A stretch of DNA of 64,000 nucleotides. Source: Acrasis kona. Its lineage: Eukaryota; Heterolobosea; Eutetramitea; Acrasida; Acrasidae. Within the stretch, counting starts at the first letter, position 1. Each line of letters starts with the position of its first letter. The position numbers and the translations under genes were made by a program. The stretch is taken from the NCBI GenBank assembly GCA_026419775.2, contig JAOPGA020000797.1, positions 186,001 through 250,000 of the forward strand, given 5' to 3'. The notes under the pieces were generated by a model. The model had not been told where the DNA came from. It made no database searches and worked only from the letters and a program-made list of their open reading frames with translations. Below, piece after piece: positions 1 through 64,000 of the stretch.

Positions 1-2
1 AA

Positions 3-2022
3 CGTAGAAGGGAGAGAAGTAAGGACAAGATGAATGAAATCAAACAAAGAAAGGAAAAAATCACCGAGCAAAAAAATTCACAAGCTCAGAAATTACTCCA
101 ACTAAACGCAGAGAGGCTGGAAAAGAAGATTGAGGCAAAGTGAGTATCATAATTGACCAATTACTAATGCTTTTTCAGAAAACATTTCAATGGACCCGAT
201 GACCCTGAAAATGAGTCGGACCGTATGATGGCTCTGAGATCGATTAGGGCTTTGGATACAGAAACAGGAGATCCAAATTTCGACAGGGTCTCTTTACTCC
301 TCAAAGACGTGTTCAATGTATTTATAGCCGCAGTGTCTTTGATCGACGAACACAGGCAGTGGTTCAAGTCCATTGCAGGGTTTGATGCACCCGAGCTGTG
401 CAGAAACGACTCGTTCTGCTCCTTTACCATCAAACGAAACGATCCACTCATAATTTATGATCTAAGGGAGGACGATAGAACCAAAAACTCCCCTGGTGTT
501 TTACATTTTGGTCTTAAATTCTATGCCGGTAAGTATGAACGAGTACAAGTAGTCTAAAACTAAAAAGGAGCACAATTGACAAGCCCAGATGGACTCAATA
601 TTGGTACTTTATGCATCATGGATGTCAACCCAAGAACAGAAGAAACATTTGGTAAAGATCAATTGGCGATACTAACGACTATGGCCAAGACTGTTAGTAG
701 AGAGTTGGAGCTACACAAACTACTCATCGAATCAAGAAACAAGAACCTTCTGCAGAGTATGTGCTACAAATCACTTTCAACTAACTCTAATAGGCTCGTT
801 GACACAATTTGGTTACGATTCACTACTAATATCAGACACCAGGGATTGTATGGAAATGGCACTCGTCAACATTATCGAAAACATGAACGTTAATCGAGTC
901 ACCGCTCATCTGCTATCCTCCAACCTCACAATACTACATGAGACCCACGCCGGCAACACGACGCTCGATGACTCTGATCCAGATATTATAAAAATGGCGA
1001 TTGACCACGTCAATGTTGATGATCCTGTGTGGATGGTTGATGACTTGTACAACATGAAGGAAAACTCCGATCTGTTCGAAGAACACAAAATCAGAAATGC
1101 CTTTTACTCTGTCATTTACAATTCGGAGGGACAGCCTTCGATGCTTTTGAGTGGTTACAGAACATGTGAACATGCTACTTGGGGACGGGACGAAACAACA
1201 TTTGTAACGGACATCACAAAGAGTCTTGGCAAAATACTGGAGAGGAACCAATGGCAAGAAGAAATTTTGACCGAAAAGAAAAAGTCTGATGACATTTTAT
1301 TAAACATTTTACCTCGCCCTATTGTGAATAGAATGACCAAATTAAACCAAACTAATATCGCTGACCGTGTGGATAGTGTGTCCGTGTTGTTTGCTGATAT
1401 TTGTGGTTTCACAGTATTGAGTCAAACAATGTCTGCAGATAATCTTGTTAGTTTTTTGAATTTAATCTTTTGTTCTTTTGATAAACTTGCAATGCTTCAT
1501 GGATGCGAGAAAATCAAAACCATTGGTGATTGTTATTTGGCTGAAGCTGGTCTTTTGTCCCACGAGGACGATCATTCCTCTACTATTATTGATTTTGCTT
1601 TAGATATTCTGGAGGAGATACAATCCGAGTACATTCAAAGTAGACATTCTCTGTGCATGCGTATTGGAATTAACACTGGTCCTGTTGTCGCAGGTGTTAT
1701 TGGTTTTAGTAAATATACATATGATATATGGGGAGATAGTGTAAACACAGCCCAACGCATGGAAAGTCATGGTGTTGCGGGTAAAATACAAATATCCGAG
1801 AGCACTTACAATCATCTTGGTAACAAAGCCAACAATTACATAATATCTGACAGAGGTATAATAAATGTCAAGGGAAAAGGTAAAATGAGGACCTATTTGA
1901 TAAACTCAAAGAAGGATGGTAAAGTCAGAAATAGAAGTTTATCATCGGTGAACTTAATGGAATCATCGCCAACACCTTTAGAAGAGATTATTGGTGACAG
2001 AAACCGTACGCCAAGAATATAA
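3..2022 (+). CDS. GAF-domain class III adenylyl cyclase (5' end cut by window)
   Basis: Makes cAMP from ATP by family assignment. Four exons are joined through introns 140..178, 529..567 and 757..793 (37-39 nt), giving one open frame. The order is a charged coiled coil, a GAF domain (ending in FYAGAQLTSPDGLNIGTLCIMD-like sequence), a second GAF-like stretch, then the cyclase catalytic domain. Metal-binding Asp residues lie in LFADICGFT and IGDCYLA. The base-recognition Lys precedes TIGDCY, and Asp lies in YDIWGDSVN; this Lys/Asp pair is the ATP signature, where guanylyl cyclases have Glu/Cys. No membrane segment is visible, so it may be soluble unless one lies upstream. Frame is open to base 3; an ATG at 30 is an alternative start. 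Confident on family, fairly confident on ATP preference. Confidence 0.9.
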
Positions 2023-2103
2023 AGTAATAAAATCGAAGATTCTACAATCCTTGTGATTTCTAAAAGTACAATTTTACTAGCGGTAGTTGATACAGTCAGG
2101 ATT

Positions 2104-2367
2104 CTATTTCTTTTCTCCCTGTTCACGGCATTGCTTCATAACTTTATCCCAACACTCTGTGTCCACTTCGAACGTTTCTCCTTTGTAATTCTCTAGTGTG
2201 GCAGTTTTTTGTGTTGATGATTTCGCTAAACATTTATCCCTTGTTGATGTGATGCAGTCTGAATGCACACGATATGTTTCTTGGCCATCAGAAATTGTTT
2301 CGATAGCTGCGGCGAACACGACACTACACAAAAGAGCTACCACCAACAACAGGCTCGCAAGCTTCAT
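2104..2367 (-). CDS. small secreted cysteine-motif protein (two repeats)
   Basis: An 87-residue protein with a clear signal peptide (MKLASLLLVVALLCSVVFAAA) that is cleaved probably near residue 20. The mature part holds two related segments: one around DGQETYRV...C...KC and a second around KGETFEV...C...KQC, each with two Cys. A single copy of the same motif occurs in the N-terminus of the pseudo-cathepsin at 40729..41751. Ends with a charged tail. It is convergent with the cyclase gene (stop codons 81 nt apart). The role is unknown; extracellular or vesicle-lumen location is inferred from the signal peptide. Confidence 0.75.
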   Translation of the reverse strand: MKLASLLLVVALLCSVVFAAAIETISDGQETYRVHSDCITSTRDKCLAKSSTQKTATLENYKGETFEVDTECWDKVMKQCREQGEKK

Positions 2368-2593
2368 CGTTTTAATTTTAGTTGACTGTATCTACTGTTA
2401 ACCAATTACAGTGTTTGTAATTACACAAATCCTTAAACCTATCATATTCCTTCGCCTTTTAAATAATCTTTTTGTTCGCCTGATCTGAGAGATGATGGGA
2501 AACAAAATCCAATACGGTTCAATGAACACAGAGTAATAGAGTATTTGGAGTAAACAATTGTGCAAAATAAATATTACATTTAATTATAATTCA

Positions 2594-3734
2594 TCACGAT
2601 TTTCGTCTCTTTGACGAATTTGTCTGAACATCCGTTTCATCTGGTTCTGGCAAGGTCAAACCAGTTCTCAAAGCCTCTTGTAAAACAGCAATTGGTTTAT
2701 TGGTCAAGCTTGATGGATCTGGAAGAGACAATTGACTCTTTTGTGCACCTCTCTGCTCTGCCAATAAAAATGGAGTGGCCGTGTTTGCCACCCTCTTGAC
2801 ATTCGGCGAATGTGAAGTTTCGTCATCGACTACACTATCTAATGTGGACTCAAATGTATCATCGTTGGCATCTTGCTCCGTATCATCAACGTCATCCGAC
2901 GAAAAACTGGCGGTGCTAACTTTTTGTGTTAAAGGTTGAGGAGGTGTGGAGACGGAGACAAGGTCCTTGACATCGGGCAGTATATTTTTTGGAACAGTCA
3001 AATTTTGTTTTGATGAAGAATGAGTCAACACGTTATCCTTTTCTATTTGTCTTTGTTGCTGTTCTACTTTTTTAATCTTTTCTTGTTCTTGCTTCTTTTG
3101 TAAACGTTTCTCTTCTTTTAGTTTTAGAATGGGCTGTATCGAGAGATCCCCATATTTCTCTTTTGCTTGGTCCTTTTCTTGCTGGGTGACTGGAGTTGAA
3201 TCTAGAGTGTTCAAATTAGGCAACCTGCTTATTACGAATAACCGGTAATCTTCATATTGTTCTGGTGTTCCACCATTAAAGTAATTGGGACATGCCTCAT
3301 TGTTCAACATGCTGAGGATTCTTAAATTCGGACAACTATTATAAAGTTAGAATGAAAATGTTTCATTACTCACCATTCTTTGATCTTTTCTATAAATGTG
3401 GGTAGATTTTTTATTTTGTTTGAGTTTGCCCAAAGTAGATTTAGTCTAGGCAGTGGTTGTTTCGCATTAAAGTTAAAATTGGATTGTATCCTGTTGTGGT
3501 CGATGACAAGGGACTGAAGGTTGGCAAAGTAATCTAGCCTTGGTAAGTCACTGTTGAAAAGTAAGTTGATGCTTGCTTCTGATGTTCGTACCTTAAATTA
3601 TTATGACTGAGGTCGAGCTCAATTATTCTTGGAGCAATCCTCCCAATTGTTGTATATGGTATTTCTCTCAAGTTCTTGAAAGCAAGACTACACCTTCCGT
3701 TGCTATCGACCTTAATGTCGGAGCTAGAGAACAT
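2594..3734 (-). CDS. leucine-rich-repeat protein, LRMDA-like
   Basis: Three exons (introns 3551..3591 and 3336..3373) give a 353-residue protein. The N-terminus carries LRR units (IIELDLSHNNLR, LQSLVIDHNRI, LNLLWANSNKIKNLP, CPNLRILSMLNNEACP) followed by an LRR C-terminal cap with YEDYRLFVISRLPNLNTLD. The order and cap resemble the LRMDA/C10orf11 family. After the cap comes a Lys/Glu/Gln coiled coil and a low-complexity acidic/Ser/Thr tail ending in a basic cluster. No enzymatic motif is visible, so a scaffold role is likely. Exon junctions are supported by continuous repeat sequence across both introns. Confidence 0.8.
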
Positions 3735-4160
3735 CTTCGTCTGATATGGTTGCCTTCCTTATGACAAGTTGTCAACTAAAAATTAGGAAAAAGACAAGAG
3801 CCGAATACCAACTCCGAAACACAAAGCTGAACTTTATTATCATTAGAAATAGATGTTATAGATGTGCAGGGTATATCACACTACGCGATGAACTTAGATC
3901 AAGAATAAAAGAAACTGAGTCAAATCTATCTATCTATTACATGAACATTTGAATCTGAATTAAATTTTGACTACTGTCACCGAGCTTAACCTACTCATGT
4001 CTTTAGTCCCTTCTCTCTGACATTGATTTTGTCATCTTGCTCTGGGTTCGCAAATCCAGGAAGTTCAGAAAAATGGAAGTGTTTTTCCACGGTTTCTTTT
4101 GTAAGCTGTGTTAGAAAAGGGCAACCGGATTTAGTATCCGTTTTTCTACTTCAAACAACC
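3735..4160. other. intergenic, divergent start region
   Basis: Lies between the starts of the LRR gene (3734, minus) and the coiled-coil gene (4161, plus). A 68-codon open frame at 3746..3952 has no recognisable content and I do not call it. The sequence presumably holds both promoters; no specific element is identifiable. Confidence 0.4.
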
Positions 4161-5213
4161 ATGTCCTGCCCAGTCACAGGTAAAGTCGGTGAACAATGCC
4201 CCGTTATCCACGCTGTAAACGATGACGAGTTCGATGACCTTAAGCCACCAGCGGGTGAAGAGATTGGCACAGAGCCTGAAAACCAAAACGAATCAGACGA
4301 GGATGGTGATGAGAAAGAAAGAGGACCATCAATTCTAGATGTTTTCGACTTTGACGAAGAGTTCAAAGACGAAATACCAAGTGTTGCCGAGTACAAGAAG
4401 TTGAGACGCATTACCAAAATGATTACAGGTTTTTATAGAAACGGCACAAAGACAAAGCACGAGCAGTATGAGCAATCTTTCGGTGATCTTTCTCGTGTGG
4501 AATCTGACATCTTACAAAGTAAAAGACAACAAGAGGTACTAGAATCTCAAGCACAAAGGTTCAACGGCCACTTGAAGTACAAGGAATATCTAAAGGAGCT
4601 TGAAGATGAACAAGCTAACATGAAAGAACAACGTGATGCCATCAACAAGACGTGTGAACACTACAAAGGCTTGTGGCTGTGGAGTACCGAAATTGTAAAG
4701 ATTTGCGAGTGGTTGGAACTTAACCTTGATGACTATTGCATGAAGAACCTTGACCTACCCGCTTATATCAAAAATAGGAAAATACCGGAGGTACCAGCAC
4801 TCACCCAAGAACTCATCAAATACTACAGCAAGGGTCTTGATGAAATCATGCACAACTTAAACGAGTCTAGAGATTTCTTCCAAGCAAGTGTCGATGGTCG
4901 CCTTGATAAATACAAACTAATAGAGAAGCAAATCATTGAAGTCCAACTAAAAGCTTTGGAAGAATTCCCAACCGAGAACAATCCAAGAAAGGAATACATT
5001 GAATCAGAGCTGAACGAAGACTTGAAGGAAATTGACGACCAACTCAGCAAGGCGGAATTGGACGAAACCAAAAACAGACGTCAAAAGATGTTGAAGATGC
5101 ACATTGATTTTATTCAAGTATTAAGGTTCTTTAGAGAAAAACTACATCTATTAGACGAAGATGTAGATAAGGTGTACGATCCACAATTTACAACAAAATT
5201 TGGTTTCGAATAA
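4161..5213 (+). CDS. acidic coiled-coil protein of unknown function
   Basis: A 350-residue protein. The frame stays open upstream to 4023, but the ATG at 4161 (ACC-ATG-TCC) gives the first sensible start; the upstream part looks like leader sequence. Residues 1-65 are acidic and disordered, followed by FDFDEEFKDEIPSVAEYKKL and then long helices with heptad character rich in Glu, Lys and Gln. No transmembrane segment or catalytic motif is visible. It is convergent with the next gene, with only 6 nt between the stop codons. I do not recognise a family. Confidence 0.7.
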   Translation: MSCPVTGKVGEQCPVIHAVNDDEFDDLKPPAGEEIGTEPENQNESDEDGDEKERGPSILDVFDFDEEFKDEIPSVAEYKKLRRITKMITGFYRNGTKTKHEQYEQSFGDLSRVESDILQSKRQQEVLESQAQRFNGHLKYKEYLKELEDEQANMKEQRDAINKTCEHYKGLWLWSTEIVKICEWLELNLDDYCMKNLDLPAYIKNRKIPEVPALTQELIKYYSKGLDEIMHNLNESRDFFQASVDGRLDKYKLIEKQIIEVQLKALEEFPTENNPRKEYIESELNEDLKEIDDQLSKAELDETKNRRQKMLKMHIDFIQVLRFFREKLHLLDEDVDKVYDPQFTTKFGFE

Positions 5214-5219
5214 ATATTT

Positions 5220-6092
5220 TCATCTCAATCCTTGTGCTTTTCTTTGTGGCGTAGATATTTGCATAGATTCTAAAGAATCCACTGAATTGTTAATTCTCGT
5301 CGTAAAGAGATCGTCATCTTCAATATGGAAGGTATCTTCTATCTTCCAAGTAGAAATACCTCGCTCCATTTTACAAAGTAGAGGCATAGCTGTTGGATTG
5401 CTTTTTTTGATTATCTCAGGTTTATGTTGTTCGGATCGTGTTGGTTTGTTATGTTGTTCGTATAGTATTGGTTTGCTGCTTTTGTTTTTTAAGCTAACCC
5501 TTGGAGATTTGAATTTGAAGCAGCCATCTTGATTAAAGTTAAGTTTTGTTGTGTGAACAGCAAATGTTCTGGGAGACAATATGCTCCCTTTAGCTTGAAG
5601 CCCCGAAGCTAGCTTACTTTGAGAGCTATCATTTATGTACGACCGAAAGCTCAACGGGAGAGCTAGGTCATTAATAACGTACGAACCAGAGACTGGTTTA
5701 GTGGTGTATTTGTTTTGTATTTTTGTCAAATCGATACGACTAACGGCTGTTTTTGGTTTATTTACATCTATAAGTTCTCTTTTGATACGTAATTTCGTTT
5801 CTTGAGATTTACTGTCCCTTGGGGTGGGTTTGTTTGAGATTGGACATAGTGCTACCAATACTTTATGTTTTGATTTGTTCAAATCATCTTTTATCAAACT
5901 GTTACTCTTATGTACAGGAGTAAAGGACACTGTACACCTCTCCTCTTCGTCAATCACAAGCATGGTTTTCGACGTTCTTCTCATATGAGGAGGATTGTAA
6001 TATTTAACAGTGTTGGACGTTACTGATGAATCCAACTCTTTCAACCCCTCCTTCTGACACCAAGCAGTTCTAACAGGTGAAGTTGTATTCAT
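5220..6092 (-). CDS. hypothetical basic disordered protein
   Basis: A single-exon frame of 290 residues, rich in Lys, Ser, Thr and Asn, with several basic clusters (HMRRTSK, KLRIKRE, FKSPRVSLKNKSSK) and no hydrophobic segments. Low sequence complexity suggests a disordered nuclear or cytoskeletal protein, but this is only composition. Downstream of the splicing-factor gene on the same strand, 37 nt after its stop. No family recognised. Confidence 0.6.
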   Translation of the reverse strand: MNTTSPVRTAWCQKEGLKELDSSVTSNTVKYYNPPHMRRTSKTMLVIDEEERCTVSFTPVHKSNSLIKDDLNKSKHKVLVALCPISNKPTPRDSKSQETKLRIKRELIDVNKPKTAVSRIDLTKIQNKYTTKPVSGSYVINDLALPLSFRSYINDSSQSKLASGLQAKGSILSPRTFAVHTTKLNFNQDGCFKFKSPRVSLKNKSSKPILYEQHNKPTRSEQHKPEIIKKSNPTAMPLLCKMERGISTWKIEDTFHIEDDDLFTTRINNSVDSLESMQISTPQRKAQGLR

Positions 6093-6129
6093 AATTTAAA
6101 AGTAACCGACCACCTTATTACAAAAAGTC

Positions 6130-6996
6130 TTATAAAATTGATTTTAATATTGGGTATACATCAAGAGATTCCTTCTCACTACCTGGTGGAGGTGGCACAG
6201 CTTTAGGTTCTATCCGTTCAGGACTTTGATTTGTCTTTGAATGTGTTCTTTTAGGTTTGGCCCAAAGAATCCGCAGCGGGACTTCTTTGATTATTAATTT
6301 ATTGTATAAGCTATCAGCTGCACCTTCGGCATCTACTCTATGGTCGAATGTAACAAAAGCACAACCTTGTTGTGTGGCCATCTTGATAGATTGTATGGTG
6401 CCAAAAGTCTCAAAGTGTTGATGAATGTCCTTTTGGTCAATTTCTTCATGCCCCTCCAGCCCACCAACGTATAATGTTCTAATTTTTAGATCATCCGGCG
6501 CTTTTAACCTCTCTCCAACAGTATTCTTGTTGCGTAGTTCGTAGGGAGCGCTGCGTGCCAACCTTAAAACTGTTTCTGTCCTAATTGCTGTCTCTCCTGC
6601 TAATAAATGTTTGTTGGTTCCGCCCTCTTGTATCATCTTCTCTGCCAATTCTGCATTGTATATGCGTGCTACCTCGCTCTTTTGACCCGCGTTATGAGCA
6701 TCTTGCTCTTGGTCGGGCATAATCCCGTCTCTAACATATGATGGGAGATTAAATTCAAGATCAAGAACGCAACACTGGCAGAGATTCTTCATCGTAGCGC
6801 ATACAGGACATATTTGAGTTTTGTTGTGACGTGCACTCTTCTCCTTCTTCCATGTAAATCCTGTGTACACTCTAGAACAAAATCTACACTCCTCACCTAG
6901 CGTGCGCTTTGTCATTCTAACAAAAGGGTTGGACCCAAGACAATTAGAGCACAACACTGGAAATTCGTTGTTTTCATTTTGTACAGCAAGTGACAT
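6130..6996 (-). CDS. Ecm2/Slt11-type (RBM22 family) spliceosomal RNA-binding protein
   Basis: A 288-residue relative of RBM22/Ecm2, which contacts U6 snRNA in the NineTeen-related part of the catalytic spliceosome. The N-terminus has the family's Cys clusters (CSNCLGSNPFVRMTKRTLGEEC.., CPVCATMKNLCQCC) and LDLEFNLPSYVRD. An RRM follows at about 180-255 with RNP2 TLYVGGL and RNP1 GCAFVTF, and a basic Pro-rich tail. The CCCH zinc finger that metazoan RBM22 has just before the RRM is not visible, so the architecture is closer to yeast Ecm2. Starts with MSLAVQ; single exon. Confidence 0.9.
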   Translation of the reverse strand: MSLAVQNENNEFPVLCSNCLGSNPFVRMTKRTLGEECRFCSRVYTGFTWKKEKSARHNKTQICPVCATMKNLCQCCVLDLEFNLPSYVRDGIMPDQEQDAHNAGQKSEVARIYNAELAEKMIQEGGTNKHLLAGETAIRTETVLRLARSAPYELRNKNTVGERLKAPDDLKIRTLYVGGLEGHEEIDQKDIHQHFETFGTIQSIKMATQQGCAFVTFDHRVDAEGAADSLYNKLIIKEVPLRILWAKPKRTHSKTNQSPERIEPKAVPPPPGSEKESLDVYPILKSIL

Positions 6997-7045
6997 TTTT
7001 GTTGTTGAACTAAGAGGGTTGATTGTTTACTTGTAAAAAAAATAT

Positions 7046-8354
7046 TTATTTATCTTGTGGCAGGCTTTGGCTCTTGCCCAACTCCACGTGCTCTGCAGAC
7101 ACCGGAACAAGCACAACATTCTTTTGCTGATTGAGCGTAGATGTTTTCTTCCAAACACCACTTCTCAGCTTCACAAACTCCATAATTTGCTGCGGAACAT
7201 CAATGCCAGTGGCCAGTTCAAAGCCTTGGAACCCTGGACTACTATTTATTTCACAAATTTTATAACTATCGTGATCGATCAAAATGTCGACGCCCGCAAT
7301 TTCCAAACCGACAAGCCTTGCACACTCGATAGCCAACCACTCAACAGCCGCCGAAAGTTTGACAGGTCTCACATATCCTCCTTGATGGAAGTTGGCCTTG
7401 AATCCCTTCTTGGCTATTCGCATCATTCCTCCAATCACCTTGCCACCCACGACAAACACTCGCAAGTCTTTTCCGCTTGACTTTGAAATGAATTCCTGAA
7501 TGATCATGGGCTTCGACTGATCCAACATGTCACCCATGTCCGATAAGTGTTCTTGTGAATTAATCAGCATGACACCTTTACCTTGTGATCCTGATGACTT
7601 TTTCAGAATGAGTGGGTAAGAAAAATGTTGGTTGGTGACGTTCTCTTCTATTGGAAATCTTGCAATCATGGTCTTTGGAATGGGAAGTGATGCCGTGGCA
7701 AGCTGTTGTAATGTTTCCATCTTGTCTTTTGAGACCAGTAGGGAACTAATTGGATTTAGCATCATGACACCAGCTTTTTCAAGTTGTCTAACGACAGCCA
7801 AACTAAAGTAGTCCACATTTGCACCAAGCCTTGGGATCACACAATCGGGAAGCTTTTCTACAACTTTTCCATCGTAATAAATCCTTGACAAACCCTCCTG
7901 GGATACTACCAGATCAAATTTGTGTGTTTCCTGCAAAGTGTTGGAGCAATGTGTTTAGGGAACTTACTCTAATGTATACTTGTATGTTGTTCTTCCAACC
8001 AGATTCAAAGAACCTTTTGCTTGTATATAGTAGTTTAGAATCTTTGCTTAACAGCCAAACTATCAAAAGTGGCTCTGGTAGCACTCTATTATAAAACTCC
8101 ACATCCTCCGCATCATAAAAGGTGATCTTATTGTCCCCAATCACTTTCGGCTTGAGCTTGTACTTTATGTATGATTTTGGCACATCCAGTTGTATAATTT
8201 CAGTCTCATTATCACTTTCTCCACCAGAGCTGTAGTCAGCCTCCACTTTTACTTTGTCTTCCTCCTCTTTTTTCAGTTTTTCATATGCACTCTGTTCTTT
8301 GGTTGGTGGCACGTCGGCTTTGCTTTGTTCCATTATCAAATCTTTGTAAAACAA
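7046..8354 (-). CDS. RimK-like ATP-grasp ligase
   Basis: Two exons joined by intron 7931..7967 (37 nt, phase 0). About 75 acidic N-terminal residues are followed by the RimK pre-ATP-grasp region (LLSKDSKLLYTSKRFFESGW, RLGANVDYFSLAVVRQLE) and the ATP-grasp core: LILKKSSGSQGKGVML, a KDLRVFVVGGKVIG strand, AGVDILID, and the metal/ATP residues in KICEINSSPGFQGFE. RimK ligases add glutamate to the C-terminus of ribosomal protein S6; animal RIMKL proteins make N-acetylaspartylglutamate. Substrate here cannot be told from sequence. An alternative ATG lies seven codons in (8333). The match to bacterial RimK is close across the whole core. Confidence 0.88.
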
Positions 8355-8469
8355 ACATGGATCATTACGACAATTTATTCAGCTGAACGTCAAAGTTTAT
8401 TTTTATTGCAAGAATAAAGACATGTATTTACAGAATTCAAGTCAAAAGCAATTATTAAATAATTTATAT

Positions 8470-9603
8470 TCAATCACACCTCTTGCGCTTTCCAGTACCG
8501 ATCACAGACTGTCTATTGTCTGATATCTTTCTGTTTGGACTGCCGATGGATATATTCGTGGAAATTACAATATTAGAGCCATCGGATAGGTTAACTATCC
8601 TTGCAACCTCGTTACTAGCAAATGTAGGAATCTGCACACATAATAGATTACCAGAATTAACAAGAAGACAAGTGATTTGATAGGATTGTAAACCCAATTG
8701 CATTTTTTGTAACTGAGTAGAGATTTTAGTCCTCTTTCTTGGCGGACCCATTCCATCCTCATTCTCAACTTTGTTCTCATCAACAATTTTTTTAACAGAT
8801 ATAGAATGAATGTCGTTAGATTTTGTGCAGTCGTCAGCTGACACCGCATCTCCATCTTGATGACTTGTGTGGTATACAATATTCCCGATCCTAGCAACAC
8901 AGGCAGGGCTACTGATTTTCGATCTCCAATTACTATTCTTCATGGACCATTTCATGCAAACATAAACATTAAGCATCGGACGTAGATAAAAGTGCTCGTT
9001 GGAGCCTATCACTATGCAAGCTGTGAGGTTGTCCTCAGGCAAAAGATGTATCATGTCATCTTCTGATTTTATTGGCAACGTCACACGGAATAACAATTTG
9101 AACGTGGGTTTTAATGTCCCTGCATATACTACGCGTTGTTGTGCGTTGTAGAGGCAAAACATGTTTTTATTGGGAGATAGTGCATAGATATCGTGCTTGA
9201 GATTGTGTTCCATGGCCATATGGGTAGAGGCAAAATCACTGCAATCCAAATACGCATTCGTAAGGTTTAGCGAGCATTCTATTTTGTCTTCCGTATAGTT
9301 AATAATGTTCAAAACATTGTTTTGCCGAAGCAGAAGGTGTTTATCGTCGATCATGCAATTCGGATCGATGTAAACACTAGCAGAGCACCAAACGTTTACC
9401 TTTTGTATTGAAACGGGTAGTGTATCGTGGAATATAACAACTTGTGAATTCTCCTGGTTATCATCCATTGCATGTCTGACTTTAATATTCTTTGTGGATT
9501 GGTTTAAGGACATATTTCTGAGTGATACGTGATATAGATCATACTGTTTTGCTGCGTTGCAATTTAGCATCAATACACAGTCTTTGTCTTCGTGTGTATC
9601 CAT
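8470..9603 (-). CDS. hypothetical protein with C-terminal nuclear localisation-like clusters
   Basis: A 377-residue single-exon frame. The first 250 residues alternate short hydrophobic beta-like stretches and loops (NVWCSASVYIDPN, LLLRQNNVLNIINY, HDIYALSPNKNMFCLYN), which would fit a beta-propeller-like fold, but no WD or Kelch signature is visible. The C-terminal third has basic clusters (PPRKRTKIS, GTGKRKRCD) typical of nuclear import signals. No family recognised. Divergent from the Sua5 gene, 110 nt between starts. Confidence 0.65.
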   Translation of the reverse strand: MDTHEDKDCVLMLNCNAAKQYDLYHVSLRNMSLNQSTKNIKVRHAMDDNQENSQVVIFHDTLPVSIQKVNVWCSASVYIDPNCMIDDKHLLLRQNNVLNIINYTEDKIECSLNLTNAYLDCSDFASTHMAMEHNLKHDIYALSPNKNMFCLYNAQQRVVYAGTLKPTFKLLFRVTLPIKSEDDMIHLLPEDNLTACIVIGSNEHFYLRPMLNVYVCMKWSMKNSNWRSKISSPACVARIGNIVYHTSHQDGDAVSADDCTKSNDIHSISVKKIVDENKVENEDGMGPPRKRTKISTQLQKMQLGLQSYQITCLLVNSGNLLCVQIPTFASNEVARIVNLSDGSNIVISTNISIGSPNRKISDNRQSVIGTGKRKRCD

Positions 9604-9713
9604 TTTTCAATTTGTTGCTGGAACAATTCGCTTCTTGTAAAGATAATCTCTCAAACAAAGTCAACCCAACTTAACTAATACATACTTCATTCACAGCTGT
9701 CAGTAGTAATCGT

Positions 9714-10973
9714 ATGATCAAAGCAGCAGTGCATTTAAGTAGACGCAGACAAACACTATTTGAATTCACCAAGTTGACTCCAAACTTCAAAATAACGAAC
9801 TCAGTCCGTTTACACACAATGAAACAGAATTCCCATATTCCAGGAGGGCACTTACTCTCATCAACACATGATTCAATTATTGAGTGTGGAGAATATGTTA
9901 GGAATGGACATTTGGTTGCATTTCCAACTGAAACAGTCTACGGACTTGGAGCCAACGCCTTTGACGAAAAAGCAGTCCTCAGAATATTCGAAGCAAAACA
10001 GCGTCCTTTAACAGATCCAGTCATTGTTCACGTTTTCGATAGCGACCACGCATTGGAACTCATCAAAGTCAGCGATAAAGTGAAGAGATTATACCTACAC
10101 CTTGCTAAACATTTTTGGCCTGGTCCTCTCACATTAGTGGCACCCTATAATCCAGATAAAATCCCTCTCTGTATAACGGCGAACACAGGTTCAGTCGGCG
10201 TAAGAGTACCTAATCACAAAATCGCATTAGAACTTCTTGTACAGGCCAAAGTACCCATCGCCGCTCCAAGCGCTAATCGCTTCGGTCATGTATCACCCAC
10301 TTGTTCCACACACGTACTAGAAGACCTCGGCAACACACCATTCCCAATTTTCATAATCAAAGAGGACGGCCAATCTGTATGCGAGATTGGAATAGAGAGC
10401 ACAGTTGCCAAATTAGAGGAAACGACGGACGGTGTCAACATTCTTGTGCTACGCAGGGGTGGAGTATCCATTGAGCAAATATCAAAATCATTAGTAGACG
10501 CTCACGACTTGAAGGGAATACTAGTTCAAGTAATGTCCAATCCAAAAACAAGAAGCGTACAAAATACAACACAGCATGGACAAGTATCACCTGGTTTAAT
10601 GTTAACACATTATGCACCAGATGTACCCGCATATCTAATCGACCAACATTTAGAGCAACAAGAAAATGCGAACGCTATCGACTTGAACAAATGCGTGTTG
10701 ATAGATTTCCAATCAAAACACATTCATCTCAAAAATGACTTTTTGAGTTACATGGATTTATCGCCCAGTGGCGATATATACGAAGCCAGAAATTCAGTTT
10801 TTGAAATGTTAAGGTTGAGCGAGAAGGTTGAAGGAGCACAAGCTGTCATGTTGCCCAATCTACAAAACGTAGAGGTGGAGCATGCTGATTCGCTATTCGA
10901 TAGACTTTATAGAGCTGCATCAGGTAATTATGCAAAAATACAAAACAAACAACTACTTGTATCAAAATCATAA
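9714..10973 (+). CDS. SUA5: Sua5/YRDC threonylcarbamoyl-AMP synthase
   Basis: Makes L-threonylcarbamoyl-AMP from Thr, bicarbonate and ATP, the first step of tRNA t6A37 formation. The YrdC domain is complete (VAFPTETVYGLGANAFD, EAKQRPLTDPVIVHV, FWPGPLTLV, VGVRVPNH, PIAAPSANRFGHVSPT), followed by the Sua5 C-terminal domain (SPGLMLTHYAPDVPAYLID). 419 residues. The first 35 are basic and Ser/Thr-rich without acidic residues except one, like a mitochondrial presequence; a second in-frame ATG at 9819 directly precedes the conserved domain and could give a cytosolic form. Stops 2 nt from the stop of the convergent helicase gene. Confidence 0.95.
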   Translation: MIKAAVHLSRRRQTLFEFTKLTPNFKITNSVRLHTMKQNSHIPGGHLLSSTHDSIIECGEYVRNGHLVAFPTETVYGLGANAFDEKAVLRIFEAKQRPLTDPVIVHVFDSDHALELIKVSDKVKRLYLHLAKHFWPGPLTLVAPYNPDKIPLCITANTGSVGVRVPNHKIALELLVQAKVPIAAPSANRFGHVSPTCSTHVLEDLGNTPFPIFIIKEDGQSVCEIGIESTVAKLEETTDGVNILVLRRGGVSIEQISKSLVDAHDLKGILVQVMSNPKTRSVQNTTQHGQVSPGLMLTHYAPDVPAYLIDQHLEQQENANAIDLNKCVLIDFQSKHIHLKNDFLSYMDLSPSGDIYEARNSVFEMLRLSEKVEGAQAVMLPNLQNVEVEHADSLFDRLYRAASGNYAKIQNKQLLVSKS

Positions 10974-10975
10974 AT

Positions 10976-13900
10976 TCATCTTTTGTGATATTTATTATTA
11001 TAATTGTCTCTGTGATGATCGTTATAACGACGATTGTTGTAGTAATCATGACTACTGCTGCTCCCTCCATGATGATTACCATGACCACCACGATAATTGT
11101 CGTCTCTGTGGTTATGATTGCTTCGGTACCCAGATTGTTGTCTGTCATCTCTGTGGTTATAATTACTTCGATGTCCTGGTGGTTGCCGACGAGGAGCATT
11201 TCTTCCATCATCTACTTTTTTCACACATCCACGTTCTCTTGCATCAGTTATCAAAGCCTTCCATACTTGATTTGATTCCAAATAACTTGCATTGCATACA
11301 ATAAACATGCAATGCTTTGCGCGAGTGATACCGACGTTCATACGACGTACGTCCTTCAAGAAACCAATTCCTCCTTGATGACCGTTCGGCTCTTCGTCTA
11401 CTTTCATAGACCTCACGCAGCTCATGATGATGATATCCTTTTCTTTGCCCTGAAATCCATCCACCGTAGCAACTTCTATTCTATCGAATACCTTACTACC
11501 CAATTGATCCCTGATTTTACTTCTAATCACTTTAATTTGTTGTCGATAAGGACAAACAACACCCACGCTAAACAAACTCTTGCTCTTCAACAACCAATCA
11601 CACTTTTTGACCACAAAATCAGCTTCCATCTCGTTCATGATTGAATTTTGTCTGCTAGATTCCCTACCATACGCCAAATCATATACACGATAAGCAGTCA
11701 TTTCAAATAATTCATTGTTGAGCGATTTAAACTCTTCATGAAGCGATTCGCTCTGATGAATGGTATTAGGTCCATTTTTCAATTTATTTTGATAAAATTG
11801 AACATTTGGAAACTTCACAATGTCAGGGTTCATTCGATATTGAGTCTTGAGCATGATTTTTGGATACTTTTGCAACAACATTCTTTCCATTAAGCTTTGA
11901 CCGTAATTATTTGATTTTTGACTCATTACGGTTGCAGATAATTGTTGTGGATCTCCAACTAGTATATAACACTTACAAGATGGGTTATTAGCGATGGAAA
12001 TCATTGTTTCTGGTTCCACCGATTGACAGCTCTCGTCGATGATAATGTGCGATACGTTTAATTGGTCGTGACCTAAACTACCCAAGGTACTACAAATCAC
12101 ATCGCACTTTAACAATAATTCATTCTTGACCTGTAGTCTTGATTTGGCACTAGAGCTCTCTAATTGTTGTTGTTGTGGATCGCCACCCTTGAGTGCCGCA
12201 TTATACTTTTCTTGTGATTCTGCATATTGTTGTTGTACTTGTTGATAACGAATGGTTTCTGGTTCCAATTGCCTCAATTGATTTTGATACTCAACCATTC
12301 GTTGTTGATGAATCACTGCTTTTTGGTTAATCACAGGTGCACTTACTCCCTTTTTATGCATGGTTGGTTGATTGACCATTCCTTGGTTCATCTCCACGTC
12401 GATTTGTTTATCCAAATAGAAATTTGCAATTTCTGGATGTAATCGATCATAAATACCTATGCGAGACATGATGGGTCGATAAGATTTACCTTGTTGATCT
12501 ACTAATCCCATTTGATTCAAACGAATCAAGATTTCATCCACTGCTGCATTACTGGGCGCACACACTAGGATTCGTCTCTTTGTTTGTGGATTGATTCGTT
12601 CGTGCTTCTTGTTGCTGAGCAATACGCAAGAGATGATTCCACAAATGGTGAGCGTTTTACCTGTGCCTGGAGGTCCCTGTATCAAAGTGAATCCTTCTGT
12701 TCTCTCTGCTGCATTAGCGATGGCAATGATTTGTTCCTTGTTGAAATGGCGATGCAAGTGTTGAATGTATGGTTGACTCAAATTGATTTTTTGGAAAAGA
12801 GCAGCATTAGCATCCATGTAATATTTGATGCTGAAAATGTGTGAGCAATGTGTAAAATGTAAAAATCACTTTTTTGATGGGTTTAGTATGGTTTGCAAAT
12901 TGTTGCTGCTGGTCTTTTTTAATTGGTCGACCGAATAAACTGCACTATGAGCTTTGAAAATGCTGTTGATGCTTGTGATCTTCTTGATTTGGAATTTAGG
13001 TTGGGCAGTGTTGGGATTGGTTTGACTTTTGACTCGAATGGAAACAAAATATTTGTGTGCTGCTCTGTGTTGTTCTGGTATTTGCTTGGGAACGGTCATG
13101 ACGATTCCAAACCACGTTGTGGATTTCTACGAATGGGTTAATGAATGATTGATGAAATGTTTACGTGTGAGACTGTAAGAATGTCGTTAGGTTGATATCG
13201 CACGGTATTTTTATCGTCTCGTATGGTGTCGCTCCTTCTAAATGTCATATCCTATTGTCATGATTGGTGAAATGTCGAAGAGATGGAGATGAGTTACCAC
13301 ATGTTGACTCTCTGTTTTCAAATCGCACAACGTGACTGATTCTGTAGCAAAGTCCTCCTCTGGATCAGTGGTGGCTCTCTTGATGTGTTCGTGACACTCG
13401 TCGAAAATGTATTCCTTGAATGCGTTACCGTACTCTAGCGTGGACTCACTAAGTGTCATTAGAAAACATGTAAAAGTAACAATACAATGTGAGAGGAATT
13501 TCTTCTCTTTGTGATCGTGTGAAACTTGAAGAATCTTTGAAAACGTCATTTGGGTCCAAACCAAGAATGTATTGAACAAGAAGAGTTTTTTCCATGTCGA
13601 TTGTATTCTTTTCTTCCTTCTTCTTTTGTGTTTGGGCCATTAAAATTCTTCTGCTTGCCACTGCTTCTAATTGTATGGGCTATAATATTTAGTGTTTGTA
13701 CTTGTGTAATTAACGTACTTGTGTTGTTCTTGCGGTTCCTCTCGCCATCTCTCTCAAGTGTTCTTTGATCTTCAAGTCCTCCTGTATTCTTTGTTGGCGT
13801 TGCATTTCTCTTTCTCTCGTCATTCTATCTTCCTCTACGTCGAACGGATCTGTATCGCGAATCATGTGTCTTCCATTTCTTGTTGCAATGACCCCGTCGC

Positions 13901-14379
13901 TAAGTACTATTGTATCTGTTTCTTGTTTTGGAGGGGCCTCTGATAATGTTAACGAGATTATAAATCCAGCGAACACTACTCTTTTTAACAGTTGGTCGTT
14001 TGTAAGATGTCTTTTCATCCTGATCGACTTCTACAGGTTTCTCTACTTGTTCGGATTGCTTTAAAATGTTCTTGATAACGTTGTTGTGTGTGTTCGGTGC
14101 ATTAGTGTTATCTCGCCGGCGCTGAACCTCTTCCTCGTTGGACAATATTTTATCAACATGATGCTTTTTTGCATTTTTTTGCACTGACGGTTTCTCAATT
14201 ATTTCAACCTCGGTATCGCTTTCTGGGTGCGAAGATCCGTAGCCACGCAAATCAACAAAATAATCGTCATCAATCTCGTCATAATTTGTTTTGTAACTTC
14301 CATACCTCTCATAATCTTCTTCCAAATGGCCATTGAGGTCTAAAAAAACTTCATCCTGCTCTGTGTCTTTGTGTTCCAT
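10976..14379 (-). CDS. Sen1/senataxin-type superfamily 1 RNA/DNA helicase, seven exons
   Basis: Six introns (12831..12869, 13127..13164, 13252..13297, 13449..13485, 13680..13718, 13940..13979) give one frame of 1054 residues. The N-terminal 200 are acidic/charged; then the Sen1 stalk-barrel region (IPLTFESTLEYGNAF, DECHEH, YQPNDILTVSH, TTWFGIV) and the two RecA domains: GPPGTGKT, APSNAAVDEI, DESCQSVEPE, GDPQQLSATV, TQYRMNPDI, VDGFQGKEKDI, NVGITRAKH. The tail of about 90 residues is rich in His, Arg, Asn, Asp and Gly. Sen1 helicases unwind RNA:DNA hybrids and help terminate transcription. The start MEHKD at 14379 is preferred because upstream codons lack charge bias; an upstream ATG at 14442 is possible. 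Confidence 0.88.
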
Positions 14380-14967
14380 TAAAATGTGTAATATATTTTG
14401 TAAGGGGCTATTTAAAGAAAGTAAAACTTTCATTACGCGCACTTGTCTATTTATGACCTTGAGAGTGTGGTAACTTGCAGACTCTGTTGCAGTGGAAGCA
14501 CAGATACGATTATCAGAGTCACAAAAGTCTATTTTGCCTTTGAATATCGGATAAAACTGTAATTTTAGCGTACCTACTTTGGTACAACTTGATTGCAGTA
14601 CATTCTAAAAATTTTAAAAGCAAAGCTCATTATATTGCTTACATTAGTTAGCATACTTGAGCACAAGTAAACCTCTATGTGGACATCGTATGTTTGCAAC
14701 ACTAAAGATACTTTTATCGAATTAAGAAGAAATGAGCAAACTTTTAACATGACTCGGTAGAGTATAGGTTCAATTCCTACCTCAAGGATAAGGGTTGAAC
14801 GGTTCACGCATTAACCCGATGACGACAAGAGTACTGATGACTCATTTTAAAAAAACCTTTAATAAAAATTTAATATATAATAACGCAGTTTAAGTCATAT
14901 GTCAAATTTCCAAACAGCACAATTTTAGGTTTAGTGGTCAACTATCAAGATAATTTCTATTATACAT
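14380..14967. other. intergenic, with a tRNA-like fragment
   Basis: No gene recognised. Around 14751-14783 an ACTC-GGTA-GAGT hairpin is followed directly by GGTTCAATTCC, which matches a pol III B box and T loop, then CCTAC. No anticodon arm lies between them, so it cannot be a working tRNA; it may be a decayed tRNA or tRNA-derived repeat. Confidence 0.4.
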
Positions 14968-15320
14968 CTAACTTTTCGGAAAAAGTCCAAACACCATATA
15001 CCAAGAAGAGAGGAGCAAAACAAGAAGAAACAGAGACATGAGAACAAATAGCGACAAACCCCCTCCAGCGCCGAACATAGAGGAGAAACGTCTCCTTGAA
15101 CCAGATCCCACCCATAAAGTGGGGTCTAAACACTTCGAATTGTCTGGCGGACCACTCTTGCTCGAGGTAAGCAAAGTGGCCTGCCTCGGCTTTTGAACCC
15201 TAACGGTGATAATAATCATCATGTTCAAAATACAAATCAACAAATTACAAATCAAAATCAAGAGGACGTTCGAGTAGATCTCTCTATGCTCGATCTTGTG
15301 GATGAAGGTGAAGATGACAT
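14968..15320 (-). CDS. putative small tail-anchored membrane protein (Sec61-beta-like?)
   Basis: Two exons joined by an unusually long intron (15200..15267, 68 nt) give 94 residues: a Ser-rich start (MSSSPSSTRSSIERSTR), a basic segment with GSGSRRRFSSMFGAGGG, and one strong hydrophobic stretch (LSLFVLMSLFLLVLLLSSW) with a short tail. This order, size and composition resemble Sec61-beta, the tail-anchored translocon subunit, but the conserved core is not clear. A plus-strand alternative (ATG at 15038, splice to 15265) also stays open, so strand is not certain. Confidence 0.42.
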
Positions 15321-15859
15321 TGTCTGCACAGCAGAGCAAGTTGCTGGTATTCAAGATGACATCCAGGACTTCTAAAACAAGGTGTCTGTTGTAGTGATTG
15401 CAAAATATCCAGTTTTCTTTTTTTTCTGGGAAGTTTTTGTGAAAACTACAACGTGAGAACAAAGTTTAATAAATTATAGATCAGATAGGCCATTGCATTT
15501 TTCTTGATTTCGGTTTTCATTTCAGATGAAAGATATTTAACCCTTTGAATAATCACCCAAAATCAAGACCTTATTGTAATACAAGTACTTGTATTCATCC
15601 AACGGTGTCGACTTACTTTCATGCACACCACTCTCTTGTCACTTGAAGTTAAGAGTTGTAAAGAGTGAAAATGTGCATACACTTGTAGACACTATTTAAA
15701 GATCACCATGATAAATTATCTCTCTTTGTCTCTCATCTAAACAAAATGTAGAGTAGCACTGCTCCTTCTATTGTGAAGTTGGATGACCAAGCAATTCTAC
15801 TTCTAGATAAGTTTGTAATGGTTGTAAAGTAGCTAAGAAAAGTTTTATAAACAAAACAA
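15321..15859. other. intergenic, no gene recognised
   Basis: AT-rich sequence between the putative membrane-protein gene and the RING gene. No open frame with coding character on either strand. Likely carries both promoters (divergent genes). Confidence 0.4.
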
Positions 15860-16307
15860 ATGTCGTCAAACACAAAGAGGAGACGATCCAAAGATAATAT
15901 AGACAGTCGAGTTAAGGGAGTCGTGAAAACAAGAGCACAAAGAAATGTCCTCACAATGTTTAAATCGCAACTTAAATTAGATATGGATGTAAGTTTAAGT
16001 AATTAATATATTAAATAACCAGGAAAAAAACGACTACCCAGAAGAGCTTAGAAGTTTTATTTTGAGAACATTAAACGAAGATGCCGATGACAGACCATCC
16101 GCCCAAGACTATGTTAATTTAAAAAAACAATTGGATTTAGCAGATGATGATGATACATGTGTGATATGCCTTGATAGTCCAAAGACGAACGCTTGTATTC
16201 CTTGCGGTCATAAAATTGTTTGTAAAAAATGTTCAGAGCATGTAGTTAAGAAAACATGTCCAATATGTAGATCTGAGGTTAATGACTGTATACATATCTT
16301 TGAGTAA
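15860..16307 (+). CDS. small RING-HC finger protein (E3 ligase-like)
   Basis: Two exons with intron 15989..16022 (34 nt, phase 0) give 137 residues. The first exon is basic and disordered. The second ends in a complete C3HC4 RING: CVICLDSPKTNACIPCGH, CKKC, then CPIC, which should bind two zinc ions and recruit an E2 enzyme. The RING is at the very C-terminus, as in IAP- and MGRN-type ligases. No substrate-binding domain is visible. Confidence 0.85.
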
Positions 16308-16598
16308 ATCTCGCTATTTCAAATTAATATCTGTCTCTAACACTGCTCAACAACATTGGTAACATCTCTTTAACCGTCATCGAAGTTGTTGTTTTTAAAT
16401 ACTTCATGCGCAGAATAAAATGTAAGACCGGTCCTCCTATCATCGTCGCAAAATAATTCTCACGCTGCATTCACAACTTGTTTATATATCGGAGGTAAAG
16501 AGTTAACTTAAAACCTACAGAATTTGTGCGATAGGGGCATGTTTTGAAATTCGCATGATGGATGCACCAATAAGAATGAGATGAATAGTTAACTTCTT

Positions 16599-16754
16599 TT
16601 AAATGTAGTAGTCTGAAAAGTGTCTGTTCATTATATAGCCGTTTAAAAAATCAACCTTTGCTGATCCTATGGACTTCCTTATCTTGAGTAATCTCCAAGT
16701 ATTATTCTGTTGTAATTGAGTCAACGCACTCAAATTCGTATCTTGAACTTCCAT
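16599..16754 (-). CDS. 51-residue protein, unknown
   Basis: A short frame with coding character (MEVQDTNLSALTQLQQNN..., ending in NRHFSDYYI): mixed hydrophilic helix-like first half and aromatic-rich end. Its ATG is 12 nt from the ATG of the next, divergently oriented gene, so both would be expressed from a shared or overlapping promoter. No family recognised; it could be one exon of a larger gene, but no good splice extension was seen. Confidence 0.45.
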   Translation of the reverse strand: MEVQDTNLSALTQLQQNNTWRLLKIRKSIGSAKVDFLNGYIMNRHFSDYYI

Positions 16755-16766
16755 CCGCACATTCAC

Positions 16767-17249
16767 ATGCTAAAGAGAGTTATTAAAGGTGACATTATCG
16801 CGCGGTACTACTCCACTGTGGTAAAAGTTAGTATTTAATTAATAATGCACTATAATATACGACAGCAACCAATTATCTTCACAACGGAACTGGTTAAGGA
16901 CGTGTTGAGGGCAAGAGCAATACGAAAAGAAATTGAAAGAAGAGAACAAATAATTAGAGATATAGATGAACAAAACAATGCTACATTAGAGGAGATACGC
17001 AAAATAAAATTGGAAATTTTGAGAAGGGATGAGATAAAAAAGGTTATCGAGAACAGGCAGAAGATAATAGATCGAGTAAAAGAAGAAATGAACGGCAAAA
17101 CAATACCAACAGTTGATGCCCCCACAAAGAACGTCAAGTCAAAAAAGTCCATCCGATCTAAAACGAAGAAACCTAAAAGAAAATTATCATTAGAAGATCA
17201 ATGGGAGAGGAGGGAATTCAGAGCAATAATGAATTCACTTCGAAGTTGA
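16767..17249 (+). CDS. small basic coiled-coil protein, probably mitochondrial
   Basis: Intron 16827..16865 (39 nt, phase 0) joins a 20-codon first exon to the main exon, giving 147 residues. The spliced N-terminus (MLKRVIKGDIIARYYSTVVK) is basic and amphipathic like a mitochondrial presequence. The body is a Lys/Arg/Glu/Ile-rich coiled coil, then a very basic segment (KSKKSIRSKTKKPKRK) and EDQWERREFRAIMNSLRS. Such size and composition fit small mitoribosomal or nucleic-acid-associated proteins, but no family is recognised. The unspliced ATG at 16845 is in the intron under this model. Confidence 0.65.
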
Positions 17250-17298
17250 AAAATGTGATTGAACATTGAACTTTTAATTTATTATTCCTTGCATTCAA

Positions 17299-18024
17299 TC
17301 ATCTAAACCAAAAATTTACACTCATGGAAGGTTCTTTGCTTTTCACAAAGTGCCAAAATCCTTTCGGTATGAATAACATCTCCCCGCTATTGACCTCCTC
17401 TTCGTAAAAGTCGTTTTTTGGGAAAAGTGGAAAATTAACTAAATCCACATCCTCAACGTCGACTTGACTTGTGTTTCTTAGATGGAAATCTTTGAAACGG
17501 TAGAAATTCTCATCGGGGCTGGTATTTGGGTACAATTTTACATATTTTCTTCCGTACACTTGACAAAAAATGTTGTGATGAGGATCCATGTGCAAAGGGC
17601 TTTTGGTTCCCTTTGGGCCGAGCCAAAAGTTCTTGTTATATAAATCTCCCTTGCCTGCATTGATGTATTCTGGGGTAATAATCTGCTCTGACGCCTTTGG
17701 AATTTGATCGAAAAGAGAATGTTGAGCGAGGTAATAAATCTTGTCTGATTCTTTTAGTGCACCATACTCGATGTAATCGCGTAGTGGAATGTGAACTTGT
17801 TCAAAATCTGCAGAAGAATATCCAGAACCAATCTCAATTGGTACCAAGTAATCTCCATATTCGCGTACAAAGGCACTACCAAGAAGGTTATTAGGATCCC
17901 CCCTCAGTTGTTGACAGATTGGCCATTCATCCATTGCTCCTCTAATTATGCAAGGTATGTTTTTAGTAAAATATTTCGATCGAAAGAGATCCACAGAGCA
18001 TTTCGCAACTCTTTCGATGCGCAT
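17299..18024 (-). CDS. JmjC/cupin-8 2-oxoglutarate oxygenase, JMJD5/KDM8-like
   Basis: A 241-residue protein with the JmjC fold of the JMJD5 type: PCIIRGAMDEWP at the N-terminus, then the Fe(II) triad H145-x-D147 in SPLHMDPHHNIFCQVYG and H225 in IPKGFWHFVKS, and the 2-oxoglutarate Lys in GRKYVKLYP. JMJD5-like enzymes hydroxylate Arg residues in target proteins. Single exon, close to the minimum catalytic domain. Divergent from the next gene (63 nt between starts), so the promoter is shared. Confidence 0.88.
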   Translation of the reverse strand: MRIERVAKCSVDLFRSKYFTKNIPCIIRGAMDEWPICQQLRGDPNNLLGSAFVREYGDYLVPIEIGSGYSSADFEQVHIPLRDYIEYGALKESDKIYYLAQHSLFDQIPKASEQIITPEYINAGKGDLYNKNFWLGPKGTKSPLHMDPHHNIFCQVYGRKYVKLYPNTSPDENFYRFKDFHLRNTSQVDVEDVDLVNFPLFPKNDFYEEEVNSGEMLFIPKGFWHFVKSKEPSMSVNFWFR

Positions 18025-18087
18025 TAACCTCGGTAATCGGCTCTGTTTTCAATACCATTGTAAGATATTAATAGTCATTTACAAAAC

Positions 18088-18675
18088 ATGGCAATCGGGG
18101 ATTATTTGTCAGGAGCATACGTCAGACCAACGGTGATCATCATATCTGGTACTTTCAACCTTCTTGCAGGAGCATATCTGTTCTTCAACTCTCCACTTCC
18201 AAAAGCTGTCGCTGACTCGATAAAAACTTCACCAAAGTCAGAAGACAAAGCAGATGCCGAAGCAGCAAAATTACAAGGAACAACCAAGAAGGAGATTATA
18301 GAATCAGAAAGTGAATTACCTGAGGTTGCAAGGTTGGTTCAATTATCAGAAAGATCGAGAGGATGGTTACTAGCCTCTTTGGCAAGTCTAGAAATCGTGG
18401 CAGGCGTGAGTGCACTTAAACTGTTACAGAGTCCAAGTGGTGCAACAACTCTAGTACCACAACAGTTGAGAGAGTACGCTGTCGATCAACTCTCTTCATA
18501 CATTGCAAAGGTCATCATGGCGGGCGATGCATACGTGCTCGGGTGCACGCTCGTAAGCCAATATAAAACTGGAAAAGGATACATGGGAGAACCCGCAGGA
18601 GGTTCGTTGGGCGTTGCGGCGTGGTGTCTGCTAGAGAGCAGCGCATTATTACTGACCCTTCCCCTATCAAAATAA
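18088..18675 (+). CDS. integral membrane protein, unknown
   Basis: 195 residues with four likely hydrophobic helices: VIIISGTFNLLAGAYLFF near residue 15, LLASLASLEIVAGVSAL near 95, IAKVIMAGDAYVLGCTLVS near 140 and LGVAAWCLLESSALLLTLPL at the end. Between the first two is a charged loop. No family recognised. Convergent with the ALIX gene, 31 nt between stops. Confidence 0.7.
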   Translation: MAIGDYLSGAYVRPTVIIISGTFNLLAGAYLFFNSPLPKAVADSIKTSPKSEDKADAEAAKLQGTTKKEIIESESELPEVARLVQLSERSRGWLLASLASLEIVAGVSALKLLQSPSGATTLVPQQLREYAVDQLSSYIAKVIMAGDAYVLGCTLVSQYKTGKGYMGEPAGGSLGVAAWCLLESSALLLTLPLSK

Positions 18676-18706
18676 AAAAAAATCTTTACAAAAAACAATT
18701 TATTTT

Positions 18707-21124
18707 TCACCTCCTGGGTGGTTGTTGGCCATAGTGTGGTGGTGGTTGTTGACCATAAGGATTAGGTTGTTGATAATGAGGCGGCTGTTGACCTCCATAA
18801 GGTGGAGGAGGTAGCTGTGGCTGTTGAGGATTATAATAACGTTGTTGTTGTGGCTGATACTGAGGAGCAGGAGCATATTGATATCCTTGTTGTGGTTGCT
18901 GCTGTTGTGGAGGATAACCGGTGGTGTGCGGTTGCACTCCGCTCAATTGATGTTGCAAATTGGCAATCAAATCTTGCTTCTCCGTTCTCCTCGCGAAAAC
19001 AAAATCGCTCACCCTCTGGTACAATTTGTTGATAATGTCCTGCATGGTGGTGTAAAAGTTTATTCCCTCTTGCATGTTCGCAATCACTTCTCCGTACTTG
19101 TTGATGGAATTGTACATGTTTTGAATGACTTGTTCTCTCTTCCGCGTGCTCTCGCTGCTCGTCTTTGATTGTACGAATTCATTGTTGCTGTTCGCAATGT
19201 TGTTCATGATTTGTTGTAATTGTTGATCGAACGGCTGCAACGAAGCAACGTCTTGATCGTATTTGGCCAGTTCCATGGCCACGCACTGATCCAAATTACC
19301 CTCGTGTTTCAAGAGCACCTGTTCGATGCCCTGTCCCTTTTGTTTGCTGCTAATGTCATTCTCCGACGATTCTTGTCTGGTCATGCAATCGTCCAGTTGA
19401 GCCAGGTACGTCTTCAAATCCTTGTAACTCTTTCCGAAGCTAGAGTTGACGTCGTTGACGCTTGCATTGGGCACGAGCGCATCGATGCCATCTTGTGGTT
19501 TGCTAAAGTGAGAGAATCCCTCCTTGTTGTCGTTGATCTTCTGGTCGACCAACAAGTCGCTCTTTTGTGCTTGTTTCACCTTGCTGTCGTATTCGTTCAG
19601 CTGCTTGTATAGATTGACGGTTAGATTCTGAGACGGCAGACGAGGCCATCGCTGCTGGTACTGCCTCCTGCACTCGTCGTCATCCGCTGCTTCCTGCACC
19701 ATGATTTGTTTGATCTTTTCGCATCGTTGATTGGCCTCCGATGCCATCTCGTCCAGAGTGGTCTTGAGCTCGTGAATGCGACGCAGACCGCCCGTGGATT
19801 CAATCTTTTGAATCTTGTCGTGAACGTCCTTGGGGAAACCTGACTTTTGGCTGTCGGCTGCGAGCACGCTGCCTGGCAATCCCATGTTGGTTAGTTGGGC
19901 GCGAATGCGCTCCCTGTGTTCGCGAGATGCTCTGAATGCGGCCTGTAGTTTTTGGTTGAGCTGTTCGGTGAATTTGATCTTTGCTTCCATGACGGGGATG
20001 GGGAACAAGTTAAAGTATTGATCGGTCACTCCGTTCTCTTCTTGTAGATTGTTGATGGGAGTTGGCTTGGCGAGACGCTTCTTCTCGATGGCGTCCATCA
20101 TTTCAAAAGCAGGAATGCGCTCGTGATAAATCTTGTTGTTCTCCTTGTCGGCAATGTTTAGGTTCTTGATCACTTCTTGTTCGAACTCTGATAGCGATGA
20201 CTTGAGCTGAGAGGATATTTTGTAATTCTTTGCTTGATTGCACAGGTCCACTGCTCTGTGTAACCTGGTGATCTCCTTTCCAATCTCATCGTTTTCGTGT
20301 AATTCTACGGAGGCGTAGTATTGTGCTACTGCGTTGTAATAAACGCCGACGAAACCACAATAAGAGGGCCATGTCTTTGGATAGACGGCGGATAGGACTT
20401 GTGTTTGTAATTGACCCGAGACGAGTTCGAACAGCGATGATGTCTCCATGCACAACTTTGACACGATTCCGCTCTTCATCTTTTTTCTCTTGGCATTTTC
20501 GCACACGCACATTTGAGCGTAGGCAAGCATGAGGTTGGTGAGGGCATCGAGACTATCGGGGGTGAGATCGTCCGTGATGCGCTCGACGATATTGGGCGTG
20601 ACTCTCTCTTTAATGTACTGGAAGATACCGGCGGCCGATTGGAAGCGTTTTGCTGCTTGGACGCAACCTGGTTCGGTTTGTCTGTTTTCGGCAGCACCAA
20701 TCTGCATTTCTAGAACTGCAGCGTTGAAAAGTACGCTTGCCTTTTCATAAGATGTGTTTCCCTGAGCTAATGTGCGTCAATATTGTACGTAAAAATAAAA
20801 ATACTTACAAACTTTTTTTCCAGTCAGAGAGTCAAACCAAGAAAACATAATGTTCACCCTTGGTGCTCCAGTGTTGATCGGAAAATGCTTAGCAATATAA
20901 TCTAACTCAGCAGCATACTTTAAACAATTATCTTTGCTTCCTTCGCTACGTTCTTGTAGGTTCAACATTGCTGCTCTCTTTTGTTGAAAGTTTTGGAGAC
21001 TACTGTTGTATTCATTGGCCACTGGTTCTCCATATTGCCTAGCAATGAACTCCTTGAGTGGCTTTGCGATTTCGACCGCATCGGTCCTCTTCATCTTCAG
21101 CTGCTGTATCTCCAAGTTCAGCAT
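18707..21124 (-). CDS. PDCD6IP: BRO1/ALIX ESCRT-associated protein
   Basis: Two exons joined by intron 20767..20808 (42 nt), with conserved sequence running through the junction (DSLTGKKVSQ, GNTSYEKASVLFN). About 791 residues: a BRO1 domain (residues 1-370), an ALIX V domain with long helices, and a Pro/Gln/Tyr-rich tail. BRO1 binds CHMP4/Snf7 and the V domain binds cargo YPxL motifs in multivesicular body sorting, abscission and membrane repair. The start at 21124 (MLNLEIQQL) fits the usual BRO1 beginning; a second ATG lies at 21148. Confidence 0.93.
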
Positions 21125-21271
21125 GTTTCTTATTTTTTTGATAGTCAACTAGAACTTTATGTTGTTCTAATACAATCAATTGGAACCTCATTTGGATATT
21201 ACAAACTTGAACATTCATTTAGATGGATAACGGGTCGAAATAAAAATCCAAAGTTAAAACATAACCAACTT

Positions 21272-22258
21272 TTATTCTCCAAATTCTAACGACAACTCGT
21301 AGTGTCGATGATTGTCTTGACTGCTGTCCATTGTAATGGTCACTGGTATCGCATCCTCCTCACTTACATCGAAACTCTGTGGCAATAAAATTACTGTTTG
21401 TTTCCAGTGAGTTTCTGGGTGATCAGGTCCAGTGTGCAGTACCACCGTCTCACCACCAAGTGTCGAAGAGAAGATAACATCGAACCACAAACAAAAACCG
21501 TGAAGCACGCCAACTTTACATACTTGATACACACTACTGTTTGTCAATGTTTGAAGATCACTAATTGAAATTTTATTACAATCAATGCTGTGTATGTGCA
21601 CAGGTTTAGAAAGAAGACGATTTTGTTTCACAATACCAACATAGGGTTTGCTCAACAGATTTGACACCACATCAGGAATAACAGCAGACATATTTACACC
21701 GTACACATCCTGCCAAAATCCAACAGTATCATTAAACAATTCACGCATGTCGCAGGGAGCGGCGTATATATTAGCATGGGATGGGAACATGGTGCCATTT
21801 GGTGACATCCACTTGTCTCTTGCGAACAAGACACTGTTTAACATACTCTCGTGTAAAAGATAGAAACCCATCCATTCACTGATTATTACGTCAACTTGTC
21901 GAACACCGAACGGTAATTCCTGAATGTCCTCTACTCTTTCATCCAGAACTGTGATGACATCGGATAAGCCGTTGTCTGAGATAATCTTTCTCGCTGTGTG
22001 GGCGATGTTACTAGCCTCTACAGCGAACACGCGCTTTGCCCCTGATTTTGCAGCAAATATGGATAATATACCAGTGCCCGCGCCAACATCCATGATGATT
22101 TTGTCTTTAAAAAGGTGCTGATTCTTCTGTATTGCTTCCATGTATGCGAGAGTACGTGGTTTGTCTTTCAACATCAATTCATGTACTGATAGCTGTCCAT
22201 AGCTTTCAAAGTAGTCTGTGTTGTTAATTTCAACTGTATCATCGTTTTGTTCACACAT
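21272..22258 (-). CDS. type I protein arginine methyltransferase, PRMT6-like
   Basis: 328 residues with all PRMT hallmarks: YFESYGQLSVHELMLKD at the N-terminus, SAM motif I MDVGAGTGILS, FAVEASNIA, the double-Glu loop SEWMGFYLLHESML, and the THW motif in HPETHWKQTV. HGFCLWFDVIF and the absence of extra domains resemble PRMT6. It would transfer methyl groups from S-adenosylmethionine to Arg of histones or RNA-binding proteins. Single exon. Subfamily is an inference from a few motifs. Confidence 0.93.
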   Translation of the reverse strand: MCEQNDDTVEINNTDYFESYGQLSVHELMLKDKPRTLAYMEAIQKNQHLFKDKIIMDVGAGTGILSIFAAKSGAKRVFAVEASNIAHTARKIISDNGLSDVITVLDERVEDIQELPFGVRQVDVIISEWMGFYLLHESMLNSVLFARDKWMSPNGTMFPSHANIYAAPCDMRELFNDTVGFWQDVYGVNMSAVIPDVVSNLLSKPYVGIVKQNRLLSKPVHIHSIDCNKISISDLQTLTNSSVYQVCKVGVLHGFCLWFDVIFSSTLGGETVVLHTGPDHPETHWKQTVILLPQSFDVSEEDAIPVTITMDSSQDNHRHYELSLEFGE

Positions 22259-22423
22259 TTTTCTCTTTTACAAAAAACTGCGTTTGTAGATGCGGGTGTT
22301 TGAATGTATTGTTGATAACTGCTATTTAAAAATTATTATTCTACATGACATATACAAAATACAATTGTTAATAATAATAATCTTATAAATTCATAGCGCC
22401 TAAACGCACTTTCAAATTATGTA

Positions 22424-22508
22424 GCCCGTCTAGCTCAGATCTTTGAGTATTCGGTAGAGCGCAAGACTCTTAATCTTGTGGTCGAGGGTTCGAGCCCCTC
22501 GGTGGGCG
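22424..22508 (+). tRNA. tRNA-Lys(CTT) with 12-nt D-loop insert
   Basis: Full cloverleaf: acceptor GCCCGTC/GGTGGGC (two G-T pairs), D stem GCTC/GAGC, anticodon stem CAAGA/TCTTG with loop CTCTTAA (anticodon CTT), T arm GAGGG-TTCGAGC-CCCTC, discriminator G. Length is 85 rather than 73 because ATCTTTGAGTAT sits in the D loop between AG and TCGGTA. The insert contains TGAGT, which can pair with the D-stem strand GCTCA. T runs for pol III stop follow within 10 nt. No intron at the usual 37/38 site. A second copy is at 50101..50185. Confidence 0.93.
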
Positions 22509-22654
22509 TAATTTTCTTTTTTACTCTAGCGAACTCCTTTAAGTACCCCATTTCATGTTGTAAGTTTTCCTTAGTTCTCCTTTTTTTTAAGCCATTCAAG
22601 ATTGATGTCAAGAACTAGTTCGCAAGCGAATTCACAATGGAAGAACATATCTCT

Positions 22655-23799
22655 GAGGGTTGGTCACAACCTTATTGGTTATGGTTAAATAAAATAGTTT
22701 TAATTAAATGAATGAGTTTTGGCTGTTCAAAATATTCCTGGCCGGTCGAAGGGTTTTTGGCCTTTAAAATAGTTATAGTTGGCCAAAATAGTTATAGCCG
22801 ACCAAACATGTTTTAGCCAAACAATCAAAGCAATAGTTTAAGATGGTTACTGATAGTCAAGCTCGCATACTTCTGGCTCATCATCAAAAGAACATAATAA
22901 AGCACCAGTGGGTGCCACTAAACCAAAAGCGGACTGTAGAGAAGACAAAGTTTAGTCGTACTACCGTTTGTGACATAGTCGAAATAAGGAAAACAAAAGA
23001 ACTTGTCTTCCAAAGATTTGGTTACATTGGGCCATTCTTGTTTCTAAATGAGTTCTTAGGTCTTTATAACTGGGGACTGCCATACAGTAATACAGAGAAA
23101 GGAATATTACTACTCTATGAGCTGTTGACAGGTGACAGTAACTCATATTTTATAACCCTTATAAAGTTGAACAGCCAGTAGTGATGATAGCCACGTCAAC
23201 GTTAACCAAGTCACTAACAGCAACGATTATAATAGTGACAATGAAGAAGATCATGACAAAGTCATCAATATCAACTATGATAACAATGTTAACAACGAAG
23301 ACATCAATAATAATATTGGGAATGACGATGACATGATCTCGAGTCCAAATCAAAATGTTGATAAAAGACTGAACTTTCAATCGCCTTCTTTAAATCAAGC
23401 TAGGTTCCGTTCACCTGTTCGTGTCATTCAAAAGGTTACAAAGAGAAGGTCAATGACATCTTTTTTGACAAAACAAAGCACCAAGTAAAAAAGAAAAAGC
23501 CATTTCACTCTCCATTATAGGCATGAACAAACAATCTCTTTTGCCATTTGATGTGTTAGTATTATAAAAGCTTGAACTATTAAAATAAACACTTGACCAT
23601 TGGTAATTTTCTTTAACTAAGGGTTTGATTATTTAATTAAAAGTTTTATGTCCAACCAGAGCTTTTTTAGCCAACTATAACTTTTTTGTCCAGTCAAAAT
23701 TACNTTGGTCAAACTTGGTTATCAGAGTCATGGCTGAACAGAAAGGTTATGTCCAAACAAAATGATCGTTAATAACTAGTTTGGTTATGACCAACCCTC
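22655..23799 (+). mobile_element. putative TIR-bounded DNA element
   Basis: Ends are GAGGGTTGGTCACAACC (22655..22671) and its inverse GGTTATGACCAACCCTC (23783..23799), matching 16 of 17. Just inside, both ends carry scattered copies of a TTAT(A/G)-x-CCAA-like motif, in opposite orientations at the two ends (AGTTATAGTTGGCC left; TTAGCCAACTATAACT right). TCT flanks both ends as a possible 3-nt target duplication. It encloses a spliced gene. No catalytic DDE domain is visible, so it may be non-autonomous. Confidence 0.5.
22843..23488 (+). CDS. unknown protein inside the TIR element, two exons
   Basis: Exon 1 (to 23131) and exon 2 (from 23175) join through a 43-nt intron and read about 200 residues. 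The N-terminal part has a possible helix-turn-helix (KFSRTTVCDIVEIRKTK) followed by an aromatic/Leu-rich stretch. Exon 2 is Asn/Asp-rich, then basic (FRSPVRVIQKVTKRRS). The second exon has no ATG of its own, so its open frame of about 100 codons supports the splice. DNA binding is a guess from the helix-turn-helix; no transposase catalytic residues are seen. Because of the flanking repeats it probably belongs to the element. Confidence 0.5.
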
Positions 23800-24100
23800 T
23801 CTGACGAGATATCATTTACAATTGGGATGCATTAAATCAGTCTTTAGAGAGTGGAAACTGCTATGTATTATAATAAAATAAATTTTAATCAATTGAATAT
23901 ATCTGTTCTGTACTTTTGAATATATTTATAGGTGATTTGCCTGTTTCTGTCTTCAATGGACTTTGTAATGATTTTTCTTGATTTTGTTGAACTCAACCTT
24001 TGGTCTGTTCCATAGAANGGNAGAAAAGTAGGAAGGAGAAAAGTATAAAAACGATATGTGAGCATCTGTATCTCAAAACAAACATTCAAAAAACAACAAT
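23800..24100. other. intergenic with ambiguous bases
   Basis: Right flank of the TIR element. Unresolved bases at 24018 and 24021 (and 23704 within the element) mark low-quality consensus. No gene recognised. Confidence 0.4.
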
Positions 24101-24317
24101 ATGAAATACACAGCAAGAACAGAATGGATTAAGAAACCAGCTGACCAGACCAAACAAATCAAGTCAAACATTGACCTTAATAATGTCGTGGCAGGAACAA
24201 GAAGGAGAAAGCGCGGACACTCTATTCAACGGAAAGGTGAACAAACCTGTACAAAGACTAAAAGGCAAAAGGCTTTCGAAGAACAGACTCGAAGCTAGAT
24301 TGAAAGCAACAATTTGA
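24101..24317 (+). CDS. small basic protein, probably nuclear
   Basis: The ATG opens MKYTARTEWIKKPADQ. Splicing a 28-nt GT-AG intron (24237..24264) gives 62 residues whose end, RKGKRLSKNRLEARLKATI, is helical and basic and flows naturally from GTRRRKRGHSIQ. The unspliced frame ends at 24298 with 65 residues and a less regular tail. An identical intron size occurs in the next gene. Strong positive charge suggests nucleic-acid binding. No family recognised. Confidence 0.5.
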
Positions 24318-24468
24318 GTTAACATTCAACAACTGTATCATAATAAATAATTAAAACAAAGGATTGATTGTAGCAATATAAATGTTTATTCTATTCTGAA
24401 GGATTGCGATTCCAATTTATGAGTCCGATGCTATCACGTCTTGATGTCTTCAGACGTTGTTGAGATGT

Positions 24469-24694
24469 TTAAAACTGTATAAAGGTTTGAAATTTCGTTG
24501 CGGAAGTTTTATTATCTTTGGATGTTTTTCTGCCTTTTAAAATTTTAGCTTGAATGTTCGGTGGGAATGTGCCCATTCTCTCTGGTATAGGATATTCGCG
24601 ACTGGTACTCTAGAAAGAATGAAAAATGTCTACTTACAGCATTAGAAATATTCACTGACAAGATGATCTGGATCGGAGCAGGGCGCCAACTCAT
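24469..24694 (-). CDS. 65-residue protein with a 28-nt intron
   Basis: Exons 24638..24694 and 24469..24609 flank a 28-nt intron (24610..24637: GTAAGT donor, TTTCTAG acceptor). The protein begins MSWRPAPIQIILSVNISNA and continues PIPERMGTFPPNIQAKILKGRKTSK, ending in TKFQTFIQF. Codons are used normally in both exons and the join is in phase. Divergent from the next gene with 25 nt between starts. Function unknown; no domain recognised. Confidence 0.55.
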
Positions 24695-24719
24695 CTGAGT
24701 GCTTGGTTGACGATAGAAA

Positions 24720-25301
24720 ATGAGCTCATCTAACAGTAATCAGCATACGAGCCCAGCTTCATCGAATGATGTGAAGATTCAGATAGACGAACAAAATGCA
24801 AATCAAGGAGAGATAAGAAGGGAGAGGTCCAAAAGTAAATACAAAGAGTACAAGCCAGTGACAACCAAGAGCGTCACTGACGACTTGAAATTCGCTCCAT
24901 ATGCCAGACACACCGCGACTGCTTGCATTTATCTATTAATAATTTGTGGAATCATCACTCTTTGTATGAAGACCAACATGCCCAACCTTGGTCCTGGAAT
25001 ATATTCGATACTCGTTGCGATTATAATTTACATTTACCAATTCTTTGGAGACTTTAACAAAGTTGACAAATCATCAGAAGGAATATTGGAAGACAAGGGC
25101 TGGAATCCCATTGTTTGTAAAATCCTTACTGTGCTCAATCACTATATTTTCGCATTTTTAGGAATGTTACTCCTGTCCGGCTATTTATTTTCATGCGTAC
25201 AAACAGCCATAGCCGGCGGTAGCATGGTCATTTCATCATTTTTGTATTTGATTGCTCTCATAAGAAGAGAAACACCACAACCAATCACTGGTATAATTTA
25301 A
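24720..25301 (+). CDS. p22phox (CYBA)-like membrane protein
   Basis: 193 residues: a 60-residue hydrophilic N-terminus with basic patches, then four hydrophobic segments (ACIYLLIICGIITLCM, IYSILVAIIIYIYQFF, FAFLGMLLLSGYLFSC, GGSMVISSFLYLIALI). The spacing and the final stretch SFLYLIALIRRETPQPI resemble p22phox, the partner that stabilises NADPH oxidase flavocytochrome. The match is in pattern and a few residues only, so a different four-helix protein is possible. Convergent with HIBADH (10 nt between stops). Confidence 0.5.
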   Translation: MSSSNSNQHTSPASSNDVKIQIDEQNANQGEIRRERSKSKYKEYKPVTTKSVTDDLKFAPYARHTATACIYLLIICGIITLCMKTNMPNLGPGIYSILVAIIIYIYQFFGDFNKVDKSSEGILEDKGWNPIVCKILTVLNHYIFAFLGMLLLSGYLFSCVQTAIAGGSMVISSFLYLIALIRRETPQPITGII

Positions 25302-25311
25302 TAAAATTATT

Positions 25312-26298
25312 TTATTTTGTGTCTGCCTTTATCTTAAAGTATTCTAAAACTCCACTAAAGTCCTTGTTCCCCATGTCATGTTCGTCCCTCATTTCGGTGT
25401 AGAATTTCGAAACCAATTCACCCAATGGTAAATCCATTTTTGCAGACTCTGCAGCTTTGATGGCCAAACCAACATCTTTCAACATTAGATTTGCTGCAAA
25501 ACCTCCTTCATAGTTTCTTGAGGATGGGACATTGTCCATCACACCAGGATGAGGGTTATATGTATCGCTGCTCCAACATCTACCGGAAGATGTGTTGAAG
25601 ACTTGTGCAAGTACTTTCGGGTCGATTCCCAAACGTGTTCCGAGGACCATTGCTTCGCTCACAGCGCTCATGCTGATGGCAAGCACCAAGTTGTTGCAGA
25701 TTTTGACGGATTGGCCATCTCCTACTTCTCCTCCACAATAAATAACATTTTTACCCATGAGTTGTAGTATGGGTTGTGCTCTTTCGAACGCTTGCTTTTT
25801 TCCACCCACCATGAAGGTTAGTGTAGCACCCGAGGCACCACCTACACCGCCACTTACAGGGGCATCCACCATGTCAATTTGATGTGACTTGAGGATCAGT
25901 TCGTTTACTCTCTTTGATGTGCCGGGATCTATGGTTGATGCATCTATCAGCAACTGCCCGTCGCGTATTTTGTTGACTGCGCTCTTGTAAACTGATTCGA
26001 CTTGATTTGGTCCAGGAAGCATTGTGATGACCACGTCACTTTGTTCGAAAACGTCGTTGGGCGAACTACATCCTTTGACTCTACCGTCTTGATGTTGCTC
26101 AACAAGGGTTGTCACCGTTTTCTCGTTCATATCAAATACAAACAGGTTCGAGTTGGATTTGTTGACCAAGTGAGGGGCCATTCTAGAACCCATATTACCA
26201 AGACCAATAAATCCAATCTTCTGACCATTGGTTGTAGAAATTAGTCTTCTAGATGTTACTATTGACAGGTATTTTGAGCGCAGACCTCTTGATATCAT
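25312..26298 (-). CDS. HIBADH: 3-hydroxyisobutyrate dehydrogenase, mitochondrial
   Basis: Oxidises 3-hydroxyisobutyrate to methylmalonate semialdehyde with NAD in valine breakdown. 328 residues: a basic presequence (MISRGLRSKYLSIVTSRRLIST), the dinucleotide motif GFIGLGNMGSRMAPHL, substrate loop DAPVSGGVGGASGATLTFMVGG, catalytic Lys in GQSVKICNNL, and the C-terminal KDVGLAIKAA. All family signatures are present and length is normal. Single exon. Confidence 0.96.
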   Translation of the reverse strand: MISRGLRSKYLSIVTSRRLISTTNGQKIGFIGLGNMGSRMAPHLVNKSNSNLFVFDMNEKTVTTLVEQHQDGRVKGCSSPNDVFEQSDVVITMLPGPNQVESVYKSAVNKIRDGQLLIDASTIDPGTSKRVNELILKSHQIDMVDAPVSGGVGGASGATLTFMVGGKKQAFERAQPILQLMGKNVIYCGGEVGDGQSVKICNNLVLAISMSAVSEAMVLGTRLGIDPKVLAQVFNTSSGRCWSSDTYNPHPGVMDNVPSSRNYEGGFAANLMLKDVGLAIKAAESAKMDLPLGELVSKFYTEMRDEHDMGNKDFSGVLEYFKIKADTK

Positions 26299-26801
26299 TT
26301 TGCTTTTGATTGAGTTGACCTTTGCGGATGTCCATTAGAGATAGGATAAGGATATACAAAAAAAGTGGATGAACAAAAGGTCTACTAAATGTCGGTGAAA
26401 AAGTGGAGCTTGCGTTCAGAAAGTAAATAGTAAAAATAAACGTTAATTTAATTTACTTATGGAGGAGAATTTTAGATCTATGATCCATTTTCTGCAGTCG
26501 CGTTCTTCATAAATGTAAACGTGCTATTTATGCTGACCAAATTATATTATATGGCGTGGTCGTTTATGTTCTCAAAGTAGATTTGTTGCACAGGTAAATT
26601 CTCTTAAAAAACACAATTAGGCCTAAGAGTGTACGAAAGGCTTGTTCAAATACTTGTTTTACGACAACATATCAGGACTTCTATTTCCTTATCGTTCACA
26701 TGCTCCTCTTGATTGAATTTTCTCCTGAAACAGAGTCTTACAATGATACTGATTTTATCTTACAATCACGGAATCAAAAAACAAAGCCATTCAAGTTCAG
26801 C
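26299..26801. other. intergenic, no gene recognised
   Basis: Between the starts of HIBADH (minus) and the MGRN1-like gene (plus). AT-rich; no convincing open frame or RNA gene. Presumably holds both promoters and the 5' UTRs. Confidence 0.4.
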
Positions 26802-28035
26802 ATGGGAATCACAGCTTCGTTGAGAAGGGACCCTCCCCAGACAGTCGATTTACCAAATAATACGGTACCACCTCAAAATTCAGAGGCATATTTTTTGATG
26901 TTTGGAGGTCCTCCAATTACAGGAACTCAATTTCTAGAGCAGAATGTATTTTATGTACAATCACAAAGAGTATGAAATTCTATATAAACTATCATCAATT
27001 TCTTCAGCATGTCCAGCAGCCGGTTATACCGCCTGAATTCAAGGAGACTGTCACAATACAGAATGATTTGAATCTTTTGAAGAGGTCTTTAAAAATCACA
27101 CCAACAGACCAAAGCAAATATACCCTCGAATTTGAATTCGACTCGAGGGTTCCCTGCGATGTATTTGTACATTTAATCGCAAAAGAGTTCAAAGATAAAT
27201 CAACAAAACGGAACACGTACTTGTACTTTACTTCATGTACTAACTAAATAATAGATTCAAGTCAGCGTTGTCTTTTAAAAAGAAGTTCTACGAGGCAGCA
27301 TCAGGAAATACCTACAAAGAAACAAACATTGATTTGTCCCCATATAGTGCGATGCAGTTGACCATGGAATCACCAGAATCCTTCGAGTGTCCTCTTGTAG
27401 TGGAGCTACGTTCTAACGAAAACTGTCAAATCACATACGCACAGTTTGTTCAGTCAGGTGCTGTTTACGGTATAAAATTCATCAAACAAAAAATCATAAT
27501 TAATGGTCAAACGTTTGAGCTGGCAGACATTTACGGCTTCGATCAGCAGGAAGATCATCACGACCCATCGGAAAAACCAAAATCACCCGCCGACATGGTT
27601 ATGAACATTGAGGACGTTGACCCTGACGATTCTAAATGCGTCATTTGCATAACGGACCAGGCGGACACTGCAGTCCTTCCTTGCAGACACATGTGCATGT
27701 GTCACGGATGTGCAAAGATTCTTCGGTTACAAACAAACAAGTGTCCAATATGTAGAACGCAGATAGATAATTTGATCGTACTCGAAGGAATAGAGCCTGT
27801 TGAGGTTCAAGAGGAGCCAAGTCAACCACAAGTGGACAAAAATAAAGAAACACAAGAAGATCAAGAGGACATCACAGACAGTCAAGGTGAAGATGAGCGG
27901 AATGAAGATGAAGTAGAGCAAACCGACAAAAAGAAGAAGAAGAAGAGCAAGACTAGAAAGAACAAAGCGGAAGAGAAAGAACCACTAGTTGAGGATGCGA
28001 ACACATCATCGTCGTCAATTACGCAAGAAATGTAA
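26802..28035 (+). CDS. MGRN1/LOG2-type RING E3 ubiquitin ligase, N-myristoylated
   Basis: Three exons (introns 26970..27007 and 27217..27254, 38 nt each). Starts MGITASLRR, matching the N-myristoylation rule MGxxxS/T, as in animal MGRN1 and plant LOG2. A beta-rich DAR2-like domain follows (RSLKITPTDQSKYTLEFEFD..VPCDVFVHLIAKEF) with IKFIKQKIIINGQTFELADIYGF, then a RING-HC C3HC4 (CVICITDQADTAVLPCRHMCMCHGC, CPICRTQIDNLIVLEG). The tail is acidic, then Lys-rich, low complexity. It should attach ubiquitin to membrane or endosomal substrates. The ATG at 26802 is chosen for the myristoylation signal. Confidence 0.92.
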
Positions 28036-28039
28036 TTTA

Positions 28040-28716
28040 TTAAATTGAAATAAAGTCGTCACCGATATTTCCTATACTAGTCGATGTGTGAACCATTCTT
28101 CTTTCTTCTTTGCCGTGTATCTTCTTGAATAGTTCCTTCGTTGACTTTAATTGCAGTGTAATGTGCACAGCTGAGTTGTATCTAACTTGTGTTAACACTT
28201 CACCCACCTATGTCGTTCAGTGTATTAAAGAGTGCATTCTTACGCCATCTTTTGGAATAAAATCATCAACCAGTTTAACTGTGTCAGTCCTTGTGTGTAA
28301 TGTCAAGTTAAAGTCTCTTTGAAGTTGAAGGGACAAGTCAATTGCAATTAGTATAGCGGATCCCAACGCATGTATGATACAAATTCCGTCATATCTGTTG
28401 CATTAATAAATGTTTTGATTGATAACACACAATACAATTCGTGGTTAAATATTTTTTTTGCTCTTGCATATACCGCAGTTAGTTTTGATTTTCTTGATAT
28501 GTATATTTCGTTTGCTTTTGCCTTCTTTTTATTCGAGGGTGTCCTCTTCCTCATTGCATCTTGATAATTTATTAACATGTGCTAGTCAAGCTTACAAGTA
28601 TCTGGGCAAGGAAATGGTTTTATAATAGTGCTTTCCTGTACAAAATAAACTTCGTCTTCACTCTCTTCACTCTCATCATCACTAACATCCACCTTCCTTC
28701 TCTTGGCATCCATCAT
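28040..28716 (-). CDS. POP7: POP7/Rpp20-like RNase P/MRP subunit, four exons
   Basis: Introns 28560..28595, 28395..28435 and 28208..28243 (36-41 nt) are needed to read it; about 187 residues. The core has the family run ANEIYISRKSKLTAVYARAKK, IHALGSAILIAIDLSLQLQ, TDTVKLVDDFIPKDG and RYNSAVHITLQL, matching human Rpp20 (NDIYV..K, IHGLGLAINRAINIALQLQ, STVELVDELEP, RNNSAIHIRV). It would act with Rpp25/Pop6 on the P3 stem of RNase P and MRP RNA. The N-terminus is acidic and extra. Its stop lies 4 nt from that of the convergent E3 ligase gene. Confidence 0.88.
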
Positions 28717-28939
28717 TACAATTTCGTTACAACAGAAGAAGTTATATTGACCTCAAGGAACACATAGGTAATAGGTTCTTATTTATAATTATATAGTTTT
28801 GTAGAAAAATTCTATGCAGTAGTATGTACTGTAATATACAACAGAGCTCGTTTATTACTAGTTATTGACATATATAGACTTGTAATCGATAAACAGTCCA
28901 GTCAATTATCGTCAACCAACTAAAAGCACCCAATGTCAC

Positions 28940-30063
28940 ATGGAGACCACAAGTACTATAGAGAATATAACTACCAACGTCTCTACACAAGCACTCATAC
29001 TCACACCATACTCTGCACTACCAACGGTAATATTAATAAGGTAATCCAAGAACAAACAAGGTTTTCTCATCATTTTACAGTAACATTGCGAGTCTTTTCG
29101 GAGCACTTTATATTTTAATACATATTGGGATTATATATTTCAAAGTACCCGAAAAACATAGGGTCTTTTCTAAACACCATCACACCCTTTCCATGTATTG
29201 CGTCTCGTGCATCATAACATGTTCTGTCCTAGTAATATTTTCTACGCTCGACACCAAGAATCCAGAAAATTTACGTTTATGCATAGCACAGGGTGCCTTG
29301 CAAACTCTTTTAAATATGTTTGTTAACTTTTGGTCCACCATGTTTATTCTCAATGTTTTGATACAAATTATTCTGAGTTGGGGGTCTTGGGGTGGAGAAA
29401 AAGTAGACGCAATATTAGTTCTTATTTACCACGTTGTTTCATGGGGCACGCCTGTGGTTCTTATGACCATACTTCTGACACGTCCTGGAGTCATTGCCTA
29501 TAGTGGGGTAAGTTGCTTTATTCTCTTTGTTCTTTATTCATAAACAGGGATGGTGCTGGATCTCCAAAGACTATCCGGAATTACGCTTTGGTTTATTTTA
29601 TGGGTGGGCCATTGCTGGTTTCCTACTTCAGTTCCTGTCTCTAATATTAATTGTGGTAATTCTAATTATCTATTCCAGAAAAACGAATCAAGATCGTAGA
29701 GGTTTGACGTCAAAGTTATCAGGAAGGGTCTTGTTGTACAATTTAGTGTTTTTGTTATGTTGGGTGTTTGGGATTGTGTTGAGATTTATACAAATTGTTG
29801 ATAAGAATTTTGATAATGCTGGGTTGGTTTATACCCACACTATTTTGTCGTTGAGTTGTTGCTTTTGGGTGGCGTTAGCTTTTATTTATTGTGAGAATGT
29901 GCTTACTTTGTATTATATGTTTTTTAAGAAATGTGTGTCTGATGTCAGAAGGAGGAGAATGCATAAGATGATTGAGAATGATAGGGCTGAGCTGGTGCAA
30001 GGATTGAGAAAAAGTGATGCTCTTGACGACGAACTATCTAATGATTATGAACCCTCGGATTAG
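28940..30063 (+). CDS. cAMP-receptor-like (class E) seven-helix GPCR
   Basis: Three exons, introns 29041..29080 and 29508..29547 (40 nt each), give 347 residues. The N-terminus (METTSTIENITTNVS) has two N-glycosylation sites, then seven hydrophobic helices. The second extracellular loop and TM5 carry GWCWI..ELRFGLFYGWAIAG, the mark of slime-mould cAR/Crl receptors. The cytosolic tail is basic then acidic with Ser. The start at 28940 is chosen because a different ATG eight bases upstream reads out of frame at the splice. The ligand is unknown; cAMP is only suggested by family. Confidence 0.85.
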
Positions 30064-30720
30064 GATGACGAATGTAATAAATTAATTCACTTCTGTAATA
30101 TTGTAATACTGTCAACCAGGTCCTTCACACATCAGGAGTACCCAAGCTATTATAATAACAACGAAAGAGTAAGCCTTCCGCCTATCGACTGATACCCTAA
30201 TTAGAAAAAAACTCGATCACAAAATGCAACAAAGATTTATTGTATATATCGCCAATTTGATGATGCACAAGCTTCATTAATAGATTAGTGTACACTTGAT
30301 TGATAATCAGAATTTATACTGATGTAAACGACTTAAATTATCATATCGGAGGTGAAAATCGTGTACGTTGAAAAGTGTTCTGAGTCACACTTTACTACAA
30401 CTTTGAAGTCCATAAGCTCTCCAATATGTCTAATTAGTGTTCCATCGTTACTGGTTATTTAACTTGAAAGTATTGACAACATTCTTGAAAACACACATTA
30501 GCATACCACTGGTCTAGTCAAAATTTGAAAGATAAATATTCAATAAAAACTTGCAAAAATATTTTTGATTATCCTCTTAAATCCTCCGCATTTGTAGCTA
30601 TTTTTAATATGACTTTTGACGCGCATGCTAAATTGGATTTCCAAAATGGACGCGCAGTGTATTTTAAGAACCAGAGAATATTTAAAGGGATTCAAATCTC
30701 GCAAAACACAAAAACAAAAA
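30064..30720. other. intergenic, no gene recognised
   Basis: About 650 nt of AT-rich sequence between the GPCR stop and the protease start. No sustained open frame on either strand. Probably contains the GPCR 3' UTR and the protease promoter. Confidence 0.4.
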
Positions 30721-31851
30721 ATGAAATCGAAACACAACATATTATTAGCTCTAGCATTCACATGGCTCCTCATTGTCCAGTCGTCATACAGTGTATATAA
30801 TGGACTCCTCGCTGCCGAAGGTCAATTCCCTTATCTCGTCTATGTAATAGCAAATTATGGAGATAACGAGCATGCTTACGCATGTGGGGGTGCGATCATA
30901 AGTAGTCGATACGTAATGACAGCAGCACATTGTAGCATTGGCGGCAACTTTAGAGTAATCATCAAAACTTTGAACGTTAATGGTTACAGTTCGTCGAACT
31001 TGATTACAGTCACGAGCGTGATGGCACCAACTGACTTTGGAAGTTTGGGCTTTGATTACGATGATGTCGCAATATTTACACTTGAGAGGGACGTTGCAGA
31101 AGAACCCGGACAACTTGAGTATTTATCTATTGGGACAACCACACCACCACCTGGAACTGACATTACTATTGCTGGATACGGACAGACTTATATTAACGAA
31201 GGAACGTCCATTGTACATTACAACACGCTCACAGTTGCCGACGCTTCCAAATGCACTTTCTCTGACTTTAATAGTACCGTGTCCATATGTACTTACAACA
31301 CCAATTCCTATCCTTGTGATGGAGATTCTGGATCTCCTATTGTTGTTAAACCAGATGGTTATTCGAAGTATGTTGCAGTGGGAATAGATAGTTATGGTCA
31401 TACAGGAGAATGTGGGAATAAACTACCTGACACCGTGCTCGGCAGAGTCTCATACTTTATCGATTTTATTAAGGCCAATACGCCATTGGCTGCTCCAACA
31501 TTTGTGAGTGTTCAGTTCCCAACAACTTCCCCTCAAACTACCACTCCGTCTCCAACTCCCTCTTGTGATGCTTGCCCAGCAGGTTACTCCCATTGGTGGG
31601 AGTTTGGTTTGTCCAGCGCACCTGATGGTACACAATGTCAATGTATTCCAGGAACAGTATCACCGACCTCTTCGTCACCAACCACGACAGCATCTACTAC
31701 TACTACCGCTGCACCAGGATCAGTTGTTGTTATATATCAAACTCCAGCACCTGCTGTAGATAACGCCCCAAGAAGCGGAGGTTATAGAGCTGCAATATCT
31801 GTGGCTCTGATTATTGCTACATTACTGGCTTCATTCATCGCATTGTTTTAA
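30721..31851 (+). CDS. secreted S1-family serine protease with C-terminal anchor signal
   Basis: 376 residues. Signal peptide MKSKHNILLALAFTWLLIVQSSYS, then a chymotrypsin-fold domain with the triad His in MTAAHC, Asp in DYDDVAIFTL and Ser in CDGDSGSPIVV. The residue two before the active-site Cys (the S1-pocket 189 position) is Tyr, not Asp, so trypsin-like cleavage after Lys/Arg is unlikely. After the domain come a Thr/Pro-rich linker, a Cys-rich knot (CDACPAGYSHWW.., CQC), a second Thr-rich stalk and a terminal hydrophobic segment (AAISVALIIATLLASFIALF) that fits a GPI signal. An extended upstream frame to 30616 lacks signal-peptide character. Confidence 0.88.
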   Translation: MKSKHNILLALAFTWLLIVQSSYSVYNGLLAAEGQFPYLVYVIANYGDNEHAYACGGAIISSRYVMTAAHCSIGGNFRVIIKTLNVNGYSSSNLITVTSVMAPTDFGSLGFDYDDVAIFTLERDVAEEPGQLEYLSIGTTTPPPGTDITIAGYGQTYINEGTSIVHYNTLTVADASKCTFSDFNSTVSICTYNTNSYPCDGDSGSPIVVKPDGYSKYVAVGIDSYGHTGECGNKLPDTVLGRVSYFIDFIKANTPLAAPTFVSVQFPTTSPQTTTPSPTPSCDACPAGYSHWWEFGLSSAPDGTQCQCIPGTVSPTSSSPTTTASTTTTAAPGSVVVIYQTPAPAVDNAPRSGGYRAAISVALIIATLLASFIALF

Positions 31852-32123
31852 TAACAAACAGTTACAAATAGTATGTAATCTTGTAAAGGTGAATATATCT
31901 CTATTTTGATTGTACAGAAATAAAAACAAATTAATATAAAGCACATGGTAATATGTTCTAGTCTTCTATAATTGTTTCAGTTTTTATATTGGACAGTTTC
32001 AGGATGGAAGTTGTTTCAGTTTTTGTTGTTCCGCATTTGTACCCGCATTCCAATTTGACCTAGAGAAGAGCGAGAAGATAAAAAGGTGTATCATTCTAAC
32101 ATGAAGCATATGATAATAAAACA

Positions 32124-34067
32124 ATGAACGTTATTAGAAGAAGCGTGCAGAGTATGAAGGAGATGTTCGGACAGTCAAGTTCACACGTTGATAATGAATA
32201 CAGCAGGTTATACGAAGAGTTTTGCCAACGCCAAAAGACCACTAAGAAAATTAAAAAGGATGTTGAGACACTTGTTAAGCAGACGCATGCGTTGACATCT
32301 ACAATCAATAAACTTGCAGAGAATTTTGGTAGCGTATTTAGGGGTGGTGAGTATCATGACCTTTCCAAGAATCTGAAAGATATGGCAGACGTTTTAGAAG
32401 CAAACACGAGCAAGGCATTTGAGATCAATGTTGAGGCACAAGTTGTTCAGACTGCAGTTGAGTATTTGAGAAAATCTGGGTCAATCAATCAACTTCTAAA
32501 GAAGAGGAAGAATCTACTAGCAGATGTCAATATTCACCGCGACAGACTTTCCGCCCTTCAAAATGAGCAATCAAAGGATCCCCTAAAGTTTCCAAAGCAG
32601 GTAGAAGTTCTTAATGATGCCAGGACAAAGTTCTACGAGGCTGATGCAATAGCAAAAACCAATATGGCAACACACGGAATAAATCATTACCACGCCATGG
32701 GGGACTTGAGCCAGCAATTATTTGGAAATTTGATGCAGTACGGAGATAACTTGAGAGACTCAGTGTCTCTCGTCACACAAACTCTTTGTAGCTACAAGAT
32801 ACAAGAAATAGGCAGTCCAGACAAAGTCATGGACAATTCCCCACGTGCAGATGCTTTCTCTCCACCCCCACTACCACTCGCAACAGCACCACCAATACCA
32901 ACATTCAACCGAAGCGACAAGATTAGTTTCGGCAAGCGTAGAGTTTTGATAATCACTAGTAACGAAGGAGGAGGACATGCCGCCGCAACGAGAGCCATCA
33001 AAGATGCTTTACCACAGGACGGTTACGAAATACAGACCGTATTACCCACAGAAGAAATTCCCTGTAGCGACATGTACAACGTGTTGATGAAGAAGGGCCA
33101 ATTCAAGGCTTTAGGTGTCCTTGTGAGAATGCAAGGTACAGCGGAGGCCTTCGTCATGGGAAAACCACGCAAGACCGTTGCAAGGGAGATTGATGCGTTC
33201 AAACCACACTTGATCATCTCGGTCATCCCAGTCATGACCAAAGTCATCATGAATTTAGCCAAAGAGCGCAACATTCCAATGTTGGTCGTGCCCACCGATC
33301 TCACCTTTGATCACTTTTTCTGTAACATTAAATCCGGCGTACCACCCACTTTCAGAGTGGCCATACCTTTTGCTGACGTGGAGGATAAAAAGATCATGAT
33401 CAAGTCGAGAGGTTTCAAAGAAGGTAACTTTGTTGTGACCGGATATCCTCTTCGCCAAGAGTTTGGTAGCGCGAATCAGCAACTACAAGAAAGGTATCAC
33501 GCCATTCAAAGAGAACTCCAAATTGGACCCAACGACAAGGTTGTAGTCATCATGATTGGCGCACAAGGTGCAGAACAACAAACCTTGCACTACATTAGTC
33601 AAATTGTTAGAAACGCTTGGCAGATTTGTAGCGTGGAGTTTAATACTCACATTGTGGCCATGTGCGGTGCGAACGAGAAGCTTCAAAGGATCATATCTGG
33701 CATAGCCACCATCGAGGGAATCAAGTTACATGCGATACCAAAGGTTGACGCTTCGTATGTATCTGCGCTACTTAAGCATGCAAATGCGTTCATCTCAAAA
33801 CCTGGCGGTTCCAGTGTGAACGAATCTCTTGCGTTGGGCGTGTATACTCTTTATGACGATGCAAGTACTGAAGGATTGTGGTGGGAAGGTGCGAACATGA
33901 GGTACGCTGTCGACAGGAATAATGGAGAGGTCATTACTTCTGATTTTTCTACTCAAGTCCGAACGGTGATTAGGAAGGGACAACAACACCAAGCAGTGGA
34001 ATGTCCTGGAAGGAACTTCAAACAAAACATAATCTCGTTAGTAGATAGTATGACGTCAGCACATTAA
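32124..34067 (+). CDS. BAR domain fused to GT28/MGDG-synthase-like glycosyltransferase
   Basis: A single 647-residue exon with two unrelated domains. Residues about 1-235 are a BAR domain: basic amphipathic start, then three long helices (EEFCQRQKTTKKIKKDVETL, FEADAIAKTN-like region, LFGNLMQYGDNLRDSV). After a Pro-rich linker, residues about 275-645 form a GT-B fold of the MGDG synthase/GT28 kind: LIITSNEGGGHAAATRAI, then PHLIISVIPVMTKVI, VVTGYPLR, VVVIMIGAQGAEQ and the sugar-nucleotide site AFISKPGGSSVNESLALG. Such enzymes move a hexose from UDP-sugar to a lipid. The BAR part would place it on curved membrane. Confidence 0.88.
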   Translation: MNVIRRSVQSMKEMFGQSSSHVDNEYSRLYEEFCQRQKTTKKIKKDVETLVKQTHALTSTINKLAENFGSVFRGGEYHDLSKNLKDMADVLEANTSKAFEINVEAQVVQTAVEYLRKSGSINQLLKKRKNLLADVNIHRDRLSALQNEQSKDPLKFPKQVEVLNDARTKFYEADAIAKTNMATHGINHYHAMGDLSQQLFGNLMQYGDNLRDSVSLVTQTLCSYKIQEIGSPDKVMDNSPRADAFSPPPLPLATAPPIPTFNRSDKISFGKRRVLIITSNEGGGHAAATRAIKDALPQDGYEIQTVLPTEEIPCSDMYNVLMKKGQFKALGVLVRMQGTAEAFVMGKPRKTVAREIDAFKPHLIISVIPVMTKVIMNLAKERNIPMLVVPTDLTFDHFFCNIKSGVPPTFRVAIPFADVEDKKIMIKSRGFKEGNFVVTGYPLRQEFGSANQQLQERYHAIQRELQIGPNDKVVVIMIGAQGAEQQTLHYISQIVRNAWQICSVEFNTHIVAMCGANEKLQRIISGIATIEGIKLHAIPKVDASYVSALLKHANAFISKPGGSSVNESLALGVYTLYDDASTEGLWWEGANMRYAVDRNNGEVITSDFSTQVRTVIRKGQQHQAVECPGRNFKQNIISLVDSMTSAH

Positions 34068-34231
34068 TCATGTACAAATAAATTCTGTTTTGATCAAGTT
34101 TGTTTTTTGTAAATGAGTCAACCTGCTCAACAAACATTGAAACACAGGTCATCAAGCAATCTTTATCATGAGATACAAATAGAACGAATGGATTTAACAA
34201 TTTGATCAATAAACAACAACTTGAAAAAGTT

Positions 34232-35541
34232 TCATATATTTGCAATAGTTATTACAAGTTCTCCAGCACAACACAATGCGGTCAAAACAAAGAAGGACAG
34301 GTTAACAAAATATAAAATTGGCTCCTTTGTTATACATGTTCCAACATCAATTACATAGACCAGCGACACCAAGCACCACAAATGAATTAGTAACCACACC
34401 AGTACCAATATCACTTTGAATGTCTTGTCTCTCTTCGCCTTCTTCTGCATTTTTTGTTTTTGTACTCTTCCATAATCCTGATTAAATGTCGTCTTTAATG
34501 GTTCTATTGTGACAACATCCTTTCTGCTCTTCTTGTGCTTGGGAGTTATCAACTGGTCCTCAAACGTCGATTTATTCGGTGTGATGGGTGTCCCTGCGTA
34601 TTGATCGTCTGTGCAAAGTACAAAAGTTGTCTTTGTCTCCTTGACACGAGGTGACTTGGGTGGTCGTGGAGATTTTTCATCTGTTGAAGTGGTTTTCGAG
34701 GCACGCTTTGACTTCTTCAGCCTCTCCGAACACATGCTGTTATAATACATTCTTCCAACTCTGACTGCAGCAATGATAAGTAAGAATGCGATAAAGGTTG
34801 CAACTGCAGAAATGTTGCTAATCATTATTTGTCTTAGAGGCTTATCGCACCTATCTACGACTGTGTCATATTGAGTTGCAAGCACTATTGATAAAAAGGC
34901 GAGAACGCACAAAGCAGCAAGCACAGTGCAAATGAGAATTACTAAAAGCAGTTAGTAAAAAATTCACATCAAGTGTTACTTTTGTTGTGTATCCAGAATC
35001 CTATGTGATAAAATTTAAACGTTGGGTGACCCGAGTAGTATGTGTGCTTGACTGTGGCCACTCTTACATGGTCGCCAAATGCAACAGATGTATTTTTTCT
35101 TACCGGCGTTGGGAAATGGTCTTCGTCCACTTTATGTACTTCAAGTGGAGGGAGCGTTTGAAGCGAAGGCACGTGAATTGGAGTGTCAAGTATGTTCAAC
35201 TCCGCATCATTGATGATTGTAGATTGTTCTAAAACTTGATTCAAAAGTATGTGCCGACTTGGATCTTCAGTAAATGTTCTGCTTATGGGTGAACGGTTTA
35301 CTGCACGAGGCGTTCTTATGTTGCTAGGGTCGAAAGTTCGGTCATCTATCCATCCCGTCATTGGAATCATGACATCTGTAGTAATTGTGACTTCCTCAAC
35401 AATTATTTCACTCTTAGAGGCTTCGGTATTTTTTTCATCTTTATCATCAAAATCGACTTCAGTCAAGCTATGTGAAAAATCAATGGCCACGTCGTCGGTT
35501 TCAGAGGGCTGTGGATGTGACGTCTGCTCTTGTTCTCCCAT
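34232..35541 (-). CDS. four-helix membrane protein with acidic N-terminus, unknown
   Basis: Two exons joined by intron 34942..34979 (38 nt) give 423 residues. The N-terminal 190 are acidic and disordered, with TP/SP sites. Four hydrophobic helices follow: LAALCVLAFLSIVLA, VATFIAFLLIIAAVRVG, VILVLVWLLIHLWCLVSLVYV and LYFVNLSFFVLTALCCAGELV. A long basic loop (about 110 residues) joins helices 2 and 3. No family recognised. Confidence 0.7.
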
Positions 35542-35835
35542 CTAAGAGAATGAAAAATAAATAAAATTGCGACTTTGACATATGGGCTGTCTATAGAAGT
35601 TAACCAAAACAGTTGACAACTTATTTTTATTCGCCTCAATAATGGTAGTAACAGCTTTGCGCTTTTATTAGTATACTTGCGGAAGTATGACAGCTGAAAA
35701 TGTAATTATTCTGCTTTTAAGAAAGGCCTATCCCTTTCTTTTACCAATTACAAATGACTATCAAGAGACCGCACAAATTAATTGGGCTCTTTTATGTACT
35801 GACCAGATAACAACCACTTACTAATTGTTATTTCA

Positions 35836-36075
35836 ATGCATGTACCCGTCAATTATTACTGTAAAGGTAAATTTATGTTTCACCTTCTGCCATTCAGATC
35901 CAAATGGCATTGTACTCAATACTGGGCGAATAGTCGAAATTATCATTTTGTGATATTCTCACAGTTCATTTTCGGTAGGAAATGGATTGTTTTGGTCAAG
36001 CATTCCCACAGTGTTTATGCAACTCCTTATGCTTCCAATCTTGACAAAAAGTTTGAAGATTGGCTATTCGTATAG
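35836..36075 (+). CDS. candidate 59-residue spliced protein
   Basis: Removing two very short GT-AG introns (35867..35897, 31 nt; 35950..35978, 29 nt) gives an in-frame protein beginning MHVPVNYYCKDPNGIVL and ending NLDKKFEDWLFV. Exon lengths sum to a multiple of three. The evidence is only splice consistency; no homologue recognised, and it could be chance. Confidence 0.3.
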   Translation: MHVPVNYYCKGKFMFHLLPFRSKWHCTQYWANSRNYHFVIFSQFIFGRKWIVLVKHSHSVYATPYASNLDKKFEDWLFV

Positions 36076-36375
36076 GGCGAAATACTCCAAACGTTTTCTG
36101 ATTTCATCACATCAAACATTCGTCAGTGGATGGAGTTTGGTTTGTACCGTCCATAAGGCAATTCAGTTGCTGAATGTACAGTGGTCTGATTGTGAAGTTA
36201 CTCTTGTCTTGTACTTTTTGTCCGCATGAATTAATACCTCCTTCACCTCTCTTCTGTCAAGTGTTTGCTCAGTAACGGTGGTATTGAACTGGTAGATAGG
36301 AGTTGAATCAGTTACTGATTGCCTGATAAATCAATCTTTACAACATACTATCAACATATTGATATAAATATCAAA

Positions 36376-38387
36376 ATGATAAGGCTGTCATTATTTTTGA
36401 TCTTATATTTGTGCCATGCCTATCCCTCACATGAGCACAAAGTTTATATATCGACCCAAGGCGATGATTATTTATCAGGTTCAACAACAAAGGAAGCTGT
36501 TCGATCTTTCGAGAGGGTGCAACAAATAGTAAGGGGGATAGCGTTGGGGATAAAGAACAACCTGAGGATAAAAAAACCAATAGTGGTAAATCTGTTACCT
36601 GGCACATACATCATAGATAAGACAATTCAACTAGACGCACAAGTTTCAGGAATAGTGCCCATAACCTACAAAAAAAGCGATAACTTCACGGAACCCGCAG
36701 TCATAACAAGTTGTATACCAATCACATCAAAATGGGTTGCCGATGAGTCTGATCCAAATCTATTCTACACAATCATCGATCAAGTACTATCAAAAAAAGT
36801 CCAGTTCAACTCATTTTTTGTTAATGGAGAACGAAGAACAAGAGCAAGATCAAAAGAATTACAATACTCCAATTCAAATTCCTCTGATTCATTCTTTTAT
36901 CAAGACGACGACATCAAGATGTTTGATAACATACAAGATGCCAACATTATAGTATTCAACAGGTACGCTCGCACATTTCACGCTCTCATTACATTCCATA
37001 GTTGGACAGCATCAAGGCACTGGGTACAATTAGTAGACACTAGACAAAAACTCATAAAATTCACCAACCCAGCAAGAAATCCATTCAATCAATTCGAAGC
37101 ATTTTCAAACAAGACCTATTACATTGAAAACGTAATTGAACATTTGGATGAACCCGGAGGTACGCATCTTCGCTATAATCACCACTCACACATTTCACAC
37201 AGAATGGTACCTCAATCGAAAAACAGGAAAATTATCCTATTATCCATTACCGGGAGAAACGCTCGAACCATTCACGTGCTGCTATCCATCGCTCGACACT
37301 CTGCTATCGCTTCGGTCCAACCACACCCATCCAATCACCCACACATCATTCAAAAAACATCACATTCGCACACACCGATTGGCACTTTGAAAAGAATCAA
37401 ACCATAGACGACCAAGCAGCAGTCTATTTAAACTATGCACCCATCGTAATGGAGCACTGCAATCACATCACATTCCAATCCGTTCGCATCTACGGCAGCG
37501 GATCCTATGGATTGCACCTAATGGATGGGTGCACCAACGTATCCATCCACAAATCCACCATCACCGACATGGCCGGCGGTGGCATACGCATAGGATCACC
37601 GTACACCAGTCAATACCCCAATCAACACATTACGCTGAGCAATAATTACATTGGCAATGGCGGCATGGTGTTTGCGGAGGGATGTGGTATCATACTGCAA
37701 CGCTGTCACCACAACACCATCAAGAACAATGTGATCGATGGAATGAGATATACTGGTATATCGGTGGGGTGGTCGTGGGGTTATCATGAGCAAGATGGTG
37801 CCTATCATAATCTGGTACACAACAACACCATACGTAATGTCGGCATGCATTATTTGAGTGACTTGGGTGGCATTTATACGTTGGGTTGTAGCAACGGTAC
37901 TGTTCTATCCAACAATGACATTGTTAACGTGACGGCTCGGTTTGACGAATATAGTTGGGGCATTTATAACGATGAAGGTACCAGCAACATGTTGGTCCGT
38001 GATAATCGCGTGCATTGTACGGGTGGTGCAGGGTTTTTTACGCATTATGGCATGAACAATGTGATCAGGAATAATGTGTTTGGCGATTCGATGGCGTTGG
38101 ATGGTGCTGTGGCGTTTGCAAAGATGGAATCGCACGTTACTTTTGTGTTTGAGCATGATGTGGTGAAGCATTGTAGCCGAACGAGGCCGTTGATTCATCA
38201 GATTTTTAGTGTGGAAATGTTTTATGACGTGAAGAAGCATATGGTGTTTAGGAAAAATAGATATGAGGTGTGTGTGGGAGCAAATACTAATGTGGAGTTG
38301 GTTGTTGATGGATATCAAAATGTTACGTTTGAGCAGTGGAGGTTGTTCCTTGAAGAGGATGAAGGTAGCGTGCTTATTGTAAAATAA
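36376..38387 (+). CDS. secreted right-handed beta-helix protein, one frameshift
   Basis: Signal peptide (MIRLSLFLILYLCHAYPS), then a start typical of bacterial parallel beta-helix proteins (VYISTQGDDYLSGSTT, PIVVNLLPGTYIIDKTIQL, VITSCIPI). Intron 37160..37202 (43 nt) restores the frame. The frame then breaks at a run of six A (37352..37357): reading five A instead gives FKNITFAHTDW-type sequence that joins the 312-codon downstream frame. That part holds beta-helix turns (HITFQSVRIYGSG, NVSIHKSTITDMAGGGIRIG, NHITLSNNYIGNGG, NTIKNNVIDG). Either an assembly slip or a young pseudogene. Substrate unknown, probably polysaccharide. Confidence 0.75.
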
Positions 38388-38615
38388 TAAACGGGGTCAC
38401 GCCCACTTTTGCGATTCTCTTGGTCAGAATACTAGTATGAACGGTTAAAACAAACAGACATGATCTTACAATTTCATGTTTATTTTGGGAGTCTCCATCC
38501 GTGGTAGTGATGTACAAATTTGTATATTCATACTTTACTGTAGGTCATAATAGATTTTGAGATAGAGCTCTTTTAGTTAATTAACAGGTTTGTTGGACGG
38601 AGCTTATCAAAATCA

Positions 38616-38897
38616 ATGAAACGTAGGGGTGCTATCGTGGCTCTCGGTTCACGTCCACCGGTTCTAATCCAACCGCTAGCGACACAGGGATTTGATGACA
38701 AGTATGTCAGCAGGAACTGCATATCAAAGATAAAAGTTCAGATGGAGGAGTATGTATTCCCTGACTTTTTCAGCTCTACATCTAATGCTTATTTGACTAC
38801 GAAAAGTCAGACTATTTTTTCTAAACTAAAGAGCTCGTTAAAATCAGAGTGGAGTACACAAATAAACAACATATTAGCCAAACAAAAACAATATTGA
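38616..38897 (+). CDS. 93-residue hypothetical protein
   Basis: Single frame from ATG 38616; basic N-terminus (MKRRGAIVALGSRPPVL), then mixed polar sequence ending in a Lys/Ser-rich helix (SKLKSSLKSEWSTQINNIL). Codon choice looks like neighbouring genes. No domain recognised. Confidence 0.45.
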   Translation: MKRRGAIVALGSRPPVLIQPLATQGFDDKYVSRNCISKIKVQMEEYVFPDFFSSTSNAYLTTKSQTIFSKLKSSLKSEWSTQINNILAKQKQY

Positions 38898-39141
38898 AAC
38901 AATACCAGCGGACGAAAGAATACCTGTATCGAATAAGGAAAATAGGCATTCAAGATCAGAATTAAATCTCTTCACTTCTAACCCATGATGTTCGACTAAT
39001 ACATACATGAGATAGGCTCTCGGAATGTAATACAAATGTAAATAACTAGAAGCAATAAAAAGTCTTGATGTTTAGTTGTGTTGTAAATTGTTCTTCACTA
39101 AAAAGAACTGATGTTTTGGCGGGTAATTGCGGGCAAAAAAG

Positions 39142-40646
39142 ATGAACAGAACAGAGAATAGCAAGCTTTCAATGAGCAATTTCAGAGTAGTAAAAGAGTT
39201 ATCGCGTAGCGATGGTGGTTCAATTTCTATAGCAACTAGAATAGACACAAGAGAAACTGTGGTAAGCCAAACTGCATTCAAGTGATTGCCAATGTTAAAG
39301 ATTTTAAAGGAAAGACATGTGTCTGAAATGGGGAGATACAAAAGTTTATCACACGAAGCGGAGCTTTTATCCAAGATTAATCATCCAAACGTATTAAAAT
39401 GCTATGGTTGGTTTTGGAGACAAGGTCAAGCTAATTCTGTTGTTATTGTGCTTGAATATTGTGAAAAAGGTGATCTTCATGGGTGGTTAAATGACAGAAA
39501 AGATACCAAAAAGTAATAATGCAATGGTTTAATTTTTATTTATAGTTCAACAGCTTTCTCCATGAGTCCCAGATTTGGAACATTTTACATTCTTTAGCAG
39601 TTGGCGTGTCACATTTACACGAAAATAATATAATTCACAGAGATGTGAAGCTGCAAAATTGTTTTTTAACGGCTGATAATAGGATTAAGGTAAAGCTATT
39701 GTTGATTACGAGACTGCTGATGACTAGATTGGAGATTTAGGGGTTTCTAGAGAACGTGGGGTTGATGAATTTTTTATTAAAACATATAACTACGGGTCTC
39801 CCATGTATATGAGCCCTGTAAGTCTCCTATATGATTCTTCTAACAATGCTAGGAAATTGTAAGTTAATTATGAATTACATTTAAAATAACGACCAGTTGA
39901 AACATTCTCCTTACAACGAAAAGACTGATTGTTGGAGCATAGGAGTGATTCTATATGAACTTATTACTCTAACGCATCCGTTTTATTGTCCTTCAATGGT
40001 GGAGATGATAAACAACATTTGTACAGGTATTTTTCCAAGCATGACAACAAAATTCAACAACTACCATTCTACACATCGAACCACACCATACACTCGGATA
40101 CTTAGCGAATTAGTTGATAAACTCATTAACAAGGACTTGAATGCAAGATATTCATGCAGGCAAATTATGTAAGATACTCTTCTATTATTCTCAGTAACAA
40201 TCAATAGAGACTACATAAGAAGAAATGATGTGTTCATACCTCTGCAACTGGACACAAGTCACAACATTGCACTGGGATCAAATGTGCAACAGAACCCGCC
40301 GGTTCTCCATCGGTCCAAATCTCCGTTTAGAAGGTCACAGGCTACGTACCATTCAGAATTAAAGTCGTCGTTACAAATAGAGCAGCCCTTTGAAAAGAGG
40401 ATGAGACCTGAAGTAGTAACTTCGATGGATGGGCCTCAAGATCTTAGGGCAAGAAGATGGGAGACCCGTAGAAGAAACTACGACGAGTCCAATAACAAGT
40501 CCAAAGCTTATGACCCAATCAATGATGATGATCGTGAATATTACAAGTCATCTATCTTTGAAAAAAAAAGATGGGATGGCACAAAAGAGTCCAAACAGTA
40601 CCAAGCAACTAGATATAATTTGATAAATAGAAGTTGGGATCGTTAG
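39142..40646 (+). CDS. NEK-like protein kinase, seven exons incl. a 6-nt exon
   Basis: Introns: 39262..39300, 39513..39553, 39690..39727, 39818..39852, 39859..39896, 40169..40207 give 424 residues. Kinase motifs: Lys in ETVILKERHV, HEAELLSKINHPNVLKCYG, HRDVKLQN, DLG in KIGDLGVSR, and MSPEILKHSPYNEKTDCWSIGVILYEL. The Glu-Ile of the APE motif comes from the 6-nt exon 39853..39858. The Gly loop is degenerate (LSRSDGGSISIATR). The tail of about 140 residues is basic and disordered. The overall motif set resembles NEK kinases, which often serve cilia or mitosis. Confidence 0.85.
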
Positions 40647-40728
40647 TGTCCGTATTATTAGTGTCTGTGCTTTCACTTATTAAACCAAAATTGTAAAGAT
40701 AAAAATTTTTATACGGTTGACTGCATAA

Positions 40729-41751
40729 ATGTTCAACTTGAGCATCTTATTCTTCTTCTTGGTCGTCGTTCTGACAGCGCTTTATGTAAAAGCAGAAGAA
40801 TTAGCTGTTCAAGTAACGGACGGAGGAGTCACCTACAATGTTGAAGAGAAGTGCTTCGATAAATGCGTTAAAAAGTGTGGTGATGAAGATGAGAGAACGA
40901 AGGAATCATTATTGTTTGATTTATACAACGCTGCTGAAAACCTCATAGAGGATATAAATACTCGTGAGGCGTATTGGACTGCATCACATAACAAGTTCTC
41001 AACCTTCAGATTCAGACAGCTCAAGGCTCTTGCAAGTGCCATTCCATACGATGGTAAAACATCATCCTCAACTGCTTCATCTATAAACATACCACTGAAA
41101 TATGACATAAGAACGGACAACAGTGACTGTCTGAGTCTACCTGCAAATCAACACGGTTGTGGAGCAAGCTTCTCCTTTTCTGGTGTCAGCGTTCTTCAAG
41201 ACAGAATATGCATTCAGTCAGGTAAAAAGAAGACTGTAGAGTTGTCAACTCAGGAAGGTATAAGCTGTGCAGCTGAAATACCTTGCCAGGGAAGCAACCA
41301 AGATAGATACTGGAATTATGTCAAATCAACGGGTCTAGTGCATCAATCATGCCTACCTTTTACAGAAGAGGCGCCAACCTGTCCCTCTAAATGTGTTAAT
41401 AATACTCCATTTTCTTCTTCAGATAGAACATTCATCAAGAGCTTTACCTATCTAAACAACGATGCCGAAACCATAAAGGCCGAAATTACAACATTCGGAC
41501 CAGTCCAAGCCTATCTAAAGCTATACAAAGACTTCTTCTTTTATCACTTTGGAGTTTACAAGCACATTTCGGAAGACTTGGTTGGAGGAATCTTTGTCAA
41601 AATTATTGGTTGGGATGTTGATGAATTGGCAGGTCCTTATTGGATTGTGCAACCAAGTTTCGGAGTTACGTGGGGTGATAGAGGATATGCGCACGTATCT
41701 ATGAAGGACTCATTAATCAGTTCCATCCTTTCAGTTCAACCAAAACTATAG
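40729..41751 (+). CDS. secreted cathepsin B-like pseudo-protease
   Basis: 340 residues. Signal peptide, then a Cys motif (VTDGGVTYNVEEKC..) also found in the small protein at 2104..2367, a cathepsin B-type propeptide, and a papain-fold domain. The active-site region reads NQHGCGASFSFSG where active enzymes have QGxCGSCWAFS: Cys25 is replaced by Ser. The His site reads VGGIFVKIIGWD (His replaced), and the Asn site reads IVQPSFG instead of IVKNSWG. The oxyanion Gln is kept. All three catalytic residues are lost, so proteolysis is not expected; many Cys are preserved and the fold is probably intact. Confidence 0.88.
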   Translation: MFNLSILFFFLVVVLTALYVKAEELAVQVTDGGVTYNVEEKCFDKCVKKCGDEDERTKESLLFDLYNAAENLIEDINTREAYWTASHNKFSTFRFRQLKALASAIPYDGKTSSSTASSINIPLKYDIRTDNSDCLSLPANQHGCGASFSFSGVSVLQDRICIQSGKKKTVELSTQEGISCAAEIPCQGSNQDRYWNYVKSTGLVHQSCLPFTEEAPTCPSKCVNNTPFSSSDRTFIKSFTYLNNDAETIKAEITTFGPVQAYLKLYKDFFFYHFGVYKHISEDLVGGIFVKIIGWDVDELAGPYWIVQPSFGVTWGDRGYAHVSMKDSLISSILSVQPKL

Positions 41752-41774
41752 ACATTTAACAATACAAAAATTTA

Positions 41775-42559
41775 TTAGTCTTCCCTTTTCCGCTTCTTTT
41801 GTTCCTCCATTTCCTTTATTTTCCTAAAAGCCTCCTCCGCTTGTTTAGCAACTCTCAATTCCTTGCCAGTCTGTCTATATTTCTTTAATGTGCGACCCTC
41901 ACATGCTTGGAATAAGTTATTGGTAATCATTGTGACTGGTTTAACTGGTTTTTGTTTTTTTTCTGGCTCGCTGTCTGAAGATGAAGACGAAGATGCTTCC
42001 TTGTCTGCATGGAAGCGTTTGTCGAAAGATTTCTTCGTCTTTTTTGAAGCCTTTACAAACCTATTGTATGATACCTTCTTTTGTTTTTCATCTTCAGAAC
42101 TGCTACTGCTACTGCTACTGCTGCTGCTGCTGCTCTCGCTATCCTCGGAACTACTGTCTTCAGAACTACTGCTGCTACCGTCGCTGCTATCGGAAACGAC
42201 TGTTTTCTTCTTTGTTTTACCTTTAGAGACGGCAGGGGTCTTGTTCAATAGGTCATTATATGCTCCCTCCCACCAATATCTCTCCTTATCTGTAACGCCC
42301 AACTAATTTTGTCACATTTTTTGTTGAAATTCACATACCCCTTCGGTTTCCTTATGTTTTTTTATTTGAATAATATCTACGTTTCCTGCCCGCTGTCTTC
42401 CAAGCCCCTCACCACTGAACTAATGTTAATAACTATGAAAACGACCACTTACACTTTCCATCCATATTTCTGGAGGGTACGCATACCAAAACCATTTAAA
42501 GTAGTAAACTCTGTGGTATAGTGAGGCTTTCTGGCTGACTTGTCTGTGGCATTCGACAT
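41775..42559 (-). CDS. GPATCH4-like G-patch protein
   Basis: Three exons (introns 42415..42452 and 42303..42338) give 236 residues. The G-patch reads NGFGMRTLQKYGWKVGEGLGRQ and continues ..EGLGVTDKERYWW. A Ser/Glu run follows (Ser-rich tract near 42090-42130), then the conserved C-terminal NNLFQACEGRTLKKYRQTGK. G-patch proteins activate DEAH helicases; GPATCH4 acts in the nucleolus with DHX15. The two upstream exons are needed to complete the G-patch. Confidence 0.82.
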
Positions 42560-42771
42560 AGTGTTAAATGTGATAATTGAAGTTGACGAAGATTGTTTAC
42601 AAGTTTTCAAATTTAAAGTGGTTGTCACTTCACATCAACATGATTCGAAAACACATGAAACGACCCATATTGATACTAGAGGTAGACATTCATTTTGATT
42701 AATTATATATCATTTTTGTAATATTTGTAGAACTTACAATATTTTGTTGCCGCTTGAAATAACTACAACAA

Positions 42772-43905
42772 ATGTTCGGATACACGGATGTTCATAAGAA
42801 AGAGCAGGTTGCAATTGAAAGAAGACGAGCTGCTGAGGAGGAAAGAAAGAATCGTATTTTCAATCCAAAGGTGCGAGTAATTGGTGTGGACAAACAAGCT
42901 CTAGATGCACAAGTGGAAGAGAAGAAGTTATTAAAGCAGATGGAAGACGAAAGAGATCGTTTCTATGATGAGCAAACCATAATTAGCTCTCAACATGGTC
43001 AATTCCTAGAATCCAAAATGCAAGATGTGAGACGTGAAGTTCAAAAAACCGTTAGTGAATACAGACAAACCCAACAAGCAAATGAACTGAGGAGGGAGTT
43101 TGATTTAAATGATAAGGATGCACTTAAAAAAGAGCTCCCAGTCAGAGTGGGCGATAGAGACCCACGTTTAGGTATATCTGCTGCACAAGTTTTTAATGGA
43201 GAGGACCTGGGGAACAGAGAAAGATCACGTGCACAAAAAGAACAAATGAAATCTTGGATAGAACAAAATATCTCCGAAAAAGATCATCAAAAAGCGTTGG
43301 AGGAGTATGAAAAACTAATGTACGAAAAAAGAACAGAGGAGGTAAACTTCCTGGCCAATGAAATAGAAAAACAAAAAGAGCTATTGCGACTTGAAAAGCT
43401 AAGAGCAAATAAAGAGTACAACTTGGAGCAACTTGTGGAAAAAAGAAATAGAGAGGCCGAACAAAAGATGCGAGACGAGATTGATAAGTTAGAGGAAATA
43501 CAAAACCAACTCAACAGCGATTTATTGAACGAGAACTTCCACAGCACCCTACATGCAACAGACGGCAATAGATTTAAACCATATAATTTCAAATCTCTCA
43601 GGCCAGAGCAGTACCAGGAGATCCATGAAGTTAGAGAACAACAAATTCTCGAAAAAGAATACAACAAGGCCAAACAAAAAATGGAGGACGAAATGCAACA
43701 TGTTAACGACAGAATTAATGACCGGATGGCAAATAGGTTGAAAAGAGAACAGGAAAGACTGAAGCAAGAGAAGGAGAAGCAATTGGCAGAAATTCACAAG
43801 AAACAAATGGAGCAGAACAAAGCGAAAAAGAACCATATCCAAGATTTATATGCCAATGAAGTCACCGAAGATTTCTTTTCGCAGTTCGGAACTAGTTCAA
43901 GATAA
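42772..43905 (+). CDS. RIB43A/RIBC2-like doublet microtubule protein
   Basis: 377 residues, almost entirely coiled coil. Family features: ERRRAAEEERKNRIFNPKVRVIGVD near the start, DPRLGISAAQVFNGEDL in the middle and a C-terminal FSQFGTSSR. RIB43A proteins sit inside the A-tubule of flagellar doublets as inner-junction-near filaments. Presence implies that the organism has, or recently had, flagella. Single exon, length as in relatives. Confidence 0.93.
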   Translation: MFGYTDVHKKEQVAIERRRAAEEERKNRIFNPKVRVIGVDKQALDAQVEEKKLLKQMEDERDRFYDEQTIISSQHGQFLESKMQDVRREVQKTVSEYRQTQQANELRREFDLNDKDALKKELPVRVGDRDPRLGISAAQVFNGEDLGNRERSRAQKEQMKSWIEQNISEKDHQKALEEYEKLMYEKRTEEVNFLANEIEKQKELLRLEKLRANKEYNLEQLVEKRNREAEQKMRDEIDKLEEIQNQLNSDLLNENFHSTLHATDGNRFKPYNFKSLRPEQYQEIHEVREQQILEKEYNKAKQKMEDEMQHVNDRINDRMANRLKREQERLKQEKEKQLAEIHKKQMEQNKAKKNHIQDLYANEVTEDFFSQFGTSSR

Positions 43906-44040
43906 AAGTGTTGATTATAAATTTTAAGTTGTATTACGTATATATATATCTTAGATCGCAAGTGAAATGAAAATAATTACTTTCCAAAATTTCTGCGTCC
44001 GGGTAGACAGACGGATTGCTTCGTGCCGAAGTAATTCTTT

Positions 44041-44813
44041 TTACTTTTGCAAACTGTGCATTAGAGATGTGAAACTAGGGAGTTGTCTTTGTTCGTCATT
44101 ATATGTTCCCGAGGGCGAGTCTGTGCTGCGTTGAGTAACTTGGCTTCTATCCATAACGATATTTTGTGTAGGGCTTAAATGATAAGGGTGGGCACTGGCT
44201 CTCGGAATCATTGAGCGTCTGTTAATATTCTGAGGATGTGGTTGGTTGTAAGCTGGAGCACCGTATGGCTCTTGTATGTGAATATATTGTTGTGGCCGAG
44301 GCGAGAGTGTGGAGTGCTTTGACTCTACAATAGGAGAAAATGAATTCGCCCATGGTGTGCATGTTTTAGATGTGTCGCAAACATCTGGGGAACTTGTGGG
44401 AGAGCGAGATGCCGGAGACCAGTTAGGGCTATTGCTGTGCGGTGATGATGTATTGTTGTCGTGAACAGTTCTTGAGTCAAAAAAGACTTCTGGTTTTGTT
44501 TTGATTTGATGGACCTCTAAATCCACCTGCTGTATCTGATACCTCACATCATCATACCCCGGTGAGTCTGCATTCATTTCTTTTAACTGTTGGCTCAGCT
44601 TGTCCTTTTTTATGTACAAACTTTTTAGTTTACGATAGGGCCATCTAGACATCAGGTTATACAAAAATATAATGCATCCATGGCGCACCTTTGTACATTA
44701 AACTCTCGGCAAAGTTTCTTCATGGATGTTGAGCTTAACTTGATTTGATTACAGGCGTCCTCGAGCCTCATATCAAAGTAGGAGCTAAGTTCATCGAACG
44801 TGATAGTCGTCAT
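44041..44813 (-). CDS. RWP-RK domain transcription factor
   Basis: Two exons joined by intron 44645..44688 (44 nt) inside the motif: ITFDELSSYFDMRLEDACNQIKLSSTSMKKLCREFNVQR followed by RWPYRKLKSL. This is the RWP-RK signature (RWPxRK) with its helix-turn-helix and Leu-zipper-like extension (LYIKKDKLSQQLKE). About 242 residues; the rest is Ser/Pro/Gln-rich and disordered. RWP-RK factors bind DNA and control nitrogen response and gamete fate in plants and algae; role here unknown. Confidence 0.9.
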
Positions 44814-45540
44814 TCTTTGTTGGTGGATGCTTGTTACTTACTTACGGAGACGAAACCAAATAATTAGTTTCTCGATGAGATACACGGACCGAAATGGAAT
44901 TGGCACCGTCTGAACATCAGAAATCGTACAAAAAAATCCACATGTGGCTTCTTTTAGAAATACACCCTTAAGGAAAAAACATCCGAAGCGTAAATCTTAG
45001 GTTGATATGGATTTGATTCCTTTCTTACCACGGACAACAGAAAGAAGCAGTTAAAAAAGGTCGAGTTACTTTCGTTTTTCTAACAAATGTAATCGATATT
45101 TGAAATCATTTTATCTTTATCTTCACAATTTGTCCTCGAGGGAGTAATCTTTTTCTGAAAATGGTGAAATAATAAACGTTAAGAAAAACGATCCGGATAG
45201 ATGTCACAATAACCGTATAAGTTCGTGATGTGTTAGTCTTTTTAAGCGCTTTATCCACCATTTGTTAGAATTCCCATTCTATTTGTACAGCAGATATGGA
45301 GGACAGTGAAAATACCTTTTAATTTTTTCGCCATTTCAATATTATACCTTTTCATTTTCGCCTATATGGATCACAGCAGGTGCAACTCCGGTATTTGTAA
45401 CAAATCTGAAGGTGGAGGTTGAATACATTGGAAGAGGGCATGTAGGAAGAACAGCAATCATCTTATTACGATAGTTAGAAGTACCCTCAGCAATGTCTAT
45501 AGACCACTTTTTTCACGACCAACCCAAATTACTACTCTAG
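44814..45540. other. intergenic, possible decayed sequence
   Basis: Separates the RWP-RK start from the broken methyltransferase-like gene. Short open stretches but nothing recognisable. The part next to 45540 may be the ruined front of the pseudogene. Confidence 0.35.
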
Positions 45541-46526
45541 ATGTTTTGGACAGAGCTCTACTTGACCGAACGTTTTGATGATTGGATTCACATCCAAGGC
45601 TTGGCCTTATTTTTCCATGTGCGACCAAAAAGCAATCACCATGGTCATCTGCATCCACAACTGCAATCTCTAGTCACCCAACAACCTATGCTGGAGCGGT
45701 TTGATTTTTATGGTACCTCATTAACCATCACTCAAGAATTGTGCAGTTTTATTCGAGACAAGCAAGTATCCATCACTCTTCAGGAATACCTTCAAGACCT
45801 CTTGAAAAAATATGGCCATCATCTGGTTTGCACATTACACTTTTACATTAGGAGCGGAATGATCACATTTCCGTACAAGAGGTTTAACATTTCTGATGCT
45901 GATCTAAATCGGAAGGAAGAGATTGTGAGTAATTATCGTATACCACACATAGAGTTCATCAACAGCAATAAACCACTATTTTCCAAAGGGTTAGAGGGCC
46001 AACCGTTACTACACATTTCCACCTCTGAAGATTATGAGATTGATATATCATCCTAGTGTTTCAACGAGCAATATGCCACAATCAATGAAGACTTTGGTAT
46101 GGTTTTTACCAGCCCACCTTTCTTCGATTTGGAGAGATACACTGATGCGAAGGGCTAATCGACAATTATCCATCCTTGGACGAGTGGTTGGTTGAATTTT
46201 TGTTCGTGAGTCTAGAAAAGAGTTGGAAGAATCTTGTCATAGGTGGTTACATCGCCATCCACATTGCAGACAGTAGAAGCGTCAATATATGCGAGCCAAT
46301 GTGCTTGTTCATCCAAAGCATATTGTTATGCGCTAGATACTGCGGCATTTAGGGTCCTCATCAAGAGATGCATCAAATGTTGTGCGAGCCAAGTGCTGAT
46401 ATAATCACGCTCGCCAATGGGCGTCTCAAATCATACCACAACGTGTTCGACTTGGTCTGCAAGCGATTCAAATCAAAGACACCGCACTGGTATCGAGCAG
46501 TAACAAGAGGAAGAAGTATTCTCTGA
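45541..46526 (+). pseudogene. broken DNA methyltransferase-like gene
   Basis: An initial 171-codon frame stops at TAG 46054..46056, continues in the same frame with EDFGMVFTSPPFFDLERYT, then breaks at TAA 46156..46158 and resumes in another frame from 46155 with YPSLDEWLVEFLF, SWKNLVIGGYIAIHIAD. A further TAG at 46350..46352 interrupts it before the frame ends at 46524. SPPF is motif IV of N6-adenine/N4-cytosine methyltransferases, and EWL..FL..SW..L..GGY resembles a protein class common in large DNA viruses and bacteria. None of the breaks fits a GT-AG intron. Former enzyme; transfer from a virus or bacterium is only a possibility. Confidence 0.6.
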
Positions 46527-46668
46527 CAGGAAACACTTTCGATCGAACGAAGATTGTTTTTCGAGGTTCTAAAAAATGTTCTTTGATTCATTGGGATATT
46601 CATTTTGAAGTTGAGTCAACCAATAACGATGAATTATTGATAAAATAATAATTCATTTTGAATAAATT

Positions 46669-47706
46669 ATGACAGATTCCATAGTTGTCTTGAATGTTGT
46701 GAACAAAAGTCAGGAAATGTTCATCATAGACTATAAGAATATTTTATTGTTATTGATATTGGTATTAGCTGTTGTGATGTTAGTATATTTGTTGGGAGTG
46801 TCAAACACAATTAATTTAATGGTTTCGTCAGTTTTCGTTATCGCAGGGTCGGTATATACATGGGTCAAACATCGTGAAATTGTTAACTCAAGCTTCAATC
46901 TATCTCGTTATTCTGCTGGAGCCTTTGCATTTTCGAAGATTAGCTTCAGAATACATTACGTCTTCAAGAAAATTAACAGCAACAACAATATTTTGTTCTG
47001 GCGCGAGACCGATTATGATAAATATTACTACACAAATAACTGTGAGGAGAGAGAGACTGTTAATGTTATAACACGTACCTGTAACATTAATTCTTCTAGG
47101 GATACCTCCGTTGATAGGTACTTTGAGTTGTATTTCGCTTCCAAAATCATTGGAGAGTCGCTTATTGAGGCTCACAATCTTATTGAGAAGGGATACCATA
47201 CAGAGGGTTTAGAAAGAAACGGATATTTAATCCACCTCTGCTTAGATTCGTACTTCACAGAGACGAACAAGATCAGCACATTTTTCAAAGAAGAAGTTGA
47301 TCCAGAGTTTGACTCTTTGAAACCTGATATTTGTTTGAAGGTAAAAGAATTAGCAAGTGCTCAGAATTATAATATCCTAATGGAAATTTACAACGGGGAT
47401 TCTGATGCTCGAGTTAAAGAAAAATTGGTCAAATACAATGGACTAAGGGAATATATAAAAGACTTGCATGTAATTGTTATTTCAACAAAACCTGTTAGAG
47501 AATCATTCAGCCAGATTGTAAGATACAACATTACCTGGACAAACGAACAAAATTTACCCGAGGATGTTTTAGTAGGTATTGGTTTAGATAGACAAAACCT
47601 GGAAGTAATTTCACAACAAGCGGTTGCATTTCTATCTGAATTACAATATTGGCATTCGTGTCTCCATGCTAAAAAGATTATCAAAACACACAGAAGGTAC
47701 ATTTGA
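46669..47706 (+). CDS. membrane protein with PD-(D/E)XK-like C-terminal domain
   Basis: 345 residues with two hydrophobic helices near the start (NILLLLILVLAVVMLVYLLGV and LMVSSVFVIAGSVYTW). The C-terminal half contains LKPDICLKVKE, then LMEIYNGDSDARVKEKLVKYNGL and a beta strand HVIVIST, which is the PD..E-x..K pattern and helix of PD-(D/E)XK endonuclease-fold proteins. The second acidic residue is followed by Ile rather than x-Lys, so activity is uncertain. No closer family recognised. Confidence 0.65.
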   Translation: MTDSIVVLNVVNKSQEMFIIDYKNILLLLILVLAVVMLVYLLGVSNTINLMVSSVFVIAGSVYTWVKHREIVNSSFNLSRYSAGAFAFSKISFRIHYVFKKINSNNNILFWRETDYDKYYYTNNCEERETVNVITRTCNINSSRDTSVDRYFELYFASKIIGESLIEAHNLIEKGYHTEGLERNGYLIHLCLDSYFTETNKISTFFKEEVDPEFDSLKPDICLKVKELASAQNYNILMEIYNGDSDARVKEKLVKYNGLREYIKDLHVIVISTKPVRESFSQIVRYNITWTNEQNLPEDVLVGIGLDRQNLEVISQQAVAFLSELQYWHSCLHAKKIIKTHRRYI

Positions 47707-48290
47707 ACAATTTTTAAAGTAATATCCCAATAAAAAAACCTTATAACAATCACTTGAAATTTTTGATAAGAATTGATATTCTTCTTAAATCTAGCCTTCA
47801 TTTGTTGTATTCCAGCACATCTTTTGATATCCCCTGATCCATGAATCGGTATTTTTACTCCATAGATAGCTTAATAGACTCTTCTCTGCTAGTGTCCGAA
47901 GTGTTTTGTTGCCTGTGCTAGATGAGCAGCGTAATCAGTTGCCCTGTTAGTGTTTTGATTACCCGAAGAGGGAGTTGCCGCCCGTTGTGTGATCAATTAC
48001 TGTTTAACATTTGTACCCATGTTGTTTTAATCTTGTCAACTCAAAGTATGAGAAAGCATTCAAACAGTAATACAAAACTCAAAATTGGGTTTTGGATGTC
48101 GTTGAACAATCACCAAACGAGTTATTTGTTTAATAAACATTGATTTGATAGAATACTTTTTAATAAAAACCTGTTTGCTCAAATTGAATTATATGATTCA
48201 TGTGATGGTTACATTGTTTACAACGAGTTTTTTCCTTGTCAACCATTAATAGTGGCGGCACATATCATTCCGTTAAAATAAAACGTTCAA
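47707..48290. other. intergenic, one coding-like stretch on minus
   Basis: A 35-codon minus-strand frame at 47889..47996 (ending ATDYAAHLAQATKHFGH, stop TAG at 47889..47891) has regular codon composition but no start codon or clear upstream exon. Not called as a gene. Nothing else recognised. Confidence 0.35.
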
Positions 48291-48710
48291 ATGGAACCAC
48301 TGTTGGCCACTCCAATACACAAAGGCACTATTACACCACAATCATGCTATTCAGATATAACACAAAGTACAGTAAGAATGGGAACACACGGATGTATCAC
48401 TTGTATATCAAGAGATGGGCATGATAGCGGCTCATATCCTTTAAATTTATTTGAAAGGTCTTGTACGTTTGGTAGAAACCCAACATCATGCATTGTAATA
48501 AAAAGAGATTCAACATCAAGAGACCACGCAAAAATCATTCTAGATGCAGACGTTGTGAGTTTAGTACACCTAAGTAAAACAGGTGTTACCATCATTCATG
48601 GTGAGACTTCTGACGCAGAAAGGCTTGACGCGTATGGAGCACAGGTCGAATTATTTGACGCTGATGTAATAGAGATTGATTCAAGACTTTTTAGATTTGA
48701 TGGTAAGTGA
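48291..48710 (+). CDS. FHA-domain protein, 3' end lost at ambiguous bases
   Basis: The frame reads about 139 residues. The FHA domain is near complete: FERSCTFGRNPTSCIVI, DSTSRDHAKIIL (Ser and His of the phosphothreonine pocket), VELFDADVIEIDSRLFRF. FHA domains bind phosphothreonine. The frame runs into GGTAAGTGA: a donor site for a following exon that is unresolved because of Ns from 48755. The rest of the protein is unknown. Confidence 0.75.
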   Translation: MEPLLATPIHKGTITPQSCYSDITQSTVRMGTHGCITCISRDGHDSGSYPLNLFERSCTFGRNPTSCIVIKRDSTSRDHAKIILDADVVSLVHLSKTGVTIIHGETSDAERLDAYGAQVELFDADVIEIDSRLFRFDGK

Positions 48711-48787
48711 CCAACACTTCTTCTTTAATAACAAAAACATTAGCAATATCACAANNTTCNCANGAAGACGANCATNNACTGTTGNAT
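48711..48787. other. low-quality junction with ambiguous bases
   Basis: N at 48755, 48756, 48760, 48763, 48772, 48776, 48777 and 48785. An FHA frame lies on the left and the middle of an oxidoreductase on the right, with neither's missing part between. Suggests a collapsed or wrongly joined assembly region. Confidence 0.6.
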
Positions 48788-49696
48788 ACCAATCCCAAAG
48801 ACTGGAAGCTTCACGATACATTATTCATACAAGGCCGCGATCTAATCGAAGGAAACGACGTGGCCGGCAATGTACATTCCGTGGGTGATGGAGTTACTAA
48901 ATTCAAGGTTGGAGATCGAGTAGCAGGATTTTCCAAAATGTTCACTGAAGACAAGTACGGTGCATACGCAGAGTACACTGTTGTTCCAGAACACACAACA
49001 TTCCATGTAAAAGAAAATGTAAAAATTGAAGATGCCGCCACCATTGGATTAGCTGGTATGACTGCTGCATTAGGTTTATTTACCGAATCTAAACTCGGAT
49101 TACCGACGCCTGAGAACCCAAACACTGGCGACAGGGCAGTGTTTATTAATGGCGCTAGTTCATCTGTCGGAAGCTTTGCAGTTCAGTTAGCAAAGAAAGC
49201 AGGCCTCTTTGTTATCGGAACCGCAGGATCTAGCATTAAAGTTGCGAAGGATGCTGGTGCGGATGTGGTCATTGACTACCGGGGTAAAAGTACCGACGAT
49301 CTTGTGAATCTAATCAAGGACGCTGCAAAAGGCAAAACTTTGGAGCACTCATATGATGCAATCAGTGAACGTGAATCCTTCTCATTGAGTTGCTACGTTC
49401 TACCTCCCCAGACTACGTCTAAAGCCACGTTTGTGTTACCCATCCCTAAAGATTTGGATTCAAAGGGAGTGACCACCACACAGACCAATGTTGGTACGGC
49501 TCACTCTGTAGATGCAGAATTTGCTGAGAGGTATTATACTCTTATTGCAGATTGGATGAATGAAGGTAGCTTCAAAGGAAATAATGTGAAGATAGTGCCT
49601 CAAGGTCTGAATGGAGTCCATTCTGGATTAGAATTATTAAAGAATAATTCAGTGAATGGCGAGAAATTGGTCTACAAGATATCGGATACCCTATAA
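48788..49696 (+). CDS. zinc-type MDR oxidoreductase, 5' part missing
   Basis: Begins inside the gene at NPKDWK and continues through GNDVAGNVHSVGDGVTKFKVGDRVAGF, NADP motif VFINGASSSVGSFAVQLAKKAG, and ends after VHSGLELLKNNSVNGEKLVYKI. It belongs to the medium-chain dehydrogenase/quinone-reductase group, near fungal trans-enoyl reductases; no structural zinc cluster is visible. The first ~35 residues expected of the family are absent because of the ambiguous junction. Confidence 0.8.
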   Translation, partial: TNPKDWKLHDTLFIQGRDLIEGNDVAGNVHSVGDGVTKFKVGDRVAGFSKMFTEDKYGAYAEYTVVPEHTTFHVKENVKIEDAATIGLAGMTAALGLFTESKLGLPTPENPNTGDRAVFINGASSSVGSFAVQLAKKAGLFVIGTAGSSIKVAKDAGADVVIDYRGKSTDDLVNLIKDAAKGKTLEHSYDAISERESFSLSCYVLPPQTTSKATFVLPIPKDLDSKGVTTTQTNVGTAHSVDAEFAERYYTLIADWMNEGSFKGNNVKIVPQGLNGVHSGLELLKNNSVNGEKLVYKISDTL

Positions 49697-49811
49697 TTGT
49701 GAAGAAAATTTTTTAATAAAATGTTACCTTAATCTTACACCTGTGTGATGAATCTAATGTAATGATAATGGTGGGAGACCCTGCTCAGTGCGTTCTTTTT
49801 ACTTTTTCAAC

Positions 49812-50024
49812 ATGGACGGTCCACAGAAAGGTTTTCTACTTTGTAATAATAAAACTCAACCAAACACTGGCAAATTCTTGAAGAGGACTTTGAGCGGTGA
49901 ACAAAACAATGAAGCAGGCAACAAGAGATTTCAAATCAAAATAGATGACGAACAAAAAAACGATAGCAAAAGAATTATTGTAGAAGATTGTGTCTTTTCA
50001 GTCATACAACTAGACGATAGTTAG
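49812..50024 (+). CDS. 70-residue hypothetical protein
   Basis: ATG at 49812 starts MDGPQKGFLLCNN, followed by a Lys/Asn-rich body and an acidic, Val/Ile-containing end (IVEDCVFSVIQLDDS). Upstream codons (to 49788) are aromatic and unlike coding sequence. No domain recognised. Confidence 0.45.
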   Translation: MDGPQKGFLLCNNKTQPNTGKFLKRTLSGEQNNEAGNKRFQIKIDDEQKNDSKRIIVEDCVFSVIQLDDS

Positions 50025-50100
50025 TTAGTCAAGATAATTCTATAAAATTAAACCACAAGTTAGTAGAAATAACGGATATGTTATTCGAAAATCTAAAACT

Positions 50101-50185
50101 CGCCCACCGAGGGGCTCGAACCCTCGACCACAAGATTAAGAGTCTTGCGCTCTACCGAATACTCAAAAATCTGAGCTAGACGGGC
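50101..50185 (-). tRNA. tRNA-Lys(CTT) with 12-nt D-loop insert, second copy
   Basis: Identical to the copy at 22424..22508 at every position except one, and that difference is inside the D-loop insert (ATTTTTGAGTAT versus ATCTTTGAGTAT). Same length (85), same anticodon CTT, same acceptor, T arm and discriminator. Downstream on this strand TTTT occurs at short distance, fitting pol III termination. Confidence 0.93.
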
Positions 50186-50306
50186 GATACCAGGATTATT
50201 TCCTTTAATATCATTTTTGTATTCAAAAGTAATGATTAAGATTTTATTAAATGAACGAATCACAAGAATGTCACCAAATCACATGATTATAAAAAATTAA
50301 TTTTAA

Positions 50307-52130
50307 TTACATAATATTATAAGCTGGTCCTCCACCTCCCTCAGGTGTTGTATAATCAATATTTTGTGTAGTATCCTTGATATCACATGCCTTACAATGT
50401 AAACAATTCTGAGCATTGATTTGCAATCTCTTGCCAATCGTAGATTGTTCGTCATCTACGTATTCATAAACCTTCGCAGGACAAAAATATTGTTCGGGTC
50501 CTCCATAAACAGGCAAGTTAATTTTTTGAGGTACGTCATGGTCACGTAATTGCAAATGAGCAGGTTGATCGTGTTGATGATTCGTTCCGCTCCTTGCAAG
50601 GTTCGTCAAAATGTCGAAACTAGTGATGCCGTCAGGTTTAGGATACTCAATTTTAGTGACCTCCTTGATAGGTAACGTACATTCGTTATCTGTTTGATTA
50701 TGATTGTGTACATCCCATGGCGTTTTGCTTCTCAGGATCATGGAGTCGATTCCGCTCATGATCATGCCGGGCCATGTACCCCATTTGAAGTAATTTCTAA
50801 TGTTTCGAGTGGAATACAGTTCGTCGTAGAGCCATGAACTTTCGAAGCGTTGTTGGTAGGTATCTGGTTCGTCCTTACCTTGTTGCAAGGCTTCGAAAGT
50901 AGCTTCTGCTCCCATCAATCCGCTCTTCATGTTGGTGTGAATTCCCTTGATTTTGGGAACGTTGAGAAAACCTGCACAGTCGCCGATGAGGGCGCCTCCT
51001 GGGAACGTTAGTTTTGGAATGGAATAGTAACCTCCTTCGCTCAAAGAACGCGCTCCGTAATGAATGCATTTTCCTGATTTGATGTATTTGTTGATGAATG
51101 GATGATGTTTGAATCTTTGAAATTCTTGATAGGGACTTAATGTTGGGTTCTTGTAATCCAGAGCAACTACGAATCCCATGCTGATTCTGTTTCCTTGATA
51201 ATGATACATCCACGAACCTCCGTATGTGGATTGATCCATCGGCCAACCTTGAGTATGTGCCACGAGTCCATTTTCGAAATGTTCATTTTGGTTCGGATCG
51301 ACCTCCCATATTTCCTTGACTCCTAATGCAAATGTTTGTGGGTCGCATTTCTTGCGCAGGTTTAAATGTTCGTTCCTGTATAATACTTTGGTGAGGCTTC
51401 CGCGGGCACCTTCGGCTAATAACGTGTACTTGGCGCGTAATTCTATACCTGGTTCAAAAGTGTCCTTCTTCTTTCCATCTTTTCCTATTCCTGCATCTCC
51501 CGTTACTATTCCCACGACCTTCTTTCCATCTTGGTAATTTTTTTTGTGATCGGCATAAATGGTCTTGTCCCCATTTTCGTAAATGAGTTTGCTTCCAGAA
51601 AATCCTGGGAAGATATCAACGCCTGCTTCTTCTGCTTTTGTTGATAACCACTTGCATAGTTGAGCAAGACTGATGATGTAGTTTCCATGATTGTCCATTT
51701 GGGGTATGACTGGTAGCGGGAAGTGTTTGGTGGCAGTTAGGTACGTGATTTGATCGCGTGTGACCTTGGTATCAAGAGGGGCGGAATTCCAGTCTTCTGG
51801 GAATAATTCTTTTAAAGTCGTTGGGTCTATAACTGCCCCTGATAGAATGTGCGAACCAATTTCCTGGCCCTTGTCAATAAGGCCGACGGATACATCTTTT
51901 CCTGATTCGGCGGCGAGTTGCTTCATACGAATGGCTGCTGTAAGACCTGATGGACCACCTCCAACTATCAATACATCATATTCCATCTGTTCTCTCTCTA
52001 CTTCGTCAGATTCATCATTTTGTCTGTATTTATTGTTCAAGTGGAACTTTCTGTTTATTGGGAATCCTTTTGCAATAAGTGTATGCCGGCGAACTATGTG
52101 TGATAAGCGACCACGGGTAAAGGACATCAT
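50307..52130 (-). CDS. ETFDH: electron transfer flavoprotein-ubiquinone oxidoreductase
   Basis: Passes electrons from ETF to ubiquinone in the inner mitochondrial membrane, downstream of fatty acid and amino acid oxidation. Basic presequence, then FAD motif DVLIVGGGPSGLTAAIR, GSHILSGAVIDP, LLAEGARGSLTK, GYYSIPKLTFPGGALIGDCAGF, and the 4Fe-4S cluster ligands in CPAKVYEYV and NCLHCKACDI. Full length. MMSFTRGRL at 52130 is chosen over 52199 because it starts the presequence. Single exon. Confidence 0.96.
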   Translation of the reverse strand: MMSFTRGRLSHIVRRHTLIAKGFPINRKFHLNNKYRQNDESDEVEREQMEYDVLIVGGGPSGLTAAIRMKQLAAESGKDVSVGLIDKGQEIGSHILSGAVIDPTTLKELFPEDWNSAPLDTKVTRDQITYLTATKHFPLPVIPQMDNHGNYIISLAQLCKWLSTKAEEAGVDIFPGFSGSKLIYENGDKTIYADHKKNYQDGKKVVGIVTGDAGIGKDGKKKDTFEPGIELRAKYTLLAEGARGSLTKVLYRNEHLNLRKKCDPQTFALGVKEIWEVDPNQNEHFENGLVAHTQGWPMDQSTYGGSWMYHYQGNRISMGFVVALDYKNPTLSPYQEFQRFKHHPFINKYIKSGKCIHYGARSLSEGGYYSIPKLTFPGGALIGDCAGFLNVPKIKGIHTNMKSGLMGAEATFEALQQGKDEPDTYQQRFESSWLYDELYSTRNIRNYFKWGTWPGMIMSGIDSMILRSKTPWDVHNHNQTDNECTLPIKEVTKIEYPKPDGITSFDILTNLARSGTNHQHDQPAHLQLRDHDVPQKINLPVYGGPEQYFCPAKVYEYVDDEQSTIGKRLQINAQNCLHCKACDIKDTTQNIDYTTPEGGGGPAYNIM

Positions 52131-52648
52131 GCTTTTGATTTTGATTTCTTGGATTGATATTATTTTACAACTTCTATAAAAAGATTCTCTCTCTACCATC
52201 GTCGATGGTTTGAAATAAATCTAAATTATAATATGGTGTTTAGCACAGCACAATAACGCTTCTATTTTCCAAGTACTTTTTATCGATAAGCTATCTCTGT
52301 TCTATCAGCAATAAGATCATGGATGACCTACAATTTATGGTTCATCCCATAACATATTAAATCGTTACTACAGGTAACTAAGTAGGAATCTAGTGAGATA
52401 CGTTGATGCGAACTACTTGAACTTTGAACTTGTTTGGTAGGCATCAATATGGTTGTGGGAGTCATCGAGTCATGGACAATTCGTAGAAGCACGATACAAT
52501 TATGGTGCCGGCAACCACTAAGATATACCTTTAATGGCCTAAAAAAAACTTAACTTGTAACAGGATAAAAATCTGTCACAGACACTTGTCACACTTCACA
52601 CATCAAAAAAAATAATCAAAAGAAATTTAGGGAACACATCAAGATAGC
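52131..52648. other. intergenic, no gene recognised
   Basis: Between divergent starts of ETFDH and the SHOCT-repeat gene. AT-rich, no coding stretch; both promoters presumably lie here. Confidence 0.4.
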
Positions 52649-55600
52649 ATGGCAACCCTTCAGTTCTTCCTTCACAACATCCCTGCTTCAGAGGACAACC
52701 CATTCAAACTGTTGGTTAATTCTGATACTGCCTATGAATCTAATGAATCGATTACTGCTATGAATATACAGCATGAGGTGCCTGCTGCTATTTCTAGCCC
52801 TCACCAAGTCTACATCAACGTCATGATCAATGAGAAGTACATAGATGAGCTTGAGAGGTATAACTTGACCAAAAGCGGGTACTGCTTTTCAATTGGACTA
52901 GACGAAGAAGAGAATTTCGCTTTTGAGCAAGGTTTTGAAGCATTTGGAGGAGATATTGCCGTTCAAGACAACCAAGCTGCTAGAGTTGAAGCCCCTGCTG
53001 AAGAGGCTTTGGTAGATCAAGTCCAAGATTTGACCGTTTCAGATCCAGTGTATGCTGCTCCAGAAGAAACAAGCCAACCGGAAGCTGTTCAACTTGACAT
53101 TCCCCCATTGAACGATGACGAGAAGAAGCAGTATGAGAAACTAGTCAACTTCAGAGACAAGAACTATTTGACAGAGGAGGAGTTCACGGAAAGGGCCCAA
53201 GTTTTGTTTAACGAAGCGAGAAACAGAAGCGCAAACCCAGAACCAGAGCCAGAACCAGAACTAGAGCAAGATCAAGAAGAAGTAAGTTTATTAATCATAC
53301 AAAATCACTTAACCCCATTTTTAGCAACCTCAAGCCGCAGAACAAACCCTGAATGAGACTCAAGTTGCTCGCATCCAACAATTAGAAGAGTATTACCATC
53401 AAGGATACATCACTGAGGAGCAATACGTAGAGGAAGTCCAAAGCGTATATGCTAACCCAGACGCAACTTATGAAGAGCCTCAACAGGAAGTCCAACAAGA
53501 AATTCAACTAAGCGAAGACCAACAACAACAAATTGAACGTCTTCAACAATTCTTAAACAAAGGATACCTCCATGAGGAAGAGTACATTAATAAGGTGAAC
53601 CAGATCTACGCTGCAGCCCAAAATGCGGCCCAAAGCCAACAAGAACAACCTGCCGCAGTCGTAGAGGCAACACCTGCTAAGCTTTCATCAGATCAAGAAT
53701 CTCAAATTTCCAAACTGACCACATTCCTTCAAAAGGGTTACATCACTCAACAAGACTTTGAGTCAAAGGTGTCTAGAATATACAATGAGGCAGGATTAGT
53801 TGTTACTCCTGAAGCACTGATCGTTGCAACACCACCACCAACAATCACACCCACCGCCTCCACACGTACTTCGTCCATTCCTCAACCCTACGTTCCACCA
53901 ACCAGCACTCCTGGACGTGTCCAAGCAGTTACCACTCCAAACCGTGTCACCCAACCAGTTCAACCTGTTGTAACACCCACACAAGTTCAGCCAGCAGTCT
54001 CACAAGTAACTTTGACACAAGAACAACAAGCACAGATCGCCAAACTTCAATCCTTCGTAGCCAAGGGAATCATTTCACAGGCTGAATTTGAACAAAAGAA
54101 GGCACAGATTGAATCAAAGGCATCTCCAGCAACCACACCCAAATCAGTCCAACCCATCAACACTCCAACCAAGGTCCACCCCGTTCACACCCCAACACAA
54201 GTTGTCCAATCAGCTCCAAGTCTCACTCAAGAACAGTTGGCCCAAATTGCCAAGCTTCAGTCGTTCGTTGCAAAGGGAATCATCACCCAAGCAGAGTTTG
54301 AACAAAAGAAGGCACAGATCGAAAAGTCCTCCGGCGTCACTCCAACCGCCTCAGCGCGCTCTGGTAGCAACACGTCGTCACCTCAAGTCAGCAGAAATGT
54401 GTCACCAGCAGTCACACCACAAAGAGTCCAACCCATCAACACTCCACCAACCCAACAACGCACTACTGTCACATTAACAGCAGATCAACAGTCACAAATT
54501 GCCAGACTCCAATCTTTCGTCGCAAAGGGAATCATCTCACAATCAGAGTTTGAACAAAAGAAGGCCATGATTGAGAGCAAATCAACCACTACCCCATCAC
54601 CACAAGTCAATCGCGTATCAGCACCCTCCACACCAACGTCACCTTTATCACCATCACCTTCCACAACCACCGACCTCTCTAACGTGAAATTAAATCAAGA
54701 ACAACAAACCCAATTGGACAGACTAGCATCCCTTCGTTCAAGATCAATCATCACCGAAGCAGAGTTCCAAAAAAAGAAGGTTGAGATTTTAAGCAAGGCC
54801 TCATCCGATGCACAACCACAAAAGGGAACTAACCTAACGGCAGAACAAATTTCACAAATCAACAAATTACAACAGTTCGTCAACAAGGGAATCATTTCAC
54901 AATCAGAATTCGAACAAAAGAAGGCACAGATTGAAAGCAAGTCATCCACATCAGGTCAACCCACCACAGCATCAGCATCATCCACCATTCTGCTGACCGT
55001 CTTTTTGAACAACATTCCAGCATCGCCACAATCACCACTAAACATTTTACTGAACCGATCCAATGTAATGTACACCCGCGACGACGACATTCCATCTTCC
55101 AAATCGGTAGTGGTCAAGGGTAACATTCCCATGCCACCCGTCGGCGATCTAATCGTTTTGTTGACCATTCAAATTCCAGCGCTCGGCATCGAAAGTGATC
55201 AAGAATTCAATTTGACTCGACATGGCGCCTTCGTGTTGATTGGTGTGGACCCATTGGATAACAAATCGTTGACCATCAAACAACAATTAGATGACAATTT
55301 CCCAGAACCAGTCGCCACAGTGAGCCAGATCAATCAAAACGTTCCCACTGGCAGTAGTGATATCTTTATAACGTTCGCTGGAATTCCCGCCACAACTAGT
55401 CAACCATTCGAAATTTACATTAATCAAAATCAAGCACACAAGTCAACCCAAGATATGGGACCCAACCACAAGGGTGTCATCAAGGGTCAAGTTCCAAAAA
55501 GTAAAAGAACCAACGACATGTCATCACCAGATCATGAAATTGCATTGTTGGTCAAAGTACCAGCATTGGGTCTGGAACCAGTGCAACACAATTTGAACTT

Positions 55601-55841
55601 GACTCAACACGGAAGTTATGTTACGTTGAGTGTTGTTGATGGTCAAATTGAAGTGACTCAGAGTGATGTGGACCAGAGCGGTGGTAGTGGTAATGGAGCT
55701 GTTGCGGCGGATGTTGCCCCGAAGAAACAATTGAGTGCTGACGAATTGGTTTATTTACAAAAGTTGGCTGATTTGAAGAATGCAGGAATCTTGACCGAAG
55801 ATGAATTTAACAGAAAGAAGAATGATATTTTGAATGCTTAA
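52649..55841 (+). CDS. SHOCT-repeat protein with three 'NIPAS' domains
   Basis: Intron 53282..53324 joins two exons into 1049 residues. Ten short modules of the SHOCT type (L-x2-L-x2-F-x3-GYIT/GIIS-x2-EFE-x-KK) are spread along it; five inner ones share the near-exact core FEQKKAQIES or close variants, separated by Thr/Pro/Ser linkers. Three longer, mutually related beta-rich domains lie at the start (FFLHNIPASEDNPF..YNLTKSGYCFSIGLD) and twice near the end (FLNNIPASPQSP..FNLTRHGAFVLIGVD; FAGIPATTSQPF..LNLTQHGSYVTLSV). The last module (LADLKNAGILTEDEFNRKKNDIL) is a classic SHOCT. Function unknown; SHOCT usually mediates assembly. Confidence 0.82.
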
Positions 55842-55998
55842 ATAAATTTGTGTTGCTTTTAGCAAGTGTGGTGTTCAATCAATTAAAATGCAATATGGAA
55901 TTTTTAGCTCCGACATCGATATTTGTAATTCTCCTGCGATGTCCGCGGCTACAAAATTACAAATTAAAAACAGACAACAACAAAAATAGAATTTAAAG

Positions 55999-57366
55999 AT
56001 GAAGCCAGCTTATGCGAAGTCTGTGATACCGAGCAAGTATATGAAGGCTCTGAAGAAATATAGAGCAGAAGGAGATGACTTATCAATAACCAGAAAATAC
56101 ATTTTGAACCACTTTTACGAATGGTTAATGAGGAATGTCGTTCCGATCTCGATAGCGCCGAACATGATAACACTAATTGGATTTATTTTGATGCTACTAT
56201 CATCAACAATAACCGCAATACATTCTCCCAATTTAACAGAGAGACTCCCGGGATGGGTGTTTTTGTTGAATGCAACATGCCTTTTCCTATATCAAACACT
56301 AGATAATTTAGACGGTAAACAAGCGCGTAAGACCGGCACTTCAAGCCCACTTGGAGAATTGTTCGATCATGGGTGCGACGCACTCGCCAGCACGGTAATT
56401 ATAACTTTTAAGTTTTATAATGCTAATTGTATAGCTCGGTACATTCTGCTGGCTGGCAACTTGTGCGCAAGGAGGTGGTGCCACTTCCTACCTCATCATG
56501 CTAAACGCATGCATTCCTTTTGTATTTGCAACATGGGAAGAGTACTACATTGGTGGCTTGTACTTGGGATACATTAATGGCCCCGTCGAAGGAATTTTAG
56601 GTGTAATCATGACCCAATTACTGTCATTCTATTATGGTGCCGAATTCTTCCACCAAAACTTCTCTACTTTTGTTTATGACTTTATATCAAAAGATGCATC
56701 AAAACTTCTCGGCAGTAGTGTCGCATCGCAACCACTGTGGCTTTGTTTATGTTCTCTCACTCTGTGTCTCGCCTCAATTAACGTCCTATTAAAGTAAGTG
56801 TATTACTTTATGACTCTCCAACCATTTTAATAGCACAATAAATGTTGTCAGCAAGATCAGAGAAAACAAAATTAGACCAACTAATCCTGACGCCGAAACT
56901 AGCATTCTCAACACAGTCACCAAACTTGTTCCTTTCATTATTCTCCTGGGAGGAAACCTCGCTTGGATCATCTTTAGCACAACAGGAATCATGAAGCAAC
57001 ATCCATACCTTTTATTCTACTGCTCTGGTATTTCATTTGGATACTTGGCATCAAACATTACATTATCGTACCTTCTAAAGTCACCTCTCAAGAGCTTCTC
57101 AATCATTAACCTTCCATTATGCTTCGCATTGTTGAACTTAGCAGTCACACACTACACAGGGTGAGTCAAGCATAACACACATTTAACTAACAATAACGTT
57201 CAGAAAACTATTTATTGAAGAGAGATTCTTTTTATACATTTGTGCTGTCTGGGTCACCGTCATCTATTACAACTTTGTTATGAGTGTATGCCATCAAGTT
57301 TCAAGTTATCTTGGATTCTTTGTGCTTTCCATCAAACCAAAACCGGCAAAAATAAATCAAGAGTAA
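55999..57366 (+). CDS. choline/ethanolamine phosphotransferase
   Basis: Introns 56395..56434, 56794..56833 and 57161..57203 give 414 residues. The CDP-alcohol phosphotransferase motif is complete: DNLDGKQARKTGTSSPLGELFDHGCDA (D-G-x2-A-R..G-x3-D-x3-D). Multiple hydrophobic helices surround it. It makes phosphatidylethanolamine or -choline from CDP-alcohol and diacylglycerol in the ER. Ends 18 nt before the stop of the ceramide synthase gene on the other strand. Confidence 0.93.
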
Positions 57367-57384
57367 AATTGTTTGAAATGTTTA

Positions 57385-58503
57385 TTACTTGTTCTTCTTC
57401 TTTTGTTCTTCATGGTGTCTTGGATCTTCAAGTTCCTTCTTTAAAAAGAGTTTGGTATAAGCCATCCTGGTGATGATTGAGAACCAATAAATGTGTAAAC
57501 ATATCAAAGTGCAAAGTAAGCAGATCAAAAAGTACCACGTGCTAATGCAGTAGCCGCCGATACAAACTCCATAACTATCAACTTGGAACAATTTGTCAAC
57601 ATCACCAACCTTCCTTATAAAGTACCACTTTTGTGGGAAGTATTTGATGTGGTCGTTGCTGTGATTGTTAGACAAAAGATGGAAAGTAATGTTTACAATG
57701 TAGTGTAGTAGGTAATATATGGGAAGTATACTAATCTTAGCAAAAAGAAAGTGACTGCGAACAATCCAAAAAGAGTGTCGGCGAGTGTCTTGAGTCTGAG
57801 TTCATTCGTGGCCTTTGCAGAATACAAAAAGATATCGACGCTATCGTGCAAAAGTAAGATTAATGAACCAATGCGATGAGCTCTGAGAAAAAAAATGTAA
57901 AAAAACCAAATTGAACAAAAAAACTCACCTTCCTATCTTTGATATCGATATTAACAATATTGTACAAATATGGTGAGCAAACATTTCATTAAAGTCCTTC
58001 ATCTTTTCATCAACAAAGACTAGTCCAAATAATGCCTGAGTGTAGAATGCCAACCCAAGAATATAATAGAATTCAAGTCCTGGTAGGGTCTCGTTCATGT
58101 GATCATCGGGAAATTCATCATAGCACTTATCGAGGCTCCATAGCCAAGAAGAATTCCATAAGATGGTGATACCAGCAACCACCGCGAAGAGATAATAGAC
58201 CGTGAACCAAGAATTTTCTACAAATCTATGTAAGTTCTTGCCAATTATATTGTTCTTTTTTCCAAAAGGCTACACATTTTTCATTACAAAAGCATCACAT
58301 TGAACTCTTACTTTGAAAATATATTGTGACAGTGTGGTTCTGATTATGAATATGAGAACAGCAAGTCCGACAAGATAATACATGTCATACTGGGTAAATG
58401 CAAAGTCACGCCACGGCACAATATCTTCGTGCCTTCTATCATAAAACTTAACAATATGTTGGGCAATTGGTCCATGATGGACTACTTCATTTCCTTGCGA
58501 CAT
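57385..58503 (-). CDS. ceramide synthase (LAG1/TLC family)
   Basis: Four exons (introns 58270..58311, 57883..57928, 57659..57696) give 330 residues. TLC landmarks: HRFVENSWFTVYYLFA, then FAHHICTILLISISKIGRAHRIGSLILLLHDSVDIFLYSAKA, with the His pair of the active site and HD..D. Several hydrophobic helices. It N-acylates sphingoid bases in the ER. The C-terminus ends with acidic then Lys-rich residues. Near the phosphotransferase in a lipid-related pair, but transcribed oppositely. Confidence 0.92.
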
Positions 58504-58661
58504 CTAAATGTTCCTGTTTGTCCGAATTTGTGGTTGACCTTTTATACGTTTTTTTGTAATAAGTCACTAAGATAAGATAAGTATCTTTTTATATGTTGAT
58601 TGGAATAGGAGATTTTTAAGCACAATACAAGCAGAATTTTGACACCAAATTCTTATATTTA

Positions 58662-59494
58662 TTAATCGTCGTCCTCCTCAACAATAGAATCCTCCGTAAA
58701 TGTGCTTTTATTAGATATCAAAGGACCATCCTCACAATAGTAATATTCTTGAAAAGCAAGCCTCTTGTCTTTCTCACTCATGCGCACTTCATTACTTTTT
58801 GTTATAATGTTTGATCTGTTCCGTATAAAGTACTGCTTCTCTTTCCTCTTTTAAAATGTAAGAACACGACATGAATGAGTTTCTTACCATCATTTCTCTT
58901 TGTGATACAAGCCAAGAAGGCAACAGGTTTTGATGCGATAGCGGTACAAGATCAGGATCGAACAATTCAATAAACTGTTGATTCGAGTACCGAGACTCCT
59001 TACCAGCGTAACATTCGTATTCATCAAGTATGGACGTTAAAGACCAATTTTGTAACCTTCTTATACACCCAACAACCGTACCGGTGAGATGTAGACCTGA
59101 TGTGCAAACTATCATTATTGGATGTGTCTCTTTATTTAATATGATGGAGAGCGCTTCTTGTATCATCTCGTCTCGGCAATGCCTCCAGGAAGATGAATCC
59201 ATTATTCCTCTCTGTAACGTATTTGGGTGGTGATGTAGGTTTAAACCTAAATTAATCTTTTAATATTAGTGAAAGCACCGTGTATATTCGTACTAGCTTT
59301 ATCTTTTCATTTGTGACGTAAGTCTGCATTGATTTTACAGGTACCTCTTGGGAGAGGAACAGTATGGTTTTTAGATTAAGTGTCTTAATGTACGAGAAAT
59401 GTTGCTCGTCGGGCAATGACGATCTATACACACCATTCTCCACTAACCCGAATGCTTCTGGAATGTTAAATGAAATCCATGAAGACCCGTCCAT
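58662..59494 (-). CDS. Oca1/Siw14-like dual-specificity phosphatase, Arg missing
   Basis: Introns 59212..59278 (67 nt) and 58848..58887 give 241 residues. N-terminal part: GLVENGVYRSSLPDEQHF..LKTILFLSQEVP, typical of the plant/fungal PFA-DSP group. The active-site loop reads VCTSGLHLTGTVVGCIRRLQNWSL: the nucleophile Cys is kept, but the Arg six residues later (C-x5-R) is Leu and the preceding His is Val. Loss of Arg argues against normal phosphatase action. The C-terminus is charged and acidic. Confidence 0.82.
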
Positions 59495-59563
59495 TGTAAT
59501 TGTATCTTTTCAAATCATTTTGACAGTTACGTAAATAATAAGCTTTAAAGTTATGTATTTTAT

Positions 59564-61219
59564 TTATGATTGAATTTTGGAAGCTCCAAGCGTCCGCATT
59601 GTATGTATTTTTTTTATTGGTGATAAATTAGTTAAACTTCCTGCTCTTTGTTGAAAAACAGAAAACCTAGATGTAGTTGGACATATGACACCATTGGTTC
59701 CTGAGACTGGCGCCAATTGGGTACCGGGCTTTATATTTCCCACACTAGAACCAGCGTTTGTGCTTTGGTTATTTCTAAGAGATACCACTTGGGATTTCTG
59801 CTGTACACTAGGGGCCAATTGCGTCGATGTAGTTATTTTACCAGTGTTTGGCAACAAGATGCGTTTTGGACTGGCTTGCTGAGAAGTCATCTTGTCCATG
59901 AAGGAACCAATTGTAGAATGCCAATCAGAATTTCCTATGCCATTAAAAGTAAAGTTTTCAGGATTATTCTGGATATCCCGCCTAAATGACTCAACATCAT
60001 AGTCTACAAGATTATAACCGCCGCCTACAGTGCAATTTAGCGAACTAGATAAAGGCCTAGCATTTGTAGCATAGGAACATATAATTACATCTCCTCTTAG
60101 ATTTAAATTAGCACTACCAAAATACAATTTGACTTTATGGTTGATCGGAGAATTTGAAAACGATTGATTGCTTTCATCAAACATGGAAGCAGCTCTACAG
60201 CAGATCATCCTGCGCAGAATGTTTTTATTAGATTGTTGTTGGTCAGGTGCAATGGTCCACGAATGGCATCTATACCTACCACCCAACCACTTTTGAATGT
60301 CTTTTTGATGATCTACTAAAGTGGTATATTTCTCTTGTATCTCTTTTGAGTTATCACACGGCAGCACTACTAAGCGTATAGTATCAGCTTCTAACAAATG
60401 AAAATCTTCTACTTTAGATTGTGGTGCTGGACTATTTCCGGTGAGCTTCTTGATGTCAAGCAAATCCTTGTCATCCGGCGTTCGTGGAGAGTCGTTAAAG
60501 TCAGAAAAGAGACAAGATTCTTCGATGATTGGAGAGGTAGGTGTTCCAAAGTTGATTCTTCTTCTCAAAGATGTGCCATCTGGAGATGATGGAATAGAAA
60601 GTGGTTCGATCTTGACATCTCTTTTTTTGTAAGCTGCTCTTTTGTCTGTCGCAAAGTGAAATGCTTCCACTTTTGTTTTCTTGATTGGAGAATTGGTTCG
60701 TTTCCGCCTTGTGGGCGAAGTAGGTGATGCTGATTTAGGAGAGGGTGTTAATAGCATTTGATGTGTTGTAGGGGCTAAAAATTGTTTTACTTTGACGTCT
60801 TTGATGGTATTGATTGGACTCTGCGGAAGAATGGGTTTGGTGAGTTTGGTTTCTGAATCGTAGGTGAAGACAACCTCTAACGGGCTGCCCATGTCGTCAG
60901 CGAATGATATCTTCTTCTTGGGTGCGAAAAATGTATTTTCTTTAGTTTCTTCATTATTTACATCGTTGTTTTGCTCTACTGCATCATCTAGTTGGTTATG
61001 CAATAATGAGTGCTTTATGAATTTTGAGGGGTGTGTCTCCTTTATATTATATTGGTTTCTAAACTCGTTTTCAACGTCTTGTGCAATCTTTTCCTCCTTT
61101 TTTTTCTTCTTCTTTGTTGAGGGAGATGCTCTTCCAGAGTTCTTCTTTGTTCCTCTTTTTAGTATATTAGAGGGCGTGGTCGTTATAGGAGAGGGTGGTG
61201 GGCTGGACTTGTTGAGCAT
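59564..61219 (-). CDS. disordered protein with possible PP1-binding motif
   Basis: 551 residues, single exon. The first 300 are Ser/Thr/Pro/Lys-rich with many SP/TP sites and basic runs. APKKKISFADDMGSPLEVVF contains KKISFAD, which fits the RVxF docking rule of PP1 regulators (as in KVSFAD). A more ordered domain follows (LLEADTIRLVVLPCDNS, LYFGSANLNLRGDVIICSYAT, GGGYNLVDYDVESFRRDI). A carbohydrate-binding CBM21 module often accompanies such motifs and could be this region, but this is uncertain. Confidence 0.65.
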   Translation of the reverse strand: MLNKSSPPPSPITTTPSNILKRGTKKNSGRASPSTKKKKKKEEKIAQDVENEFRNQYNIKETHPSKFIKHSLLHNQLDDAVEQNNDVNNEETKENTFFAPKKKISFADDMGSPLEVVFTYDSETKLTKPILPQSPINTIKDVKVKQFLAPTTHQMLLTPSPKSASPTSPTRRKRTNSPIKKTKVEAFHFATDKRAAYKKRDVKIEPLSIPSSPDGTSLRRRINFGTPTSPIIEESCLFSDFNDSPRTPDDKDLLDIKKLTGNSPAPQSKVEDFHLLEADTIRLVVLPCDNSKEIQEKYTTLVDHQKDIQKWLGGRYRCHSWTIAPDQQQSNKNILRRMICCRAASMFDESNQSFSNSPINHKVKLYFGSANLNLRGDVIICSYATNARPLSSSLNCTVGGGYNLVDYDVESFRRDIQNNPENFTFNGIGNSDWHSTIGSFMDKMTSQQASPKRILLPNTGKITTSTQLAPSVQQKSQVVSLRNNQSTNAGSSVGNIKPGTQLAPVSGTNGVICPTTSRFSVFQQRAGSLTNLSPIKKIHTMRTLGASKIQS

Positions 61220-61556
61220 CTCATTTTTGTACTTACTATTACAAATTGCGGCTTACGCATTAGTAATGTTCAATGGACATTACAAAACCTGCTATTATTA
61301 ATATTAGTCCATGGCCTTAACTTCCATCAATGGATAGAAACTCCATCAGGATTATAGATATACTGAATTTTTAAAAAAACTAACTACCCATCAGTGTTAC
61401 GGTCATATATATCTTCTCTGATGGATATGTATCTTTAAAGAATTCTTCTCCCGGACTTGTCCAAAAATATTCAACCACACGATCCAATTCGAGTTTCTCA
61501 CAATTTCGAAAATTATATTTGCTAAAAGTGGTTGGTAAGCTTACTGTCAACAATTT
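61220..61556. other. intergenic, no gene recognised
   Basis: Between the divergent starts of the PP1-motif protein and the TPR gene. No open frame of note. Confidence 0.4.
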
Positions 61557-64000
61557 ATGAACAGACCCTCAAACATTCCACCTGCGAATACAAGAGGTGC
61601 TATGGTTCCTCCGCACCAAGAAATGATGAATATTTCACACCCCCACCCTATAATCCAAAAAGTTAATTCAATGAACGAAAGCACATGGATGCATATAGGT
61701 ACTACATTTATGAAACTTATTACGATGACAATCAAAACTAGGACGTGTATCAGAGGCCATGGATGATTCCGACAAAGCCCAGTACGCTTTTGAAAATGCC
61801 CTGCGTTATAATCCTTATAATGTGAAGGCAATTACACAAATTGCGACTATATGTAGAAGTAAAGATCAATACCATAAAGCAGTTGATTATTATCGTCGCG
61901 CTCTTAACATTGAGGGGAATAACAGCGAAGTTTGGGGAGCGCTTGGAAGGTGCTTCTTGATGATGGACGAGCTACAAAAAGCACACAGCGCTTATCATCA
62001 AGCCATCTACAACGCGAAAATTCAAAACAAACAAAAAGTAAGTTAAAATTCAAAAGCACGTACGATAACAATTAACAGCAGGACCCCCAACTATGGTACG
62101 GAATAGGTATATTGTACGAAAGATACAGTACCAATACCTCTTTGGATAACGCTGAGGAAGCTTTTACAAGCGTTCTCAAGATGGATCCCAACTTTGAAAA
62201 GAGTAATGAGATTTACTTCCGTCTAGGAATCATTTACAAGCACCAAAATAAATACGAAAAGAGTTTAGAATGTTTCGGCCACATTAGACAAAACCCCCCT
62301 CATCCCCTCACGGAAGCGGACATTTGGTTCCAAATAGGTCACGTATATGAACTTATGAAGGACTTTGTAGAAGCTAAGAAATCATTCGAGAAGGTCCTCA
62401 AGTACAATCCCAACCACGCAAAAGTCCTACAACAATTGGGTTGGTTATATCATCAAAACACAGAGTTCAGCAACCAGGACGTTGCCATCAGCTACTTACA
62501 GAGATCAACCGAAGTGGATCAATCGGACGGTCAAGCATGGTACCTACTCGGAAGATGCTACATGACTCAACAAAAATATAGAAGCGCTTACCACGCCTAC
62601 CAACAAGCAGTGTTCCGCGACGGACGCAATCCAACATTTTGGTGCAGTATTGGAGTTTTGTATTATCAAATTAATCAATATCGCGACGCATTGGATGCTT
62701 ACAGCCGCGCCATCCGTCTGAACCCATTCTTATCGGAAGTATGGTACGACCTTGGAACTTTGTACGAATCATGCAACCAACTTTGTGACGCGCTGGATGC
62801 TTATCAGAGAGCAGCCGACTTGGACAGCAAGAACAAACACATTCAACAACGTCTCAACATGTTGAGATCTCAAGTTGCCAACAAGGGATCGGCGGCACCA
62901 GGTGCAAGCATCATACAGCAACCGAATGGATCTTTCGCAGATAAATCAGCAGCCGCCAACAACGAAAAGGGTCAACTGGCTCCCATCAACTCCGTGGATC
63001 TATCTCCTGTCAACCCGAACGGTTTACCAAATAATAATAACACAAACAATGCAAACCGCTTCCCACCCAACTCACAACAAACACCACCCGTTCCCATCCA
63101 ACCACGTTCAGGATCCATGGCACCACCAAACAGTTTCAGCGAATTGGCGCGTCAACATCAAGGAGGATCCAACTCACTACCACCTTCAATGAACAATCAC
63201 CAACCACCTTCCATGATGAATCAACCACCAAACAATGCGCCACTTGGCGGCCCGCCCACCGGATTACCTTCGTTAAACAGCGCACCTAATCCAAGCGCTA
63301 CCATGAGTGCCATGGGCATGGGTCAACCTCTTCAACATTGGGACAACATGATGAACAAACCGCCACCACCCAACCACATGGCACCTTCGGCATCACTAGG
63401 TGTCCCGCCCTCATCACGCACCACCAATTTGTCTCCATTCAGCAACCACGATCGTTTCCCATCCGGTCCATCCAATCCATCAGCTTCGTCATCACACAGC
63501 GCATCACCTTTCGGTTATCCTCCCCAACCACAACATCAACCACATCAACCACAACAACAACCACATCAACCACAACAACAACATTTACATCACCCGGGTA
63601 ATGATGTAGTCCCACCGATGGAAAGTTTGGACAAACCTCCACCAATGAATCCCAACGAAAGAGACAGCTTGAAGAGAACCAGCGGAATGCTCAATCAATC
63701 AATGATGTCAATGTATGGATCTTCTCCACAACAGGTCGATAGGTCGTCTTCTAATTCACAAATTGAACAAGATCGCAAGAGACAAAAATTTGATCATTAT
63801 GATCGTCCATCAAATGGAGCCAACAATATATATGGAAGCCAACAACAGCAATTGGGATTACAATCTATTAATACATTGGGTCAACCACAACAATCACAAC
63901 AACAACCACAGGGAAGTGGAGGTGGGTATAATGGTCAACAACAACAACAGGGGGGATCTTATAGAAATGATGCACAGCAACAATTGCCACATCAGATTCA
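61557..64000 (+). CDS. Cyc8/Ssn6-like TPR co-repressor (3' end cut by window)
   Basis: Introns 61699..61741 and 62038..62078 join three exons into one frame that runs off the window. About ten TPR units cover residues ~45-380 (WMHIGRVSEAMDDSDKAQYAF, VWGALGRCFLMM, WYGIGILYERY, IWFQIGHVYEL, AWYLLGRCYMTQ, VWYDLGTLYESC). The rest is Pro/Gln/Asn/Ser-rich with His/Gln runs. Number, order and exact wording of the TPRs match Cyc8/Ssn6, which pairs with Tup1 to repress transcription. Starts MNRPSN. Confidence 0.92.

Follow-up and report, generated by a model that had tools for sequence, protein, structure and literature searches.

Introduction

Among eukaryotes, the literature consulted reports non-canonical tRNA introns for a red alga and for relict algal nuclei (PMC4090602, PMC9602550). 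In the red alga, Cyanidioschyzon merolae, introns occur in the D arm and elsewhere in nuclear tRNA genes, with junctions resembling the bulge-helix-bulge (BHB) motif, and over 62% of the tRNA genes contain introns (PMC9602550). In the nucleomorph of Guillardia theta, introns of 3–24 nt lie at non-canonical positions, and their excision was confirmed by RT-PCR (PMC4090602). Among archaea (Thermoproteales and others), introns with BHB or relaxed BHB structures are found at many positions, and very similar introns recur across isotypes (PMC4090602, PMC8450103); relaxed forms are counted within the BHB family (PMC4090602, PMC3978253). A paper on tRNA annotation limits eukaryotic tRNA genes to one intron and describes the search for non-canonical introns for archaea (PMC8450103). 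All of this follows the available portions of the sources cited.

Our searches of open-licence PMC literature listed no report of tRNA introns from Acrasis or Naegleria. The accessible parts of the Acrasis genome paper use "tRNA" twice, both times for tRNA synthetases. Of two Naegleria papers, one had no match to "tRNA" and the other gave mitochondrial and bacterial counts only, with no word on introns. Nothing on tRNA introns appeared among the matches listed (12 of 35) from a Willaertia/N. clarki paper. Here, we analyzed a window—i.e., a whole stretch of 64,000 nt—of the Acrasis kona genome, together with the assembly from which it comes.

Results

The window contains two tRNA-Lys(CTT) genes interrupted in the D arm, with the following features.

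22424..22508, plus strand: tRNA-Lys(CTT) gene copy 1 with D-arm insert (read from the sequence; RF00005 match)
22424..22438, plus strand: copy 1 exon 1, tRNA positions 1–15 (boundary from comparison of 34 Lys genes)
22433..22436, plus strand: copy 1 GCTC, 5' strand of the proposed central 4-bp helix and also 5' strand of the D stem
22439..22450, plus strand: copy 1 proposed intron, ATCTTTGAGTAT
22445..22448, plus strand: copy 1 GAGT, 3' strand of the proposed central helix
22451..22508, plus strand: copy 1 exon 2, tRNA positions 16–73
22487..22497, plus strand: copy 1 B box, GGTTCGAGCCC
50101..50185, minus strand: tRNA-Lys(CTT) gene copy 2 with D-arm insert
50171..50185, minus strand: copy 2 exon 1
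50173..50176, minus strand: copy 2 GCTC, 5' strand of the proposed central helix
50159..50170, minus strand: copy 2 proposed intron, ATTTTTGAGTAT
50161..50164, minus strand: copy 2 GAGT, 3' strand of the proposed central helix
50101..50158, minus strand: copy 2 exon 2, tRNA positions 16–73

Each gene is 85 nt long: G15 and T16 of a 73-nt cloverleaf are separated by 12 additional nt. Both genes are followed by a T run. The insert is ATCTTTGAGTAT in copy 1 and ATTTTTGAGTAT in copy 2, and when the two genes were compared in full, a single C/T change within it was their sole difference. The D-loop insert is thus real in both copies, confirming the initial annotation, which had described two genes normal apart from a 12-nt D-loop insert and differing only by a C/T change inside it. 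The inserts lie at 15/16 in the D arm and not at the canonical 37/38. In the window, ARAGORN in bacterial mode called copy 1 "tRNA-Asn(att)" and missed copy 2, while RF00005 matched copy 1 only (32.1 bits; cut-off 29) and left the insert unaligned.

A genome-wide pattern search found the same Lys D arm with a 10–14 nt insert at 34 places (control 0), and all 41 Lys genes (29 CTT and 12 TTT) recovered by an anticodon-arm pattern (control 0) carried a D-arm insert; given this recurrence, the window inserts are not due to chance. Many contigs bear the same feature with differing inserts. The idea of a Lys-only feature was rejected, as inserts were found in many isotypes: within the first 100 of 402 B-box places, 47 of 68 tRNA genes, spanning 15 anticodon types, were interrupted. 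In 74 of 77 interrupted genes the insert was 10–14 nt long, and TTTT stood within 25 nt of the 3' end in all 77 checked. Some copies were damaged: a Lys gene (C742:25264, L169) has the insert and lacks the D-loop GTA, another (L032) lacks one T-stem base, and a Val-like copy (L135) lacks its 5' part. Since the assembly examined comprises 37.35 Mb and the genome paper, in its available part, gives 44.02 Mb, intact Lys copies could be missing. In a search for relatives elsewhere, the pattern GAGTATTCGGTAGAGCG matched 11 stretches in genome contigs and one in viral contigs, none of them tRNA-like.

The inserts occupy three D-arm sites: 15/16 (Lys, Pro-TGG), 17/18 (Arg-TCT), and approximately 20/21 (Asp, Asn, Ile, Gly-TCC, Glu, Arg-TCG, Ser-TGA, Tyr, and some Lys-TTT). 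Lys-TTT is interrupted at 15/16 in seven genes and at 20/21 in five, and after removal of the insert, 11 of 11 Lys-TTT genes (identical contexts merged beforehand) gave an identical 73 nt. An identical proposed intron, TATTTGAAAT, was shared by Lys and Ile. For the seven types with an uninterrupted paralog, removal gave an exact match to that paralog in 14 of 23 genes (Pro-TGG 2/6, Arg-TCT 2/5, Arg-TCG 2/2, Asp 2/2, Asn 2/4, Glu-TTC 3/3, and Ser-TGA 1/1), where the "intact" set, used also in the promoter comparison below, held 19 genes, 18 of them truly intact and the other being L169, whose loss of GTA let it escape the search pattern. With introns of up to 40 nt permitted, ARAGORN assigned the right isotype to 5 of 77 uncut genes and, after insert removal, to 77 of 77, each with a normal cloverleaf. 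Running ARAGORN with introns on whole loci was set aside for an excess of false calls.

Every insert class contains bases complementary to the exon just upstream. Under the BHB rule, cleavage follows the second nucleotide of each 3-nt bulge, and the complementary stretch is positioned so that this rule would release exactly the insert. Intact paralogs set the class boundaries independently of complementarity for Pro, Arg-TCT, Arg-TCG, Asp, and Asn; for Lys, Gly-TCC, Ile, Glu-CTC, and Tyr, the assembly examined contains no intact copy, and the boundaries were placed by analogy. The complementarity was noticed before class boundaries were fixed, some of which are ambiguous by one base.

Over a grid of 30 offset pairs, pairing peaked at exon 2/intron 2, with a mean of 3.67 of 4 pairs over 13 classes, followed in the same register by 3.33 and 2.93 at offsets 1/3 and 3/1, which points to 3-nt bulges cut after the second nucleotide at both sites. 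A 4-bp central helix of exon with intron was complete in 40 of 56 distinct class-insert pairs and had at least 3 of 4 pairs in 55, compared with 6 and 134, respectively, of 633 pairings of inserts with exons of another helix strand. Among 40,320 permutations of the insert-exon assignment, the true one stood alone at a score of 3.73 (runner-up 3.61; mean 2.16), and none of 2000 letter shuffles matched the observed helix score. These counts leave out Arg-CCT (three genes; uncertain mature D loop), Val-AAC (three genes, one without its 5' part), and L169. Asn, Lys 20/21, Ile, and Glu-TTC form just 2–3 of 4 pairs, with a mismatch at G15 in 4/4 distinct Asn inserts, 3/3 of Lys 20/21, and 4/5 of Ile, and an inner-pair mismatch in 3/3 of Glu-TTC.

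The strict hBHBh' structure with outer and inner helices is absent; with 10–14 nt, the inserts have no room for an inner helix, nor can the D stem act as the outer helix in the 15/16 class. D-stem mimicry might account for the conserved GAG, but we rejected it as a general explanation: of the eight exon strands compared, those of the 17/18 and 20/21 classes do not coincide with the D stem.

We also let the RNAs fold freely in prediction. For 21 distinct unspliced Lys 15/16 RNAs, mean probabilities were 0.92 for the central helix and 0.00 for the D stem, in line with the earlier proposal that TGAGT in the insert pairs with GCTCA and competes with the D stem; this pairing would be the central helix of a relaxed BHB. 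Helix probability was near zero for Glu-TTC (0.00), Ser-TGA (0.01), and Lys 20/21 (0.06), while Glu-CTC and Tyr were predicted to form a D stem, a 3' bulge, and a helix, i.e., a relaxed hBH. Free folding is a weak guide either way, because the D stem was poorly recovered even in spliced tRNAs (Lys 0.24, Asp 0.05, and Asn 0.04).

The genome encodes Sen2 and Sen34, whose best PDB matches bear those names, as well as Sen54, and RtcB on two contigs, so that both endonuclease and ligase genes are present. Sen15 was not detected in the genome beyond a sub-threshold match; in C. merolae, too, Sen2, Sen34, and Sen54 were found and Sen15 was not, according to part of a review (PMC4090602). Yeast Sen54 is thought, in the portions available, to bind the D arm (PMC4090602, PMC3978253), which the Acrasis inserts disturb, and this counts against Sen-type splicing.

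In part of the interrupted genes, the insert splits the A box. TATA-like words at -45 to -16 were seen in 16 of 33 split-A-box genes, 7 of 15 "intact" genes, and, where the flank was long enough, 0 of 6 genes of the 20/21 or 20a class; an extra upstream TATA for split-A-box genes was rejected, there being no clear difference. By eye, no match to an A box rebuilt within the insert was found.

Discussion

The inserts are very probably non-canonical nuclear D-arm tRNA introns, as the initial annotation had suggested; restoration of a normal tRNA upon removal, the intact paralogs, and the exon-insert complementarity all support splicing. The whole interrupted gene would be transcribed by pol III, and the 3' part of the intron would pair with the exon, in Lys as GCUC:GAGU in place of the D stem. 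The Sen2/Sen34 endonuclease would then cleave AG/A...AU/U (slashes marking the cuts), RtcB would ligate the halves, and the released GCUC would pair with GAGC at 22–25 to form a normal D arm.

The D-arm piece might instead be excised by another nuclease with its own rule, which we consider improbable. The missing strict hBHBh' structure would suit such an enzyme, as would the position of most eukaryotic tRNA introns at 37/38 (PMC4090602, in the part available). However, the offsets fit the BHB rule, genes for Sen2, Sen34, Sen54, and RtcB are present, and C. merolae removes D-arm introns, its splicing endonuclease being presumably guided by BHB motifs (PMC9602550, PMC4090602, likewise in part).

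Alternatively, the inserts could be kept, giving mature tRNAs with very long D loops of ~18–22 nt in which the T-loop contacts with GG 18–19 still form. Known tRNAs tolerate some variation in D-loop length, and ARAGORN named the isotype correctly for the five uncut genes noted above. Yet intact paralogs share the same mature sequence, one Lys-TTT body carries the insert at two different sites, the complementarity is isotype-specific with fixed spacing, and the D stem is predicted to be lost in uncut Lys 15/16 RNA; this alternative, raised already in the initial annotation, is now unlikely.

That the interrupted copies are pseudogenes or assembly artefacts and uninterrupted genes do the work has next to no probability: a review, in its available part, describes short D/T-arm insertions of eukaryotic tRNA genes as mostly affecting one of many copies and takes them as pseudogenes (PMC4090602), some Acrasis copies are damaged, and intact Lys copies could be missing from the smaller assembly, but with 41 of 41 Lys genes interrupted none of those found would be functional, the bodies are otherwise near-identical with TTTT near the 3' end throughout, and differing inserts on many contigs are unlike assembly error.

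Taking the inserts as introns, a wider scheme is possible, though we hold it to be rather doubtful as a whole: Acrasis, perhaps with all Heterolobosea, may splice tRNAs in an archaea-like way, with D-arm introns to be removed from most nuclear tRNA genes and lysine decoding wholly dependent on this; introns may shift from one D-arm site to another or be gained anew (15/16 and 20/21 in one Lys-TTT body; identical TATTTGAAAT in Lys and Ile); a Sen15-less Sen complex may read mainly the local helix; and pol III may start on split-A-box genes.

If the introns are real, a free-living Discoba amoeba has them in the D arm of most sampled tRNA genes, and archaea-like substrate choice would be much wider in eukaryotes. 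In such genomes, standard annotation could overlook or mislabel many tRNA genes, since ARAGORN was right for so few uncut genes and RF00005 gave 63 genome-wide matches where the B-box search gave roughly 300 places in excess of control. The matched interrupted and empty genes would also offer material for studying intron gain and Sen specificity.

Compared with known systems, the canonical 37/38 intron, which seems to occur in Acrasis as well, in Tyr and Val genes, would be expected to share the endonuclease and ligase families, while the inserts described here lie in the D arm and not the anticodon loop. In archaea with non-canonical introns, both hosts and endonucleases are archaeal. The G. 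theta nucleomorph is a relict algal nucleus with nine such genes, whereas Acrasis is a free-living amoeba in which dozens of genes are interrupted and the pairing obeys a clear helix rule. Cyanidioschyzon also has permuted tRNA genes, and our comparison covers D-arm inserts; unlike the alga, Acrasis is a heterolobosean amoeba whose inserts, in the genes analyzed, are concentrated at three D-arm sites of multicopy genes, several with intact paralogs. Judged from the gene sequences, the best reading is that these are non-canonical D-arm introns like those of Cyanidioschyzon, the nucleomorph of Guillardia, and archaea, and that they are common in this non-photosynthetic eukaryote.

D-arm inserts in the tRNA-Lys genes

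The initial annotation described two tRNA-Lys(CTT) copies as normal tRNAs with a 12-nt D-loop insert, differing by one C/T change inside the insert, and both points were borne out:

22424-22508, + strand: tRNA-Lys(CTT) gene, 85 nt, a 73-nt cloverleaf plus 12 nt between G15 and T16
50101-50185, - strand: tRNA-Lys(CTT) gene, 85 nt, a 73-nt cloverleaf plus 12 nt between G15 and T16

Standard tools fail on both genes: ARAGORN miscalled one and missed the other, and the RF00005 profile matched one of the two, with a score barely over the cut-off. Elsewhere in the window, CTCGGTAGAGTATAGGTTCAATTCCTACC (14753-14781) resembles the end of a D arm plus a T arm without a recognisable tRNA around it; it may be a tRNA that has degenerated or been rearranged, or a chance match. 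At 36319-38387, what seems to be one gene is spread over ORFs 36319-37407 and 37179-38387, which overlap in different frames, seemingly because of either an intron or a sequencing slip. A BRO1-domain protein encoded in the window is 99% identical, along the entire query, to an Acrasis kona protein named VPS31.

We then searched the assembly (37.35 Mb, 1021 contigs), which is incomplete, since a genome size of 44.02 Mbp is given for this heterolobosean amoeba in PMC11589745. A Lys D-arm pattern (AGCTCAG...TCGGTAGAGC, gap allowed 0-30) occurred at 34 places, with 10-14 nt inserted in all 34 and 0 nt in none, and the only exact uninterrupted GCTCAGTCGGTAGAGCG belonged to a tRNA-Asn. A Lys anticodon-arm pattern gave 41 places (29 CTT, 12 TTT; control 0), including all 34. 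Each was read, and 41/41 carried a D-arm insert, a count that covers genes with a matching anticodon arm in the incomplete assembly, so that genes with an altered arm or in the missing part would escape it. The insert lies at tRNA position 15/16 in 36 genes, one of which (C742:25264, L169) also lacks the GTA of the D loop, and at 20/21 in five, all TTT. On contig C849 (L183), two tRNA-Lys genes in opposite orientation have D arms ~540 bases apart and unlike putative introns.

Inserts in other isotypes

The B-box pattern GGTTCGANNCC occurred at 402 places in the genome, compared to 94 in the control, and the first 100 were surveyed (82 fetched, 17 already covered by prior searches, one not fetched). 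Among the 68 tRNA genes there, all selected by this B box, 47 were interrupted by reading (43 fetched plus four Lys) and 21 were intact (nine fetched plus 12 from the RF00005 search, three being known only as full-length RF00005 matches, their sequence not read); 32 places were not tRNAs or not resolved. The frequency of such inserts, which the initial annotation had proposed to count across the genome, was 41/41 among the Lys genes found and 47/68 in this sample; putative D-arm introns occur in most sampled Acrasis kona tRNA genes.

Fifteen anticodon types were interrupted: Lys-CTT, Lys-TTT, Pro-TGG, Arg-TCT, Arg-TCG, Arg-CCT, Asp, Gly-TCC, Asn, Ile-AAT, Glu-TTC, Glu-CTC, Ser-TGA, Tyr and Val-AAC, with Arg-CCT and Val-AAC counted by eye only. 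Seen only intact were Met-CAT (8), Trp (4), Gln-TTG (3), His (2), Pro-CGG (2) and one each of Arg-ACG, Leu-AAG, Thr-TGT and Gly-CCC, many of them coming from the RF00005 search, which is biased to intact genes. The tRNA-Tyr and tRNA-Val genes (L071, L114, L132, L086, L095) apparently have two introns each, in the D arm and at 37/38. GGTTCRAAYCCC occurred at 50 places, compared to two in the control, and probably marks some 40 further tRNA genes; of the four places read (L072, L084, L013, L118), two were not tRNAs.

In silico removal of the insert gives normal tRNA sequences

When the insert was removed in silico, 14 of 23 genes of seven types matched an intact paralog with no mismatches over 71-81 nt (Pro-TGG 2/6, Arg-TCT 2/5, Arg-TCG 2/2, Asp 2/2, Asn 2/4, Glu-TTC 3/3, Ser-TGA 1/1), and the remaining nine showed 1-3 base differences, all away from the insert site. 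ARAGORN assigned the correct isotype to 5/77 genes uncut and to 77/77 spliced. The 39 spliced Lys genes in this comparison comprised one common sequence in 26 CTT genes, another in 11 TTT genes and two CTT variants. The putative intron TATTTGAAAT at 20/21 is the same in three Lys-TTT genes (L151, L164, L175) and one Ile-AAT gene (L110), and could have spread between D arms by gene conversion.

A helix rule for the inserts

A stretch of four exon bases that stops two bases short of the 5' junction can pair with a four-base stretch of the insert that stops two bases short of the 3' junction: GCUC:GAGU/C in Lys, in keeping with the TGAGT-GCTCA pairing first proposed, GUCU:AGAU/C in Pro, UCAG:CUGA in Arg-TCT, AGUG:CACU in Asp and Gly, GUUG:CAAC/U in Tyr, and GUGG with UCAC, CCAU or CUGC in Glu-CTC and Ser. 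This leaves two 3-nt bulges, one with two exon bases and a single intron base, the other with two intron bases and one from the exon, at which a bulge-helix-bulge (BHB) cut, at the exact position that the BHB rule sets, would release the insert precisely. The motif is described in PMC4090602.

Once identical contexts were merged, the 77 genes gave 56 distinct class-insert pairs in 13 classes. Of these, 40 paired at 4/4 and 55 at >=3/4, compared to 6/633 and 134/633 with exons of a different helix strand. The 2/2 offset was the maximum among 30 tested, none of 2000 letter shuffles reached the observed score, and on permuting eight helix strands the observed 3.73 was reached by 1/40,320, the true assignment alone (runner-up 3.61). 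The complementarity was noticed before class boundaries were set, and intact paralogs fix those of Pro, Arg-TCT, Arg-TCG, Asp and Asn independently. Pairing was weak in Asn, Lys 20/21 and Ile, where G15 or the inner pair is mismatched, and in Glu-TTC, with 3/4.

Free folding of unspliced RNA favoured the helix for Lys 15/16 (mean 0.92), Glu-CTC (0.95), Tyr (0.91), Gly (0.85) and Arg-TCT (0.83). Its probability was lower for Asp (0.69), Asn (0.63), Arg-TCG (0.52) and Pro (0.45), and it scarcely formed for Ile (0.19), Lys 20/21 (0.06), Ser (0.01) or Glu-TTC (0.00). Such folds weigh little alone, because the same method recovered the D stem poorly in a number of tRNAs after splicing (Lys 0.24, Asp 0.05, Asn 0.04). 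The Glu-CTC and Tyr folds contain a relaxed hBH motif made up of the D stem, an AA|A bulge and the helix. The model agrees with the earlier proposal that insert pairing competes with the D stem, which Lys 15/16 would have to lose before splicing.

Transcription and splicing machinery

TTTT lay <=25 nt from the 3' end in 77/77 interrupted genes checked and 18/18 intact ones, the latter excluding a nineteenth "intact" gene, the odd Lys L169. The insert splits the A box, as initially stated, at 15/16 and 17/18; no compensating TATA box was evident for these genes. Of the splicing endonuclease subunits, Sen34 (L142) and Sen2 (L143) each carry a PF01974 domain, with top PDB matches of the same names and an aligned His and Lys that we take to be catalytic. 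The Sen54 N-terminal domain was found, as was the ligase RtcB, on two contigs. Sen15 gave only a sub-threshold match; as the protein is short and divergent, it may have escaped detection.

Comparison with known systems

Among eukaryotes, non-canonical tRNA introns are reported from Cyanidioschyzon merolae, where >62% of tRNA genes have introns and a single tRNA-Ile gene carries them in the D, anticodon and T arms, in line with the D-loop precedent cited initially; they are also reported from nucleomorphs. In C. merolae, as in Acrasis, Sen2, Sen34 and Sen54 were found; Sen15 was not found there, which PMC4090602 proposes to tie to the non-canonical introns, and is sub-threshold here. Among open-licence papers, we found no report of such introns in Acrasis or other Heterolobosea. 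With reports covering C. merolae and nucleomorphs, the putative Acrasis introns thus represent a known logic in a new and distant lineage, here centred on the D arm.
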